In this document: positions 1-64,000 of the stretch, piece after piece
How the letters are laid out: the number at the start of each line of letters is the position of its first letter
How positions within the stretch are numbered: the stretch's first letter is position 1
Assembly (NCBI GenBank): GCA_023053685.1
Contig: JALIGW010000057.1
Span: forward strand, 3,754,210-3,818,209
Length of the DNA: 64,000 bases
Source of the DNA: Diadophis punctatus similis
Taxonomy: Eukaryota > Chordata > Lepidosauria > Squamata > Dipsadidae
Reading direction: 5' to 3'
The notes under the pieces: generated by a model
Seen by the model: the letters and a program-made list of their open reading frames with translations, nothing else
Databases searched by the model: none
What the model was told of the DNA's origin: nothing
Made by a program: the position numbers and the translations under genes

Positions 1-15
1 TGGGAGACCACCACA
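1..15 (+). mobile_element. Terminal 15 bp of an ERV LTR, + orientation
   Basis: The first 15 bases (TGGGAGACCACCACA) are the exact reverse complement of the first 15 bases of the - strand LTR that begins at 2034, which is the U5 end of that LTR. The window therefore opens inside a further LTR of the same family in the opposite orientation, and position 16 would be its flank. A chance 15-base match at the exact element end is unlikely. The rest of the element lies outside the window. Confidence 0.7.
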
Positions 16-54
16 CACAATTAATACAATCAATCAGTGAAAAAGTTTGTCTTC

Positions 55-222
55 AAAAGGTGTGAATGCTCCAACACTGAAAACTTTTTGAGAAGACAAC
101 AATTTGTCTGAATGGATTTCCATTTGCCTGAAGTGATTTAGGCTTGCCTGTCTAGGCAAGGAGTTGGACTAGAAGACCTTTAAGGTTCCTTCCAACTCTG
201 TTATTCTATTCCACTCTATGGC
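55..222 (+). mobile_element. CR1 LINE 3' end
   Basis: This stretch is the 3' end of a CR1-type LINE. It contains GTTGGACTAGAAGACC, then GGTTCCTTCCAACTCTGTT and an ATTCTATTC-type tail, the usual CR1 terminus. It also matches the reverse complement of 63180-63310 in this window, including the GAATGCTCCAACACTG segment that encodes the end of the CR1 second protein. The copy is 5'-truncated, as most CR1 copies are, and carries several small differences from the copy at the right edge. Confidence 0.85.
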
Positions 223-657
223 TATTTGAAAAAACAAAAACTCTCTGAAATTCAAATTCAAATTTAGAAATAGGAAAAAATGATTTTTAAAAATATCCTA
301 ACAAACTCTAGCAAGTTGCAAAGAGCTCAGCTAAAATCTAAGGATAAAAAAACATAGAATAAATATAGCCATCCTACAAAATAAATTTGTTGCAAAGACA
401 ACACAGCCAATACTTCCAGTAGGTGCTGGCAAACACAGCATCTACAACACCACACAGTGTTGTGTAAAACCTTGCATTTTGGAAAATATCTATGAAAATA
501 TTTATGAGGAAAAATAAAGGAACACAATTTGATGGAAAAAAAATCACAAAAATTAAATTCAACAAACAGAAGTAAACTTACTGTTGCAAAGGGAAACAGT
601 TAATAGGTAATTTGAATGTAATAATCCCATCAGCTGCAAGAGCAGTTTAAACTTTGA
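223..657. other. A+T-rich stretch, probably degraded ERV interior
   Basis: No supportable gene. Short open frames on the - strand at 327-565 have no recognisable family features. By position, on the - strand just downstream of the reverse-transcriptase remnant, this is probably decayed pol of provirus B or host flank. I could not place either boundary. Confidence 0.4.
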
Positions 658-850
658 CTAGCTTTCTGAGGGATGAGATAAGATCATAGAATGTTTAACT
701 TTAGTTAATAATGTAAATAATGAACTTAACAAAAAAGTGGATAATTTAAAAAAAAGGACTAGCCAATTAATAGTTCCCAACAATTGTAACTGAATTAAAA
801 TAATAATTGTGAGATAACTGATGCAGCATAAAATTGAGACATCTTATGTC
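658..850 (-). pseudogene. pol: ERV pol remnant (reverse transcriptase thumb/connection)
   Basis: On the - strand, 760-783 reads LLGTINWL, a motif conserved where the retroviral RT palm passes into the thumb. The same frame continues with a LLSSLFTLL stretch like the leucine-rich connection segment and stops at TAG (658-660). No catalytic YxDD region is visible between this piece and the nucleocapsid end at 941, so protease and the RT catalytic part are deleted or decayed. The order after gag on the same strand fits pol of provirus B. It is a dead fragment. Its limits are approximate because only the motif region is convincing. Confidence 0.55.
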
Positions 851-940
851 CTAGATTCAAAAATTTTCTTGTAGCTAAATTTTTTCTCTCTGGCAACATT
901 TAATCCATAGGAGAGAAGGCTATACAGATAAAAATCCAAT

Positions 941-1912
941 TTAAGTTATTCCAAGTATGAAACCTGTATGAGAATCAACACCTTTGCCAGGCGCTCTGCA
1001 CTTTTCCTTAAAACATTTCTGGTTACCACAATTGCAACAATTCACTTGGGCTTTGTTACTTTGTCTCATGGCTGCAAGTAACAAATTATTTTGATGGCTA
1101 GAAGAACGTATAGCTTGCCAAATTTTAACCATTTCAGCCATTTCAGGATTTTTACCTAATGCTAAGATGTTCCAGCATTCAAAAGCAGCTTTTTCGTTAA
1201 CGCAATCAGTGTATGCTTGATTAGGTTTTGGTTGAATGTTTGAAAAGTTGTGTGCCGGCTTATCAGCTTTCTGAAAATCCTCAAAGGCACATTCAGAAGA
1301 AGCTTGCAAATTTGGTGTAGGAAGGTCAATTTTAACATCTACAGCAAGCATTTGAACAATTTCATGATTCTTTTCTAATCTTTCTTCTTGCATTTTTTGA
1401 ATCAGACCAGTATTTTTTACTACTGGAAAAGACTCATGAGATGAAACTTGGAGACCCTGTGCAAGTTTTATTCCTTTTTGCTATGCTTCCTCTTTAAATT
1501 CTGCCCTGTCTACCCTGAATGCCTCCTGTGGAGGAACAATAGATAAGGAAGCAGCAGTATCCAAAGTGCCGGATTTTAAAGCCTTTTGGTATGCCCCGCG
1601 AATAAGGCCAGATTGCAAAACAGGAGCAGGGTTTGAAGCAGAAAAAACAGGGGTTTCGGGAGCCGTGGGTGAAAAAGAACGCACGACTGAAGGTAATGGG
1701 GTAGTCAACATGACCGAGGGAGTCTGATAAGGTGGGGGATCTAATAAAAGCTGGTGAGGCGGGTCAGCATGAATCTGAATCATGATGTAAGCCTCACTTT
1801 TAGAAAAGGATGGGGTAAATTTTTGTTCTTGAGGAGAAAGGTATTTTTTCCTGCCCAATTGTCTCAGCTCTTCCACGTGAGAGTTCTGAGCTGTAGACGT
1901 TCCACCCCCCAT
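941..1912 (-). pseudogene. gag: ERV gag, internally shortened and split by one amber stop
   Basis: Gag is the retroviral structural polyprotein. The start at 1912 is chosen because it begins MGGGTS, a fit to the N-myristoylation signal (Gly2, Ser6), and follows a splice donor; the open frame upstream to 2032 is leader. Visible features are a PPPY late-domain motif at residues 59-62, a region at about 1190-1225 resembling the capsid major homology region, and a nucleocapsid zinc knuckle at 998-1039. A single in-frame TAG at 1481-1483 splits the gene; the frame is otherwise continuous to 941. About 320 codons in total is well short of typical gag (500 or more), and most of the capsid N-terminal domain seems missing. 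The knuckle reads CX2CX4CX4C, with Cys where His is usual. The style resembles beta-type gag. No functional product is expected. Confidence 0.8.
998..1039 (-). other. Nucleocapsid zinc knuckle, variant CCCC
   Basis: The - strand encodes Cys-x2-Cys-x4-Cys-x4-Cys, followed by basic residues. The spacing is exactly that of the retroviral CCHC RNA-binding knuckle, but the third ligand codon is TGT (Cys) instead of a His codon. A second knuckle, common in retroviral nucleocapsids, is not visible. Confidence 0.7.
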
Positions 1913-1913
1913 A

Positions 1914-1919
1914 CTTACG
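1914..1919 (-). promoter_or_regulatory. Candidate major splice donor of provirus B
   Basis: On the - strand GTAAGT, the consensus 5' splice site, lies one base upstream of the gag ATG (1910-1912). A donor between primer site and gag start is the usual position for the retroviral major donor used to make env mRNA. The bases before it are CTC, so the exon side is weak. A matching acceptor candidate is at 61904 in provirus A. Confidence 0.55.
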
Positions 1920-2011
1920 AGAAAGAGTCGGTCGCCAGCGACGTCGTCGGGTGCACCGTGCCTATTCCAGGCGATAAGTAGAGGGTCGGCAGGGACGTAT
2001 TCCCATGAGGA

Positions 2012-2031
2012 ATCACATCGAGGGGTCACCA
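2012..2031 (-). other. Primer-binding site, tRNA-Trp-like
   Basis: Two bases inside the LTR end, the - strand reads TGGTGACCCC followed by TCGATGTGAT. The complement of the 3' end of vertebrate tRNA-Trp begins TGGTGACCCC and continues GACGTGAT, so the match is good apart from a 2-base insertion and one C-to-T change. tRNA-Trp priming is known in alpharetroviruses and the HERV-W group. The first ten bases are secure; the tRNA identity is inference. Confidence 0.65.
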
Positions 2032-2113
2032 AATGTGGTGGTCTCCCATGAGAAATGAGACACGCAGGCAGGTATCTCGGGACGGGAGCACAGAATCTTC
2101 TGTGTAACCCTCT

Positions 2114-2119
2114 TTTATT
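2114..2119 (-). terminator. LTR B polyadenylation signal AATAAA
   Basis: TTTATT on the + strand gives AATAAA on the LTR strand, about 55 bp downstream of the TATA box. This short spacing defines a small R region. Confidence 0.7.
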
Positions 2120-2173
2120 AGAATTCAGTTCATATCCAGTTACATTCTTATGACAATGTTAGTAAGGGGTGGG

Positions 2174-2289
2174 TATATACCATATATGGTCATATTGTTA
2201 GTCTACTCCTGAGTACACATCCTTCAGGTAACTTATACATTCGGGTCACGTAGGCACTGGGGTCAGGAGATTTCAGATGAGATGAGTCA
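2174..2289 (-). promoter_or_regulatory. LTR B promoter block: TATA, CArG, AP-1
   Basis: TATATA lies at 2174-2179, directly followed (upstream in transcription) by CCATATATGG at 2180-2189, a perfect CC(A/T)6GG serum-response-factor site. TGAGTCA (AP-1) lies at 2283-2289. All are conserved in LTR A and in the cassette LTRs. Confidence 0.65.
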
Positions 2290-2383
2290 CATCATGCTTT
2301 TCCTGTCCTGCTTAGTGCCATTGTCCTAATAGTTAACCATTACAGGCTGAAGTAAAGTACTTTGTTCCCAAATTAATCCCACA

Positions 2384-4794
2384 AATTTCTCTCTAGCTGA
2401 CGTTTTCCACATATGCAGAAGCAGAGTACAAAGATTATGCTGAAATCTACCACATCAATTTCTCTCTAGCTGACATTTTCCAAATGTACGGAAGCAGAGT
2501 TCCAGGATTATGCTGAAATCTACCAGCTCAATTTCTCTCTAGCTGACGTTTTCCACATATGCAGAAGCAGAGTACAAAGATTATGCTGAAATCTACATCA
2601 ATTTCTCTCTAGCTGACGTTTTCCACATATGCAGAAGTAGAGTTCCAGGATTATGCTGAAAACCACCACATCAATTTCTCTCTAGTTGACTTTCCCAGGT
2701 GTGCAGGAGAGTTCCAGGATTATGCTGAAATCTACATCAATTTCTCTCAAGCTGACATTTTCCAGATGTACAGAAGCAGAGTTCCAGGTGTATGCTGAAA
2801 TCTGCCTTGCAATTTCTCTCTAGCTGACATTTTGCAGATGTGCAGAAACAGAGTTCCAGGATTATGCTGAGAACACCACATCAATTTCTCTCTAGCTGAC
2901 TTTTCCAGATGTGCAGAAGCAGACTTTCAGGATTATGCTGAAATCTACATCAATTTCGTTCTAGCTGACATTTTCCAGATTCTCAGAAGCAGAGTTCCAG
3001 GATTATGCTGAAATTTACCAGCTCAATTTCTCTCTAGCTGACATTTTCCAGATGTACAGAAGCAGAGTTCCAGGTGTATGCTGAAATCTGCCTTGCAATT
3101 TCTCTCTAGCTGACATTTCGCAGATGTGCAGAAGCAGAGTTCCAGGATTATGCTGAAAACCACAACATCAATTTCTCTCTAGCTGACATTTTCCAGATGT
3201 ACAGAAGCAGAGTTCCAGGTGTATGCTGAAATCTGCCTCTGCATTTTCCCTCTAGCTGACATTTTCCATATGTGCGGAAGCAGAGTTCAAAGATTATGCT
3301 GAAATCTACCACATCAATTTTCTAGCTTACATTTTCCAGATGTGCAGAAGCAGAGTTCCAGGATTATGCTGGAATCTGCCTTGCAATTATTCTCTAGCTG
3401 ACATTTTCCAGCTGTTCGGAAGCAGAGAGCAAAGATTATGCTGGGATATACCACATAAATTTTCCCCAGCTGACATTTTCCAGATGTGCAGTAGCAGAGT
3501 TCAAAGATTATGCTGAAATCTACCACATCAATTTCTCTCTAGCTTACATTTTCCAGATGTGCACAAGCAGAGTACCAGGATTATGCTGGAATCTGCCTTG
3601 CAATTATTCTCTAGCTGACATTTTCCAGATGTTCGGAAGCAGAGAGCAAAGATTATGCTGAGATATACCACATAAATTTTCCCCAGCTGACATTTTCCAG
3701 ATGTGCAGAAGCAGAGTTCAAAGATTATGCTGAAATCTACCACATCAATTTCTCTCTAGTTTACATTTTCCAGATGTGCACAAGCAGAGTTCCAGTATTA
3801 TGCTGAAATCTGCCTCTGCATTTCCCCTCTAGCTGACATTTGCCAGATGTGCAGAAGCAGAGTTCAAAATTATGCTGAAATCTACCACATCAATTTCTCT
3901 CTATCTTACATTTTCCAGATGTACAGAACCAGAGTTCCAGGATTATGCCGAAATCTGCCTCTGCATTTTCCCTCTAGCTGACATTTTCCAGATGTGTGGA
4001 AGCAGAGCTCCAGGATTTTGCTGAAATCTACATCAATTTCTTTCTAGCTGACATTTTCCAGATTCTCAGAAGCAGAGTTCAAAGATTATGCTGAAATCTA
4101 CCAGCTCAATTTCTCTCAAGCTGACATTTTCCAGATGTACAGAAGCAGAGTTCCAGATGTATGCTGAAATCTGCCTTGCAATTTCTCTCTAGCTGACATT
4201 TTGCAGATGTGCAGAAGAAGAGTTCCAGGATTATGCTGAAAACCACCACATCAATTTCTCTCTAGCTGACTTTCCCAGATGTGCAGAAGCACATATCCAG
4301 GATTATGCTGAAATCTGCCTTGTAATTTCTCTCTAGCTGACTTTTCCAGATGTGCAGGAGTGTTCCAGGATTATGCTGAAATCTACATCAATTTATCTCA
4401 AGCTGACATTTTCCAGATGTACAGAAGCAGAGTTCCAGGTGTATGCTGAAAACTGCCTTGCAATTTCTCTCTAGCTGACATTTCGCAGATGTTCAGAAGC
4501 AGAGTTCAAGGATTATGCTGAAAACCACCACATCAATTTCTCTCTAGCTGACTTTCCCAGGTGTGCAGAAGCAGAGGTCCAGGATTATGCTGAAATCTGC
4601 CTTGCAATTTCTCTCTAGCTGACTTTTCCAGATCTGCAGGAGAGTTCCAGGATTATGCTGAAATCTACATCAATTTCTCTCAAGCTGACATTTTCCAGAT
4701 GTGCAGAAGCAGAGTTCAAAGATTATGCTGAAATCTACATCAATTTCTCTCAAGCTGACATTTTCCAGATGTACAGAAGCAGAGGTCCAGGTGT
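2384..4794. repeat. Minisatellite block S0 (left edge of array)
   Basis: About 33 tandem copies of a 70-73 bp monomer. The + strand core is CTAGCTGACATTTTCCAG, then ATGTGCAGAAGCAGAG, then TTCCAGGATTATGCTGAAA. Two short linkers alternate between monomers (ACCACATCAATTT or GCCTTGCAATTT types). S0 starts in mid-monomer against LTR B and ends with AGGTCCAGGTGT at cassette 1. Open frames here, such as 3314-3743, are repeat shadows. Confidence 0.95.
4790..4794. repeat. Target-site duplication GGTGT, left copy (cassette 1)
   Basis: GGTGT directly precedes the TG end of the cassette. The same 5 bases follow its CA end at 5593-5597. Uninterrupted monomers elsewhere read TTCCAGGTGTATGCTG (for example at 4434-4449), which is the empty site. 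Confidence 0.9.
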
Positions 4795-4874
4795 TGTGGT
4801 GGTCTCCCATGAGAAATGAGACACGCAGGCAGGTATCTGGGGACGGGAGCACAGAATCTTCTGTGTAACCATCT

Positions 4875-4880
4875 TTTATT
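4875..4880 (-). terminator. Cassette 1 LTR polyadenylation signal
   Basis: AATAAA on the - strand, about 55 bp downstream of the TATA box. The same signal is present at the equivalent place in every cassette (80 bp from the cassette's left end). Confidence 0.7.
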
Positions 4881-4934
4881 ACAGTTCAGTTCATATCCAG
4901 TTACATTCTTATGACAATGTTAGTAAGGGGTGGG

Positions 4935-5071
4935 TATATACCATATATGGTCATATTGTTAGTCTATTCCTGAGTACACATCCTTTAGGTAACTTATACA
5001 TTCGGGTCACGTATCTATGCATTCAGGTCACGTAGGCACCGGGGTCAGGAGATTTCAGATGAGATGAGTCA
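4935..5071 (-). promoter_or_regulatory. Cassette 1 LTR promoter block
   Basis: TATATA lies at 4935-4940, a perfect CArG box CCATATATGG at 4941-4950, and AP-1 TGAGTCA at 5065-5071. A tandem pair of ATTC(G/A)GGTCACGTA lies at 5000-5013 and 5021-5034. The layout predicts initiation near 4905-4910, reading toward lower coordinates into S0. Activity is inferred only. Confidence 0.6.
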
Positions 5072-5163
5072 CATCCTGCTTTCCTGTCCAGATTAGTGCC
5101 ATTGTCCTAATAGTTAATGAGGTATCCATTACACCGGCTGAAGTAAAGTACTTTGTTCCCAAA

Positions 5164-5558
5164 TTAATCCCACATCTCCTCCTTTTTTGTTTTATGAAAC
5201 GGTCCATCCTCCAATTCCAGAATGGCTTTGGTTTCGCTGATTAGAATGTCCTTCCTGTTGGAGAAAAGCAAGTTTTTGCACAACTGCAGGAGAGAGGGGA
5301 GACATTGGATACAACAACACAACAATATTAATAATACCACAATAATTATAACCGTTGGTATGAGTGACCTCAGCCAACTCCCAACAGGTAGCCAGGACCA
5401 TAAGGCATCCCAGATGTCAATGATGCCACTTCCTTCTCCGGCCAGGGGGTTGACCATGTTCTCCATATGCTCAATTGTGTGTGTGATGTTATATTTATAG
5501 TCAGATACATAAGCATAACAATGTTAATGAATTAAAACACAAACACATCCTTTAGCAG
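5164..5558 (-). pseudogene. env: env 3' fragment: TM membrane anchor and tail (cassette 1)
   Basis: This is the C-terminal part of an ERV transmembrane envelope subunit. The fragment starts just after the immunosuppressive-domain region. A TAA at 5524-5526 interrupts it, and a 100-codon frame then stays open from 5466 to the stop at 5164. That frame holds a tryptophan-rich membrane-proximal stretch (WDALWSWLP), one hydrophobic membrane helix of about 22 residues with a CCC cluster, and a cytoplasmic tail rich in Lys and Glu. The last codons run through the polypurine tract and into the LTR, as in provirus A. There is no signal peptide or surface subunit. The second Met codon has a strong context (AACATGG). 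This copy has Ile where the others have Leu in the tail. Confidence 0.85.
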
Positions 5559-5592
5559 TAGTAAAGTACTTTGTTCCCAAATTAATCCCACA

Positions 5593-8500
5593 GGTGTATG
5601 CTGAAATCTGCCTTGCAATTTCTCTCTAGCTGACTTTTCCAGATGTGCAGAAGCTGAGTTCAAAGATTATGGTGAAATCTACCACATCAATTTCTCTCTA
5701 GCTGACATTTTCCAGACATGCAGAAGCAGAGTTCCAGGATTGTGCTGAAAACCACCACATCAATTTCTCTCTAGCTGACTTTTCCAGATGTGCAGAAGCA
5801 GAGTTCCAGGATTATGCTGAACTCTGCCTTGCAATTTATCTCTAGCTGACTTTTCCAGATGTGCAGAAGCAGAGTTCCAGGATTATGCTGAAATCTACAT
5901 CAATTTCTTTCTAGCTGACATTTTCCAGATTCTCAGAAGCAGAGTTCCAGGATTATGCTGAAATCTACCAGCTCAATTTCTCTCTAGCTGACGTTTTCCA
6001 CATATGCAGAAGCAGAGTACAAAGATTATGCTGAAATCTACATCAATTTCTCTCTAGCTGACGTTTTCCACATATGCAGAAGCAGAGTTCCAGGATTATG
6101 CTGAAAACCACCACATCAATTTCTCTCTAGCTGACTTTCCCAGGTGTGCAGGAGAGTTCCAGGAGTATGCTGAAATCTGCCTTGCAATTTCTCTCTCGCT
6201 GACATTTTGCAGATGTGCAGAAGCAGAGTTCCAGGATTATGCTGAAAACCACCACATCAATTTCTCTCTAGCTGACTTTCCCAGGTGTGCAGAAGCAGAG
6301 GTCCAGGATTATGCTGAAATCTGCCTTGCAATTTCTCTCTAGCTGACTTTTCCAGATGTGCAGGAGAGTTCCAGGATTATGCTGAAATCTACATCAATTT
6401 CTCTCAAGCAGACATTTTCCAGATGTACAGAAGCAGAGTTCCAGGTGTATGCTGAAATCTGCCTTGCAATTTCTCTCTAGCTGACTTTTCCAGATGTGCA
6501 GGAGAGTTCCAGGATTATGCTGAAATCTACATCAATTGCTCTCTAGCTGACATTTTCCAGATGTACAGAAGCAGAGTTCAAAGATTATGGTGAAATCTAC
6601 CACATCAATTTCTCTCTAGGTGACATTTTCCAGACATGCAGAAGCAGAGTTCCAGGATTGTGCTGAAAACCACCACATCAATTTCTCTCTAGCTGACTTT
6701 TCCAGATGTACAGAAGCAGAGTGCCAGGGTTTTGCTGTAACCACTACATCAATTTCTCTCTAGCTGACTTTTCCAGATGTGCAGAAGCAGAGTTCCAGGA
6801 TTATGCTGAACTCTGCCTTGCAATTTATCTCTAGCTGACTTTTCCAGATGTGCAGAAGCAGAGTTCCAGGATTATGCTGAAATCTACATCAATTTCTTTC
6901 TAGCTGACATTTTCCAGATTCTCAGAAGCAGAGTTCCAGGATTATGCTGAAATCTACCAGCTCAATTTCTCTCTATCTGATGTTTTCCACATATGCAGAA
7001 GCAGAGTACAAAGATTATGCTGAAATCTACCACATCAATTTCTCTCTAGCTGACATTTTCCAAATGTACGGAAGCAGAGTTCAAAGATTATGCTGAAATC
7101 TACATCAATTTATCTCGAGCTGACGTTTTCCACATATGCAGAAGCAGAGTTCCAGGATTATGCTGAAAACCACCACATCAATTTCTCTCTAGCTGACTTT
7201 CCCAGGTGTGCAGAAGCAGAGGTCCAGGATTATACTGAAATCTGCCTTGCAATTTCTCTCTAGCTGACTTTTCCAGATGTGCAGGAGAGTTCCAGGATTA
7301 TGCTGAAATCTACATCAATTTCTCTCTAGCTGACATTTTCCAGATGTGCAGAAGCAGAGTTCCAGGATTATGCTGGAATCTGCCTTGCAATTATTCTCTA
7401 GCTGACATTTTCCAGATGTTCGGAAGCAGAGAGCAAAGATTATGCTGAGATATACCACATAAATTTTCCCCAGCTGACATTTTCCAGATGTGCAGAAGCA
7501 GAGTTCAAAGATTATGCTGAAATCTACCACATCAATTTCTCTCTAGTTTACATTTTCCAGATGTGCACAAGCAGAGTTCCAGTATTATGCTGAAATCTGC
7601 CTCTGCATTTCCCCTCTAGCTGACATTTTCCAGATGTGCGGAAGCAGAGTTCAAAGATTATGCTGAAATCTGCCTCTGCATTTTCTTTCTAGCTGACATT
7701 TTCTAGATGTGTGGAAGCAGAGTTCCAAGATTATGCTGAAATCTACGACATGAATTTCTCTCTAGCTTACATTTTCTAGATGTGCAGAAGCAGAGTTCCA
7801 GCATTATGCTGAAATCTGCCACATAAACTTCTCTCTAGCTGACATTTGCCAGATGTGAAGAAGCAGATTTCCAGGATTATGCTGAAATCAGTCTCTGCAT
7901 TTTCTCTCTAGCTGACATTTTCCAAATGTGCGGAAGCAAAGTTCAAAGATTATGCTGAAATCTGCCTTGCAATTTGTCTCCAAGTGAAAATTTCCAGATG
8001 TGGAGAAGCAGAGTTCAGAGATTATGCTGAAATCTACCACATCAATTTCTCTCTAGCTTACATTTTCCAGATGTGCAGAAGCAGAGTTCCAGGATTATGC
8101 TGGAATCTGCCTTGCAATTATTCTCTAGCTGACATTTTCCAGATGTTCGGAAGCAGAGAGCAAAGATTATGCTGAGATATACCACATAAATTTTCCCCAG
8201 CTGACATTTTCCAGATGTGAAGAAGCAGAGTTCAAAGATTATGCTGAAATCTACCACATAAATTCCTATCTAGCTGTCATTTTTCAGATGTGCTGAAGCA
8301 GAGTTCCAGGATTATGCTGAAATCTACCACATCAATTTCTCTCTAGTTTACATTTTCCAGATGTGCACAAGCAGAGTTCCAGTATTATGCTGAAATCTGC
8401 CTCTGCATTTCCCCTCTAGCTGACATTTTCCAGATGTGCGGAAGCAGAGTTCAAAGATTATGCTGAAATCTGCCTCTGCATTTTCTTTCTAGCTGACATT

Positions 8501-9385
8501 TTCTAGATGTGCAGAAGCAGAGTTCCAGCATTATGCTGAAATCTACCACATAAACTTCTCTCTAGCTGACATTTGCCAGATGTGAAGAAGCAGATTTCCA
8601 GGATTATGCTGAAATCTGCCTCTGCATTTTCCCTCTAGCTGACATTTTCCAGATGTGAAGAAGCAGAGTTCAAAGATTATGCTGAAATCTACCAGCTCAA
8701 TTTCTCTCAAGCTGACATTTTCCAGATGTACAGAAGCAGAGTTCCAGATGTATGCTGAAATCTGCCTTGCAATTTCTCTCTAGCTGACATTTTGCAGATG
8801 TGCAGAAGAAGAGTTCCAGGATTATGCTGAAAACCACCACATCAATTTCTCTCTAGCTGACTTTCCCAGATGTGCAGAAGCACATATCCAGGATTATGCT
8901 GAAATCTGCCTTGTAATTTCTCTCTAGCTGACTTTTCCAGATGTGCAGGAGTGTTCCAGGATTATGCTGAAATCTACATCAATTTATCTCAAGCTGACAT
9001 TTTCCAGATCTACAGAAGCAGAGTTCCAGGTGTATGCTGAAAACTGCCTTGCAATTTCTCTCTAGCTGACATTTCGCAGATGTTCAGAAGCAGAGTTCAA
9101 GGATTATGCTGAAAACCACCACATCAATTTCTCTCTAGCTGACTTTCCCAGGTGTGCAGAAGCAGAGGTCCAGGATTATGCTGAAATCTGCCTTGCAATT
9201 TCTCTCTAGCTGACTTTTCCAGATCTGCAGGAGAGTTCCAGGATTATGCTGAAATCTACATCAATTTCTCTCAAGCTGACATTTTCCAGATGTGCAGAAG
9301 CAGAGTTCAAAGATTATGCTGAAATCTACATCAATTTCTCTCAAGCTGACATTTTCCAGATGTACAGAAGCAGAGGTCCAGGTGT
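5593..9385. repeat. Minisatellite block S1 (segment type A)
   Basis: About 53 monomers between cassettes 1 and 2, corresponding monomer for monomer to S4 (23400-27048) except for about two extra monomers here (144 bp). Peptides readable from it on either strand are frame shadows, since the monomer is usually not a multiple of three. Confidence 0.95.
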
Positions 9386-10183
9386 TGTGGTGGTCTCCCA
9401 TGAGAAATGAGACACGCAGGCAGGTATCTGGGGACGGGAGCACAGAATCTTCTGTGTAACCATCTTTTATTACAGTTCAGTTCATATCCAGTTACATTCT
9501 TATGACAATGTTAGTAAGGGGTGGGTATATACCATATATGGTCATATTGTTAGTCTATTCCTGAGTACACATCCTTTAGGTAACTTATACATTCGGGTCA
9601 CGTATCTATGCATTCAGGTCACGTAGGCACCGGGGTCAGGAGATTTCAGATGAGATGAGTCACATCCTGCTTTCCTGTCCTGATTAGTGCCATTGTCCTA
9701 ATAGTTAATGAGGTATCCATTACACCGGCTGAAGTAAAGTACTTTGTTCCCAAATTAATCCCACATCTCCTCCTTTTTTGTTTTATGAAACGGTCCATCC
9801 TCCAATTCCAGAAGGGCTTTGGTTTCGCTGATTAGAATGTCCTTCCTGTTGGAGAAAAGCAAGTTTTTGCACAACTGCAGGAGAGAGGGGAGACATTGGA
9901 TACAACAACACAACAATATTAATAATACCACAATAATTATAACCGTTGGTATGAGTGACCTCAGCCAACTCCCAACAGGTAGCCAGGACCATAAGGCATC
10001 CCAGATGTCAATGATGCCACTTCCTTCTCCGGCCAGGGGGTTGACCATGTTCTCCATATGCTCAATTGTGTGTGTGATGTTATATTTATAGTCAGATACA
10101 TAAGCATAACAATGTTAATGAATTAAAACACAAACACATCCTTTAGCAGTAGTAAAGTACTTTGTTCCCAAATTAATCCCACA
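9386..10183 (-). mobile_element. ERV cassette 2
   Basis: Same structure and junctions as cassette 1: LTR at 9386-9765, CArG box at 9532-9541, GGTGT at 9381-9385 and 10184-10188. It carries the ancestral-looking CTGTCCTGATTAG state, shared with LTR B at the T. Confidence 0.93.
9755..10149 (-). pseudogene. env: env TM-tail fragment (cassette 2)
   Basis: The 100-codon frame from 10057 to 9755 is open. The peptide equals that of cassettes 3 to 10 and differs from cassette 1 at one tail residue (Leu here, Ile there). Confidence 0.85.
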
Positions 10184-13100
10184 GGTGTATGCTGAAATCT
10201 GCCTTGCAATTTCTCTCTAGCTGACTTTTCCAGATGTGCAGAAGCTGAGTTCAAAGATTATGGTGAAATCTACCACATCAATTTCTCTCTAGCTGACATT
10301 TTCCAGACATGCAGAAGCAGAGTTCCAGGATTGTGCTGAAAACCACCACATCAATTTCTCTCTAGCTGACTTTTCCAGATGTGCAGAAGCAGAGTTCCAG
10401 GATTATGCTGAACTCTGCCTTGCAATTTATCTCTAGCTGACTTTTCCAGATGTGCAGAAGCAGAGTTCCAGGATTATGCTGAAATCTACATCAATTTCTT
10501 TCTAGCTGACATTTTCCAGATTCTCAGAAGCAGAGTTCCAGGATTATGCTGAAATCTACCAGCTCAATTTCTCTCTAGCTGACGTTTTCCACATATGCAG
10601 AAGCAGAGTACAAAGATTATGCTGAAATCTACATCAATTTCTCTCTAGCTGACGTTTTCCACATATGCAGAAGCAGAGTTCCAGGATTATGCTGAAAACC
10701 ACCACATCAATTTCTCTCTAGCTGACTTTCCCAGGTGTGCAGGAGAGTTCCAGGAGTATGCTGAAATCTGCCTTGCAATTTCTCTCTCGCTGACATTTTG
10801 CAGATGTGCAGAAGCAGAGTTCCAGGATTATGCTGAAAACCACCACATCAATTTCTCTCTAGCTGACTTTCCCAGGTGTGCAGAAGCAGAGGTCCAGGAT
10901 TATGCTGAAATCTGCCTTGCAATTTCTCTCTAGCTGACTTTTCCAGATGTGCAGGAGAGTTCCAGGATTATGCTGAAATCTACATCAATTTCTCTCAAGC
11001 AGACATTTTCCAGATGTACAGAAGCAGAGTTCCAGGTGTATGCTGAAATCTGCCTTGCAATTTCTCTCTAGCTGACTTTTCCAGATGTGCAGGAGAGTTC
11101 CAGGATTATGCTGAAATCTACATCAATTGCTCTCTAGCTGACATTTTCCAGATGTACAGAAGCAGAGTTCAAAGATTATGGTGAAATCTACATCAATTTC
11201 TCTCTAGCTGACATTTTCCAGATGTGCAGAAGCAGAGTTCCAGGATTATGCTGGAATCTGCCTTGCAATTATTCTCTAGCTGACATTTTCCAGATGTTCG
11301 GAAGCAGAGAGCAAAGATTATGCTGAGATATACCACATAAATTTTCCCCAGCTGACATTTTCCAGATGTGCAGAAGCAGAGTGCCAGGGTTTTGCTGTAA
11401 CCACTACATCAATTTCTCTCTAGCTGACTTTTCCAGATGTGCAGAAGCAGAGTTCCAGGATTATGCTGAACTCTGCCTTGCAATTTATCTCTAGCTGACT
11501 TTTCCAGATGTGCAGAAGCAGAGTTCCAGGATTATGCTGAAATCTACATCAATTTCTTTCTAGCTGACATTTTCCAGATTCTCAGAAGCAGAGTTCCAGG
11601 ATTATGCTGAAATCTACCAGCTCAATTTCTCTCTATCTGATGTTTTCCACATATGCAGAAGCAGAGTACAAAGATTATGCTGAAATCTACCACATCAATT
11701 TCTCTCTAGCTGACATTTTCCAAATGTACGGAAGCAGAGTTCAAAGATTATGCTGAAATCTACATCAATTTATCTCGAGCTGACGTTTTCCACATATGCA
11801 GAAGCAGAGTTCCAGGATTATGCTGAAAACCACCACATCAATTTCTCTCTAGCTGACTTTCCCAGGTGTGCAGAAGCAGAGGTCCAGGATTATACTGAAA
11901 TCTGCCTTGCAATTTCTCTCTAGCTGACTTTTCCAGATGTGCAGGAGAGTTCCAGGATTATGCTGAAATCTACATCAATTTCTCTCTAGCTGACATTTTC
12001 CAGATGTGCAGAAGCAGAGTTCCAGGATTATGCTGGAATCTGCCTTGCAATTATTCTCTAGCTGACATTTTCCAGATGTTCGGAAGCAGAGAGCAAAGAT
12101 TATGCTGAGATATACCACATAAATTTTCCCCAGCTGACATTTTCCAGATGTGCAGAAGCAGAGTTCAAAGATTATGCTGAAATCTACCACATCAATTTCT
12201 CTCTAGTTTACATTTTCCAGATGTGCACAAGCAGAGTTCCAGTATTATGCTGAAATCTGCCTCTGCATTTCCCCTCTAGCTGACATTTTCCAGATGTGCG
12301 GAAGCAGAGTTCAAAGATTATGCTGAAATCTGCCTCTGCATTTTCTTTCTAGCTGACATTTTCTAGATGTGTGGAAGCAGAGTTCCAAGATTATGCTGAA
12401 ATCTACGACATGAATTTCTCTCTAGCTTACATTTTCTAGATGTGCAGAAGCAGAGTTCCAGCATTATGCTGAAATCTGCCACATAAACTTCTCTCTAGCT
12501 GACATTTGCCAGATGTGAAGAAGCAGATTTCCAGGATTATGCTGAAATCAGTCTCTGCATTTTCTCTCTAGCTGACATTTTCCAAATGTGCGGAAGCAAA
12601 GTTCAAAGATTATGCTGAAATCTGCCTTGCAATTTGTCTCCAAGTGAAAATTTCCAGATGTGGAGAAGCAGAGTTCAGAGATTATGCTGAAATCTACCAC
12701 ATCAATTTCTCTCTAGCTTACATTTTCCAGATGTGCAGAAGCAGAGTTCCAGGATTATGCTGGAATCTGCCTTGCAATTATTCTCTAGCTGACATTTTCC
12801 AGATGTTCGGAAGCAGAGAGCAAAGATTATGCTGAGATATACCACATAAATTTTCCCCAGCTGACATTTTCCAGATGTGAAGAAGCAGAGTTCAAAGATT
12901 ATGCTGAAATCTACCACATAAATTCCTATCTAGCTGTCATTTTTCAGATGTGCTGAAGCAGAGTTCCAGGATTATGCTGAAATCTACCACATCAATTTCT
13001 CTCTAGTTTACATTTTCCAGATGTGCACAAGCAGAGTTCCAGTATTATGCTGAAATCTGCCTCTGCATTTCCCCTCTAGCTGACATTTTCCAGATGTGCG

Positions 13101-15484
13101 GAAGCAGAGTTCAAAGATTATGCTGAAATCTGCCTCTGCATTTTCTTTCTAGCTGACATTTTCTAGATGTGCAGAAGCAGAGTTCCAGCATTATGCTGAA
13201 ATCTACCACATAAACTTCTCTCTAGCTGACATTTGCCAGATGTGAAGAAGCAGATTTCCAGGATTATGCTGAAATCTGCCTCTGCATTTTCCCTCTAGCT
13301 GACATTTTCCAGATGTGAAGAAGCAGAGTTCAAAGATTATGCTGAAATCTACCACATAAATTCCTATCTAGCTGTCATTTTTCAGATGTGCTGAAGCAGA
13401 GTTCCAGGATTATGCTGAAATCTATGACATCAATTTCTCTCTAGCTTACATTTTCCAGATGTGCAGAAGAACAGTTCCAGTTTTATGCTGAAATCTGCCT
13501 TGAAATTATTCTCTAGCTGACATTTTCCATATGTTCGGAAGCAGAGTTCAAAGATTATGCTGAAATATACCACATAAATTTTCCCCAGCTGACATTTTCC
13601 AGATGTGCAGAAGCAGAGTTCCAGCATTATGCTGAAATCAGCCTCTGCATGTTCTCTCTAGCTTTCATTTTCCAGATGTGGAGAAGCAGATTTTAAGGAT
13701 TATGCTGAAATCTGCCTTGCATTTTGTCTCCAAGTGAAATTTTCCAGATGTGAAGAAGCAGAGTTCCAGGATTATGCTGAAATCTGCCTCTGCATTTTCC
13801 CTCTAGCTGACATTTTCCAGATGTGCAGAAGAAGAGTTCCAGGATTATGCTGAAAACCACCACATCAATTTCTCTCTAGCTGACTTTCCCAGATGTGCAG
13901 AAGCACATATCCAGGATTATGCTGAAATCTGCCTTGTAATTTCTCTCTAGCTGACTTTTCCAGATGTGCAGGAGTGTTCCAGGATTATGCTGAAATCTAC
14001 ATCAATTTATCTCAAGCTGACATTTTCCAGATGTACAGAAGCAGAGTTCCAGGTGTATGCTGAAAACTGCCTTGCAATTTCTCTCTAGCTGACATTTCGC
14101 AGATGTTCAGAAGCAGAGTTCAAGGATTATGCTGAAAACCACCACATCAATTTCTCTCTAGCTGACTTTCCCAGGTGTGCAGAAGCAGAGTTCCAGCATT
14201 ATGCTGAAATCAGCCTCTGCATGTTCTCTCTAGCTGACATTTTCCACATGTGCAGAAGCAGAGTTCCAACATTATGCTGAAATCTGCCTTGCAATTTCTC
14301 TCTAGCTGACATTTTCCAGATGTGCAGAAGCAGAGTTCCAGCATTATGCTGAAATCAGCCTCTGCATGTTCTCTCTAGCTGACATTTTCCACATGTGCAG
14401 AAGCAGAGTTCCAACATTATGCTGAAATCTGCCTTGCAATTTCTCTCTAGCTGACATTTGCCAGATGTGCAGAAGCAGAGTTCCAAGATTATGCTGAAAC
14501 CACCACATCAATTTCTCTCTAGCTGACATTTGCCAGATGTGCAGAAGCAGAGTTCAAAATTATGCTGAAATCTACCACATCAATTTCTCTCTATCTTACA
14601 TTTTCCAGATGTACAGAACCAGAGTTCCAGGATTATGCCGAAATCTGCCTCTGCATTTTCCCTCTAGCTGACATTTTCCAGATGTGTGGAAGCAGAGCTC
14701 CAGGATTATGCTGAAATCTACATCAATTTCTTTCTAGCTGACATTTTCCAGATTCTCAGAAGCAGATTTTAAGGATTATGCTGAAATCTGCCTTGCATTT
14801 TGTCTCCAAGTGAAATTTTCCAGATGTGAAGAAGCAGAGTTCCAGGATTATGCTGAAATCTGCCTCTGCATTTTCCCTCTAGCTGACATTTTCCAGATGT
14901 GCAGAAGAAGAGTTCCAGGATTATGCTGAAAACCACCACATCAATTTCTCTCTAGCTGACTTTCCCAGATGTGCAGAAGCACATATCCAGGATTATGCTG
15001 AAATCTGCCTTGTAATTTCTCTCTAGCTGACTTTTCCAGATGTGCAGGAGTGTTCCAGGATTATGCTGAAATCTACATCAATTTATCTCAAGCTGACATT
15101 TTCCAGATGTACAGAAGCAGAGTTCCAGGTGTATGCTGAAAACTGCCTTGCAATTTCTCTCTAGCTGACATTTCGCAGATGTTCAGAAGCAGAGTTCAAG
15201 GATTATGCTGAAAACCACCACATCAATTTCTCTCTAGCTGACTTTCCCAGGTGTGCAGAAGCAGAGGTCCAGGATTATGCTGAAATCTGCCTTGCAATTT
15301 CTCTCTAGCTGACTTTTCCAGATCTGCAGGAGAGTTCCAGGATTATGCTGAAATCTACATCAATTTCTCTCAAGCTGACATTTTCCAGATGTGCAGAAGC
15401 AGAGTTCAAAGATTATGCTGAAATCTACATCAATTTCTCTCAAGCTGACATTTTCCAGATGTACAGAAGCAGAGGTCCAGGTGT
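10184..15484. repeat. Minisatellite block S2 (segment type B)
   Basis: About 74 monomers. It begins like S1 but continues, from about 13360, with monomer variants absent from S1 (for example the GAAGAACAGTTCCAG and CTCTGCATGTTCTCTC types). The matching segment is S5 (27847-32932), which is about three monomers shorter. Confidence 0.95.
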
Positions 15485-16282
15485 TGTGGTGGTCTCCCAT
15501 GAGAAATGAGACACGCAGGCAGGTATCTGGGGACGGGAGCACAGAATCTTCTGTGTAACCATCTTTTATTACAGTTCAGTTCATATCCAGTTACATTCTT
15601 ATGACAATGTTAGTAAGGGGTGGGTATATACCATATATGGTCATATTGTTAGTCTATTCCTGAGTACACATCCTTTAGGTAACTTATACATTCGGGTCAC
15701 GTATCTATGCATTCAGGTCACGTAGGCACCGGGGTCAGGAGATTTCAGATGAGATGAGTCACATCCTGCTTTCCTGTCCTGATTAGTGCCATTGTCCTAA
15801 TAGTTAATGAGGTATCCATTACACCGGCTGAAGTAAAGTACTTTGTTCCCAAATTAATCCCACATCTCCTCCTTTTTTGTTTTATGAAACGGTCCATCCT
15901 CCAATTCCAGAAGGGCTTTGGTTTCGCTGATTAGAATGTCCTTCCTGTTGGAGAAAAGCAAGTTTTTGCACAACTGCAGGAGAGAGGGGAGACATTGGAT
16001 ACAACAACACAACAATATTAATAATACCACAATAATTATAACCGTTGGTATGAGTGACCTCAGCCAACTCCCAACAGGTAGCCAGGACCATAAGGCATCC
16101 CAGATGTCAATGATGCCACTTCCTTCTCCGGCCAGGGGGTTGACCATGTTCTCCATATGCTCAATTGTGTGTGTGATGTTATATTTATAGTCAGATACAT
16201 AAGCATAACAATGTTAATGAATTAAAACACAAACACATCCTTTAGCAGTAGTAAAGTACTTTGTTCCCAAATTAATCCCACA
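15485..16282 (-). mobile_element. ERV cassette 3
   Basis: LTR at 15485-15864, CArG at 15631-15640, env tail at 15865-16248, truncated LTR start at 16251-16282. GGTGT at 15480-15484 and 16283-16287. Confidence 0.93.
15854..16248 (-). pseudogene. env: env TM-tail fragment (cassette 3)
   Basis: Open 100-codon frame from 16156 to 15854, with the same upstream TAA as the other cassettes. Confidence 0.85.
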
Positions 16283-19200
16283 GGTGTATGCTGAAATCTG
16301 CCTTGCAATTTCTCTCTAGCTGACTTTTCCAGATGTGCAGAAGCTGAGTTCAAAGATTATGGTGAAATCTACCACATCAATTTCTCTCTAGCTGACATTT
16401 TCCAGACATGCAGAAGCAGAGTTCCAGGATTGTGCTGAAAACCACCACATCAATTTCTCTCTAGCTGACTTTTCCAGATGTGCAGAAGCAGAGTTCCAGG
16501 ATTATGCTGAACTCTGCCTTGCAATTTATCTCTAGCTGACTTTTCCAGATGTGCAGAAGCAGAGTTCCAGGATTATGCTGAAATCTACATCAATTTCTTT
16601 CTAGCTGACATTTTCCAGATTCTCAGAAGCAGAGTTCCAGGATTATGCTGAAATCTACCAGCTCAATTTCTCTCTAGCTGACGTTTTCCACATATGCAGA
16701 AGCAGAGTACAAAGATTATGCTGAAATCTACATCAATTTCTCTCTAGCTGACGTTTTCCACATATGCAGAAGCAGAGTTCCAGGATTATGCTGAAAACCA
16801 CCACATCAATTTCTCTCTAGCTGACTTTCCCAGGTGTGCAGGAGAGTTCCAGGAGTATGCTGAAATCTGCCTTGCAATTTCTCTCTCGCTGACATTTTGC
16901 AGATGTGCAGAAGCAGAGTTCCAGGATTATGCTGAAAACCACCACATCAATTTCTCTCTAGCTGACTTTCCCAGGTGTGCAGAAGCAGAGGTCCAGGATT
17001 ATGCTGAAATCTGCCTTGCAATTTCTCTCTAGCTGACTTTTCCAGATGTGCAGGAGAGTTCCAGGATTATGCTGAAATCTACATCAATTTCTCTCAAGCA
17101 GACATTTTCCAGATGTACAGAAGCAGAGTTCCAGGTGTATGCTGAAATCTGCCTTGCAATTTCTCTCTAGCTGACTTTTCCAGATGTGCAGGAGAGTTCC
17201 AGGATTATGCTGAAATCTACATCAATTGCTCTCTAGCTGACATTTTCCAGATGTACAGAAGCAGAGTTCAAAGATTATGGTGAAATCTACCACATCAATT
17301 TCTCTCTAGGTGACATTTTCCAGACATGCAGAAGCAGAGTTCCAGGATTGTGCTGAAAACCACCACATCAATTTCTCTCTAGCTGACTTTTCCAGATGTG
17401 CAAAAGCAGAGTGCCAGGGTTTTGCTGTAACCACTACATCAATTTCTCTCTAGCTGACTTTTCCAGATGTGCAGAAGCAGAGTTCCAGGATTATGCTGAA
17501 CTCTGCCTTGCAATTTATCTCTAGCTGACTTTTCCAGATGTGCAGAAGCAGAGTTCCAGGATTATGCTGAAATCTACATCAATTTCTTTCTAGCTGACAT
17601 TTTCCAGATTCTCAGAAGCAGAGTTCCAGGATTATGTTGAAATCTACCAGCTCAATTTCTCTCTATCTGACGTTTTCCACATATGCAGAAGCAGAGTACA
17701 AAGATTATGCTGAAATCTACCACATCAATTTCTCTCTAGCTGACATTTTCCAAATGTACGGAAGCAGAGTTCAAAGATTATGCTGAAATCTACATCAATT
17801 TATCTCGAGCTGACGTTTTCCACATATGCAGAAGCAGAGTTCCAGGATTATGCTGAAAACCACCACATCAATTTCTCTCTAGCTGACTTTCCCAGGTGTG
17901 CAGAAGCAGAGGTCCAGGATTATACTGAAATCTGCCTTGCAATTTCTCTCTAGCTGACTTTTCCAGATGTGCAGGAGAGTTCCAGGATTATGCTGAAATC
18001 TACATCAATTTCTCTCTAGCTGACATTTTCCAGACATGCAGAAGCAGAGTTCCAGGATTGTGCTGAAAACCACCACATAAATTTCTCTCTAGCTGACATT
18101 TTCCAGATGTTCGGAAGCAGAGAGCAAAGATTATGCTGAGATATACCACATAAATTTTCCCCAGCTGACATTTTCCAGATGTGCAGAAGCAGAGTTCAAA
18201 GATTATGCTGAAATCTACCACATCAATTTCTCTCTAGCTTACATTTTCCAGATGTGCAGAAGCAGAGTTCCAGGATTATGCTGGAATCTGCCTTGCAATT
18301 ATTCTCTAGCTGACATTTTCCAGATGTTCGGAAGCAGAGAGCAAAGATTATGCTGAGATATACCACATAAATTTTCCCCAGCTGACATTTTCCAGATGTG
18401 CAGAAGCAGAGTTCAAAGATTATGCTGAAATCTACCACATCAATTTCTCTCTAGTTTACATTTTCCAGATGTGCACAAGCAGAGTTCCAGTATTATGCTG
18501 AAATCTGCCTCTGCATTTCCCCTCTAGCTGACATTTTCCAGATGTGCGGAAGCAGAGTTCAAAGATTATGCTGAAATCTGCCTCTGCATTTTCTTTCTAG
18601 CTGACATTTTCTAGATGTGTGGAAGCAGAGTTCCAAGATTATGCTGAAATCTACGACATGAATTTCTCTCTAGCTTACATTTTCTAGATGTGCAGAAGCA
18701 GAGTTCCAGCATTATGCTGAAATCTGCCACATAAACTTCTCTCTAGCTGACATTTGCCAGATGTGAAGAAGCAGATTTCCAGGATTATGCTGAAATCAGT
18801 CTCTGCATTTTCTCTCTAGCTGACATTTTCCAGATGTGCGGAAGCAAAGTTCAAAGATTATGCTGAAATCTGCCTTGCAATTTGTCTCCAAGTGAAAATT
18901 TCCAGATGTGGAGAAGCAGAGTTCAGAGATTATGCTGAAATCTACCACATCAATTTCTCTCTAGCTTACATTTTCCAGATGTGCAGAAGCAGAGTTCCAG
19001 GATTATGCTGGAATCTGCCTTGCAATTATTCTCTAGCTGACATTTTCCAGATGTTCAGAAGCAGAGAGCAAAGATTATGCTGAGATATACCACATAAATT
19101 TTCCCCAGCTGACATTTTCCAGATGTGCAGAAGCAGAGTTCAAAGATTATGCTGAAATCTACCACATCAATTTCTCTCTAGTTTACATTTTCCAGATGTG

Positions 19201-22200
19201 CACAAGCAGAGTTCCAGTATTATGCTGAAATCTGCCTCTGCATTTCCCCTCTAGCTGACATTTTCCAGATGTGCGGAAGCAGAGTTCAAAGATTATGCTG
19301 AAATCTGCCTCTGCATTTTCTTTCTAGCTGACATTTTCTAGATGTGTGGAAGCAGAGTTCCAAGATTATGCTGAAATCTACGACATGAATTTCTCTCTAG
19401 CTTAAATTTTCTAGATGTGCAGAAGCAGAGTTCCAGCATTATGCTGAAATCTGCCACATAAACTTCTCTCTACCTGACATTTGCCAGATGTGAAGAAGCA
19501 GATTTCCAGGATTATGCTGAAATCAGTCTCTGCATTTTCTCTCTAGCTGACATTTTCCAGATGTGCGGAAGCAAAGTTCAAAGATTATACTGAAATCTGC
19601 CTTGCAATTTGTCTCCAAGTGAAATTTTCCAGATGTTCAGAAGCAGAGTTCAGAGATTATGCTGAAATCTACCACATCAATCTCTCTCTAGCTGACTTTT
19701 CCAGATGTGCAGAAGCAGAGTTCCAGGATTATGCTGAAATCTACCACATCAATTTCTCTCTAGCTGACATTTTCCAGATTTACAGAAGCAGAGTTCCAGG
19801 TGTATGCTGAAATCGACCTTGCAATTTCTCTCTAGCTGACATTTTCCAGATGTGCAGAAGCAGAGTTCCACGATTATGCTTAAATCTGCCTTGCCATTTC
19901 TCTCTAGCTGACTTTTCCAGATGTGCTCAAGCATAGTTCCAGGATTATGCTGAAATCTACATCAATTTCTCTGAAGCTGACATTTTCCAGATTTACAGAA
20001 GCAGAGTTCCAGGTGTATGCTGAAATCTACCTTGCAATTTCTCTCTAGCTGACATTTTCCAGATGTGCAGAAGCAGAGTTCCAGGTGTATGCTGAAATCT
20101 GCCTTGCCATTTCTCTCTATCTGACTTTTCCAGATGTGCTCAAGCATAGTTCCAGGATTATGCTGAAATCTACATCAATTTCTCTCAAGCTGACATTTTC
20201 CAGATTTACAGAAGCAGAGTTCCAGGTGTATGCTGAAATCTACCTTGCAATTTCTCTCTAGCTGACATTTTCCAGATGTGCAGAAGCAGAGTTCCAGGAT
20301 TGTGCTGAAAACCACCACATCAATTTCTCCCTAGCTGACTTTTCCAGATGTGCAGAAGCAGAGTTCCAAGATTATGCTGAAATCTACGACACCAATTTCT
20401 CTCTAGCTTACATTTTCTAGTTGTGCAGAAGCAGAGTTCCAGCATTATGCTGAAATCTGCCACATAAATTTCTCTCTAGCTGACATTTTCCAGATGTGCA
20501 GAAGCAGAGTTCAAACATTATGCTGAAATCTACCACATCAATTTCTCTCTAGCTGACATTTGCCAGATGTTCAGAAGCAGAGTTCCAGGATTATGCTGAA
20601 ATCAGCCTCTGCATTTTCTCTCTAGCTTTCATTTTCCAGATGTGGAGAAGTAGATTTTAAGGATTATGCTGAAATATGCCTTGCAAGTTTTCTCTACCTG
20701 ACATTTTCCAAATGTACAGAAGCAGAGTTCCACGATTATGCTTAAATCTGCCTTGCCATTTCTCTCTAGCTGACTTTTCCAGATGTGCTCAAGCATAGTT
20801 CCAGGATTATGCTGAAATCTACATCAATTTCTCTCAAGCTGACATTTTCCAGATTTACAGAAGCAGAGTTCCAGGTGTATGCTGAAATCTACCTTGCAAT
20901 TTCTCTCTAGCTGACATTTTCCAGATGTGCAGAAGCAGAGTTCCAGGATTATGCTGAAATCTACCACAAATCAATTTCTCTCTAGCTGACATTTTCCAGA
21001 TGTGAAGAAGCAGAGTTCCAAGATTATGCTGAAATATGCCTTGCAAGTTTTCTCTAGCTGACATTTTCCAAACGTACAGATGCAGAGTTCCACGATTATG
21101 CTGAAATCTACAACATCAATTTTTCGCTAGCTGATATTTTCCAGATGTGCAGAAGCAGAGTTCCAAGATTAAGCTGAAATCTACGACACCAATTTCTCTC
21201 TAGCTTACATTTTCTAGATGTGCAGAAGCAGAGTTCAAACATTATGCTGAAATCTGCCACATAAATTTCTCTCTAGCTGACATTTTCCAGATGTGCAGAA
21301 GCAGAGTTCAAACATTATGCTGAAATCTACCACATCAATTTCTCTCTAGCTGACATTTGCCAAATGTGCAGAAGCAGAGTTCCAGGATTATGCTGAAATC
21401 AGCCTCTGCATTTTCTCTCTAGCTTTCATTTTCCAGATGTGGAGAAGCAGATTTTAAGGATTATGCTGAAATCTGCCTTGCATTTTGTCTCCAAGTGAAA
21501 TTTTCCAGATGTGAAGAAGCAGAGTTCCAGGATTATGCTGAAATCTGCCTCTGCATTTTCCCTCTAGCTGACATTTTCCAGATGTGCAGAAGCAGAGTTC
21601 CAAGATTATGCTGAAACCACCACATCAATTTCTCTCTAGCTGACATTTGCCAGATGTGCAGAAGCAGAGTTCAAAATTATGCTGAAATCTACCACATCAA
21701 TTTCTCTCTATCTTACATTTTCCAGATGTACAGAACCAGAGTTCCAGGATTATGCCGAAATCTGCCTCTGCATTTTCCCTCTAGCTGACATTTTCCAGAT
21801 GTGTGGAAGCAGAGCTCCAGGATTATGCTGAAATCTACATCAATTTCTTTCTAGCTGACATTTTCCAGATTCTCAGAAGCAGAGTTCAAAGATTATGCTG
21901 AAATCTACCAGCTCAATTTCTCTCAAGCTGACATTTTCCAGATGTACAGAAGCAGAGTTCCAGGTGTATGCTGAAATCTGCCTTGCAATTTCTCTCTAGC
22001 TGACATTTTGCAGATGTGCAGAAGAAGAGTTCCAGGATTATGCTGAAAACCACCACATCAATTTCTCTCTAGCTGACTTTCCCAGATGTGCAGAAGCACA
22101 TATCCAGGATTATGCTGAAATCTGCCTTGTAATTTCTCTCTAGCTGACTTTTCCAGATGTGCAGGAGTGTTCCAGGATTATGCTGAAATCTACATCAATT

Positions 22201-22601
22201 TATCTCAAACTGACATTTTCCAGATGTACAGAAGCAGAGTTCCAGGTGTATGCTGAAAACTGCCTTGCAATTTCTCTCTAGCTGACATTTCGCAGATGTT
22301 CAGAAGCAGAGTTCAAGGATTATGCTGAAAACCACCACATCAATTTCTCTCTAGCTGACTTTCCCAGGTGTGCAGAAGCAGAGGTCCAGGATTATGCTGA
22401 AATCTGCCTTGCAATTTCTCTCTAGCTGACTTTTCCAGATCTGCAGGAGAGTTCCAGGATTATGCTGAAATCTACATCAATTTCTCTCAAGCTGACATTT
22501 TCCAGATGTGCAGAAGCAGAGTTCAAAGATTATGCTGAAATCTACATCAATTTCTCTCAAGCTGACATTTTCCAGATGTACAGAAGCAGAGGTCCAGGTG
22601 T
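16283..22601. repeat. Minisatellite block S3 (segment type C)
   Basis: The longest block, about 88 monomers. From about 19600 to 21500 it carries a type-specific run of monomers (GATTTACAGAAGCAG and GTGCTCAAGCATAG variants) found elsewhere only in S6. Relative to S6 it holds an extra 498 bp at about 17743-18240, about seven monomers. Confidence 0.95.
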
Positions 22602-23399
22602 TGTGGTGGTCTCCCATGAGAAATGAGACACGCAGGCAGGTATCTGGGGACGGGAGCACAGAATCTTCTGTGTAACCATCTTTTATTACAGTTCAGTTCA
22701 TATCCAGTTACATTCTTATGACAATGTTAGTAAGGGGTGGGTATATACCATATATGGTCATATTGTTAGTCTATTCCTGAGTACACATCCTTTAGGTAAT
22801 TTATACATTCGGGTCACGTATCTATGCATTCAGGTCACGTAGGCACCGGGGTCAGGAGATTTCAGATGAGATGAGTCACATCCTGCTTTCCTGTCCAGAT
22901 TAGTGCCATTGTCCTAATAGTTAATGAGGTATCCATTACACCGGCTGAAGTAAAGTACTTTGTTCCCAAATTAATCCCACATCTCCTCCTTTTTTGTTTT
23001 ATGAAACGGTCCATCCTCCAATTCCAGAAGGGCTTTGGTTTCGCTGATTAGAATGTCCTTCCTGTTGGAGAAAAGCAAGTTTTTGCACAACTGCAGGAGA
23101 GAGGGGAGACATTGGATACAACAACACAACAATATTAATAATACCACAATAATTATAACCGTTGGTATGAGTGACCTCAGCCAACTCCCAACAGGTAGCC
23201 AGGACCATAAGGCATCCCAGATGTCAATGATGCCACTTCCTTCTCCGGCCAGGGGGTTGACCATGTTCTCCATATGCTCAATTGTGTGTGTGATGTTATA
23301 TTTATAGTCAGATACATAAGCATAACAATGTTAATGAATTAAAACACAAACACATCCTTTAGCAGTAGTAAAGTACTTTGTTCCCAAATTAATCCCACA
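22602..23399 (-). mobile_element. ERV cassette 4
   Basis: LTR at 22602-22981, CArG at 22748-22757, GGTGT at 22597-22601 and 23400-23404. It shares the CTGTCCAGATTAG variant with cassettes 1 and 5 and has a private GGTAATTTATAC (others GGTAACTTATAC). Confidence 0.93.
22971..23365 (-). pseudogene. env: env TM-tail fragment (cassette 4)
   Basis: Open 100-codon frame from 23273 to 22971. Its tail residue matches cassette 2 and not cassette 1, although its LTR variant matches cassette 1. Confidence 0.85.
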
Positions 23400-26300
23400 G
23401 GTGTATGCTGAAATCTGCCTTGCAATTTCTCTCTAGCTGACTTTTCCAGATGTGCAGAAGCTGAGTTCAAAGATTATGGTGAAATCTACCACATCAATTT
23501 CTCTCCAGCTGACATTTTCCAGACATGCAGAAGCAGAGTTCCAGGATTGTGCTGAAAACCACCACATCAATTTCTCTCTAGCTGACTTTTCCAGATGTGC
23601 AGAAGCAGAGTTCCAGGATTATGCTGAACTCTGCCTTGCAATTTATCTCTAGCTGACTTTTCCAGATGTGCAGAAGCAGAGTTCCAGGATTATGCTGAAA
23701 TCTACATCAATTTCTTTCTAGCTGACATTTTCCAGATTCTCAGAAGCAGAGTTCCAGGATTATGCTGAAATCTACCAGCTCAATTTCTCTCTAGCTGACG
23801 TTTTCCACATATGCAGAAGCAGAGTACAAAGATTATGCTGAAATCTACATCAATTTCTCTCTAGCTGACGTTTTCCACATATGCAGAAGCAGAGTTCCAG
23901 GATTATGCTGAAAACCACCACATCAATTTCTCTCTAGCTGACTTTCCCAGGTGTGCAGGAGAGTTCCAGGAGTATGCTGAAATCTGCCTTGCAATTTCTC
24001 TCTCGCTGACATTTTGCAGATGTGCAGAAGCAGAGTTCCAGGATTATGCTGAAAACCACCACATCAATTTCTCTCTAGCTGACTTTCCCAGGTGTGCAGA
24101 AGCAGAGGTCCAGGATTATGCTGAAATCTGCCTTGCAATTTCTCTCTAGCTGACTTTTCCAGATGTGCAGGAGAGTTCCAGGATTATGCTGAAATCTACA
24201 TCAATTTCTCTCAAGCAGACATTTTCCAGATGTACAGAAGCAGAGTTCCAGGTGTATGCTGAAATCTGCCTTGCAATTTCTCTCTAGCTGACTTTTCCAG
24301 ATGTGCAGGAGAGTTCCAGGATTATGCTGAAATCTACATCAATTGCTCTCTAGCTGACATTTTCCAGATGTACAGAAGCAGAGTTCAAAGATTATGGTGA
24401 AATCTACCACATCAATTTCTCTCTAGCTGACTTTTCCAGATGTGCAGAAGCAGAGTTCCAGGATTATGCTGAACTCTGCCTTGCAATTTATCTCTAGCTG
24501 ACTTTTCCAGATGTGCAGAAGCAGAGTTCCAGGATTATGCTGAAATCTACATCAATTTCTTTCTAGCTGACATTTTCCAGATTCTCAGAAGCAGAGTTCC
24601 AGGATTATGCTGAAATCTACCAGCTCAATTTCTCTCTATCTGATGTTTTCCACATATGCAGAAGCAGAGTACAAAGATTATGCTGAAATCTACCACATCA
24701 ATTTCTCTCTAGCTGACATTTTCCAAATGTACGGAAGCAGAGTTCAAAGATTATGCTGAAATCTACATCAATTTATCTCGAGCTGACGTTTTCCACATAT
24801 GCAGAAGCAGAGTTCCAGGATTATGCTGAAAACCACCACATCAATTTCTCTCTAGCTGACTTTCCCAGGTGTGCAGAAGCAGAGGTCCAGGATTATACTG
24901 AAATCTGCCTTGCAATTTCTCTCTAGCTGACTTTTCCAGATGTGCAGGAGAGTTCCAGGATTATGCTGAAATCTACATCAATTTCTCTCTAGCTGACATT
25001 TTCCAGATGTGCAGAAGCAGAGTTCCAGGATTATGCTGGAATCTGCCTTGCAATTATTCTCTAGCTGACATTTTCCAGATGTTCGGAAGCAGAGAGCAAA
25101 GATTATGCTGAGATATACCACATAAATTTTCCCCAGCTGACATTTTCCAGATGTGCAGAAGCAGAGTTCAAAGATTATGCTGAAATCTACCACATCAATT
25201 TCTCTCTAGTTTACATTTTCCAGATGTGCACAAGCAGAGTTCCAGTATTATGCTGAAATCTGCCTCTGCATTTCCCCTCTAGCTGACATTTTCCAGATGT
25301 GCGGAAGCAGAGTTCAAAGATTATGCTGAAATCTGCCTCTGCATTTTCTTTCTAGCTGACATTTTCTAGATGTGTGGAAGCAGAGTTCCAAGATTATGCT
25401 GAAATCTACGACATGAATTTTTCTCTAGCTTACATTTTCTAGATGTGCAGAAGCAGAGTTCCAGCATTATGCTGAAATCTGCCACATAAACTTCTCTCTA
25501 GCTGACATTTGCCAGATGTGAAGAAGCAGATTTCCAGGATTATGCTGAAATCAGTCTCTGCATTTTCTCTCTAGCTGACATTTTCCAAATGTGCGGAAGC
25601 AAAGTTCAAAGATTATGCTGAAATCTGCCTTGCAATTTGTCTCCAAGTGAAAATTTCCAGATGTGGAGAAGCAGAGTTCAGAGATTATGCTGAAATCTAC
25701 CACATCAATTTCTCTCTAGCTTACATTTTCCAGATGTGCAGAAGCAGAGTTCCAGGATTATGCTGGAATCTGCCTTGCAATTATTCTCTAGCTGACATTT
25801 TCCAGATGTTCGGAAGCAGAGAGCAAAGATTATGCTGAGATATACCACATAAATTTTCCCCAGCTGACATTTTCCAGATGTGAAGAAGCAGAGTTCAAAG
25901 ATTATGCTGAAATCTACCACATAAATTCCTATCTAGCTGTCATTTTTCAGATGTGCTGAAGCAGAGTTCCAGGATTATGCTGAAATCTACCACATCAATT
26001 TCTCTCTAGTTTACATTTTCCAGATGTGCACAAGCAGAGTTCCAGTATTATGCTGAAATCTGCCTCTGCATTTCCCCTCTAGCTGACATTTTCCAGATGT
26101 GCGGAAGCAGAGTTCAAAGATTATGCTGAAATCTGCCTCTGCATTTTCTTTCTAGCTGACATTTTCTAGATGTGCAGAAGCAGAGTTCCAGCATTATGCT
26201 GAAATCTACCACATAAACTTCTCTCTAGCTGACATTTGCCAGATGTGAAGAAGCAGATTTCCAGGATTATGCTGAAATCTGCCTCTGCATTTTCCCTCTA

Positions 26301-27048
26301 GCTGACATTTTCCAGATGTGAAGAAGCAGAGTTCAAAGATTATGCTGAAATCTACCAGCTCAATTTCTCTCAAGCTGACATTTTCCAGATGTACAGAAGC
26401 AGAGTTCCAGATGTATGCTGAAATCTGCCTTGCAATTTCTCTCTAGCTGACATTTTGCAGATGTGCAGAAGAAGAGTTCCAGGATTATGCTGAAAACCAC
26501 CACATCAATTTCTCTCTAGCTGACTTTCCCAGATGTGCAGAAGCACATATCCAGGATTATGCTGAAATCTGCCTTGTAATTTCTCTCTAGCTGACTTTTC
26601 CAGATGTGCAGGAGTGTTCCAGGATTATGCTGAAATCTACATCAATTTATCTCAAGCTGACATTTTCCAGATCTACAGAAGCAGAGTTCCAGGTGTATGC
26701 TGAAAACTGCCTTGCAATTTCTCTCTAGCTGACATTTCGCAGATGTTCAGAAGCAGAGTTCAAGGATTATGCTGAAAACCACCACATCAATTTCTCTCTA
26801 GCTGACTTTCCCAGGTGTGCAGAAGCAGAGGTCCAGGATTATGCTGAAATCTGCCTTGCAATTTCTCTCTAGCTGACTTTTCCAGATCTGCAGGAGAGTT
26901 CCAGGATTATGCTGAAATCTACATCAATTTCTCTCAAGCTGACATTTTCCAGATGTGCAGAAGCAGAGTTCAAAGATTATGCTGAAATCTACATCAATTT
27001 CTCTCAAGCTGACATTTTCCAGATGTACAGAAGCAGAGGTCCAGGTGT
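23400..27048. repeat. Minisatellite block S4 (segment type A)
   Basis: About 51 monomers, matching S1 at an offset of 17807 falling to 17663 after loss of about two monomers near 24400. Confidence 0.95.
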
Positions 27049-27846
27049 TGTGGTGGTCTCCCATGAGAAATGAGACACGCAGGCAGGTATCTGGGGACGG
27101 GAGCACAGAATCTTCTGTGTAACCATCTTTTATTACAGTTCAGTTCATATCCAGTTACATTCTTATGACAATGTTAGTAAGGGGTGGGTATATACCATAT
27201 ATGGTCATATTGTTAGTCTATTCCTGAGTACACATCCTTTAGGTAACTTATACATTCGGGTCACGTATCTATGCATTCAGGTCACGTAGGCACCGGGGTC
27301 AGGAGATTTCAGATGAGATGAGTCACATCCTGCTTTCCTGTCCAGATTAGTGCCATTGTCCTAATAGTTAATGAGGTATCCATTACACCGGCTGAAGTAA
27401 AGTACTTTGTTCCCAAATTAATCCCACATCTCCTCCTTTTTTGTTTTATGAAACGGTCCATCCTCCAATTCCAGAAGGGCTTTGGTTTCGCTGATTAGAA
27501 TGTCCTTCCTGTTGGAGAAAAGCAAGTTTTTGCACAACTGCAGGAGAGAGGGGAGACATTGGATACAACAACACAACAATATTAATAATACCACAATAAT
27601 TATAACCGTTGGTATGAGTGACCTCAGCCAACTCCCAACAGGTAGCCAGGACCATAAGGCATCCCAGATGTCAATGATGCCACTTCCTTCTCCGGCCAGG
27701 GGGTTGACCATGTTCTCCATATGCTCAATTGTGTGTGTGATGTTATATTTAAAGTCAGATACATAAGCATAACAATGTTAATGAATTAAAACACAAACAC
27801 ATCCTTTAGCAGTAGTAAAGTACTTTGTTCCCAAATTAATCCCACA
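27049..27846 (-). mobile_element. ERV cassette 5
   Basis: LTR at 27049-27428, CArG at 27195-27204, GGTGT at 27044-27048 and 27847-27851. Variant CTGTCCAGATTAG as in cassettes 1 and 4. A private T-to-A change at about 27752 (TTTAAAGTCAG) lies in the env part. Confidence 0.93.
27418..27812 (-). pseudogene. env: env TM-tail fragment (cassette 5)
   Basis: Open 100-codon frame from 27720 to 27418. The private change noted for cassette 5 lies upstream of this frame's first Met. Confidence 0.85.
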
Positions 27847-30800
27847 GGTGTATGCTGAAATCTGCCTTGCAATTTCTCTCTAGCTGACTTTTCCAGATGT
27901 GCAGAAGCTGAGTTCAAAGATTATGGTGAAATCTACCACATCAATTTCTCTCTAGCTGACATTTTCCAGACATGCAGAAGCAGAGTTCCAGGATTGTGCT
28001 GAAAACCACCACATCAATTTCTCTCTAGCTGACTTTTCCAGATGTGCAGAAGCAGAGTTCCAGGATTATGCTGAACTCTGCCTTGCAATTTATCTCTAGC
28101 TGACTTTTCCAGATGTGCAGAAGCAGAGTTCCAGGATTATGCTGAAATCTACATCAATTTCTTTCTAGCTGACATTTTCCAGATTCTCAGAAGCAGAGTT
28201 CCAGGATTATGCTGAAATCTACCAGCTCAATTTCTCTCTAGCTGACGTTTTCCACATATGCAGAAGCAGAGTACAAAGATTATGCTGAAATCTACATCAA
28301 TTTCTCTCTAGCTGACGTTTTCCACATATGCAGAAGCAGAGTTCCAGGATTATGCTGAAAACCACCACATCAATTTCTCTCTAGCTGACTTTCCCAGGTG
28401 TGCAGGAGAGTTCCAGGAGTATGCTGAAATCTGCCTTGCAATTTCTCTCTCGCTGACATTTTGCAGATGTGCAGAAGCAGAGTTCCAGGATTATGCTGAA
28501 AACCACCACATCAATTTCTCTCTAGCTGACTTTCCCAGGTGTGCAGAAGCAGAGGTCCAGGATTATGCTGAAATCTGCCTTGCAATTTCTCTCTAGCTGA
28601 CTTTTCCAGATGTGCAGGAGAGTTCCAGGATTATGCTGAAATCTACATCAATTTCTCTCAAGCAGACATTTTCCAGATGTACAGAAGCAGAGTTCCAGGT
28701 GTATGCTGAAATCTGCCTTGCAATTTCTCTCTAGCTGACTTTTCCAGATGTGCAGGAGAGTTCCAGGATTATGCTGAAATCTACATCAATTGCTCTCTAG
28801 CTGACATTTTCCAGATGTACAGAAGCAGAGTTCAAAGATTATGGTGAAATCTACCACATCAATTTCTCTCTAGGTGACATTTTCCAGACATGCAGAAGCA
28901 GAGTTCCAGGATTGTGCTGAAAACCACCACATCAATTTCTCTCTAGCTGACTTTTCCAGATGTACAGAAGCAGAGTGCCAGGGTTTTGCTGTAACCACTA
29001 CATCAATTTCTCTCTAGCTGACTTTTCCAGATGTGCAGAAGCAGAGTTCCAGGATTATGCTGAACTCTGCCTTGCAATTTATCTCTAGCTGACTTTTCCA
29101 GATGTGCAGAAGCAGAGTTCCAGGATTATGCTGAAATCTACATCAATTTCTTTCTAGCTGACATTTTCCAGATTCTCAGAAGCAGAGTTCCAGGATTATG
29201 CTGAAATCTACCAGCTCAATTTCTCTCTATCTGATGTTTTCCACATATGCAGAAGCAGAGTACAAAGATTATGCTGAAATCTACCACATCAATTTCTCTC
29301 TAGCTGACATTTTCCAAATGTACGGAAGCAGAGTTCAAAGATTATGCTGAAATCTACATCAATTTATCTCGAGCTGACGTTTTCCACATATGCAGAAGCA
29401 GAGTTCCAGGATTATGCTGAAAACCACCACATCAATTTCTCTCTAGCTGACTTTCCCAGGTGTGCAGAAGCAGAGGTCCAGGATTATACTGAAATCTGCC
29501 TTGCAATTTCTCTCTAGCTGACTTTTCCAGATGTGCAGGAGAGTTCCAGGATTATGCTGAAATCTACATCAATTTCTCTCTAGCTGACATTTTCCAGATG
29601 TGCAGAAGCAGAGTTCCAGGATTATGCTGGAATCTGCCTTGCAATTATTCTCTAGCTGACATTTTCCAGATGTTCGGAAGCAGAGAGCAAAGATTATGCT
29701 GAGATATACCACATAAATTTTCCCCAGCTGACATTTTCCAGATGTGCAGAAGCAGAGTTCAAAGATTATGCTGAAATCTACCACATCAATTTCTCTCTAG
29801 TTTACATTTTCCAGATGTGCACAAGCAGAGTTCCAGTATTATGCTGAAATCTGCCTCTGCATTTCCCCTCTAGCTGACATTTTCCAGATGTGCGGAAGCA
29901 GAGTTCAAAGATTATGCTGAAATCTGCCTCTGCATTTTCTTTCTAGCTGACATTTTCTAGATGTGTGGAAGCAGAGTTCCAAGATTATGCTGAAATCTAC
30001 GACATGAATTTCTCTCTAGCTTACATTTTCTAGATGTGCAGAAGCAGAGTTCCAGCATTATGCTGAAATCTGCCACATAAACTTCTCTCTAGCTGACATT
30101 TGCCAGATGTGAAGAAGCAGATTTCCAGGATTATGCTGAAATCAGTCTCTGCATTTTCTCTCTAGCTGACATTTTCCAAATGTGCGGAAGCAAAGTTCAA
30201 AGATTATGCTGAAATCTGCCTTGCAATTTGTCTCCAAGTGAAAATTTCCAGATGTGGAGAAGCAGAGTTCAGAGATTATGCTGAAATCTACCACATCAAT
30301 TTCTCTCTAGCTTACATTTTCCAGATGTGCAGAAGCAGAGTTCCAGGATTATGCTGGAATCTGCCTTGCAATTATTCTCTAGCTGACATTTTCCAGATGT
30401 TCGGAAGCAGAGAGCAAAGATTATGCTGAGATATACCACATAAATTTTCCCCAGCTGACATTTTCCAGATGTGAAGAAGCAGAGTTCAAAGATTATGCTG
30501 AAATCTACCACATAAATTCCTATCTAGCTGTCATTTTTCAGATGTGCTGAAGCAGAGTTCCAGGATTATGCTGAAATCTACCACATCAATTTCTCTCTAG
30601 TTTACATTTTCCAGATGTGCACAAGCAGAGTTCCAGTATTATGCTGAAATCTGCCTCTGCATTTCCCCTCTAGCTGACATTTGCCAGATGTGAAGAAGCA
30701 GATTTCCAGGATTATGCTGAAATCTGCCTCTGCATTTTCCCTCTAGCTGACATTTTCCAGATGTGAAGAAGCAGAGTTCAAAGATTATGCTGAAATCTAC

Positions 30801-32932
30801 CACATAAATTCCTATCAAGCTGTCATTTTTCAGATGTGCTGAAGCAGAGTTCCAGGATTATGCTGAAATCTATGACATCAATTTCTCTCTAGCTTACATT
30901 TTCCAGATGTGCAGAAGAACAGTTCCAGTTTTATGCTGAAATCTGCCTTGAAATTATTCTCTAGCTGACATTTTCCATATGTTCGGAAGCAGAGTTCAAA
31001 GATTATGCTGAAATATACCACATAAATTTTCCCCAGCTGACATTTTCCAGATGTGCAGAAGCAGAGTTCCAGCATTATGCTGAAATCAGCCTCTGCATGT
31101 TCTCTCTAGCTTTCATTTTCCAGATGTGGAGAAGCAGATTTTAAGGATTATGCTGAAATCTGCCTTGCATTTTGTCTCCAAGTGAAATTTTCCAGATGTG
31201 AAGAAGCAGAGTTCCAGGATTATGCTGAAATCTGCCTCTGCATTTTCCCTCTAGCTGACATTTTCCAGATGTGCAGAAGAAGAGTTCCAGGATTATGCTG
31301 AAAACCACCACATCAATTTCTCTCTAGCTGACTTTCCCAGATGTGCAGAAGCACATATCCAGGATTATGCTGAAATCTGCCTTGTAATTTCTCTCTAGCT
31401 GACTTTTCCAGATGTGCAGGAGTGTTCCAGGATTATGCTGAAATCTACATCAATTTATCTCAAGCTGACATTTTCCAGATGTACAGAAGCAGAGTTCCAG
31501 GTGTATGCTGAAAACTGCCTTGCAATTTCTCTCTAGCTGACATTTCGCAGATGTTCAGAAGCAGAGTTCAAGGATTATGCTGAAAACCACCACATCAATT
31601 TCTCTCTAGCTGACTTTCCCAGGTGTGCAGAAGCAGAGTTCCAGCATTATGCTGAAATCAGCCTCTGCATGTTCTCTCTAGCTGACATTTTCCACATGTG
31701 CAGAAGCAGAGTTCCAACATTATGCTGAAATCTGCCTTGCAATTTCTCTCTAGCTGACATTTTCCAGATGTGCAGAAGCAGAGTTCCAGCATTATGCTGA
31801 AATCAGCTTCTGCATGTTCTCTCTAGCTGACATTTTCCACATGTGCAGAAGCAGAGTTCCAACATTATGCTGAAATCTGCCTTGCAATTTCTCTCTAGCT
31901 GACATTTGCCAGATGTGCAGAAGCAGAGTTCCAAGATTATGCTGAAACCACCACATCAATTTCTCTCTAGCTGACATTTGCCAGATGTGCAGAAGCAGAG
32001 TTCAAAATTATGCTGAAATCTACCACATCAATTTCTCTCTATCTTACATTTTCCAGATGTACAGAACCAGAGTTCCAGGATTATGCCGAAATCTGCCTCT
32101 GCATTTTCCCTCTAGCTGACATTTTCCAGATGTGTGGAAGCAGAGCTCCAGGATTATGCTGAAATCTACATCAATTTCTTTCTAGCTGACATTTTCCAGA
32201 TTCTCAGAAGCAGAGTTCAAAGATTATGCTGAAATCTACCAGCTCAATTTCTCTCAAGCTGACATTTTCCAGATGTACAGAAGCAGAGTTCCAGGTGTAT
32301 GCTGAAATCTGCCTTGCAATTTCTCTCTAGCTGACATTTTGCAGATGTGCAGAAGAAGAGTTCCAGGATTATGCTGAAAACCACCACATCAATTTCTCTC
32401 TAGCTGACTTTCCCAGATGTGCAGAAGCACATATCCAGGATTATGCTGAAATCTGCCTTGTAATTTCTCTCTAGCTGACTTTTCCAGATGTGCAGGAGTG
32501 TTCCAGGATTATGCTGAAATCTACATCAATTTATCTCAAGCTGACATTTTCCAGATGTACAGAAGCAGAGTTCCAGGTGTATGCTGAAAACTGCCTTGCA
32601 ATTTCTCTCTAGCTGACATTTCGCAGATGTTCAGAAGCAGAGTTCAAGGATTATGCTGAAAACCACCACATCAATTTCTCTCTAGCTGACTTTCCCAGGT
32701 GTGCAGAAGCAGAGGTCCAGGATTATGCTGAAATCTGCCTTGCAATTTCTCTCTAGCTGACTTTTCCAGATCTGCAGGAGAGTTCCAGGATTATGCTGAA
32801 ATCTACATCAATTTCTCTCAAGCTGACATTTTCCAGATGTGCAGAAGCAGAGTTCAAAGATTATGCTGAAATCTACATCAATTTCTCTCAAGCTGACATT
32901 TTCCAGATGTACAGAAGCAGAGGTCCAGGTGT
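27847..32932. repeat. Minisatellite block S5 (segment type B)
   Basis: About 71 monomers, matching S2 at offsets stepping 17663, 17594, 17448, so about three monomers have been lost in two places. Confidence 0.95.
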
Positions 32933-33730
32933 TGTGGTGGTCTCCCATGAGAAATGAGACACGCAGGCAGGTATCTGGGGACGGGAGCACAGAATCCTCT
33001 GTGTAACCATCTTTTATTACAGTTCAGTTCATATCCAGTTACATTCTTATGACAATGTTAGTAAGGGGTGGGTATATACCATATATGGTCATATTGTTAG
33101 TCTATTCCTGAGTACACATCCTTTAGGTAACTTATACATTCGGGTCACGTATCTATGCATTCAGGTCACGTAGGCACCGGGGTCAGGAGATTTCAGATGA
33201 GATGAGTCACATCCTGCTTTCCTGTCCTGATTAGTGCCATTGTCCTAATAGTTAATGAGGTATCCATTACACCGGCTGAAGTAAAGTACTTTGTTCCCAA
33301 ATTAATCCCACATCTCCTCCTTTTTTGTTTTATGAAACGGTCCATCCTCCAATTCCAGAAGGGCTTTGGTTTCGCTGATTAGAATGTCCTTCCTGTTGGA
33401 GAAAAGCAAGTTTTTGCACAACTGCAGGAGAGAGGGGAGACATTGGATACAACAACACAACAATATTAATAATACCACAATAATTATAACCGTTGGTATG
33501 AGTGACCTCAGCCAACTCCCAACAGGTAGCCAGGACCATAAGGCATCCCAGATGTCAATGATGCCACTTCCTTCTCCGGCCAGGGGGTTGACCATGTTCT
33601 CCATATGCTCAATTGTGTGTGTGATGTTATATTTATAGTCAGATACATAAGCATAACAATGTTAATGAATTAAAACACAAACACATCCTTTAGCAGTAGT
33701 AAAGTACTTTGTTCCCAAATTAATCCCACA
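32933..33730 (-). mobile_element. ERV cassette 6
   Basis: LTR at 32933-33312, CArG at 33079-33088, GGTGT at 32928-32932 and 33731-33735. Private change GAATCCTCTG (others GAATCTTCTG) in the R-U5 part. Confidence 0.93.
33302..33696 (-). pseudogene. env: env TM-tail fragment (cassette 6)
   Basis: Open 100-codon frame from 33604 to 33302. Confidence 0.85.
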
Positions 33731-36700
33731 GGTGTATGCTGAAATCTGCCTTGCAATTTCTCTCTAGCTGACTTTTCCAGATGTGCAGAAGCTGAGTTCA
33801 AAGATTATGGTGAAATCTACCACATCAATTTCTCTCTAGCTGACATTTTCCAGACATGCAGAAGCAGAGTTCCAGGATTGTGCTGAAAACCACCACATCA
33901 ATTTCTCTCTAGCTGACTTTTCCAGATGTGCAGAAGCAGAGTTCCAGGATTATGCTGAACTCTGCCTTGCAATTTATCTCTAGCTGACTTTTCCAGATGT
34001 GCAGAAGCAGAGTTCCAGGATTATGCTGAAATCTACATCAATTTCTTTCTAGCTGACATTTTCCAGATTCTCAGAAGCAGAGTTCCAGGATTATGCTGAA
34101 ATCTACCAGCTCAATTTCTCTCTAGCTGACGTTTTCCACATATGCAGAAGCAGAGTACAAAGATTATGCTGAAATCTACATCAATTTCTCTCTAGCTGAC
34201 GTTTTCCACATATGCAGAAGCAGAGTTCCAGGATTATGCTGAAAACCACCACATCAATTTCTCTCTAGCTGACTTTCCCAGGTGTGCAGGAGAGTTCCAG
34301 GAGTATGCTGAAATCTGCCTTGCAATTTCTCTCTCGCTGACATTTTGCAGATGTGCAGAAGCAGAGTTCCAGGATTATGCTGAAAACCACCACATCAATT
34401 TCTCTCTAGCTGACTTTCCCAGGTGTGCAGAAGCAGAGGTCCAGGATTATGCTGAAATCTGCCTTGCAATTTCTCTCTAGCTGACTTTTCCAGATGTGCA
34501 GGAGAGTTCCAGGATTATGCTGAAATCTACATCAATTTCTCTCAAGCAGACATTTTCCAGATGTACAGAAGCAGAGTTCCAGGTGTATGCTGAAATCTGC
34601 CTTGCAATTTCTCTCTAGCTGACTTTTCCAGATGTGCAGGAGAGTTCCAGGATTATGCTGAAATCTACATCAATTGCTCTCTAGCTGACATTTTCCAGAT
34701 GTACAGAAGCAGAGTTCAAAGATTATGGTGAAATCTACCACATCAATTTCTCTCTAGGTGACATTTTCCAGACATGCAGAAGCAGAGTTCCAGGATTGTG
34801 CTGAAAACCACCACATCAATTTCTCTCTAGCTGACTTTTCCAGATGTGCAAAAGCAGAGTGCCAGGGTTTTGCTGTAACCACTACATCAATTTCTCTCTA
34901 GCTGACTTTTCCAGATGTGCAGAAGCAGAGTTCCAGGATTATGCTGAACTCTGCCTTGCAATTTATCTCTAGCTGACTTTTCCAGATGTGCAGAAGCAGA
35001 GTTCCAGGATTATGCTGAAATCTACATCAATTTCTTTCTAGCTGACATTTTCCAGATTCTCAGAAGCAGAGTTCCAGGATTATGTTGAAATCTACCAGCT
35101 CAATTTCTCTCTATCTGACGTTTTCCACATATGCAGAAGCAGAGTACAAAGATTATGCTGAAATCTACCACATCAATTTCTCTCTAGCTTACATTTTCCA
35201 GATGTGCAGAAGCAGAGTTCCAGGATTATGCTGGAATCTGCCTTGCAATTATTCTCTAGCTGACATTTTCCAGATGTTCGGAAGCAGAGAGCAAAGATTA
35301 TGCTGAGATATACCACATAAATTTTCCCCAGCTGACATTTTCCAGATGTGCAGAAGCAGAGTTCAAAGATTATGCTGAAATCTACCACATCAATTTCTCT
35401 CTAGTTTACATTTTCCAGATGTGCACAAGCAGAGTTCCAGTATTATGCTGAAATCTGCCTCTGCATTTCCCCTCTAGCTGACATTTTCCAGATGTGCGGA
35501 AGCAGAGTTCAAAGATTATGCTGAAATCTGCCTCTGCATTTTCTTTCTAGCTGACATTTTCTAGATGTGTGGAAGCAGAGTTCCAAGATTATGCTGAAAT
35601 CTACGACATGAATTTCTCTCTAGCTTACATTTTCTAGATGTGCAGAAGCAGAGTTCCAGCATTATGCTGAAATCTGCCACATAAACTTCTCTCTAGCTGA
35701 CATTTGCCAGATGTGAAGAAGCAGATTTCCAGGATTATGCTGAAATCAGTCTCTGCATTTTCTCTCTAGCTGACATTTTCCAGATGTGCGGAAGCAAAGT
35801 TCAAAGATTATGCTGAAATCTGCCTTGCAATTTGTCTCCAAGTGAAAATTTCCAGATGTGGAGAAGCAGAGTTCAGAGATTATGCTGAAATCTACCACAT
35901 CAATTTCTCTCTAGCTTACATTTTCCAGATGTGCAGAAGCAGAGTTCCAGGATTATGCTGGAATCTGCCTTGCAATTATTCTCTAGCTGACATTTTCCAG
36001 ATGTTCAGAAGCAGAGAGCAAAGATTATGCTGAGATATACCACATAAATTTTCCCCAGCTGACATTTTCCAGATGTGCAGAAGCAGAGTTCAAAGATTAT
36101 GCTGAAATCTACCACATCAATTTCTCTCTAGTTTACATTTTCCAGATGTGCACAAGCAGAGTTCCAGTATTATGCTGAAATCTGCCTCTGCATTTCCCCT
36201 CTAGCTGACATTTTCCAGATGTGCGGAAGCAGAGTTCAAAGATTATGCTGAAATCTGCCTCTGCATTTTCTTTCTAGCTGACATTTTCTAGATGTGTGGA
36301 AGCAGAGTTCCAAGATTATGCTGAAATCTACGACATGAATTTCTCTCTAGCTTAAATTTTCTAGATGTGCAGAAGCAGAGTTCCAGCATTATGCTGAAAT
36401 CTGCCACATAAACTTCTCTCTAGCTGACATTTGCCAGATGTGAAGAAGCAGATTTCCAGGATTATGCTGAAATCAGTCTCTGCATTTTCTCTCTAGCTGA
36501 CATTTTCCAGATGTGCGGAAGCAAAGTTCAAAGATTATACTGAAATCTGCCTTGCAATTTGTCTCCAAGTGAAATTTTCCAGATGTTCAGAAGCAGAGTT
36601 CAGAGATTATGCTGAAATCTACCACATCAATCTCTCTCTAGCTGACTTTTCCAGATGTGCAGAAGCAGAGTTCCAGGATTATGCTGAAATCTACCACATC

Positions 36701-39551
36701 AATTTCTCTCTAGCTGACATTTTCCAGATTTACAGAAGCAGAGTTCCAGGTGTATGCTGAAATCGACCTTGCAATTTCTCTCTAGCTGACATTTTCCAGA
36801 TGTGCAGAAGCAGAGTTCCACGATTATGCTTAAATCTGCCTTGCCATTTCTCTCTAGCTGACTTTTCCAGATGTGCTCAAGCATAGTTCCAGGATTATGC
36901 TGAAATCTACATCAATTTCTCTGAAGCTGACATTTTCCAGATTTACAGAAGCAGAGTTCCAGGTGTATGCTGAAATCTACCTTGCAATTTCTCTCTAGCT
37001 GACATTTTCCAGATGTGCAGAAGCAGAGTTCCAGGTGTATGCTGAAATCTGCCTTGCCATTTCTCTCTATCTGACTTTTCCAGATGTGCTCAAGCATAGT
37101 TCCAGGATTATGCTGAAATCTACATCAATTTCTCTCAAGCTGACATTTTCCAGATTTACAGAAGCAGAGTTCCAGGTGTATGCTGAAATCTACCTTGCAA
37201 TTTCTCTCTAGCTAACATTTTCCAGATGTGCAGAAGCAGAGTTCCAGGATTGTGCTGAAAACCACCACATCAATTTCTCCCTAGCTGACTTTTCCAGATG
37301 TGCAGAAGCAGAGTTCCAAGATTATGCTGAAATCTACGACACCAATTTCTCTCTAGCTTACATTTTCTAGTTGTGCAGAAGCAGAGTTCCAGCATTATGC
37401 TGAAATCTGCCACATAAATTTCTCTCTAGCTGACATTTTCCAGATGTGCAGAAGCAGAGTTCAAACATTATGCTGAAATCTACCACATCAATTTCTCTCT
37501 AGCTGACATTTGCCAGATGTTCAGAAGCAGAGTTCCAGGATTATGCTGAAATCAGCCTCTGCATTTTCTCTCTAGCTTTCATTTTCCAGATGTGGAGAAG
37601 TAGATTTTAAGGATTATGCTGAAATATGCCTTGCAAGTTTTCTCTACCTGACATTTTCCAAATGTACAGAAGCAGAGTTCCACGATTATGCTTAAATCTG
37701 CCTTGCCATTTCTCTCTAGCTGACTTTTCCAGATGTGCTCAAGCATAGTTCCAGGATTATGCTGAAATCTACATCAATTTCTCTCAAGCTGACATTTTCC
37801 AGATTTACAGAAGCAGAGTTCCAGGTGTATGCTGAAATCTACCTTGCAATTTCTCTCTAGCTGACATTTTCCAGATGTGCAGAAGCAGAGTTCCAGGATT
37901 ATGCTGAAATCTACCACAAATCAATTTCTCTCTAGCTGACATTTTCCAGATGTGAAGAAGCAGAGTTCCAAGATTATGCTGAAATATGCCTTGCAAGTTT
38001 TCTCTAGCTGACATTTTCCAAACGTACAGATGCAGAGTTCCACGATTATGCTGAAATCTACAACATCAATTTTTCGCTAGCTGATATTTTCCAGATGTGC
38101 AGAAGCAGAGTTCCAAGATTAAGCTGAAATCTACGACACCAATTTCTCTCTAGCTTACATTTTCTAGATGTGCAGAAGCAGAGTTCAAACATTATGCTGA
38201 AATCTGCCACATAAATTTCTCTCTAGCTGACATTTTCCAGATGTGCAGAAGCAGAGTTCAAACATTATGCTGAAATCTACCACATCAATTTCTCTCTAGC
38301 TGACATTTGCCAAATGTGCAGAAGCAGAGTTCCAGGATTATGCTGAAATCAGCCTCTGCATTTTCTCTCTAGCTTTCATTTTCCAGATGTGGAGAAGCAG
38401 ATTTTAAGGATTATGCTGAAATCTGCCTTGCATTTTGTCTCCAAGTGAAATTTTCCAGATGTGAAGAAGCAGAGTTCCAGGATTATGCTGAAATCTGCCT
38501 CTGCATTTTCCCTCTAGCTGACATTTTCCAGATGTGCAGAAGCAGAGTTCCAAGATTATGCTGAAACCACCACATCAATTTCTCTCTAGCTGACATTTGC
38601 CAGATGTGCAGAAGCAGAGTTCAAAATTATGCTGAAATCTACCACATCAATTTCTCTCTATCTTACATTTTCCAGATGTACAGAACCAGAGTTCCAGGAT
38701 TATGCCGAAATCTGCCTCTGCATTTTCCCTCTAGCTGACATTTTCCAGATGTGTGGAAGCAGAGCTCCAGGATTATGCTGAAATCTACATCAATTTCTTT
38801 CTAGCTGACATTTTCCAGATTCTCAGAAGCAGAGTTCAAAGATTATGCTGAAATCTACCAGCTCAATTTCTCTCAAGCTGACATTTTCCAGATGTACAGA
38901 AGCAGAGTTCCAGGTGTATGCTGAAATCTGCCTTGCAATTTCTCTCTAGCTGACATTTTGCAGATGTGCAGAAGAAGAGTTCCAGGATTATGCTGAAAAC
39001 CACCACATCAATTTCTCTCTAGCTGACTTTCCCAGATGTGCAGAAGCACATATCCAGGATTATGCTGAAATCTGCCTTGTAATTTCTCTCTAGCTGACTT
39101 TTCCAGATGTGCAGGAGTGTTCCAGGATTATGCTGAAATCTACATCAATTTATCTCAAGCTGACATTTTCCAGATGTACAGAAGCAGAGTTCCAGGTGTA
39201 TGCTGAAAACTGCCTTGCAATTTCTCTCTAGCTGACATTTCGCAGATGTTCAGAAGCAGAGTTCAAGGATTATGCTGAAAACCACCACATCAATTTCTCT
39301 CTAGCTGACTTTCCCAGGTGTGCAGAAGCAGAGGTCCAGGATTATGCTGAAATCTGCCTTGCAATTTCTCTCTAGCTGACTTTTCCAGATCTGCAGGAGA
39401 GTTCCAGGATTATGCTGAAATCTACATCAATTTCTCTCAAGCTGACATTTTCCAGATGTGCAGAAGCAGAGTTCAAAGATTATGCTGAAATCTACATCAA
39501 TTTATCTCAAGCTGACATTTTCCAGATGTACAGAAGCAGAGGTCCAGGTGT
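33731..39551. repeat. Minisatellite block S6 (segment type C)
   Basis: About 81 monomers. It matches S3 at an offset of 17448 up to about 35190 and 16950 afterwards, which places a clean 498-bp deletion (or gain in S3) at that point. Confidence 0.95.
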
Positions 39552-40349
39552 TGTGGTGGTCTCCCATGAGAAATGAGACACGCAGGCAGGTATCTGGGGA
39601 CGGGAGCACAGAATCTTCTGTGTAACCATCTTTTATTACAGTTCAGTTCATATCCAGTTACATTCTTATGACAATGTTAGTAAGGGGTGGGTATATACCA
39701 TATATGGTCATATTGTTAGTCTATTCCTGAGTACACATCCTTTAGGTAACTTATACATTCGGGTCACGTATCTATGCATTCAGGTCACGTAGGCACCGGG
39801 GTCAGGAGATTTCAGATGAGATGAGTCACATCCTGCTTTCCTGTCCTGATTAGTGCCATTGTCCTAATAGTTAATGAGGTATCCATTACACCGGCTGAAG
39901 TAAAGTACTTTGTTCCCAAATTAATCCCACATCTCCTCCTTTTTTGTTTTATGAAACGGTCCATCCTCCAATTCCAGAAGGGCTTTGGTTTCGCTGATTA
40001 GAATGTCCTTCCTGTTGGAGAAAAGCAAGTTTTTGCACAACTGCAGGAGAGAGGGGAGACATTGGATACAACAACACAACAATATTAATAATACCACAAT
40101 AATTATAACCGTTGGTATGAGTGACCTCAGCCAACTCCCAACAGGTAGCCAGGACCATAAGGCATCCCAGATGTCAATGATGCCACTTCCTTCTCCGGCC
40201 AGGGGGTTGACCATGTTCTCCATATGCTCAATTGTGTGTGTGATGTTATATTTATAGTCAGATACATAAGCATAACAATGTTAATGAATTAAAACACAAA
40301 CACATCCTTTAGCAGTAGTAAAGTACTTTGTTCCCAAATTAATCCCACA
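39552..40349 (-). mobile_element. ERV cassette 7
   Basis: LTR at 39552-39931, CArG at 39698-39707, GGTGT at 39547-39551 and 40350-40354. The monomer to its left has TTTATCTCAAGC where others have TTTCTCTCAAGC. Confidence 0.93.
39921..40315 (-). pseudogene. env: env TM-tail fragment (cassette 7)
   Basis: Open 100-codon frame from 40223 to 39921. Confidence 0.85.
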
Positions 40350-43300
40350 GGTGTATGCTGAAATCTGCCTTGCAATTTCTCTCTAGCTGACTTTTCCAGA
40401 TGTGCAGAAGCTGAGTTCAAAGATTATGGTGAAATCTACCACATCAATTTCTCTCTAGCTGACATTTTCCAGACATGCAGAAGCAGAGTTCCAGGATTGT
40501 GCTGAAAACCACCACATCAATTTCTCTCTAGCTGACTTTTCCAGATGTGCAGAAGCAGAGTTCCAGGATTATGCTGAACTCTGCCTTGCAATTTATCTCT
40601 AGCTGACTTTTCCAGATGTGCAGAAGCAGAGTTCCAGGATTATGCTGAAATCTACATCAATTTCTTTCTAGCTGACATTTTCCAGATTCTCAGAAGCAGA
40701 GTTCCAGGATTATGCTGAAATCTACCAGCTCAATTTCTCTCTAGCTGACGTTTTCCACATATGCAGAAGCAGAGTTCCAGGATTATGCTGAAAACCACCA
40801 CATCAATTTCTCTCTAGCTGACTTTCCCAGGTGTGCAGGAGAGTTCCAGGAGTATGCTGAAATCTGCCTTGCAATTTCTCTCTCGCTGACATTTTGCAGA
40901 TGTGCAGAAGCAGAGTTCCAGGATTATGCTGAAAACCACCACATCAATTTCTCTCTAGCTGACTTTCCCAGGTGTGCAGAAGCAGAGGTCCAGGATTATG
41001 CTGAAATCTGCCTTGCAATTTCTCTCTAGCTGACTTTTCCAGATGTGCAGGAGAGTTCCAGGATTATGCTGAAATCTACATCAATTTCTCTCAAGCAGAC
41101 ATTTTCCAGATGTACAGAAGCAGAGTTCCAGGTGTATGCTGAAATCTGCCTTGCAATTTCTCTCTAGCTGACTTTTCCAGATGTGCAGGAGAGTTCCAGG
41201 ATTATGCTGAAATCTACATCAATTGCTCTCTAGCTGACATTTTCCAGAAGTACAGAAGCAGAGTTCAAAGATTATGGTGAAATCTACCACATCAATTTCT
41301 CTCTAGGTGACATTTTCCAGACATGCAGAAGCAGAGTTCCAGGATTGTGCTGAAAACCACCACATCAATTTCTCTCTAGCTGACTTTTCCAGATGTGCAG
41401 AAGCAGAGTGCCAGGGTTTTGCTGTAACCACTACATCAATTTCTCTCTAGCTGACTTTTCCAGATGTGCAGAAGCAGAGTTCCAGGATTATGCTGAAATC
41501 TACATCAATTTCTTTCTAGCTGACATTTTCCAGATTCTCAGAAGCAGAGTTCCAGGATTATGCTGAAATCTACCAGCTCAATTTCTCTCTATCTGACGTT
41601 TTCCACATATGCAGAAGCAGAGTACAAAGATTATGCTGAAATCTACCACATCAATTTCTCTCTAGCTGACATTTTCCACATATGCAGAAGCAGAGTTCCA
41701 GGATTATGCTGAAAACCACCACATCAATTTCTCTCTAGCTGACTTTCCCAGGTGTGCAGAAGCAGAGGTCCAGGATTATACTGAAATCTGCCTTGCAATT
41801 TCTCTCTAGCTGACTTTTCCAGATGTGCAGGAGAGTTCCAGGATTATGCTGAAATCTACATCAATTTCTCTCTAGCTGACATTTTCCAGATGTGCAGAAG
41901 CAGAGTTCCAGGATTATGCTGGAATCTGCCTTGCAATTATTCTCTAGCTGACATTTTCCAGATGTTCGGAAGCAGAGAGCAAAGATTATGCTGAGATATA
42001 CCACATAAATTTTCCCCAGCTGACATTTTCCAGATGTGCAGAAGCAGAGTTCAAAGATTATGCTGAAATCTACCACATCAATTTCTCTCTAGTTTACATT
42101 TTCCAGATGTGCACAAGCAGAGTTCCAGTATTATGCTGAAATCTGCCTCTGCATTTCCCCTCTAGCTGACATTTTCCAGATGTGCGGAAGCAGAGTTCAA
42201 AGATTATGCTGAAATCTGCCTCTGCATTTTCTTTCTAGCTGACATTTTCTAGATGTGTGGAAGCAGAGTTCCAAGATTATGCTGAAATCTACGACATGAA
42301 TTTCTCTCTAGCTTACATTTTCTAGATGTGCAGAAGCAGAGTTCCAGCATTATGCTGAAATCTGCCACATAAACTTCTCTCTAGCTGACATTTGCCAGAT
42401 GTGAAGAAGCAGATTTCCAGGATTATGCTGAAATCAGTCTCTGCATTTTCTCTCTAGCTGACATTTTCCAGATGTGCGGAAGCAAAGTTCAAAGATTATG
42501 CTGAAATCTGCCTTGCAATTTGTCTCCAAGTGAAAATTTCCAGATGTGGAGAAGCAGAGTTCAGAGATTATGCTGAAATCTACCACATCAATTTCTCTCT
42601 AGCTTACATTTTCCAGATGTGCAGAAGCAGAGTTCCAGGATTATGCTGGAATCTGCCTTGCAATTATTCTCTAGCTGACATTTTCCAGATGTTCGGAAGC
42701 AGAGAGCAAAGATTATGCTGAGATATACCACATAAATTTTCCCCAGCTGACATTTTCCAGATGTGAAGAAGCAGAGTTCAAAGATTATGCTGAAATCTAC
42801 CACATAAATTCCTATCTAGCTGTCATTTTTCAGATGTGCTGAAGCAGAGTTCCAGGATTATGCTGAAATCTATGACATCAATTTCTCTCTAGCTTACATT
42901 TTCCAGATGTGCAGAAGAACAGTTCCAGTTTTATGCTGAAATCTGCCTTGAAATTATTCTCTAGCTGACATTTTCCATATGTTCGGAAGCAGAGTTCAAA
43001 GATTATGCTGAAATATACCACATAAATTTTCCCCAGCTGACATTTTCCAGATGTGCAGAAGCAGAGTTCCAGCATTATGCTGAAATCAGCCTCTGCATGT
43101 TCTCTCTAGCTGACATTTTCCACATGTGCAGAAGCAGAGTTCCAACATTATGCTGAAATCTGCCTTGCAATTTCTCTCTAGCTGACATTTGCCAGATGTG
43201 CAGAAGCAGAGTTCCAAGATTATGCTGAAACCACCACATCAATTTCTCTCTAGCTGACATTTGCCAGATGTGCAGAAGCAGAGTTCAAAATTATGCTGAA

Positions 43301-45291
43301 ATCTACCACATCAATTTCTCTCTATCTTACATTTTCCAGATGTACAGAACCAGAGTTCCAGGATTATGCCGAAATCTGCCTCTGCATTTTCCCTCTAGCT
43401 GACATTTTCCAGATGTGTGGAAGCAGAGCTCCAGGATTATGCTGAAATCTACATCAATTTCTTTCTAGCTGACATTTTCCAGATTCTCAGAAGCAGAGTT
43501 CAAAGATTATGCTGAAATCTACCAGCTCAATTTCTCTCAAGCTGACATTTTCCAGATGTACAGAAGCAGAGTTCCAGGTGTATGCTGAAATCTGCCTTGC
43601 AATTTCTCTCTAGCTGACATTTTGCAGATGTGCAGAAGAAGAGTTCCAGGATTATGCTGAAAACCACCACATCAATTTCTCTCTAGCTGACTTTCCCAGA
43701 TGTGCAGAAGCACATATCCAGGATTATGCTGAAATCTGCCTTGTAATTTCTCTCAAGCTGACTTTTCCAGATGTGCAGGAGTGTTCCAGGATTATGCTGA
43801 AATCTACATCAATTTATCTCAAGCTGACATTTTCCAGATGTACAGAAGCAGAGTTCCAGGTGTATGCTGAAAACTGCCTTGCAATTTCTCTCTAGCTGAC
43901 ATTTCGCAGATGTTCAGAAGCAGAGTTCAAGGATTATGCTGAAAACCACCACATCAATTTCTCTCTAGCTGACTTTCCCAGGTGTGCAGAAGCAGAGTTC
44001 CAGCATTATGCTGAAATCAGCCTCTGCATGTTCTCTCTAGCTGACATTTTCCACATGTGCAGAAGCAGAGTTCCAACATTATGCTGAAATCTGCCTTGCA
44101 ATTTCTCTCTAGCTGACATTTTCCAGATGTGCAGAAGCAGAGTTCCAGCATTATGCTGAAATCAGCCTCTGCATGTTCTCTCTAGCTGACATTTTCCACA
44201 TGTGCAGAAGCAGAGTTCCAACATTATGCTGAAATCTGCCTTGCAATTTCTCTCTAGCTGACATTTGCCAGATGTGCAGAAGCAGAGTTCCAAGATTATG
44301 CTGAAACCACCACATCAATTTCTCTCTAGCTGACATTTGCCAGATGTGCAGAAGCAGAGTTCAAAATTATGCTGAAATCTACCACATCAATTTCTCTCTA
44401 TCTTACATTTTCCAGATGTACAGAACCAGAGTTCCAGGATTATGCCGAAATCTGCCTCTGCATTTTCCCTCTAGCTGACATTTTCCAGATGTGTGGAAGC
44501 AGAGCTCCAGGATTATGCTGAAATCTACATCAATTTCTTTCTAGCTGACATTTTCCAGATTCTCAGAAGCAGAGTTCAAAGATTATGCTGAAATCTACCA
44601 GCTCAATTTCTCTCAAGCTGACATTTTCCAGATGTACAGAAGCAGAGTTCCAGGTGTATGCTGAAATCTGCCTTGCAATTTCTCTCTAGCTGACATTTTG
44701 CAGATGTGCAGAAGAAGAGTTCCAGGATTATGCTGAAAACCACCACATCAATTTCTCTCTAGCTGACTTTCCCAGATGTGCAGAAGCACATATCCAGGAT
44801 TATGCTGAAATCTGCCTTGTAATTTCTCTCTAGCTGACTTTTCCAGATGTGCAGGAGTGTTCCAGGATTATGCTGAAATCTACATCAATTTATCTCGAGC
44901 TGACGTTTTCCAGATGTACAGAAGCAGAGTTCCAGGTGTATGCTGAAAACTGCCTTGCAATTTCTCTCTAGCTGACATTTCGCAGATGTTCAGAAGCAGA
45001 GTTCAAGGATTATGCTGAAAACCACCACATCAATTTCTCTCTAGCTGACTTTCCCAGGTGTGCAGAAGCAGAGGTCCAGGATTATGCTGAAATCTGCCTT
45101 GCAATTTCTCTCTAGCTGACTTTTCCAGATCTGCAGGAGAGTTCCAGGATTATGCTGAAATCTACATCAATTTCTCTCAAGCTGACATTTTCCAGATGTG
45201 CAGAAGCAGAGTTCAAAGATTATGCTGAAATCTACATCAATTTCTCTCAAGCTGACATTTTCCAGATGTACAGAAGCAGAGGTCCAGGTGT
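40350..45291. repeat. Minisatellite block S7 (segment type B')
   Basis: About 69 monomers. It carries the type-B-specific variants but has an internal tandem duplication with a shift of 1076 bp (about 43075-44150 and 44151-45226) and lacks about six monomers present in S2 near 13000. Confidence 0.95.
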
Positions 45292-46089
45292 TGTGGTGGT
45301 CTCCCATGAGAAATGAGACACGCAGGCAGGTATCTGGGGACGGGAGCACAGAATCTTCTGTGTAACCATCTTTTATTACAGTTCAGTTCATATCCAGTTA
45401 CATTCTTATGACAATGTTAGTAAGGGGTGGGTATATACCATATATGGTCATATTGTTAGTCTATTCCTGAGTACACATCCTTTAGGTAACTTATACATTC
45501 GGGTCACGTATCTATGCATTCAGGTCACGTAGGCACCGGGGTCAGGAGATTTCAGATGAGATGAGTCACATCCTGCTTTCCTGTCCTGATTAGTGCCATT
45601 GTCCTAATAGTTAATGAGGTATCCATTACACCGGCTGAAGTAAAGTACTTTGTTCCCAAATTAATCCCACATCTCCTCCTTTTTTGTTTTATGAAACGGT
45701 CCATCCTCCAATTCCAGAAGGGCTTTGGTTTCGCTGATTAGAATGTCCTTCCTGTTGGAGAAAAGCAAGTTTTTGCACAACTGCAGGAGAGAGGGGAGAC
45801 ATTGGATACAACAACACAACAATATTAATAATACCACAATAATTATAACCGTTGGTATGAGTGACCTCAGCCAACTCCCAACAGGTAGCCAGGACCATAA
45901 GGCATCCCAGATGTCAATGATGCCACTTCCTTCTCCGGCCAGGGGGTTGACCATGTTCTCCATATGCTCAATTGTGTGTGTGATGTTATATTTATAGTCA
46001 GATACATAAGCATAACAATGTTAATGAATTAAAACACAAACACATCCTTTAGCAGTAGTAAAGTACTTTGTTCCCAAATTAATCCCACA
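45292..46089 (-). mobile_element. ERV cassette 8
   Basis: LTR at 45292-45671, CArG at 45438-45447, GGTGT at 45287-45291 and 46090-46094. No private difference noticed. Confidence 0.93.
45661..46055 (-). pseudogene. env: env TM-tail fragment (cassette 8)
   Basis: Open 100-codon frame from 45963 to 45661. Confidence 0.85.
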
Positions 46090-49000
46090 GGTGTATGCTG
46101 AAATCTGCCTTGCAATTTCTCTCTAGCTGACTTTTCCAGATGTGCAGAAGCTGAGTTCAAAGATTATGGTGAAATCTACCACATCAATTTCTCTCTAGCT
46201 GACATTTTCCAGACATGCAGAAGCAGAGTTCCAGGATTGTGCTGAAAACCACCACATCAATTTCTCTCTAGCTGACTTTTCCAGATGTGCAGAAGCAGAG
46301 TTCCAGGATTATGCTGAACTCTGCCTTGCAATTTATCTCTAGCTGACTTTTCCAGATGTGCAGAAGCAGAGTTCCAGGATTATGCTGAAATCTACATCAA
46401 TTTCTTTCTAGCTGACATTTTCCAGATTCTCAGAAGCAGAGTTCCAGGATTATGCTGAAATCTACCAGCTCAATTTCTCTCTAGCTGACGTTTTCCACAT
46501 ATGCAGAAGCAGAGTACAAAGATTATGCTGAAATCTACATCAATTTCTCTCTAGCTGACGTTTTCCACATATGCAGAAGCAGAGTTCCAGGATTATGCTG
46601 AAAACCACCACATCAATTTCTCTCTAGCTGACTTTCCCAGGTGTGCAGGAGAGTTCCAGGAGTATGCTGAAATCTGCCTTGCAATTTCTCTCTCGCTGAC
46701 ATTTTGCAGATGTGCAGAAGCAGAGTTCCAGGATTATGCTGAAAACCACCACATCAATTTCTCTCTAGCTGACTTTCCCAGGTGTGCAGAAGCAGAGGTC
46801 CAGGATTATGCTGAAATCTGCCTTGCAATTTCTCTCTAGCTGACTTTTCCAGATGTGCAGGAGAGTTCCAGGATTATGCTGAAATCTACATCAATTTCTC
46901 TCAAGCAGACATTTTCCAGATGTACAGAAGCAGAGTTCCAGGTGTATGCTGAAATCTGCCTTGCAATTTCTCTCTAGCTGACTTTTCCAGATGTGCAGGA
47001 GAGTTCCAGGATTATGCTGAAATCTACATCAATTGCTCTCTAGCTGACATTTTCCAGATGTACAGAAGCAGAGTTCAAAGATTATGGTGAAATCTACCAC
47101 ATCAATTTCTCTCTAGGTGACATTTTCCAGACATGCAGAAGCAGAGTTCCAGGATTGTGCTGAAAACCACCACATCAATTTCTCTCTAGCTGACTTTTCC
47201 AGATGTGCAGAAGCAGAGTGCCAGGGTTTTGCTGTAACCACTACATCAATTTCTCTCTAGCTGACTTTTCCAGATGTGCAGAAGCAGAGTTCCAGGATTA
47301 TGCTGAACTCTGCCTTGCAATTTATCTCTAGCTGACTTTTCCAGATGTGCAGAAGCAGAGTTCCAGGATTATGCTGAAATCTACATCAATTTCTTTCTAG
47401 CTGACATTTTCCAGATTCTCAGAAGCAGAGTTCCAGGATTATGCTGAAATCTACCAGCTCAATTTCTCTCTATCTGACGTTTTCCACATATGCAGAAGCA
47501 GAGTACAAAGATTATGCTGAAATCTACCACATCAATTTCTCTCTAGCTGACATTTTCCAAATGTACGGAAGCAGAGTTCAAAGATTATGCTGAAATCTAC
47601 ATCAATTTATCTCGAGCTGACGTTTTCCACATATGCAGAAGCAGAGTTCCAGGATTATGCTGAAAACCACCACATCAATTTCTCTCTAGCTGACTTTCCC
47701 AGGTGTGCAGAAGCAGAGGTCCAGGATTATACTGAAATCTGCCTTGCAATTTCTCTCTAGCTGACTTTTCCAGATGTGCAGGAGAGTTCCAGGATTATGC
47801 TGAAATCTACATCAATTTCTCTCTAGCTGACATTTTCCAGATGTGCAGAAGCAGAGTTCCAGGATTATGCTGGAATCTGCCTTGCAATTATTCTCTAGCT
47901 GACATTTTCCAGATGTTCGGAAGCAGAGAGCAAAGATTATGCTGAGATATACCACATAAATTTTCCCCAGCTGACATTTTCCAGATGTGCAGAAGCAGAG
48001 TTCAAAGATTATGCTGAAATCTACCACATCAATTTCTCTCTAGTTTACATTTTCCAGATGTGCACAAGCAGAGTTCCAGTATTATGCTGAAATCTGCCTC
48101 TGCATTTCCCCTCTAGCTGACATTTTCCAGATGTGCGGAAGCAGAGTTCAAAGATTATGCTGAAATCTGCCTCTGCATTTTCTTTCTAGCTGACATTTTC
48201 TAGATGTGTGGAAGCAGAGTTCCAAGATTATGCTGAAATCTACGACATGAATTTCTCTCTAGCTTACATTTTCTAGATGTGCAGAAGCAGAGTTCCAGCA
48301 TTATGCTGAAATCTGCCACATAAACTTCTCTCTAGCTGACATTTGCCAGATGTGAAGAAGCAGATTTCCAGGATTATGCTGAAATCAGTCTCTGCATTTT
48401 CTCTCTAGCTGACATTTTCCAGATGTGCGGAAGCAAAGTTCAAAGATTATGCTGAAATCTGCCTTGCAATTTGTCTCCAAGTGAAAATTTCCAGATGTGG
48501 AGAAGCAGAGTTCAGAGATTATGCTGAAATCTACCACATCAATTTCTCTCTAGCTTACATTTTCCAGATGTGCAGAAGCAGAGTTCCAGGATTATGCTGG
48601 AATCTGCCTTGCAATTATTCTCTAGCTGACATTTTCCAGATGTTCGGAAGCAGAGAGCAAAGATTATGCTGAGATATACCACATAAATTTTCCCCAGCTG
48701 ACATTTTCCAGATGTGAAGAAGCAGAGTTCAAAGATTATGCTGAAATCTACCACATAAATTCCTATCTAGCTGTCATTTTTCAGATGTGCTGAAGCAGAG
48801 TTCCAGGATTATGCTGAAATCTATGACATCAATTTCTCTCTAGCTTACATTTTCCAGATGTGCAGAAGAACAGTTCCAGTTTTATGCTGAAATCTGCCTT
48901 GAAATTATTCTCTAGCTGACATTTTCCATATGTTCGGAAGCAGAGTTCAAAGATTATGCTGAAATATACCACATAAATTTTCCCCAGCTGACATTTTCCA

Positions 49001-50960
49001 GATGTGCAGAAGCAGAGTTCCAGCATTATGCTGAAATCAGCCTCTGCATGTTCTCTCTAGCTGACATTTTCCACATGTGCAGAAGCAGAGTTCCAACATT
49101 ATGCTGAAATCTGCCTTGCAATTTCTCTCTAGCTGACATTTGCCAGATGTGCAGAAGCAGAGTTCCAAGATTATGCTGAAACCACCACATCAATTTCTCT
49201 CTAGCTGACATTTGCCAGATGTGCAGAAGCAGAGTTCAAAATTATGCTGAAATCTACCACATCAATTTCTCTCTATCTTACATTTTCCAGATGTACAGAA
49301 CCAGAGTTCCAGGATTATGCCGAAATCTGCCTCTGCATTTTCCCTCTAGCTGACATTTTCCAGATGTGTGGAAGCAGAGCTCCAGGATTATGCTGAAATC
49401 TACATCAATTTCTTTCTAGCTGACATTTTCCAGATTCTCAGAAGCAGAGTTCAAAGATTATGCTGAAATCTACCAGCTCAATTTCTCTCAAGCTGACATT
49501 TTCCAGATGTACAGAAGCAGAGTTCCAGGTGTATGCTGAAATCTGCCTTGCAATTTCTCTCTAGCTGACATTTTGCAGATGTGCAGAAGAAGAGTTCCAG
49601 GATTATGCTGAAAACCACCACATCAATTTCTCTCTAGCTGACTTTCCCAGATGTGCAGAAGCACATATCCAGGATTATGCTGAAATCTGCCTTGTAATTT
49701 CTCTCTAGCTGACTTTTCCAGATGTGCAGGAGTGTTCCAGGATTATGCTGAAATCTACATCAATTTATCTCAAGCTGACATTTTCCAGATGTACAGAAGC
49801 AGAGTTCCAGGTGTATGCTGAAAACTGCCTTGCAATTTCTCTCTAGCTGACATTTCGCAGATGTTCAGAAGCAGAGTTCAAGGATTATGCTGAAAACCAC
49901 CACATCAATTTCTTTCTAGCTGACATTTTCCACATGTGCAGAAGCAGAGTTCCAACATTATGCTGAAATCTGCCTTGCAATTTCTCTCTAGCTGACATTT
50001 TCCAGATGTGCAGAAGCAGAGTTCCAGCATTATGCTGAAATCAGCCTCTGCATGTTCTCTCTAGCTGACATTTTCCACATGTGCAGAAGCAGAGTTCCAA
50101 CATTATGCTGAAATCTGCCTTGCAATTTCTCTCTAGCTGACATTTGCCAGATGTGCAGAAGCAGAGTTCCAAGATTATGCTGAAACCACCACATCAATTT
50201 CTCTCTAGCTGACATTTGCCAGATGTGCAGAAGCAGAGTTCAAAATTATGCTGAAATCTACCACATCAATTTCTCTCTATCTTACATTTTCCAGATGTAC
50301 AGAACCAGAGTTCCAGGATTATGCCGAAATCTGCCTCTGCATTTTCCCTCTAGCTGACATTTTCCAGATGTGTGGAAGCAGAGCTCCAGGATTATGCTGA
50401 AATCTACATCAATTTCTTTCTAGCTGACATTTTCCAGATTCTCAGAAGCAGAGTTCAAAGATTATGCTGAAATCTACCAGCTCAATTTCTCTCAAGCTGA
50501 CATTTTCCAGATGTACAGAAGCAGAGTTCCAGGTGTATGCTGAAATCTGCCTTGCAATTTCTCTCTAGCTGACATTTTGCAGATGTGCAGAAGAAGAGTT
50601 CCAGGATTATGCTGAAAACCACCACATCAATTTCTCTCTAGCTGACTTTCCCAGATGTGCAGAAGCACATATCCAGGATTATGCTGAAATCTGCCTTGTA
50701 ATTTCTCTCTAGCTGACTTTTCCAGATGTGCAGGAGTGTTCCAGGATTATGCTGAAATCTACATCAATTTATCTCAAGCTGACATTTTCCAGATGTACAG
50801 AAGCAGAGTTCCAGGTGTATGCTGAAAACTGCCTTGCAATTTCTCTCAAGCTGACATTTTCCAGATGTGCAGAAGCAGAGTTCAAAGATTATGCTGAAAT
50901 CTACATCAATTTCTCTCAAGCTGACATTTTCCAGATGTACAGAAGCAGAGGTCCAGGTGT
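46090..50960. repeat. Minisatellite block S8 (segment type B')
   Basis: About 68 monomers. The internal duplication seen in S7 is present with a shift of 1004 bp (49026 and 50030), one monomer fewer. The last part before cassette 9 has lost several monomers relative to S7 (the join is near 50845). Confidence 0.95.
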
Positions 50961-51758
50961 TGTGGTGGTCTCCCATGAGAAATGAGACACGCAGGCAGGT
51001 ATCTGGGGACGGGAGCACAGAATCTTCTGTGTAACCATCTTTTATTACAGTTCAGTTCATATCCAGTTACATTCTTATGACAATGTTAGTAAGGGGTGGG
51101 TATATACCATATATGGTCATATTGTTAGTCTATTCCTGAGTACACATCCTTTAGGTAACTTATACATTCGGGTCACGTATCTATGCATTCAGGTCACGTA
51201 GGCACCGGGGTCAGGAGATTTCAGATGAGATGAGTCACATCCTGCTTTCCTGTCCTGATTAGTGCCATTGTCCTAATAGTTAATGAGGTATCCATTACAC
51301 CGGCTGAAGTAAAGTACTTTGTTCCCAAATTAATCCCACATCTCCTCCTTTTTTGTTTTATGAAACGGTCCATCCTCCAATTCCAGAAGGGCTTTGGTTT
51401 CGCTGATTAGAATGTCCTTCCTGTTGGAGAAAAGCAAGTTTTTGCACAACTGCAGGAGAGAGGGGAGACATTGGATACAACAACACAACAATATTAATAA
51501 TACCACAATAATTATAACCGTTGGTATGAGTGACCTCAGCCAACTCCCAACAGGTAGCCAGGACCATAAGGCATCCCAGATGTCAATGATGCCACTTCCT
51601 TCTCCGGCCAGGGGGTTGACCATGTTCTCCATATGCTCAATTGTGTGTGTGATGTTATATTTATAGTCAGATACATAAGCATAACAATGTTAATGAATTA
51701 AAACACAAACACATCCTTTAGCAGTAGTAAAGTACTTTGTTCCCAAATTAATCCCACA
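50961..51758 (-). mobile_element. ERV cassette 9
   Basis: LTR at 50961-51340, CArG at 51107-51116, GGTGT at 50956-50960 and 51759-51763. No private difference noticed. Confidence 0.93.
51330..51724 (-). pseudogene. env: env TM-tail fragment (cassette 9)
   Basis: Open 100-codon frame from 51632 to 51330. Confidence 0.85.
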
Positions 51759-54700
51759 GGTGTATGCTGAAATCTGCCTTGCAATTTCTCTCTAGCTGAC
51801 TTTTCCAGATGTGCAGAAGCTGAGTTCAAAGATTATGGTGAAATCTACCACATCAATTTCTCTCTAGCTGACTTTTCCAGATGTGCAGAAGCAGAGTTCC
51901 AGGATTATGCTGAACTCTGCCTTGCAATTTATCTCTAGCTGACTTTTCCAGATGTGCAGAAGCAGAGTTCCAGGATTATGCTGAAATCTACATCAATTTC
52001 TTTCTAGCTGACATTTTCCAGATTCTCAGAAGCAGAGTTCCAGGATTATGCTGAAATCTACCAGCTCAATTTCTCTCTAGCTGACGTTTTCCACATATGC
52101 AGAAGCAGAGTACAAAGATTATGCTGAAATCTACATCAATTTCTCTCTAGCTGACGTTTTCCACATATGCAGAAGCAGAGTTCCAGGATTATGCTGAAAA
52201 CCACCACATCAATTTCTCTCTAGCTGACTTTCCCAGGTGTGCAGGAGAGTTCCAGGAGTATGCTGAAATCTGCCTTGCAATTTCTCTCTCGCTGACATTT
52301 TGCAGATGTGCAGAAGCAGAGTTCCAGGATTATGCTGAAAACCACCACATCAATTTCTCTCTAGCTGACTTTCCCAGGTGTGCAGAAGCAGAGGTCCAGG
52401 ATTATGCTGAAAACCACCACATCAATTTCTCTCTAGCTGACTTTCCCAGGTGTGCAGGAGAGTTCCAGGAGTATGCTGAAATCTGCCTTGCAATTTCTCT
52501 CTCGCTGACATTTTGCAGATGTGCAGAAGCAGAGTTCCAGGATTATGCTGAAAACCACCACATCAATTTCTCTCTAGCTGACTTTCCCAGGTGTGCAGAA
52601 GCAGAGGTCCAGGATTATGCTGAAATCTGCCTTGCAATTTCTCTCTAGCTGACTTTTCCAGATGTGCAGGAGAGTTCCAGGATTATGCTGAAATCTACAT
52701 CAATTTCTCTCAAGCAGACATTTTCCAGATGTACAGAAGCAGAGTTCCAGGTGTATGCTGAAATCTGCCTTGCAATTTCTCTCTAGCTGACTTTTCCAGA
52801 TGTGCAGGAGAGTTCCAGGATTATGCTGAAATCTACATCAATTGCTCTCTAGCTGACATTTTCCAGATGTACAGAAGCAGAGTTCAAAGATTATGGTGAA
52901 ATCTACCACATCAATTTCTCTCTAGGTGACATTTTCCAGACATGCAGAAGCAGAGTTCCAGGATTGTGCTGAAAACCACCACATCAATTTCTCTCTAGCT
53001 GACTTTTCCAGATGTGCAGAAGCAGAGTGCCAGGGTTTTGCTGTAACCACTACATCAATTTCTCTCTAGCTGACTTTTCCAGATGTGCAGAAGCAGAGTT
53101 CCAGGATTATGCTGAACTCTGCCTTGCAATTTATCTCTAGCTGACTTTTCCAGATGTGCAGAAGCAGAGTACAAAGATTATGCTGAAAACCACCACATCA
53201 ATTTCTCTCTAGCTGACTTTTCCAGATGTGCAGAAGCAGAGTGCCAGGGTTTTGCTGTAACCACTACATCAATTTCTCTCTAGCTGACTTTTCCAGATGT
53301 GCAGAAGCAGAGTTCCAGGATTATGCTGAACTCTGCCTTGCAATTTATCTCTAGCTGACTTTTCCAGATGTGCAGAAGCAGAGTTCCAGGATTATGCTGA
53401 AATCTACATCAATTTCTTTCTAGCTGACATTTTCCAGATTCTCAGAAGCAGAGTTCCAGGATTATGCTGAAATCTACCAGCTCAATTTCTCTCTATCTGA
53501 CGTTTTCCACATATGCAGAAGCAGAGTACAAAGATTATGCTGAAATCTACCACATCAATTTCTCTCTAGCTGACATTTTCCAAATGTACGGAAGCAGAGT
53601 TCAAAGATTATGCTGAAATCTACATCAATTTATCTCGAGCTGACGTTTTCCACATATGCAGAAGCAGAGTTCCAGGATTATGCTGAAAACCACCACATCA
53701 ATTTCTCTCTAGCTGACTTTCCCAGGTGTGCAGAAGCAGAGGTCCAGGATTATACTGAAATCTGCCTTGCAATTTCTCTCTAGCTGACTTTTCCAGATGT
53801 GCAGGAGAGTTCCAGGATTACGCTGAAATCTACATCAATTTCTCTCTAGCTGACATTTTCCAGATGTGCAGAAGCAGAGTTCCAGGATTATGCTGGAATC
53901 TGCCTTGCAATTATTCTCTAGCTGACATTTTCCAGATGTTCGGAAGCAGAGAGCAAAGATTATGCTGAGATATACCACATAAATTTTCCCCAGCTGACAT
54001 TTTCCAGATGTGCAGAAGCAGAGTTCAAAGATTATGCTGAAATCTACCACATCAATTTCTCTCTAGTTTACATTTTCCAGATGTGCACAAGCAGAGTTCC
54101 AGTATTATGCTGAAATCTGCCTCTGCATTTCCCCTCTAGCTGACATTTTCCAGATGTGCGGAAGCAGAGTTCAAAGATTATGCTGAAATCTGCCTCTGCA
54201 TTTTCTTTCTAGCTGACATTTTCTAGATGTGTGGAAGCAGAGTTCCAAGATTATGCCGAAATCTACGACATGAATTTCTCTCTAGCTTACATTTTCTAGA
54301 TGTGCAGAAGCAGAGTTCCAGCATTATGCTGAAATCTGCCACATAAACTTCTCTCTAGCTGACATTTGCCAGATGTGAAGAAGCAGATTTCCAGGATTAT
54401 GCTGAAATCAGTCTCTGCATTTTCTCTCTAGCTGACATTTTCCAGATGTGCGGAAGCAAAGTTCAAAGATTATGCTGAAATCTGCCTTGCAATTTGTCTC
54501 CAAGTGAAAATTTCCAGATGTGGAGAAGCAGAGTTCAGAGATTATGCTGAAATCTACCACATCAATTTCTCTCTAGCTTACATTTTCCAGATGTGCAGAA
54601 GCAGAGTTCCAGGATTATGCTGGAATCTGCCTTGCAATTATTCTCTAGCTGACATTTTCCAGATGTTCGGAAGCAGAGAGCAAAGATTATGCTGAGATAT

Positions 54701-56913
54701 ACCACATAAATTTTCCCCAGCTGACATTTTCCAGATGTGAAGAAGCAGAGTTCAAAGATTATGCTGAAATCTACCACATAAATTCCTATCTAGCTGTCAT
54801 TTTTCAGATGTGCTGAAGCAGAGTTCCAGGATTATGCTGAAATCTATGACATCAATTTCTCTCTAGCTTACATTTTCCAGATGTGCAGAAGAACAGTTCC
54901 AGTTTTATGCTGAAATCTGCCTTGAAATTATTCTCTAGCTGACATTTTCCATATGTTCGGAAGCAGAGTTCAAAGATTATGCTGAAATATACCAGATAAA
55001 TTTTCCCCAGCTGACATTTTCCAGATGTGCAGAAGCAGAGTTCCAGCATTATGCTGAAATCAGCCTCTGCATGTTCTCTCTAGCTGACATTTTCCACATG
55101 TGCAGAAGCAGAGTTCCAACATTATGCTGAAATCTGCCTTGCAATTTCTCTCTAGCTGACATTTGCCAGATGTGCAGAAGCAGAGTTCCAAGATTATGCT
55201 GAAACCACCACATCAATTTCTCTCTAGCTGACATTTGCCAGATGTGCAGAAGCAGAGTTCAAAATTATGCTGAAATCTACCACATCAATTTCTCTCTATC
55301 TTACATTTTCCAGATGTACAGAACCAGAGTTCCAGGATTATGCCGAAATCTGCCTCTGCATTTTCCCTCTAGCTGACATTTTCCAGATGTGTGGAAGCAG
55401 AGCTCCAGGATTATGCTGAAATCTACATCAATTTCTTTCTAGCTGACATTTTCCAGATTCTCAGAAGCAGAGTTCAAAGATTATGCTGAAATCTACCAGC
55501 TCAATTTCTCTCAAGCTGACATTTTCCAGATGTACAGAAGCAGAGTTCCAGGTGTATGCTGAAATCTGCCTTGCAATTTCTCTCTAGCTGACATTTTGCA
55601 GATGTGCAGAAGAAGAGTTCCAGGATTATGCTGAAAACCACCACATCAATTTCTCTCTAGCTGACTTTCCCAGATGTGCAGAAGCACATATCCAGGATTA
55701 TGCTGAAATCTGCCTTGTAATTTCTCTCTAGCTGACTTTTCCAGATGTGCAGGAGTGTTCCAGGATTATGCTGAAATCTACATCAATTTATCTCAAGCTG
55801 ACATTTTCCAGATGTACAGAAGCAGAGTTCCAGGTGTATGCTGAAAACTGCCTTGCAATTTCTCTCTAGCTGACATTTCGCAGATGTTCAGAAGCAGAGT
55901 TCAAGGATTATGCTGAAAACCACCACATCAATTTCTCTCTAGCTGACTTTCCCAGGTGTGCAGAAGCAGAGTTCCAGCATTATGCTGAAATCAGCCTCTG
56001 CATGTTCTCTCTAGCTGACATTTTCCACATGTGCAGAAGCAGAGTTCCAACATTATGCTGAAATCTGCCTTGCAATTTCTCTCTAGCTGACATTTTCCAG
56101 ATGTGCAGAAGCAGAGTTCCAGCATTATGCTGAAATCAGCCTCTGCATGTTCTCTCTAGCTGACATTTTCCACATGTGCAGAAGCAGAGTTCCAACATTA
56201 TGCTGAAATCTGCCTTGCAATTTCTCTCTAGCTGACATTTGCCAGATGTGCAGAAGCAGAGTTCCAAGATTATGCTGAAACCACCACATCAATTTCTCTC
56301 TAGCTGACATTTGCCAGATGTGCAGAAGCAGAGTTCAAAATTATGCTGAAATCTACCACATCAATTTCTCTCTATCTTACATTTTCCAGATGTACAGAAC
56401 CAGAGTTCCAGGATTATGCCGAAATCTGCCTCTGCATTTTCCCTCTAGCTGACATTTTCCAGATGTGTGGAAGCAGAGCTCCAGGATTATGCTGAAATCT
56501 ACATCAATTTCTTTCTAGCTGACATTTTCCAGATTCTCAGAAGCAGAGTTCAAAGATTATGCTGAAATCTACCAGCTCAATTTCTCTCAAGCTGACATTT
56601 TCCAGATGTACAGAAGCAGAGTTCCAGGTGTATGCTGAAATCTGCCTTGCAATTTCTCTCTAGCTGACATTTTGCAGATGTGCAGAAGAAGAGTTCCAGG
56701 ATTATGCTGAAAACCACCACATCAATTTCTCTCTAGCTGACTTTCCCAGATGTGCAGAAGCACATATCCAGGATTATGCTGAAATCTGCCTTGTAATTTC
56801 TCTCTAGCTGACTTTTCCAGATGTGCAGGAGTGTTCCAGGATTATGCTGAAATCTACATCAATTTATCTCAAGCTGACATTTTCCAGATGTACAGAAGCA
56901 GAGGTCCAGGTGT
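51759..56913. repeat. Minisatellite block S9 (segment type B')
   Basis: About 72 monomers. It has two recent local tandem duplications of three monomers each (about 52198-52624 and 53027-53455, shift 213-214 bp) and the 1076-bp internal duplication (55049 and 56125). One monomer present in the sister blocks is missing near 51870. Confidence 0.95.
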
Positions 56914-57711
56914 TGTGGTGGTCTCCCATGAGAAATGAGACACGCAGGCAGGTATCTGGGGACGGGAGCACAGAATCTTCTGTGTTACCATCTTTTATTA
57001 CAGTTCAGTTCATATCCAGTTACATTCTTATGACAATGTTAGTAAGGGGTGGGTATATACCATATATGGTCATATTGTTAGTCTATTCCTGAGTACACAT
57101 CCTTTAGGTAACTTATACATTCGGGTCACGTATCTATGCATTCAGGTCACGTAGGCACCGGGGTCAGGAGATTTCAGATGAGATGAGTCACATCCTGCTT
57201 TCCTGTCCTGATTAGTGCCATTGTCCTAATAGTTAATGAGGTATCCATTACACCGGCTGAAGTAAAGTACTTTGTTCCCAAATTAATCCCACATCTCCTC
57301 CTTTTTTGTTTTATGAAACGGTCCATCCTCCAATTCCAGAAGGGCTTTGGTTTCGCTGATTAGAATGTCCTTCCTGTTGGAGAAAAGCAAGTTTTTGCAC
57401 AACTGCAGGAGAGAGGGGAGACATTGGATACAACAACACAACAATATTAATAATACCACAATAATTATAACCGTTGGTATGAGTGACCTCAGCCAACTCC
57501 CAACAGGTAGCCAGGACCATAAGGCATCCCAGATGTCAATGATGCCACTTCCTTCTCCGGCCAGGGGGTTGACCATGTTCTCCATATGCTCAATTGTGTG
57601 TGTGATGTTATATTTATAGTCAGATACATAAGCATAACAATGTTAATGAATTAAAACACAAACACATCCTTTAGCAGTAGTAAAGTACTTTGTTCCCAAA
57701 TTAATCCCACA
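56914..57711 (-). mobile_element. ERV cassette 10
   Basis: LTR at 56914-57293, CArG at 57060-57069, GGTGT at 56909-56913 and 57712-57716. Private TGTGTTACC (others TGTGTAACC). The monomers directly left of it are fewer than for other cassettes. Confidence 0.93.
57283..57677 (-). pseudogene. env: env TM-tail fragment (cassette 10)
   Basis: Open 100-codon frame from 57585 to 57283. Confidence 0.85.
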
Positions 57712-60135
57712 GGTGTATGCTGAAATCTGCCTTGCAATTTCTCTCTAGCTGACTTTTCCAGATGTGCAGAAGCTGAGTTCAAAGATTATGGTGAAATCTA
57801 CCACATCAATTTCTCTCTAGCTGACATTTTCCAGACATGCAGAAGCAGAGTTCCAGGATTGTGCTGAAAACCACCACATCAATTTCTCTCTAGCTGACTT
57901 TTCCAGATGTGCAGAAGCAGAGTTCCAGGATTATGCTGAACTCTGCCTTGCAATTTATCTCTAGCTGACTTTTCCAGATGTGCAGAAGCAGAGTTCCAGG
58001 ATTATGCTGAAATCTACATCAATTTCTTTCTAGCTGACATTTTCCAGATTCTCAGAAGCAGAGTTCCAGGATTATGCTGAAATCTACCAGCTCAATTTCT
58101 CTCTAGCTGACGTTTTCCACATATGCAGAAGCAGAGTACAAAGATTATGCTGAAATCTACATCAATTTCTCTCTAGCTGACGTTTTCCACATATGCAGAA
58201 GCAGAGTTCCAGGATTATGCTGAAAACCACCACATCAATTTCTCTCTAGCTGACTTTCCCAGGTGTGCAGGAGAGTTCCAGGAGTATGCTGAAATCTGCC
58301 TTGCAATTTCTCTCTCGCTGACATTTTGCAGATGTGCAGAAGCAGAGTTCCAGGATTATGCTGAAAACCACCACATCAATTTCTCTCTAGCTGACTTTCC
58401 CAGGTGTGCAGAAGCAGAGGTCCAGGATTATGCTGAAATCTGCCTTGCAATTTCTCTCTAGCTGACTTTTCCAGATGTGCAGGAGAGTTCCAGGATTATG
58501 CTGAAATCTACATCAATTTCTCTCAAGCAGACATTTTCCAGATGTACAGAAGCAGAGTTCCAGGTGTATGCTGAAATCTGCCTTGCAATTTCTCTCTAGC
58601 TGACTTTTCCAGATGTGCAGGAGAGTTCCAGGATTATGCTGAAATCTACATCAATTGCTCTCTAGCTGACATTTTCCAGATGTACAGAAGCAGAGTTCAA
58701 AGATTATGGTGAAATCTACCACATCAATTTCTCTCTAGGTGACATTTTCCAGACATGCAGAAGCAGAGTTCCAGGATTGTGCTGAAAACCACCACATCAA
58801 TTTCTCTCTAGCTGACTTTTCCAGATGTGCAGAAGCAGAGTGCCAGGGTTTTGCTGTAACCACTACATCAATTTCTCTCTAGCTGACTTTTCCAGATGTG
58901 CAGAAGCAGAGTTCCAGGATTATGCTGAACTCTGCCTTGCAATTTATCTCTAGCTGAATTTTCCAGATGTGCAGAAGCAGAGTTCCAGGATTATGCTGAA
59001 ATCTACATCAATTTCTTTCTAGCTGACATTTTCCAGATTCTCAGAAGCAGAGTTCCAGGATTATGCTGAAATCTACCAGCTCAATTTCTCTCTATCTGAC
59101 GTTTTCCACATATGCAGAAGCAGAGTACAAAGATTATGCTGAAATCTACCACATCAATTTCTCTCTAGCTGACATTTTCCAAATGTACGGAAGCAGAGTT
59201 CAAAGATTATGCTGAAATCTACATCAATTTATCTCGAGCTGACGTTTTCCACATATGCAGAAGCAGAGTTCCAGGATTATGCTGAAAACCACCACATCAA
59301 TTTCTCTCTAGCTGACTTTCCCAGGTGTGCAGAAGCAGAGGTCCAGGATTATACTGAAATCTGCCTTGCAATTTCTCTCTAGCTGACTTTTCCAGATGTG
59401 CAGGAGAGTTCCAGGATTATGCTGAAATCTACATCAATTTCTCTCTAGCTGACATTTTCCAGATGTGCAGAAGCAGAGATCCAGGATTATACTGAAATCT
59501 GCCTTGCAATTTCTCTCTAGCTGACTTTTCCAGATGTGCAGGAGAGTTCCAGGATTATGCTGAAATCTACATCAATTTCTCTCTAGCTGACATTTTCCAG
59601 ACATGCAGAAGCAGAGTTCCAGGATTGTGCTGAAAACCACCACATCAATTTCTCTCTAGCTGACTTTTCCAGATGTGCAGAAGCAGAGTGCCAGGATTTT
59701 GCTGTAACCACTACATCAATTTGTCTCTAGCTGACTTTTCCAGATGTGCAGAAGCAGACTTCCAGGATTATGCTTAAATCTGCCTTGCAATTTATCTCTA
59801 GCTGACTTTTCCAGATGTGCAGAAGCAGAGTTCCAGGATTATGCTGAAATCTACATCAATTTCTTTCTAGCTGACATTTTCCAGATTCTCAGAAGCAGAG
59901 TTCAAAGGTTATGCTGAAATCTACATCAATTTCTCTCTAGCTGACTTTTCCAGATGTGCAGAAGCAGAGTTCCAGGATTATGCTGAAATCTACATCAATT
60001 TCTCTCAAGCTGACATTTTCCAGATGTACAGAAGCAGAGTTCCAGGTGTATGCTGAAATCTGCCTTTCAATTTCTCTCTAGCTGACATTTCGCAGATGTG
60101 CAGAAGCAGAGTTCCAGGATTATGCTGAAAACCAC
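57712..60135. repeat. Minisatellite block S10 (right edge of array)
   Basis: About 34 monomers. It begins like every other block but ends at LTR A in mid-monomer (GCTGAAAACCAC), a different monomer phase from the cassette insertion point. Around 60040-60052 it contains an uninterrupted TTCCAGGTGTATG monomer, the empty-site form. Confidence 0.95.
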
Positions 60136-60515
60136 TGTGGTGGTCTCCCATGAGAAATGAGACACGCAGGCAGGTGTCTTGGGATGAGAGCACAGAATCT
60201 TCTGTGTAACCCTCTTTTATTACATTTCAGTTCATATCCAGTTACATTCTTATGACAATGTTAGTAAGGGGTGGGTATATACCATATATGGTCATATTGT
60301 TAGTCTACTCCTAAGTACAAATCTTTCAGGTAACTTATGCATTCGGGTCACGTATCTATGCATTCAGGTCACGTAGGCACTGGGGTCAGGAGATTTCAGA
60401 TGAGGTGAGTCACATCCTGCTTTCCTGTCTTGGTTAGTGCCATTGTCCTAATAGTTAATGAGGTAACCATTACACCGGCTGAAGTAAAGTACTTTGTTCC
60501 CAAATTAATCCCACA
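60136..60515 (-). mobile_element. LTR A (3' LTR of provirus A), 380 bp
   Basis: Same length and ends as the cassette LTRs (TGTGG...CCACA on the - strand) but with many substitutions relative to them, for example GTCTTGGTTAG and CTAAGTACAAATC. It shares with them the duplicated GGTCACGTA element that LTR B lacks. It lies directly downstream of env and the polypurine tract, so it is a 3' LTR. TATA is at 60276-60281, CArG at 60282-60291, AP-1 at 60406-60412 and AATAAA at 60216-60221. Its left neighbour is ACCAC of the minisatellite; the matching duplication would be beyond the window. Confidence 0.88.
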
Positions 60516-61837
60516 TCTCCTCCTTTTTTGTTTTATGAAATGGTCCATCCTCCAATTCCAGAAGGGCTTTGGTTTCGCTGATTAGGACGTCCTTCCTGTT
60601 GGAGAAAAGCAAGTTTTTGCACATCTGCAGGAGAGAGGGGAGACATTGAATACAACAACACAACAATATTAATAATACAAAAATAGTCATAACTGTTAGT
60701 ATGAGCGACCTCAGCCAACTCCTATCAGGTAGCCAGGACCATAAGGCATCCCAAATGTCAATGATGCCACTTCCATCTCCGGCCAGGGGGTTGACCATGT
60801 TCTCCATATGCTCAATTGTGTGTGTGATGATATATTTATAGACAGATACATAAGCATAACAATGTGAATGAATTAAAGCACAAACACATCCTTTAGCAGC
60901 CAATACAATATCTAAAGCATATCTATTCTGTAAGACCACTTCTCAAATTTCTCCTAATTCTTTGTTAATTAATTTTCATAGCTTTAATAGTGTCATTAAA
61001 CATAACCACAGTCCAGCTATTGAGTAAATGTAAGTCTCTATAATTCATCGCAACCCCAAGATTAGGGAGAATTCCCCGAGATATTTGAGTAGTCAGGGAA
61101 CCCCCCAAGGTTAAGGGTTGATCTTCAATGCCAGCTCTTTTGTTCCGCAAACGACCTGTTGGTAATGTTGAAACAGGGTAAGTAGCAGGCACCAAGAGAC
61201 CCAGGGTGCAAATACCCTTCCAATCCCTTGGGACCAGCCGATAGGCTCGCCGGCCACAAAGAAGCCAAAATTGTGTTAGTTCATAATGTCCTGAATCAGA
61301 AGAATTAGCAAACATAATCATAGTCTTCATTTCTGAACATGCTGTATACGTGGAAACGTTTGTCCACTGATTAGACGTGCTGATATCATTTACAGTTGTA
61401 AGATTGTGTTTTATATGTGCACACCATTTTGCTGAATCCCATACAATGGTTTGTTGGCAAGTAGTGTAATTGCCCATTTCCAAGGCATTGGCTAACAAGC
61501 CTGTGCTTTGAAAACAAAAGCGAGCAGGTTCTAAAATTCTGGTAGAAACTGCATATGTAAAGTCCATCATGACTGGGATGGAGTTCCATGAAGCATGAAG
61601 TTCCAGTCCTGACTTGCTGTCTGATGGAATGTGCATACAAATCCAACAATCAATTTTATTCAACAGCTGAGCTGCCTTATTCAGGTCTCTTGCGAACGCA
61701 TTGGTTTCCCAGGCCCCTGGATCGCTGGTCTTAACGTGTTGATGGGGTGACAAAATAAGGGCGAACACAGCGAGCAGGAGTCCAGATGATATCGCCATTG
61801 TCATTGACGGCAGCGTAGCCTCGACCCCAAGTGACAA
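60505..61837 (-). pseudogene. env: ERV env (surface + transmembrane), frame-broken
   Basis: Envelope precursor for receptor binding and membrane fusion. From the Met at 61837 (or, better for a signal peptide, Met12 at 61804) the surface part has a hydrophobic leader (about residues 15-30), a CWIC motif at 64-67 (the CxxC typical of gamma-type surface subunits), N-glycosylation sites at 123, 145, 160 and 178, and a furin site RNKR at 231-234. The frame ends at TAA (60965-60967). The transmembrane part continues in another frame from about 60939, after a further TGA near 60943, with LQNRYALD of the immunosuppressive domain, a CX6CY motif (CX6CC is usual), a membrane helix and a tail ending at 60505. 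At about 220 residues the surface subunit is short for the family. The start overlaps pol by about 107 bp. It is not translatable as one protein. Confidence 0.88.
60516..60529 (-). other. Polypurine tract of provirus A
   Basis: On the - strand AAAAAAGGAGGAGA directly precedes the TGTGGG start of LTR A, the standard position of the plus-strand primer. The tract also encodes Lys-Lys-Glu-Glu at the env C-terminus. Identical tracts precede the LTR in each cassette (for example 5175-5188). Confidence 0.85.
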
Positions 61838-61892
61838 GGGAGGCCGGGCCTTTCCACGTAGGATCAGGAAGGCGGCAATAATAGATTTGCGG
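61731..61892 (-). pseudogene. pol: ERV pol remnant (integrase C-terminal domain)
   Basis: In a different frame from env, the - strand reads DPTWKGPASLVTWGRGYAAV and then a WTPARCVRP segment before TAA (61731-61733). A W-K-G-P start, a WGRGY turn and a final W-x-P-x-R strand are characteristic of the integrase C-terminal (SH3-like) domain in beta-type retroviruses. A TGA (61893-61895) closes the frame upstream, and the catalytic core is missing between here and the N-terminal remnant. The pol-env overlap is the normal retroviral arrangement. Confidence 0.75.
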
Positions 61893-61903
61893 TCACAGGG
61901 AGT

Positions 61904-61922
61904 CTATAGGAGAAGCAGAAAA
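61904..61922 (-). promoter_or_regulatory. Candidate env splice acceptor
   Basis: On the - strand TTTTCTGCTTCTCCTATAG is a pyrimidine-rich tract ending in AG, about 67 bp upstream of the env start at 61837. This is where a retroviral env acceptor is expected. It would pair with a donor like that at 1914-1919. Confidence 0.5.
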
Positions 61923-62159
61923 TTTGCCGACTTGCGGCGGTTGAATCAGGGGTGCCAGAAACATTGAGAAAATTGAGGGTAAATAAGACAAGGTTCAAGG
62001 TATTTTGTATCCCAGGCAAGCCGGGGTGGTTTTCCCCTTTCTGTTTTTATTGTTTTTGGGATTGCCTAGAATACAGAAAGTCCGAATACAATGATTTAGA
62101 GCATGGTTGGTGGCTACACCCCTCTGTGGGGAAGCCATAATTGACAACTCTCCCTGCCC
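61923..62159. other. Degraded ERV interior, no clear domain
   Basis: This lies between the two integrase remnants, where the catalytic core should be. I see no D,D-35-E features in any frame. It is presumably deleted or decayed pol. Confidence 0.4.
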
Positions 62160-62720
62160 CGGGGGTTAACCCCAAGAGGGACAGAGTGAGCTTGCAAATT
62201 GCAAGTGGGACATTGCTGAATAATAGCAGAACCTCTGCTGCAGAAAGAGAAAATTGTTTCAGCAAGGCCTTTCGGTTTTGATGAAAATAAGAGTGGCTAG
62301 TCCACGGAGTAATGAGTGACAAGGAAAAAGTAGAAAGATCAGGGGGGGGGGGAGAAGGGCAGCAGCATCTGCCCAAAAATTCCCCTCCTGGATAATACCA
62401 GGAAATGGTAACTGACTTCTGATATGGGCCAGGAAAAAAGAGTAAAGTCCTAGCATGAAGAAGAGATTGTAAGGTTAAAAAATAAGCTGAGAAGATTATC
62501 ATCAAGAGATGGGGAACTTGAGTCGAGAGGAATGGAAAAACCTAGTAAACATCTATAAGATTAGCATTAATCCCAGATGCTAAATAAACTTCCATGGAGA
62601 ATCATGAACTAATTTACAGACATTATGAAAATCAGAAATAATTGCAAAGGTGCAGAAACAGTTAAAGTAAGACAAAGATCTTTAGGAAGATTAAAAGTAA
62701 ATTTCTCTACAAAATCTGAA
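62160..62720 (-). pseudogene. pol: ERV pol remnant (RNase H end and integrase N-terminus)
   Basis: In one - strand frame (62259-62456), HIRS (62415-62426) is followed by a PFPG turn and EGNFWAD, the C-terminal RNase H motif with its last catalytic Asp at 62367-62369. The next domain is in another frame: H-x3-H at 62281-62295 followed by QNRKALLKQFSLS, as in the integrase HHCC zinc finger, but the first Cys is not conserved. The frames swap across a homopolymer (11 G on the + strand, 62342-62352), a likely slippage mutation. Upstream, 62500-62720 gives only faint RNase H similarity. Order and strand fit provirus A. Non-functional. Confidence 0.65.
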
Positions 62721-62837
62721 GCTTTTTAATCAAAATAAAATTCAATAGTGAAAAAAGGTAAAGTTGAATATTGAGGCAAGGAAAAAAAAACAAAATGCAC
62801 AGGTACAATATATGTGATATCTTGCTCAACAATAGCT
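62721..62837. other. A-rich stretch without recognisable feature
   Basis: It contains A-runs (9 A near 62783-62791) between the ERV interior and the first CR1 fragment. The boundary between them is not visible. Confidence 0.3.
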
Positions 62838-63170
62838 GTGAGAGGAATCTTGGAATTTTAGTGGACAACCATTTAAATATGAGCCAGCTGTGTGTAGCAG
62901 CTGCCAAAAAATTAACACAGTTCTAGGCTGCATTAACAGAGGGAGAGAATCAAGATCACTTGAAATATCAATACCAGCTTACAATGCTTTAATAAGCCAC
63001 ACCTGAAACGCTGCATCCAGTTTCAGTTGCTACGATGCAAAAAAAAATGTTGAGAAACTAGAAAGAATGCAGAGCAGAGCAACAAAGATAATTAATGAAC
63101 TGGAAGCTAAAACATATGAAGAATGGTTGCAGGAACCGGGCATTTCCAGTTTAATGAAAATAGGGGACAA
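62838..63170 (+). mobile_element. CR1 LINE fragment, + strand, degenerate
   Basis: The + strand encodes broken pieces of the C-terminal part of the CR1 reverse-transcriptase protein: LGILVDNHLNMSQ, then an AAAKKLTQF segment, and then LERVQRRATK-like remains, with several stops and frame changes. It corresponds to the reverse complement of about 63540-63800, so it forms an inverted pair with the next fragment. Confidence 0.75.
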
Positions 63171-63171
63171 A

Positions 63172-63800
63172 TGATAATGATATGACAATGATAATAACAG
63201 AGTTGGAAGGGACCTTGGAGGTCTTCTAGTCCAACCCCCTGCTTACGCAGGAAACCCTACACTACTTCAGACAGATGGTTTTCCAACATCTTCTTAAAAA
63301 CTTGCAGTGTTGGAGCATTCACAACTTCTGGAGGTAAGCTGTTCCACTGATTAATTGTTCTAACTGTCAGGAAATTTCTCCTTAGTTCTAAGTTGCTTCT
63401 CTCCTTGATTAGTTTCCACCCATTGCTTCTTGTTCTACCCCCAGGTGCCTTGGAGAAAAGTTTGACTCCCTCTTCTTTGTGGCGACCCCTGAGATATTGG
63501 AACACTGCTATCATGTCACCCCTGGTCCTTCTTTTCATTAAACTAGACATACCCAGTTCCTGCAACCGTTCTTCATATGTTTTAGCCTCCAGTCCCCTAA
63601 TCATTTTTGTTGCTCTTCTCTGCACTCTTTCTAGAGTCTCAACATCCTTTTTACACCGTGGCAACCAAAACTGTATGCAATATTCCAAGTGTGGCCTTAC
63701 CAAGGCATTATAAAGTGGTATTTACACTTCGCGTGTTCTTGATTCTATCCCTCTGTTAATGCAGCCTAGAACTGTGTTGGCTTTTTTGGCAGCTGCTGTT
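63172..63800 (-). mobile_element. CR1 LINE 3' part, - strand, with partial second ORF
   Basis: The - strand frame 63257-63703 gives the last 148 residues of the CR1 protein: RPHLEYC, LERVQRRATKMI, then a WNSLPPEVV segment just before the end. Together these are the typical C-terminus downstream of the RT domain. One in-frame TAA near 63717 separates it from AAAKKANTVLGCINRG-type codons further upstream. The 3' untranslated end follows (GTTGGACTAGAAGACCTCC, then TCCAACTCTGTTATT) and closes with a simple-sequence tail at 63172-63196. It is 5'-truncated at about 63800. It is better preserved than the + strand copy and not autonomous. Confidence 0.85.
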
Positions 63801-63835
63801 AATACCACTTTATAATGGTATTATAAAGTGGTATT
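63801..63835. repeat. Perfect inverted repeat, 16-bp arms, 3-bp loop
   Basis: AATACCACTTTATAAT (63801-63816), then GGT, then the exact reverse complement ATTATAAAGTGGTATT (63820-63835). The arm sequence also occurs in the CR1 copy at 63709-63722, so it probably arose by template switching at the CR1 5' truncation point. Confidence 0.85.
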
Positions 63836-63844
63836 ATAAAGTGT

Positions 63845-63886
63845 TAGTAGGTAGGTAGGTAGGTAGGTAGGTAGGTAGGTAGGTAG
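63845..63886. repeat. (GTAG)n microsatellite
   Basis: About ten tandem TAGG/GTAG units, followed by a few GAAA/GATA/GACA transition units. Confidence 0.95.

Positions 63887-64000
<114 letters not shown>

Follow-up and report, generated by a model that had tools for sequence, protein, structure and literature searches.

Ten copies of one deleted retroviral insertion in a higher-order satellite repeat of the snake Diadophis punctatus similis

We analysed a 64,000-nt window of the Diadophis punctatus similis genome (contig JALIGW010000057.1, here C372, positions 3,754,210 to 3,818,209), in which a ~72-bp satellite array on the forward strand (2384..60135; 695 monomers with higher-order structure) is interrupted by ten mini-proviruses of 798 bp, here called cassettes. 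All ten cassettes descend from a single insertion and did not arrive separately; very probably one retrovirus integrated, was trimmed once and was afterwards multiplied by unequal exchange as part of a higher-order repeat (HOR).

All ten cassettes lie on the minus strand, at 4795..5592, 9386..10183, 15485..16282, 22602..23399, 27049..27846, 32933..33730, 39552..40349, 45292..46089, 50961..51758 and 56914..57711 (cassettes 1 to 10, 798 bp each), with start-to-start spacings of, in order, 4591, 6099, 7117, 4447, 5884, 6619, 5740, 5669 and 5953 bp. The number, length, single orientation and nine spacings claimed in the initial annotation were all reproduced from these starts, and alignment located in each cassette the LTR, polypurine tract (PPT) and env tail that it had named. 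In cassette 1, which has GGTGT on both sides, these parts are a 380-bp LTR (4795-5174), the PPT with the env tail (5175-5559) and the first 33 nt of the 5' LTR (5560-5592), all on the minus strand. The cassette LTR ends are TGTGGG...CCACCACA, with AAAAAAGGAGGAGA (the PPT) preceding the LTR, and a GGTGT target duplication flanks 10 of 10 cassettes; that is, the cassettes show the TG...CA ends, the PPT beside the 3' LTR and the short target duplication of an endogenous retrovirus (ERV) insertion. By eye, the alignment also contains AATAAA and a TATA-like stretch in the LTR.

Evidence for common descent is that 10 of 10 cassettes agree in length, strand, target duplication, deletion junction, monomer type and monomer order. 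Only 6 of 798 columns vary among them, giving a mean pairwise difference of 1.47 sites (0.184%), and the cassette-bearing monomer variant occurred nowhere in the window without its cassette. A 30-mer spanning the deletion junction had 12 matches in the 1.78 Gb of host genome searched, all on C372 (ten in the window and two left of it, where two further cassettes lie), against none for its reversed control; by this exact junction count, one insertion has given rise to 12 cassettes.

The satellite itself was found by TRF, the tandem-repeat check proposed in the initial annotation, as one array at 2384-60130 with period 73. Wraparound alignment with the cassettes excised resolved 695 monomers of 66-75 bp, with 143 distinct sequences that form 84 clusters at two or fewer edits; the earlier estimate of about 690 copies was near this count, but the range of 70-73 bp given with it was too narrow, 54 monomers being 66 bp long. 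Neighbouring monomers match at 74% (TRF), whereas HOR units differ by 0.05-1.06% (mean 0.45%; 45 comparisons over aligned monomers, excluding monomers more than 4 edits apart). Diverged monomers in fixed order, in units far more alike than the monomers, are what defines a satellite HOR, and this unit-by-unit comparison backs the proposal that the cassettes belong to one.

Duplications within the HOR are nested. Units S1-S3 (4742..22548, + strand; 53, 74 and 88 monomers) form a three-cassette block matching a second copy, S4-S6 (22549..39498, +; 51, 71 and 81 monomers), with 2 differences in 51 aligned monomers for S1/S4 (0.05%), 0.25% over aligned monomers for S2/S5 and 3 differences in 81 aligned monomers for S3/S6 (0.05%). 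Units S7-S9 (39499..56860, +; 69, 68 and 72 monomers) differ mutually by 0.13-0.26%, with 6 differences in 65 aligned monomers for S8/S9. A tandem duplication of 15,844 bp has its right part at positions 1..11499, which differ at 0 of 11,499 positions from the genomic sequence 15,844 bp further left; the whole copy shows no difference over the 14,047 of 15,856 positions compared, and the one breakpoint read is in monomer phase.

Identity of this extent is suspicious for a satellite assembly, and the assembler might have created the order of the units or, if not that, the exact 15.8-kb copy. We consider such an artefact very unlikely: the units, of 51-88 monomers, are unequal in length and content and carry private variants, point differences private to individual cassettes occur, another scaffold has a second satellite-provirus HOR that behaves alike, and a wrong join could yield the last copy but not the ten-cassette order. 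The head-to-tail three-unit blocks and the exact tandem copy also resemble reinserted multimers, as if satellite and remnant had been excised as circular DNA, replicated by rolling circle and reinserted, with no unequal exchange in place. This route is unlikely, since the 12 exact junctions are confined to one locus on one contig, the sole breakpoint read is in monomer phase, and unit lengths change by whole monomers, as repeated in-place exchange predicts.

Under amplification by unequal exchange, a retrovirus making 5-6 bp target duplications would have integrated once into one monomer of the chromosome-restricted ~72-bp satellite, leaving the GGTGT duplication as evidence of single integration. 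The resident provirus would then have lost everything from nucleotide 33 of the 5' LTR to the env tail, in a single deletion evidenced by the one junction common to all cassettes; we place this deletion after integration because normal reverse transcription would not be expected to leave the 5' LTR truncated. Finally, exchange between misaligned, in-phase satellite copies would have duplicated blocks holding the 798-bp remnant, as 51-88-monomer units, then as three-unit blocks and latest as a 15.8-kb block, this being the time order that we infer.

Cassette distances did not track the distances of the units that follow them (Mantel r -0.12, with 3,344 of 5,000 permutations as high, on only 6 variable sites), so co-divergence of cassette and unit was rejected. 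This lack of correlation, together with cassette divergence (0.18%) below that of satellite units (0.45%), requires some homogenisation or exchange between cassettes. The greater uniformity of the cassette might instead suggest that it was retained and amplified for a useful LTR, for example one driving satellite transcription, as might the complete 380-bp LTR in all ten units, in a single orientation and with AATAAA and the TATA-like stretch. Hitch-hiking can nonetheless explain both orientation and uniformity, the lower diversity depends on six sites, and most of the satellite does without an ERV (0 of 14 sampled points in bulk C372 satellite gave an ERV match); on these sequence grounds a selected LTR would be very unlikely, and a cassette function is unnecessary for the explanation by unequal exchange.

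Both edges of the array in the window are further LTRs of the cassette ERV family (2034-2383 and 60136-60515). On the left, insertion B is a minus-strand provirus interrupting the satellite, with a 350-bp 5' LTR (2034..2383), a leader and frames that are gag-like by eye (941..2033, minus strand; frames 941-1480 and 1481-2158), a candidate primer site that we take to be tRNA-Trp-like, and its left end beyond the window. Its LTR only interrupts the satellite, which runs on much further: on C372 it forms a block of at least 2.3 Mb, at whose margin the window lies. The initial description as a minisatellite or VNTR is to be amended accordingly, for the array does not stand alone; it belongs to the margin of a chromosome-restricted satellite, megabases long, into which one ERV family has inserted several times. 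GATA repeats occur at the window end and at the contig end.

At the right edge of the satellite, insertion A is a separate minus-strand insertion, with a 380-bp 3' LTR (60136..60515) differing from the cassette LTR at 17 of 380 positions and with env-region frames (60505..61903, minus strand; 60505-60942 and 60965-61903). The first of these frames matched Pfam TLV_coat (E 1.2e-7, 31.2 bits vs. a cut-off of 22.5), and it is through this env frame of a related insertion that the family shows retroviral coding remnants. The other five frames scanned, the gag-like frames of insertion B included, gave no Pfam match, and frame 60965-61903 has none; an integrase Zn match was under the Pfam cut-off. 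The env TM piece had one homologous protein (49% identity over 80%; PF00429; source code lgn), and the gag-like piece had none. Left of the window, a composite insertion at C372:3734842 joins the left junction of the cassette to the right flank of another insertion; its LTR differs at 7 of 380 positions, and its 1-kb left flank agrees with the best cassette flank in 916 of 1,006 columns. These mixed features require at least one recombination between proviruses.

Elsewhere in the genome, the satellite occupies much of the length of scaffold C101 (17.2 Mb). An exact satellite 34-mer had 25,496 matches genome-wide, with no exact match on C1-C100 (C1 = 321 Mb) by the order of the matches listed, the first being on C101, and the satellite was found at 0 of 18 points of 500 bp, one on each of 18 other contigs. 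For exact copies, these results reject a pan-centromeric satellite, and judged from them the satellite is chromosome-restricted; its setting is possibly W-linked, as a candidate only. Exact monomer pieces had no match in viral_contigs and genome_contigs, nor did Rfam at gathering scores give any match. Window monomers recur at 25-29% in C101 samples and at 0-19% in bulk C372 samples; the adjacent satellite is therefore not necessarily the source of the window HOR. A 16-nt GATA run was absent from 18 of 18 C101 stretches, 13 of them satellite.

Among the 100 exact LTR ends listed, a set that reaches 5.74 Mb into C101, at least 68 are on C101 vs. 7 on C1; six non-satellite C101 samples were without an ERV match (tally 3/11). 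At 0.556-0.880 Mb on C101, the matches listed include at least 11 LTR pairs 5,274-5,279 bp apart; outer flanks were fetched for 4 of 11 and agree in 4 of 4 over 60 nt, and two satellite stretches between pairs agree at 7,122 of 7,123 positions. Apparently a further insertion of the same family recurs here, from LTR to LTR, in a second HOR, and one insertion has probably become about 11 such copies. Flanks fetched for 40 of the 100 listed LTR ends were internal and gag-side in 3 cases and host in 37; among these, 9 of 18 host flanks on C101 lie in satellite vs. 0 of 19 on nine other contigs. By these flanks the family has inserted repeatedly into the C101 satellite, and 0 of 19 leaves satellite-specific targeting by the ERV unsupported. 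The same count speaks against the idea of ten separate integrations of the cassette at a preferred monomer site, for which it can be said that the satellite holds further insertions of the family and that 7 of 13 hand-placed junctions fall within 12 of the 73 monomer positions. Such clustering is not significant (scan p 0.07, or 0.18 with two possible copies merged), so a preferred position was rejected, and for the cassettes the common internal deletion junction and variants rule out independent integration, to which we give practically no chance.

Returning to a single insertion multiplied by exchange, the satellite would copy its resident proviruses at the DNA level, since other insertions of the same family are carried likewise. 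More tentatively, and with somewhat less than even confidence, we propose that a chromosome-restricted, probably W-linked multi-megabase satellite copies its resident proviruses by exchange, as remnants (window) or from LTR to LTR (C101), and that a 'refugium' chromosome owes some of its retroviral load to DNA recombination, not retroviral replication. Near-identical proviruses on W or Y chromosomes can be taken as a sign that retroviruses were recently active, and insertions are dated by the divergence of their LTRs. The near-identical copies here appear to stem from satellite exchange and not from recent retroviral activity, which suggests that a satellite needs no active virus to multiply viral remnants; if common, this amplification inflates estimates of ERV activity and makes dating biased. 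A further use of the cassette is as a clean tracer: being unique within the satellite, it reveals the order of duplication steps, and one PCR junction would let its copy number be tracked in populations.

Several known systems resemble this one. In the bovine 1.711b and 1.709 satellites, a retrovirus-like insert entered the repeat unit and multiplied together with it: the likeness is a foreign insert amplified as part of a satellite unit, but the bovine unit is long and fixed and belongs to a major centromeric satellite. The composite repeat elements of complete ape genomes are tandem units of satellite and transposable elements, but are not known to derive from a single retroviral insertion with intact target duplication in a multi-megabase array. 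Unit lengths of the bovine satellites are given in PMC7644632.

A close parallel is HERV-K111/K222, as described in the pertinent parts of PMC4425911: proviruses in the human CER (D22Z3/D22Z8) pericentromeric satellite, of short units (48 bp x 8), with a common 6-bp target duplication (GAATTC), deleted versions (K222 is without 5' LTR and gag) and hybrid proviruses with unlike flanks, multiplied by a postulated recombination templated by satellite and provirus. The snake cassettes likewise are proviral, lie in a short-unit satellite, share a target duplication and are deleted, and the composite at C372:3734842 likewise has unlike flanks; one target duplication and satellite flank common to all copies, the mark of multiplication as DNA, is present here. 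We thus suggest by analogy that the snake cassettes work like K111/K222, claiming no identity of ERV family or satellite. Unlike them, K111/K222 are human, belong to HERV-K (HML-2) and extend over many centromeric regions, and K222 is not a remnant of 798 bp that regularly marks a HOR, nor did those parts of PMC4425911 show a unit-by-unit order.

Snake and bird W chromosomes are ERV-rich, a high density on one repeat-filled chromosome that C101 resembles; unlike the present work, the relevant portions of those papers leave satellite-borne ERV amplification undiscussed (PMC9447483, PMC8310711), 'satellite' and 'tandem' occurring 0 times in the rattlesnake main text (PMC9447483). Among snake satellites, DRU-Sat-1/2/3/5, PGU-Sat-1/2/3 and PFL-MspI include chromosome-specific or W-specific clusters in the account of PMC9913375, a likeness that for DRU and PGU is one of description; PBI-DdeI differs in its 194-210 bp monomers, as listed in PMC6820872. 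We found no named satellite with such a structure by the descriptions given in the literature text, and no ERV-bearing HOR in a reptile among titles and abstract starts, mostly from openly accessible journals. The initial view of an unusual structure matching no described satellite therefore holds for the variant but not for the kind, which is known from K111/K222 (PMC4425911, in the parts cited above). What is new is that a deleted mini-provirus marks the units of a HOR, that a single chromosome-restricted satellite has two or more HORs with an ERV in them and, possibly and as a candidate only, that an ERV-bearing satellite has a W-linked setting.

The tandem array at 2384–60135 is built from a monomer of about 72 bp, and TRF reports it as one array of period 73 (also 145), as expected from the initial annotation of a short-monomer array interrupted by cassettes. 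Wraparound alignment, run once the 10 inserts had been removed together with one of the two copies of every 5-bp duplication, resolved 695 monomers of 143 distinct sequences (84 clusters at two or fewer edits); the annotated count of about 690 stood, while the annotated length range of 70–73 bp had to be widened to 66–75 bp. The inserts start at 4795, 9386, 15485, 22602, 27049, 32933, 39552, 45292, 50961 and 56914, and all ten are exactly 798 bp long and on the minus strand, so that the number, length, single orientation and all nine spacings of the annotated cassettes were reproduced. GGTGT stands on either side of the insert in 10 of 10 cases. On the minus strand, each opens with 33 nt from the start of an LTR; after roughly one base of filler come an env tail, the polypurine tract AAAAAAGGAGGAGA and a 380-bp 3' LTR, complete from its initial TGTGGG to its terminal CCACCACA. 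These parts include every element (LTR, polypurine tract, env tail) previously attributed to the cassette. The insert is a provirus in which the 5' LTR breaks off after nucleotide 33 and nothing is left of the interior up to the env tail.

These ten inserts represent one insertion. Each of them breaks into one and the same type of monomer at an identical base, within a common monomer order. They vary at only 6 of 798 columns, five of the copies share one sequence, and a pair differs on average at 1.47 sites (0.184%). A 30-mer spanning the deletion junction had 12 exact matches in the 1.78-Gb host genome (its reversed control had none), all on C372, where the window occupies 3754210–3818209: the ten inserts and two copies further left (3743914 and 3748505). 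Ten separate insertions are ruled out by this community of monomer type, base and order, near-identity and junction. Within the window the cassette-carrying monomer variant has no uninterrupted copy, and the related GAGTTCC form has 47 copies.

The satellite units between successive inserts (S1–S9) hold 53, 74, 88, 51, 71, 81, 69, 68 and 72 monomers. Aligned monomers differ by 0.05% between S1 and S4, 0.25% between S2 and S5 and 0.05% between S3 and S6, which shows duplication of a block some 17 kb long that holds three inserts; among themselves, S7, S8 and S9 are alike too (0.13–0.26%). Over 45 comparisons unit differences were 0.05–1.06% (mean 0.45%), counting monomer pairs at most four edits apart. 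The most recent duplication produced a tandem copy of 15,844 bp, at whose breakpoint two monomers are joined in phase: no difference was found between window positions 1–11499 and the sequence 15,844 bp leftward, in two more 1,200-bp stretches, or in the 148 bp with which the second copy opens, the comparison covering all but 1,809 bp in the middle of the copy. Insert distances showed no correlation with those of the units that follow (Mantel r −0.12; equalled or exceeded in 3,344 of 5,000 permutations), and the inserts vary less than the satellite does; both observations count against a simple amplification story, but the Mantel test and insert diversity rest on six variable sites, which say little. 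Exchange between inserts is likely.

A single integration, shown by the target site duplication (TSD), and a single internal deletion, shown by the common junction, were most likely followed by multiplication through exchange between misaligned satellite copies, suggested by the nested, in-phase duplications, and probably by some added insert-to-insert exchange. Such a course would require no viral help for the satellite and no activity of the virus remnant. The snake substitution rate is about 2.4e–9 per site and year, at which the difference among inserts puts their last common copy some 0.4 million years back, a minimum for the amplification because of the exchange between inserts.

Two companion insertions adjoin the array: B, with its LTR at 2034–2383, and A, at the right edge, with its LTR at 60136–60515. 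Against the insert LTR, the B LTR has 9 mismatches in 349 aligned bases, with 32 gap columns besides, and the A LTR has 17 in 380, marking separate insertions or lineages; moreover, the left flank of A is not the insert's site. Adjoining the A LTR is a related env frame (Pfam TLV_coat, E 1.2e–7, 31.2 bits, cut-off 22.5). A weak integrase zinc-finger match in A (61864–62541), below the Pfam cut-off, almost directly adjoins env, so most of pol seems absent from A too. The gag-like frames adjoining the B LTR had no Pfam match, and the neighboring primer-binding site presumably resembles one for tRNA-Trp. Two LTR subtypes are present within one array: the cassette and A LTRs have in common 21 bp, one copy of a tandem duplication, that are missing from the B LTR, as are two short segments close by (2 and 8 bp).

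B forms the right-hand end of a composite of about 5.9 kb, whose left copy lies at C372:3734842–3740748. An inverted LTR within it (L021:8024–8380, 90.8% to the cassette LTR) has a copy ending at window position 15, followed at about 60–215 by what we take to be a CR1-like tail. The left junction of the composite is the insert's own (ending in GAGGTCCAGGTGT), the LTR there differs from the insert LTR at 7 of 380 positions, and the right flank is AATTT. Its 1-kb left flank is closest to that of cassette 9, yet at only 916 of 1,006 columns (833–882 for the other nine), indicating a diverged unit. Either more of the original insertion survives in the composite, joined by recombination to a second provirus, or the junction was carried over by recombination within the LTR; under both readings proviruses must have exchanged sequence inside the satellite, as in the human HERV-K and K222/K111 hybrid proviruses reported in PMC4425911.

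On C372, 14 of 14 points sampled at 1.5–3.73 Mb were satellite and none of four at 0, 0.3, 0.7 and 1.1 Mb; if continuous between points, the block spans at least 2.3 Mb with the window as its right edge. No monomers occur in the 13.6 kb from the window to the contig end, which is a 1.1-kb AGAT repeat. TAGA/AGAT microsatellites, a kind known from the snake W, lie at that end (L024:2501–3600) and at window 63848–64000. On the 17.2-Mb C101, 16 of 27 coarse points were satellite, as were 7 of 8 further stretches, those 7 selected at the sites of prior matches. The window's exact monomers are rare in the 14 C372 samples (0–5 per 19–69 monomers) and make up a larger share of three C101 stretches (35 of 141, 39 of 140 and 36 of 123). 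The cassette higher-order repeat (HOR) is a local one, and it need not have arisen from the satellite next to it. A monomer 34-mer had 25,496 exact matches in the host genome (control 0), with none, by list order, on C1–C100 (C1 being 321 Mb), the 100 matches listed beginning on C101; one-point samples of 18 other contigs contained no satellite. It seems that exact-match satellite is confined to C101, C372 and possibly contigs that come later than C101.

The LTR end (31 nt, two or fewer mismatches) had 526 matches in the host genome (control 0); among the 100 listed, all exact, C101 had 68, all within its first 5.74 Mb, and C1 had 7. Outer flanks were taken for 40 of these 100, three proving internal; host flanks were satellite for 9 of 18 on C101 vs. 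0 of 19 on nine other contigs, so insertions of the family occur throughout the genome and are not specific to the satellite. It is dense on C101, where 3 of 11 non-satellite samples of 0.8–1 kb (3 of 5 in one set, 0 of 6 in another) matched family LTR, env or gag-like pieces; these three lie at 6.0, 6.5 and 17.0 Mb (L108, L109, L119). Copies within the satellite occur in either orientation and have duplications of 5 or 6 bp (AGCATA, CTGGG, ACCATA). A C101 solo LTR (L025:3394–3758, TSD ACCATA) and an LTR-to-LTR insertion (L026:104–5726, TSD AGCATA) share a monomer position in opposite orientation; clustering of 13 ERV junctions by monomer position was not significant overall.

C101 carries a second ERV-bearing HOR at 0.556–0.880 Mb, consisting of a provirus and about 7 kb of satellite. 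Among the matches listed, 11 LTR pairs, 5,274–5,279 bp apart, occupy C101:556128–879260; the first eight start 11.5–16.8 kb apart, two intervals being 12,828 bp and one 12,827 bp. Outer flanks, examined for 4 of the 11 pairs, all agree over 60 nt, and two inter-pair satellite stretches (L102, L103) agree at 7,122 of 7,123 positions. Judging from the pair spacing, these proviruses apparently extend LTR to LTR. Two other junctions, at 3.5–3.7 Mb, recur over 60 nt (L062 and L063; L065 and L066).

The rattlesnake W is reported as more than 80% repetitive and ERV-rich (PMC9447483), and Bkm/AGAT repeats are reported on the snake W (PMC7397244). Such a chromosome fits the chromosome-restricted satellite, the dense ERVs and the GATA repeats at the edge of the block; a 16-nt GATA run was found in 0 of 18 C101 stretches (13 of them satellite). 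The host is probably a snake, as its CR1-tail and GATA features suggest. We put the chances that this setting is the W at about even.

Bovine satellites with inserts are known. The initial annotation had called the structure unusual and had not recognized it as a described satellite family, which held insofar as we found no ERV-bearing HOR from a reptile in the open literature, judged by titles and abstract starts, but not for the kind of arrangement, of which human K111/K222 is already a known example (reported in PMC4425911). What is new beside K111/K222 is a cut-down provirus serving as a regular HOR marker, from which a history of duplications can be read, and the presence of more than one ERV-bearing HOR on one chromosome-restricted satellite.
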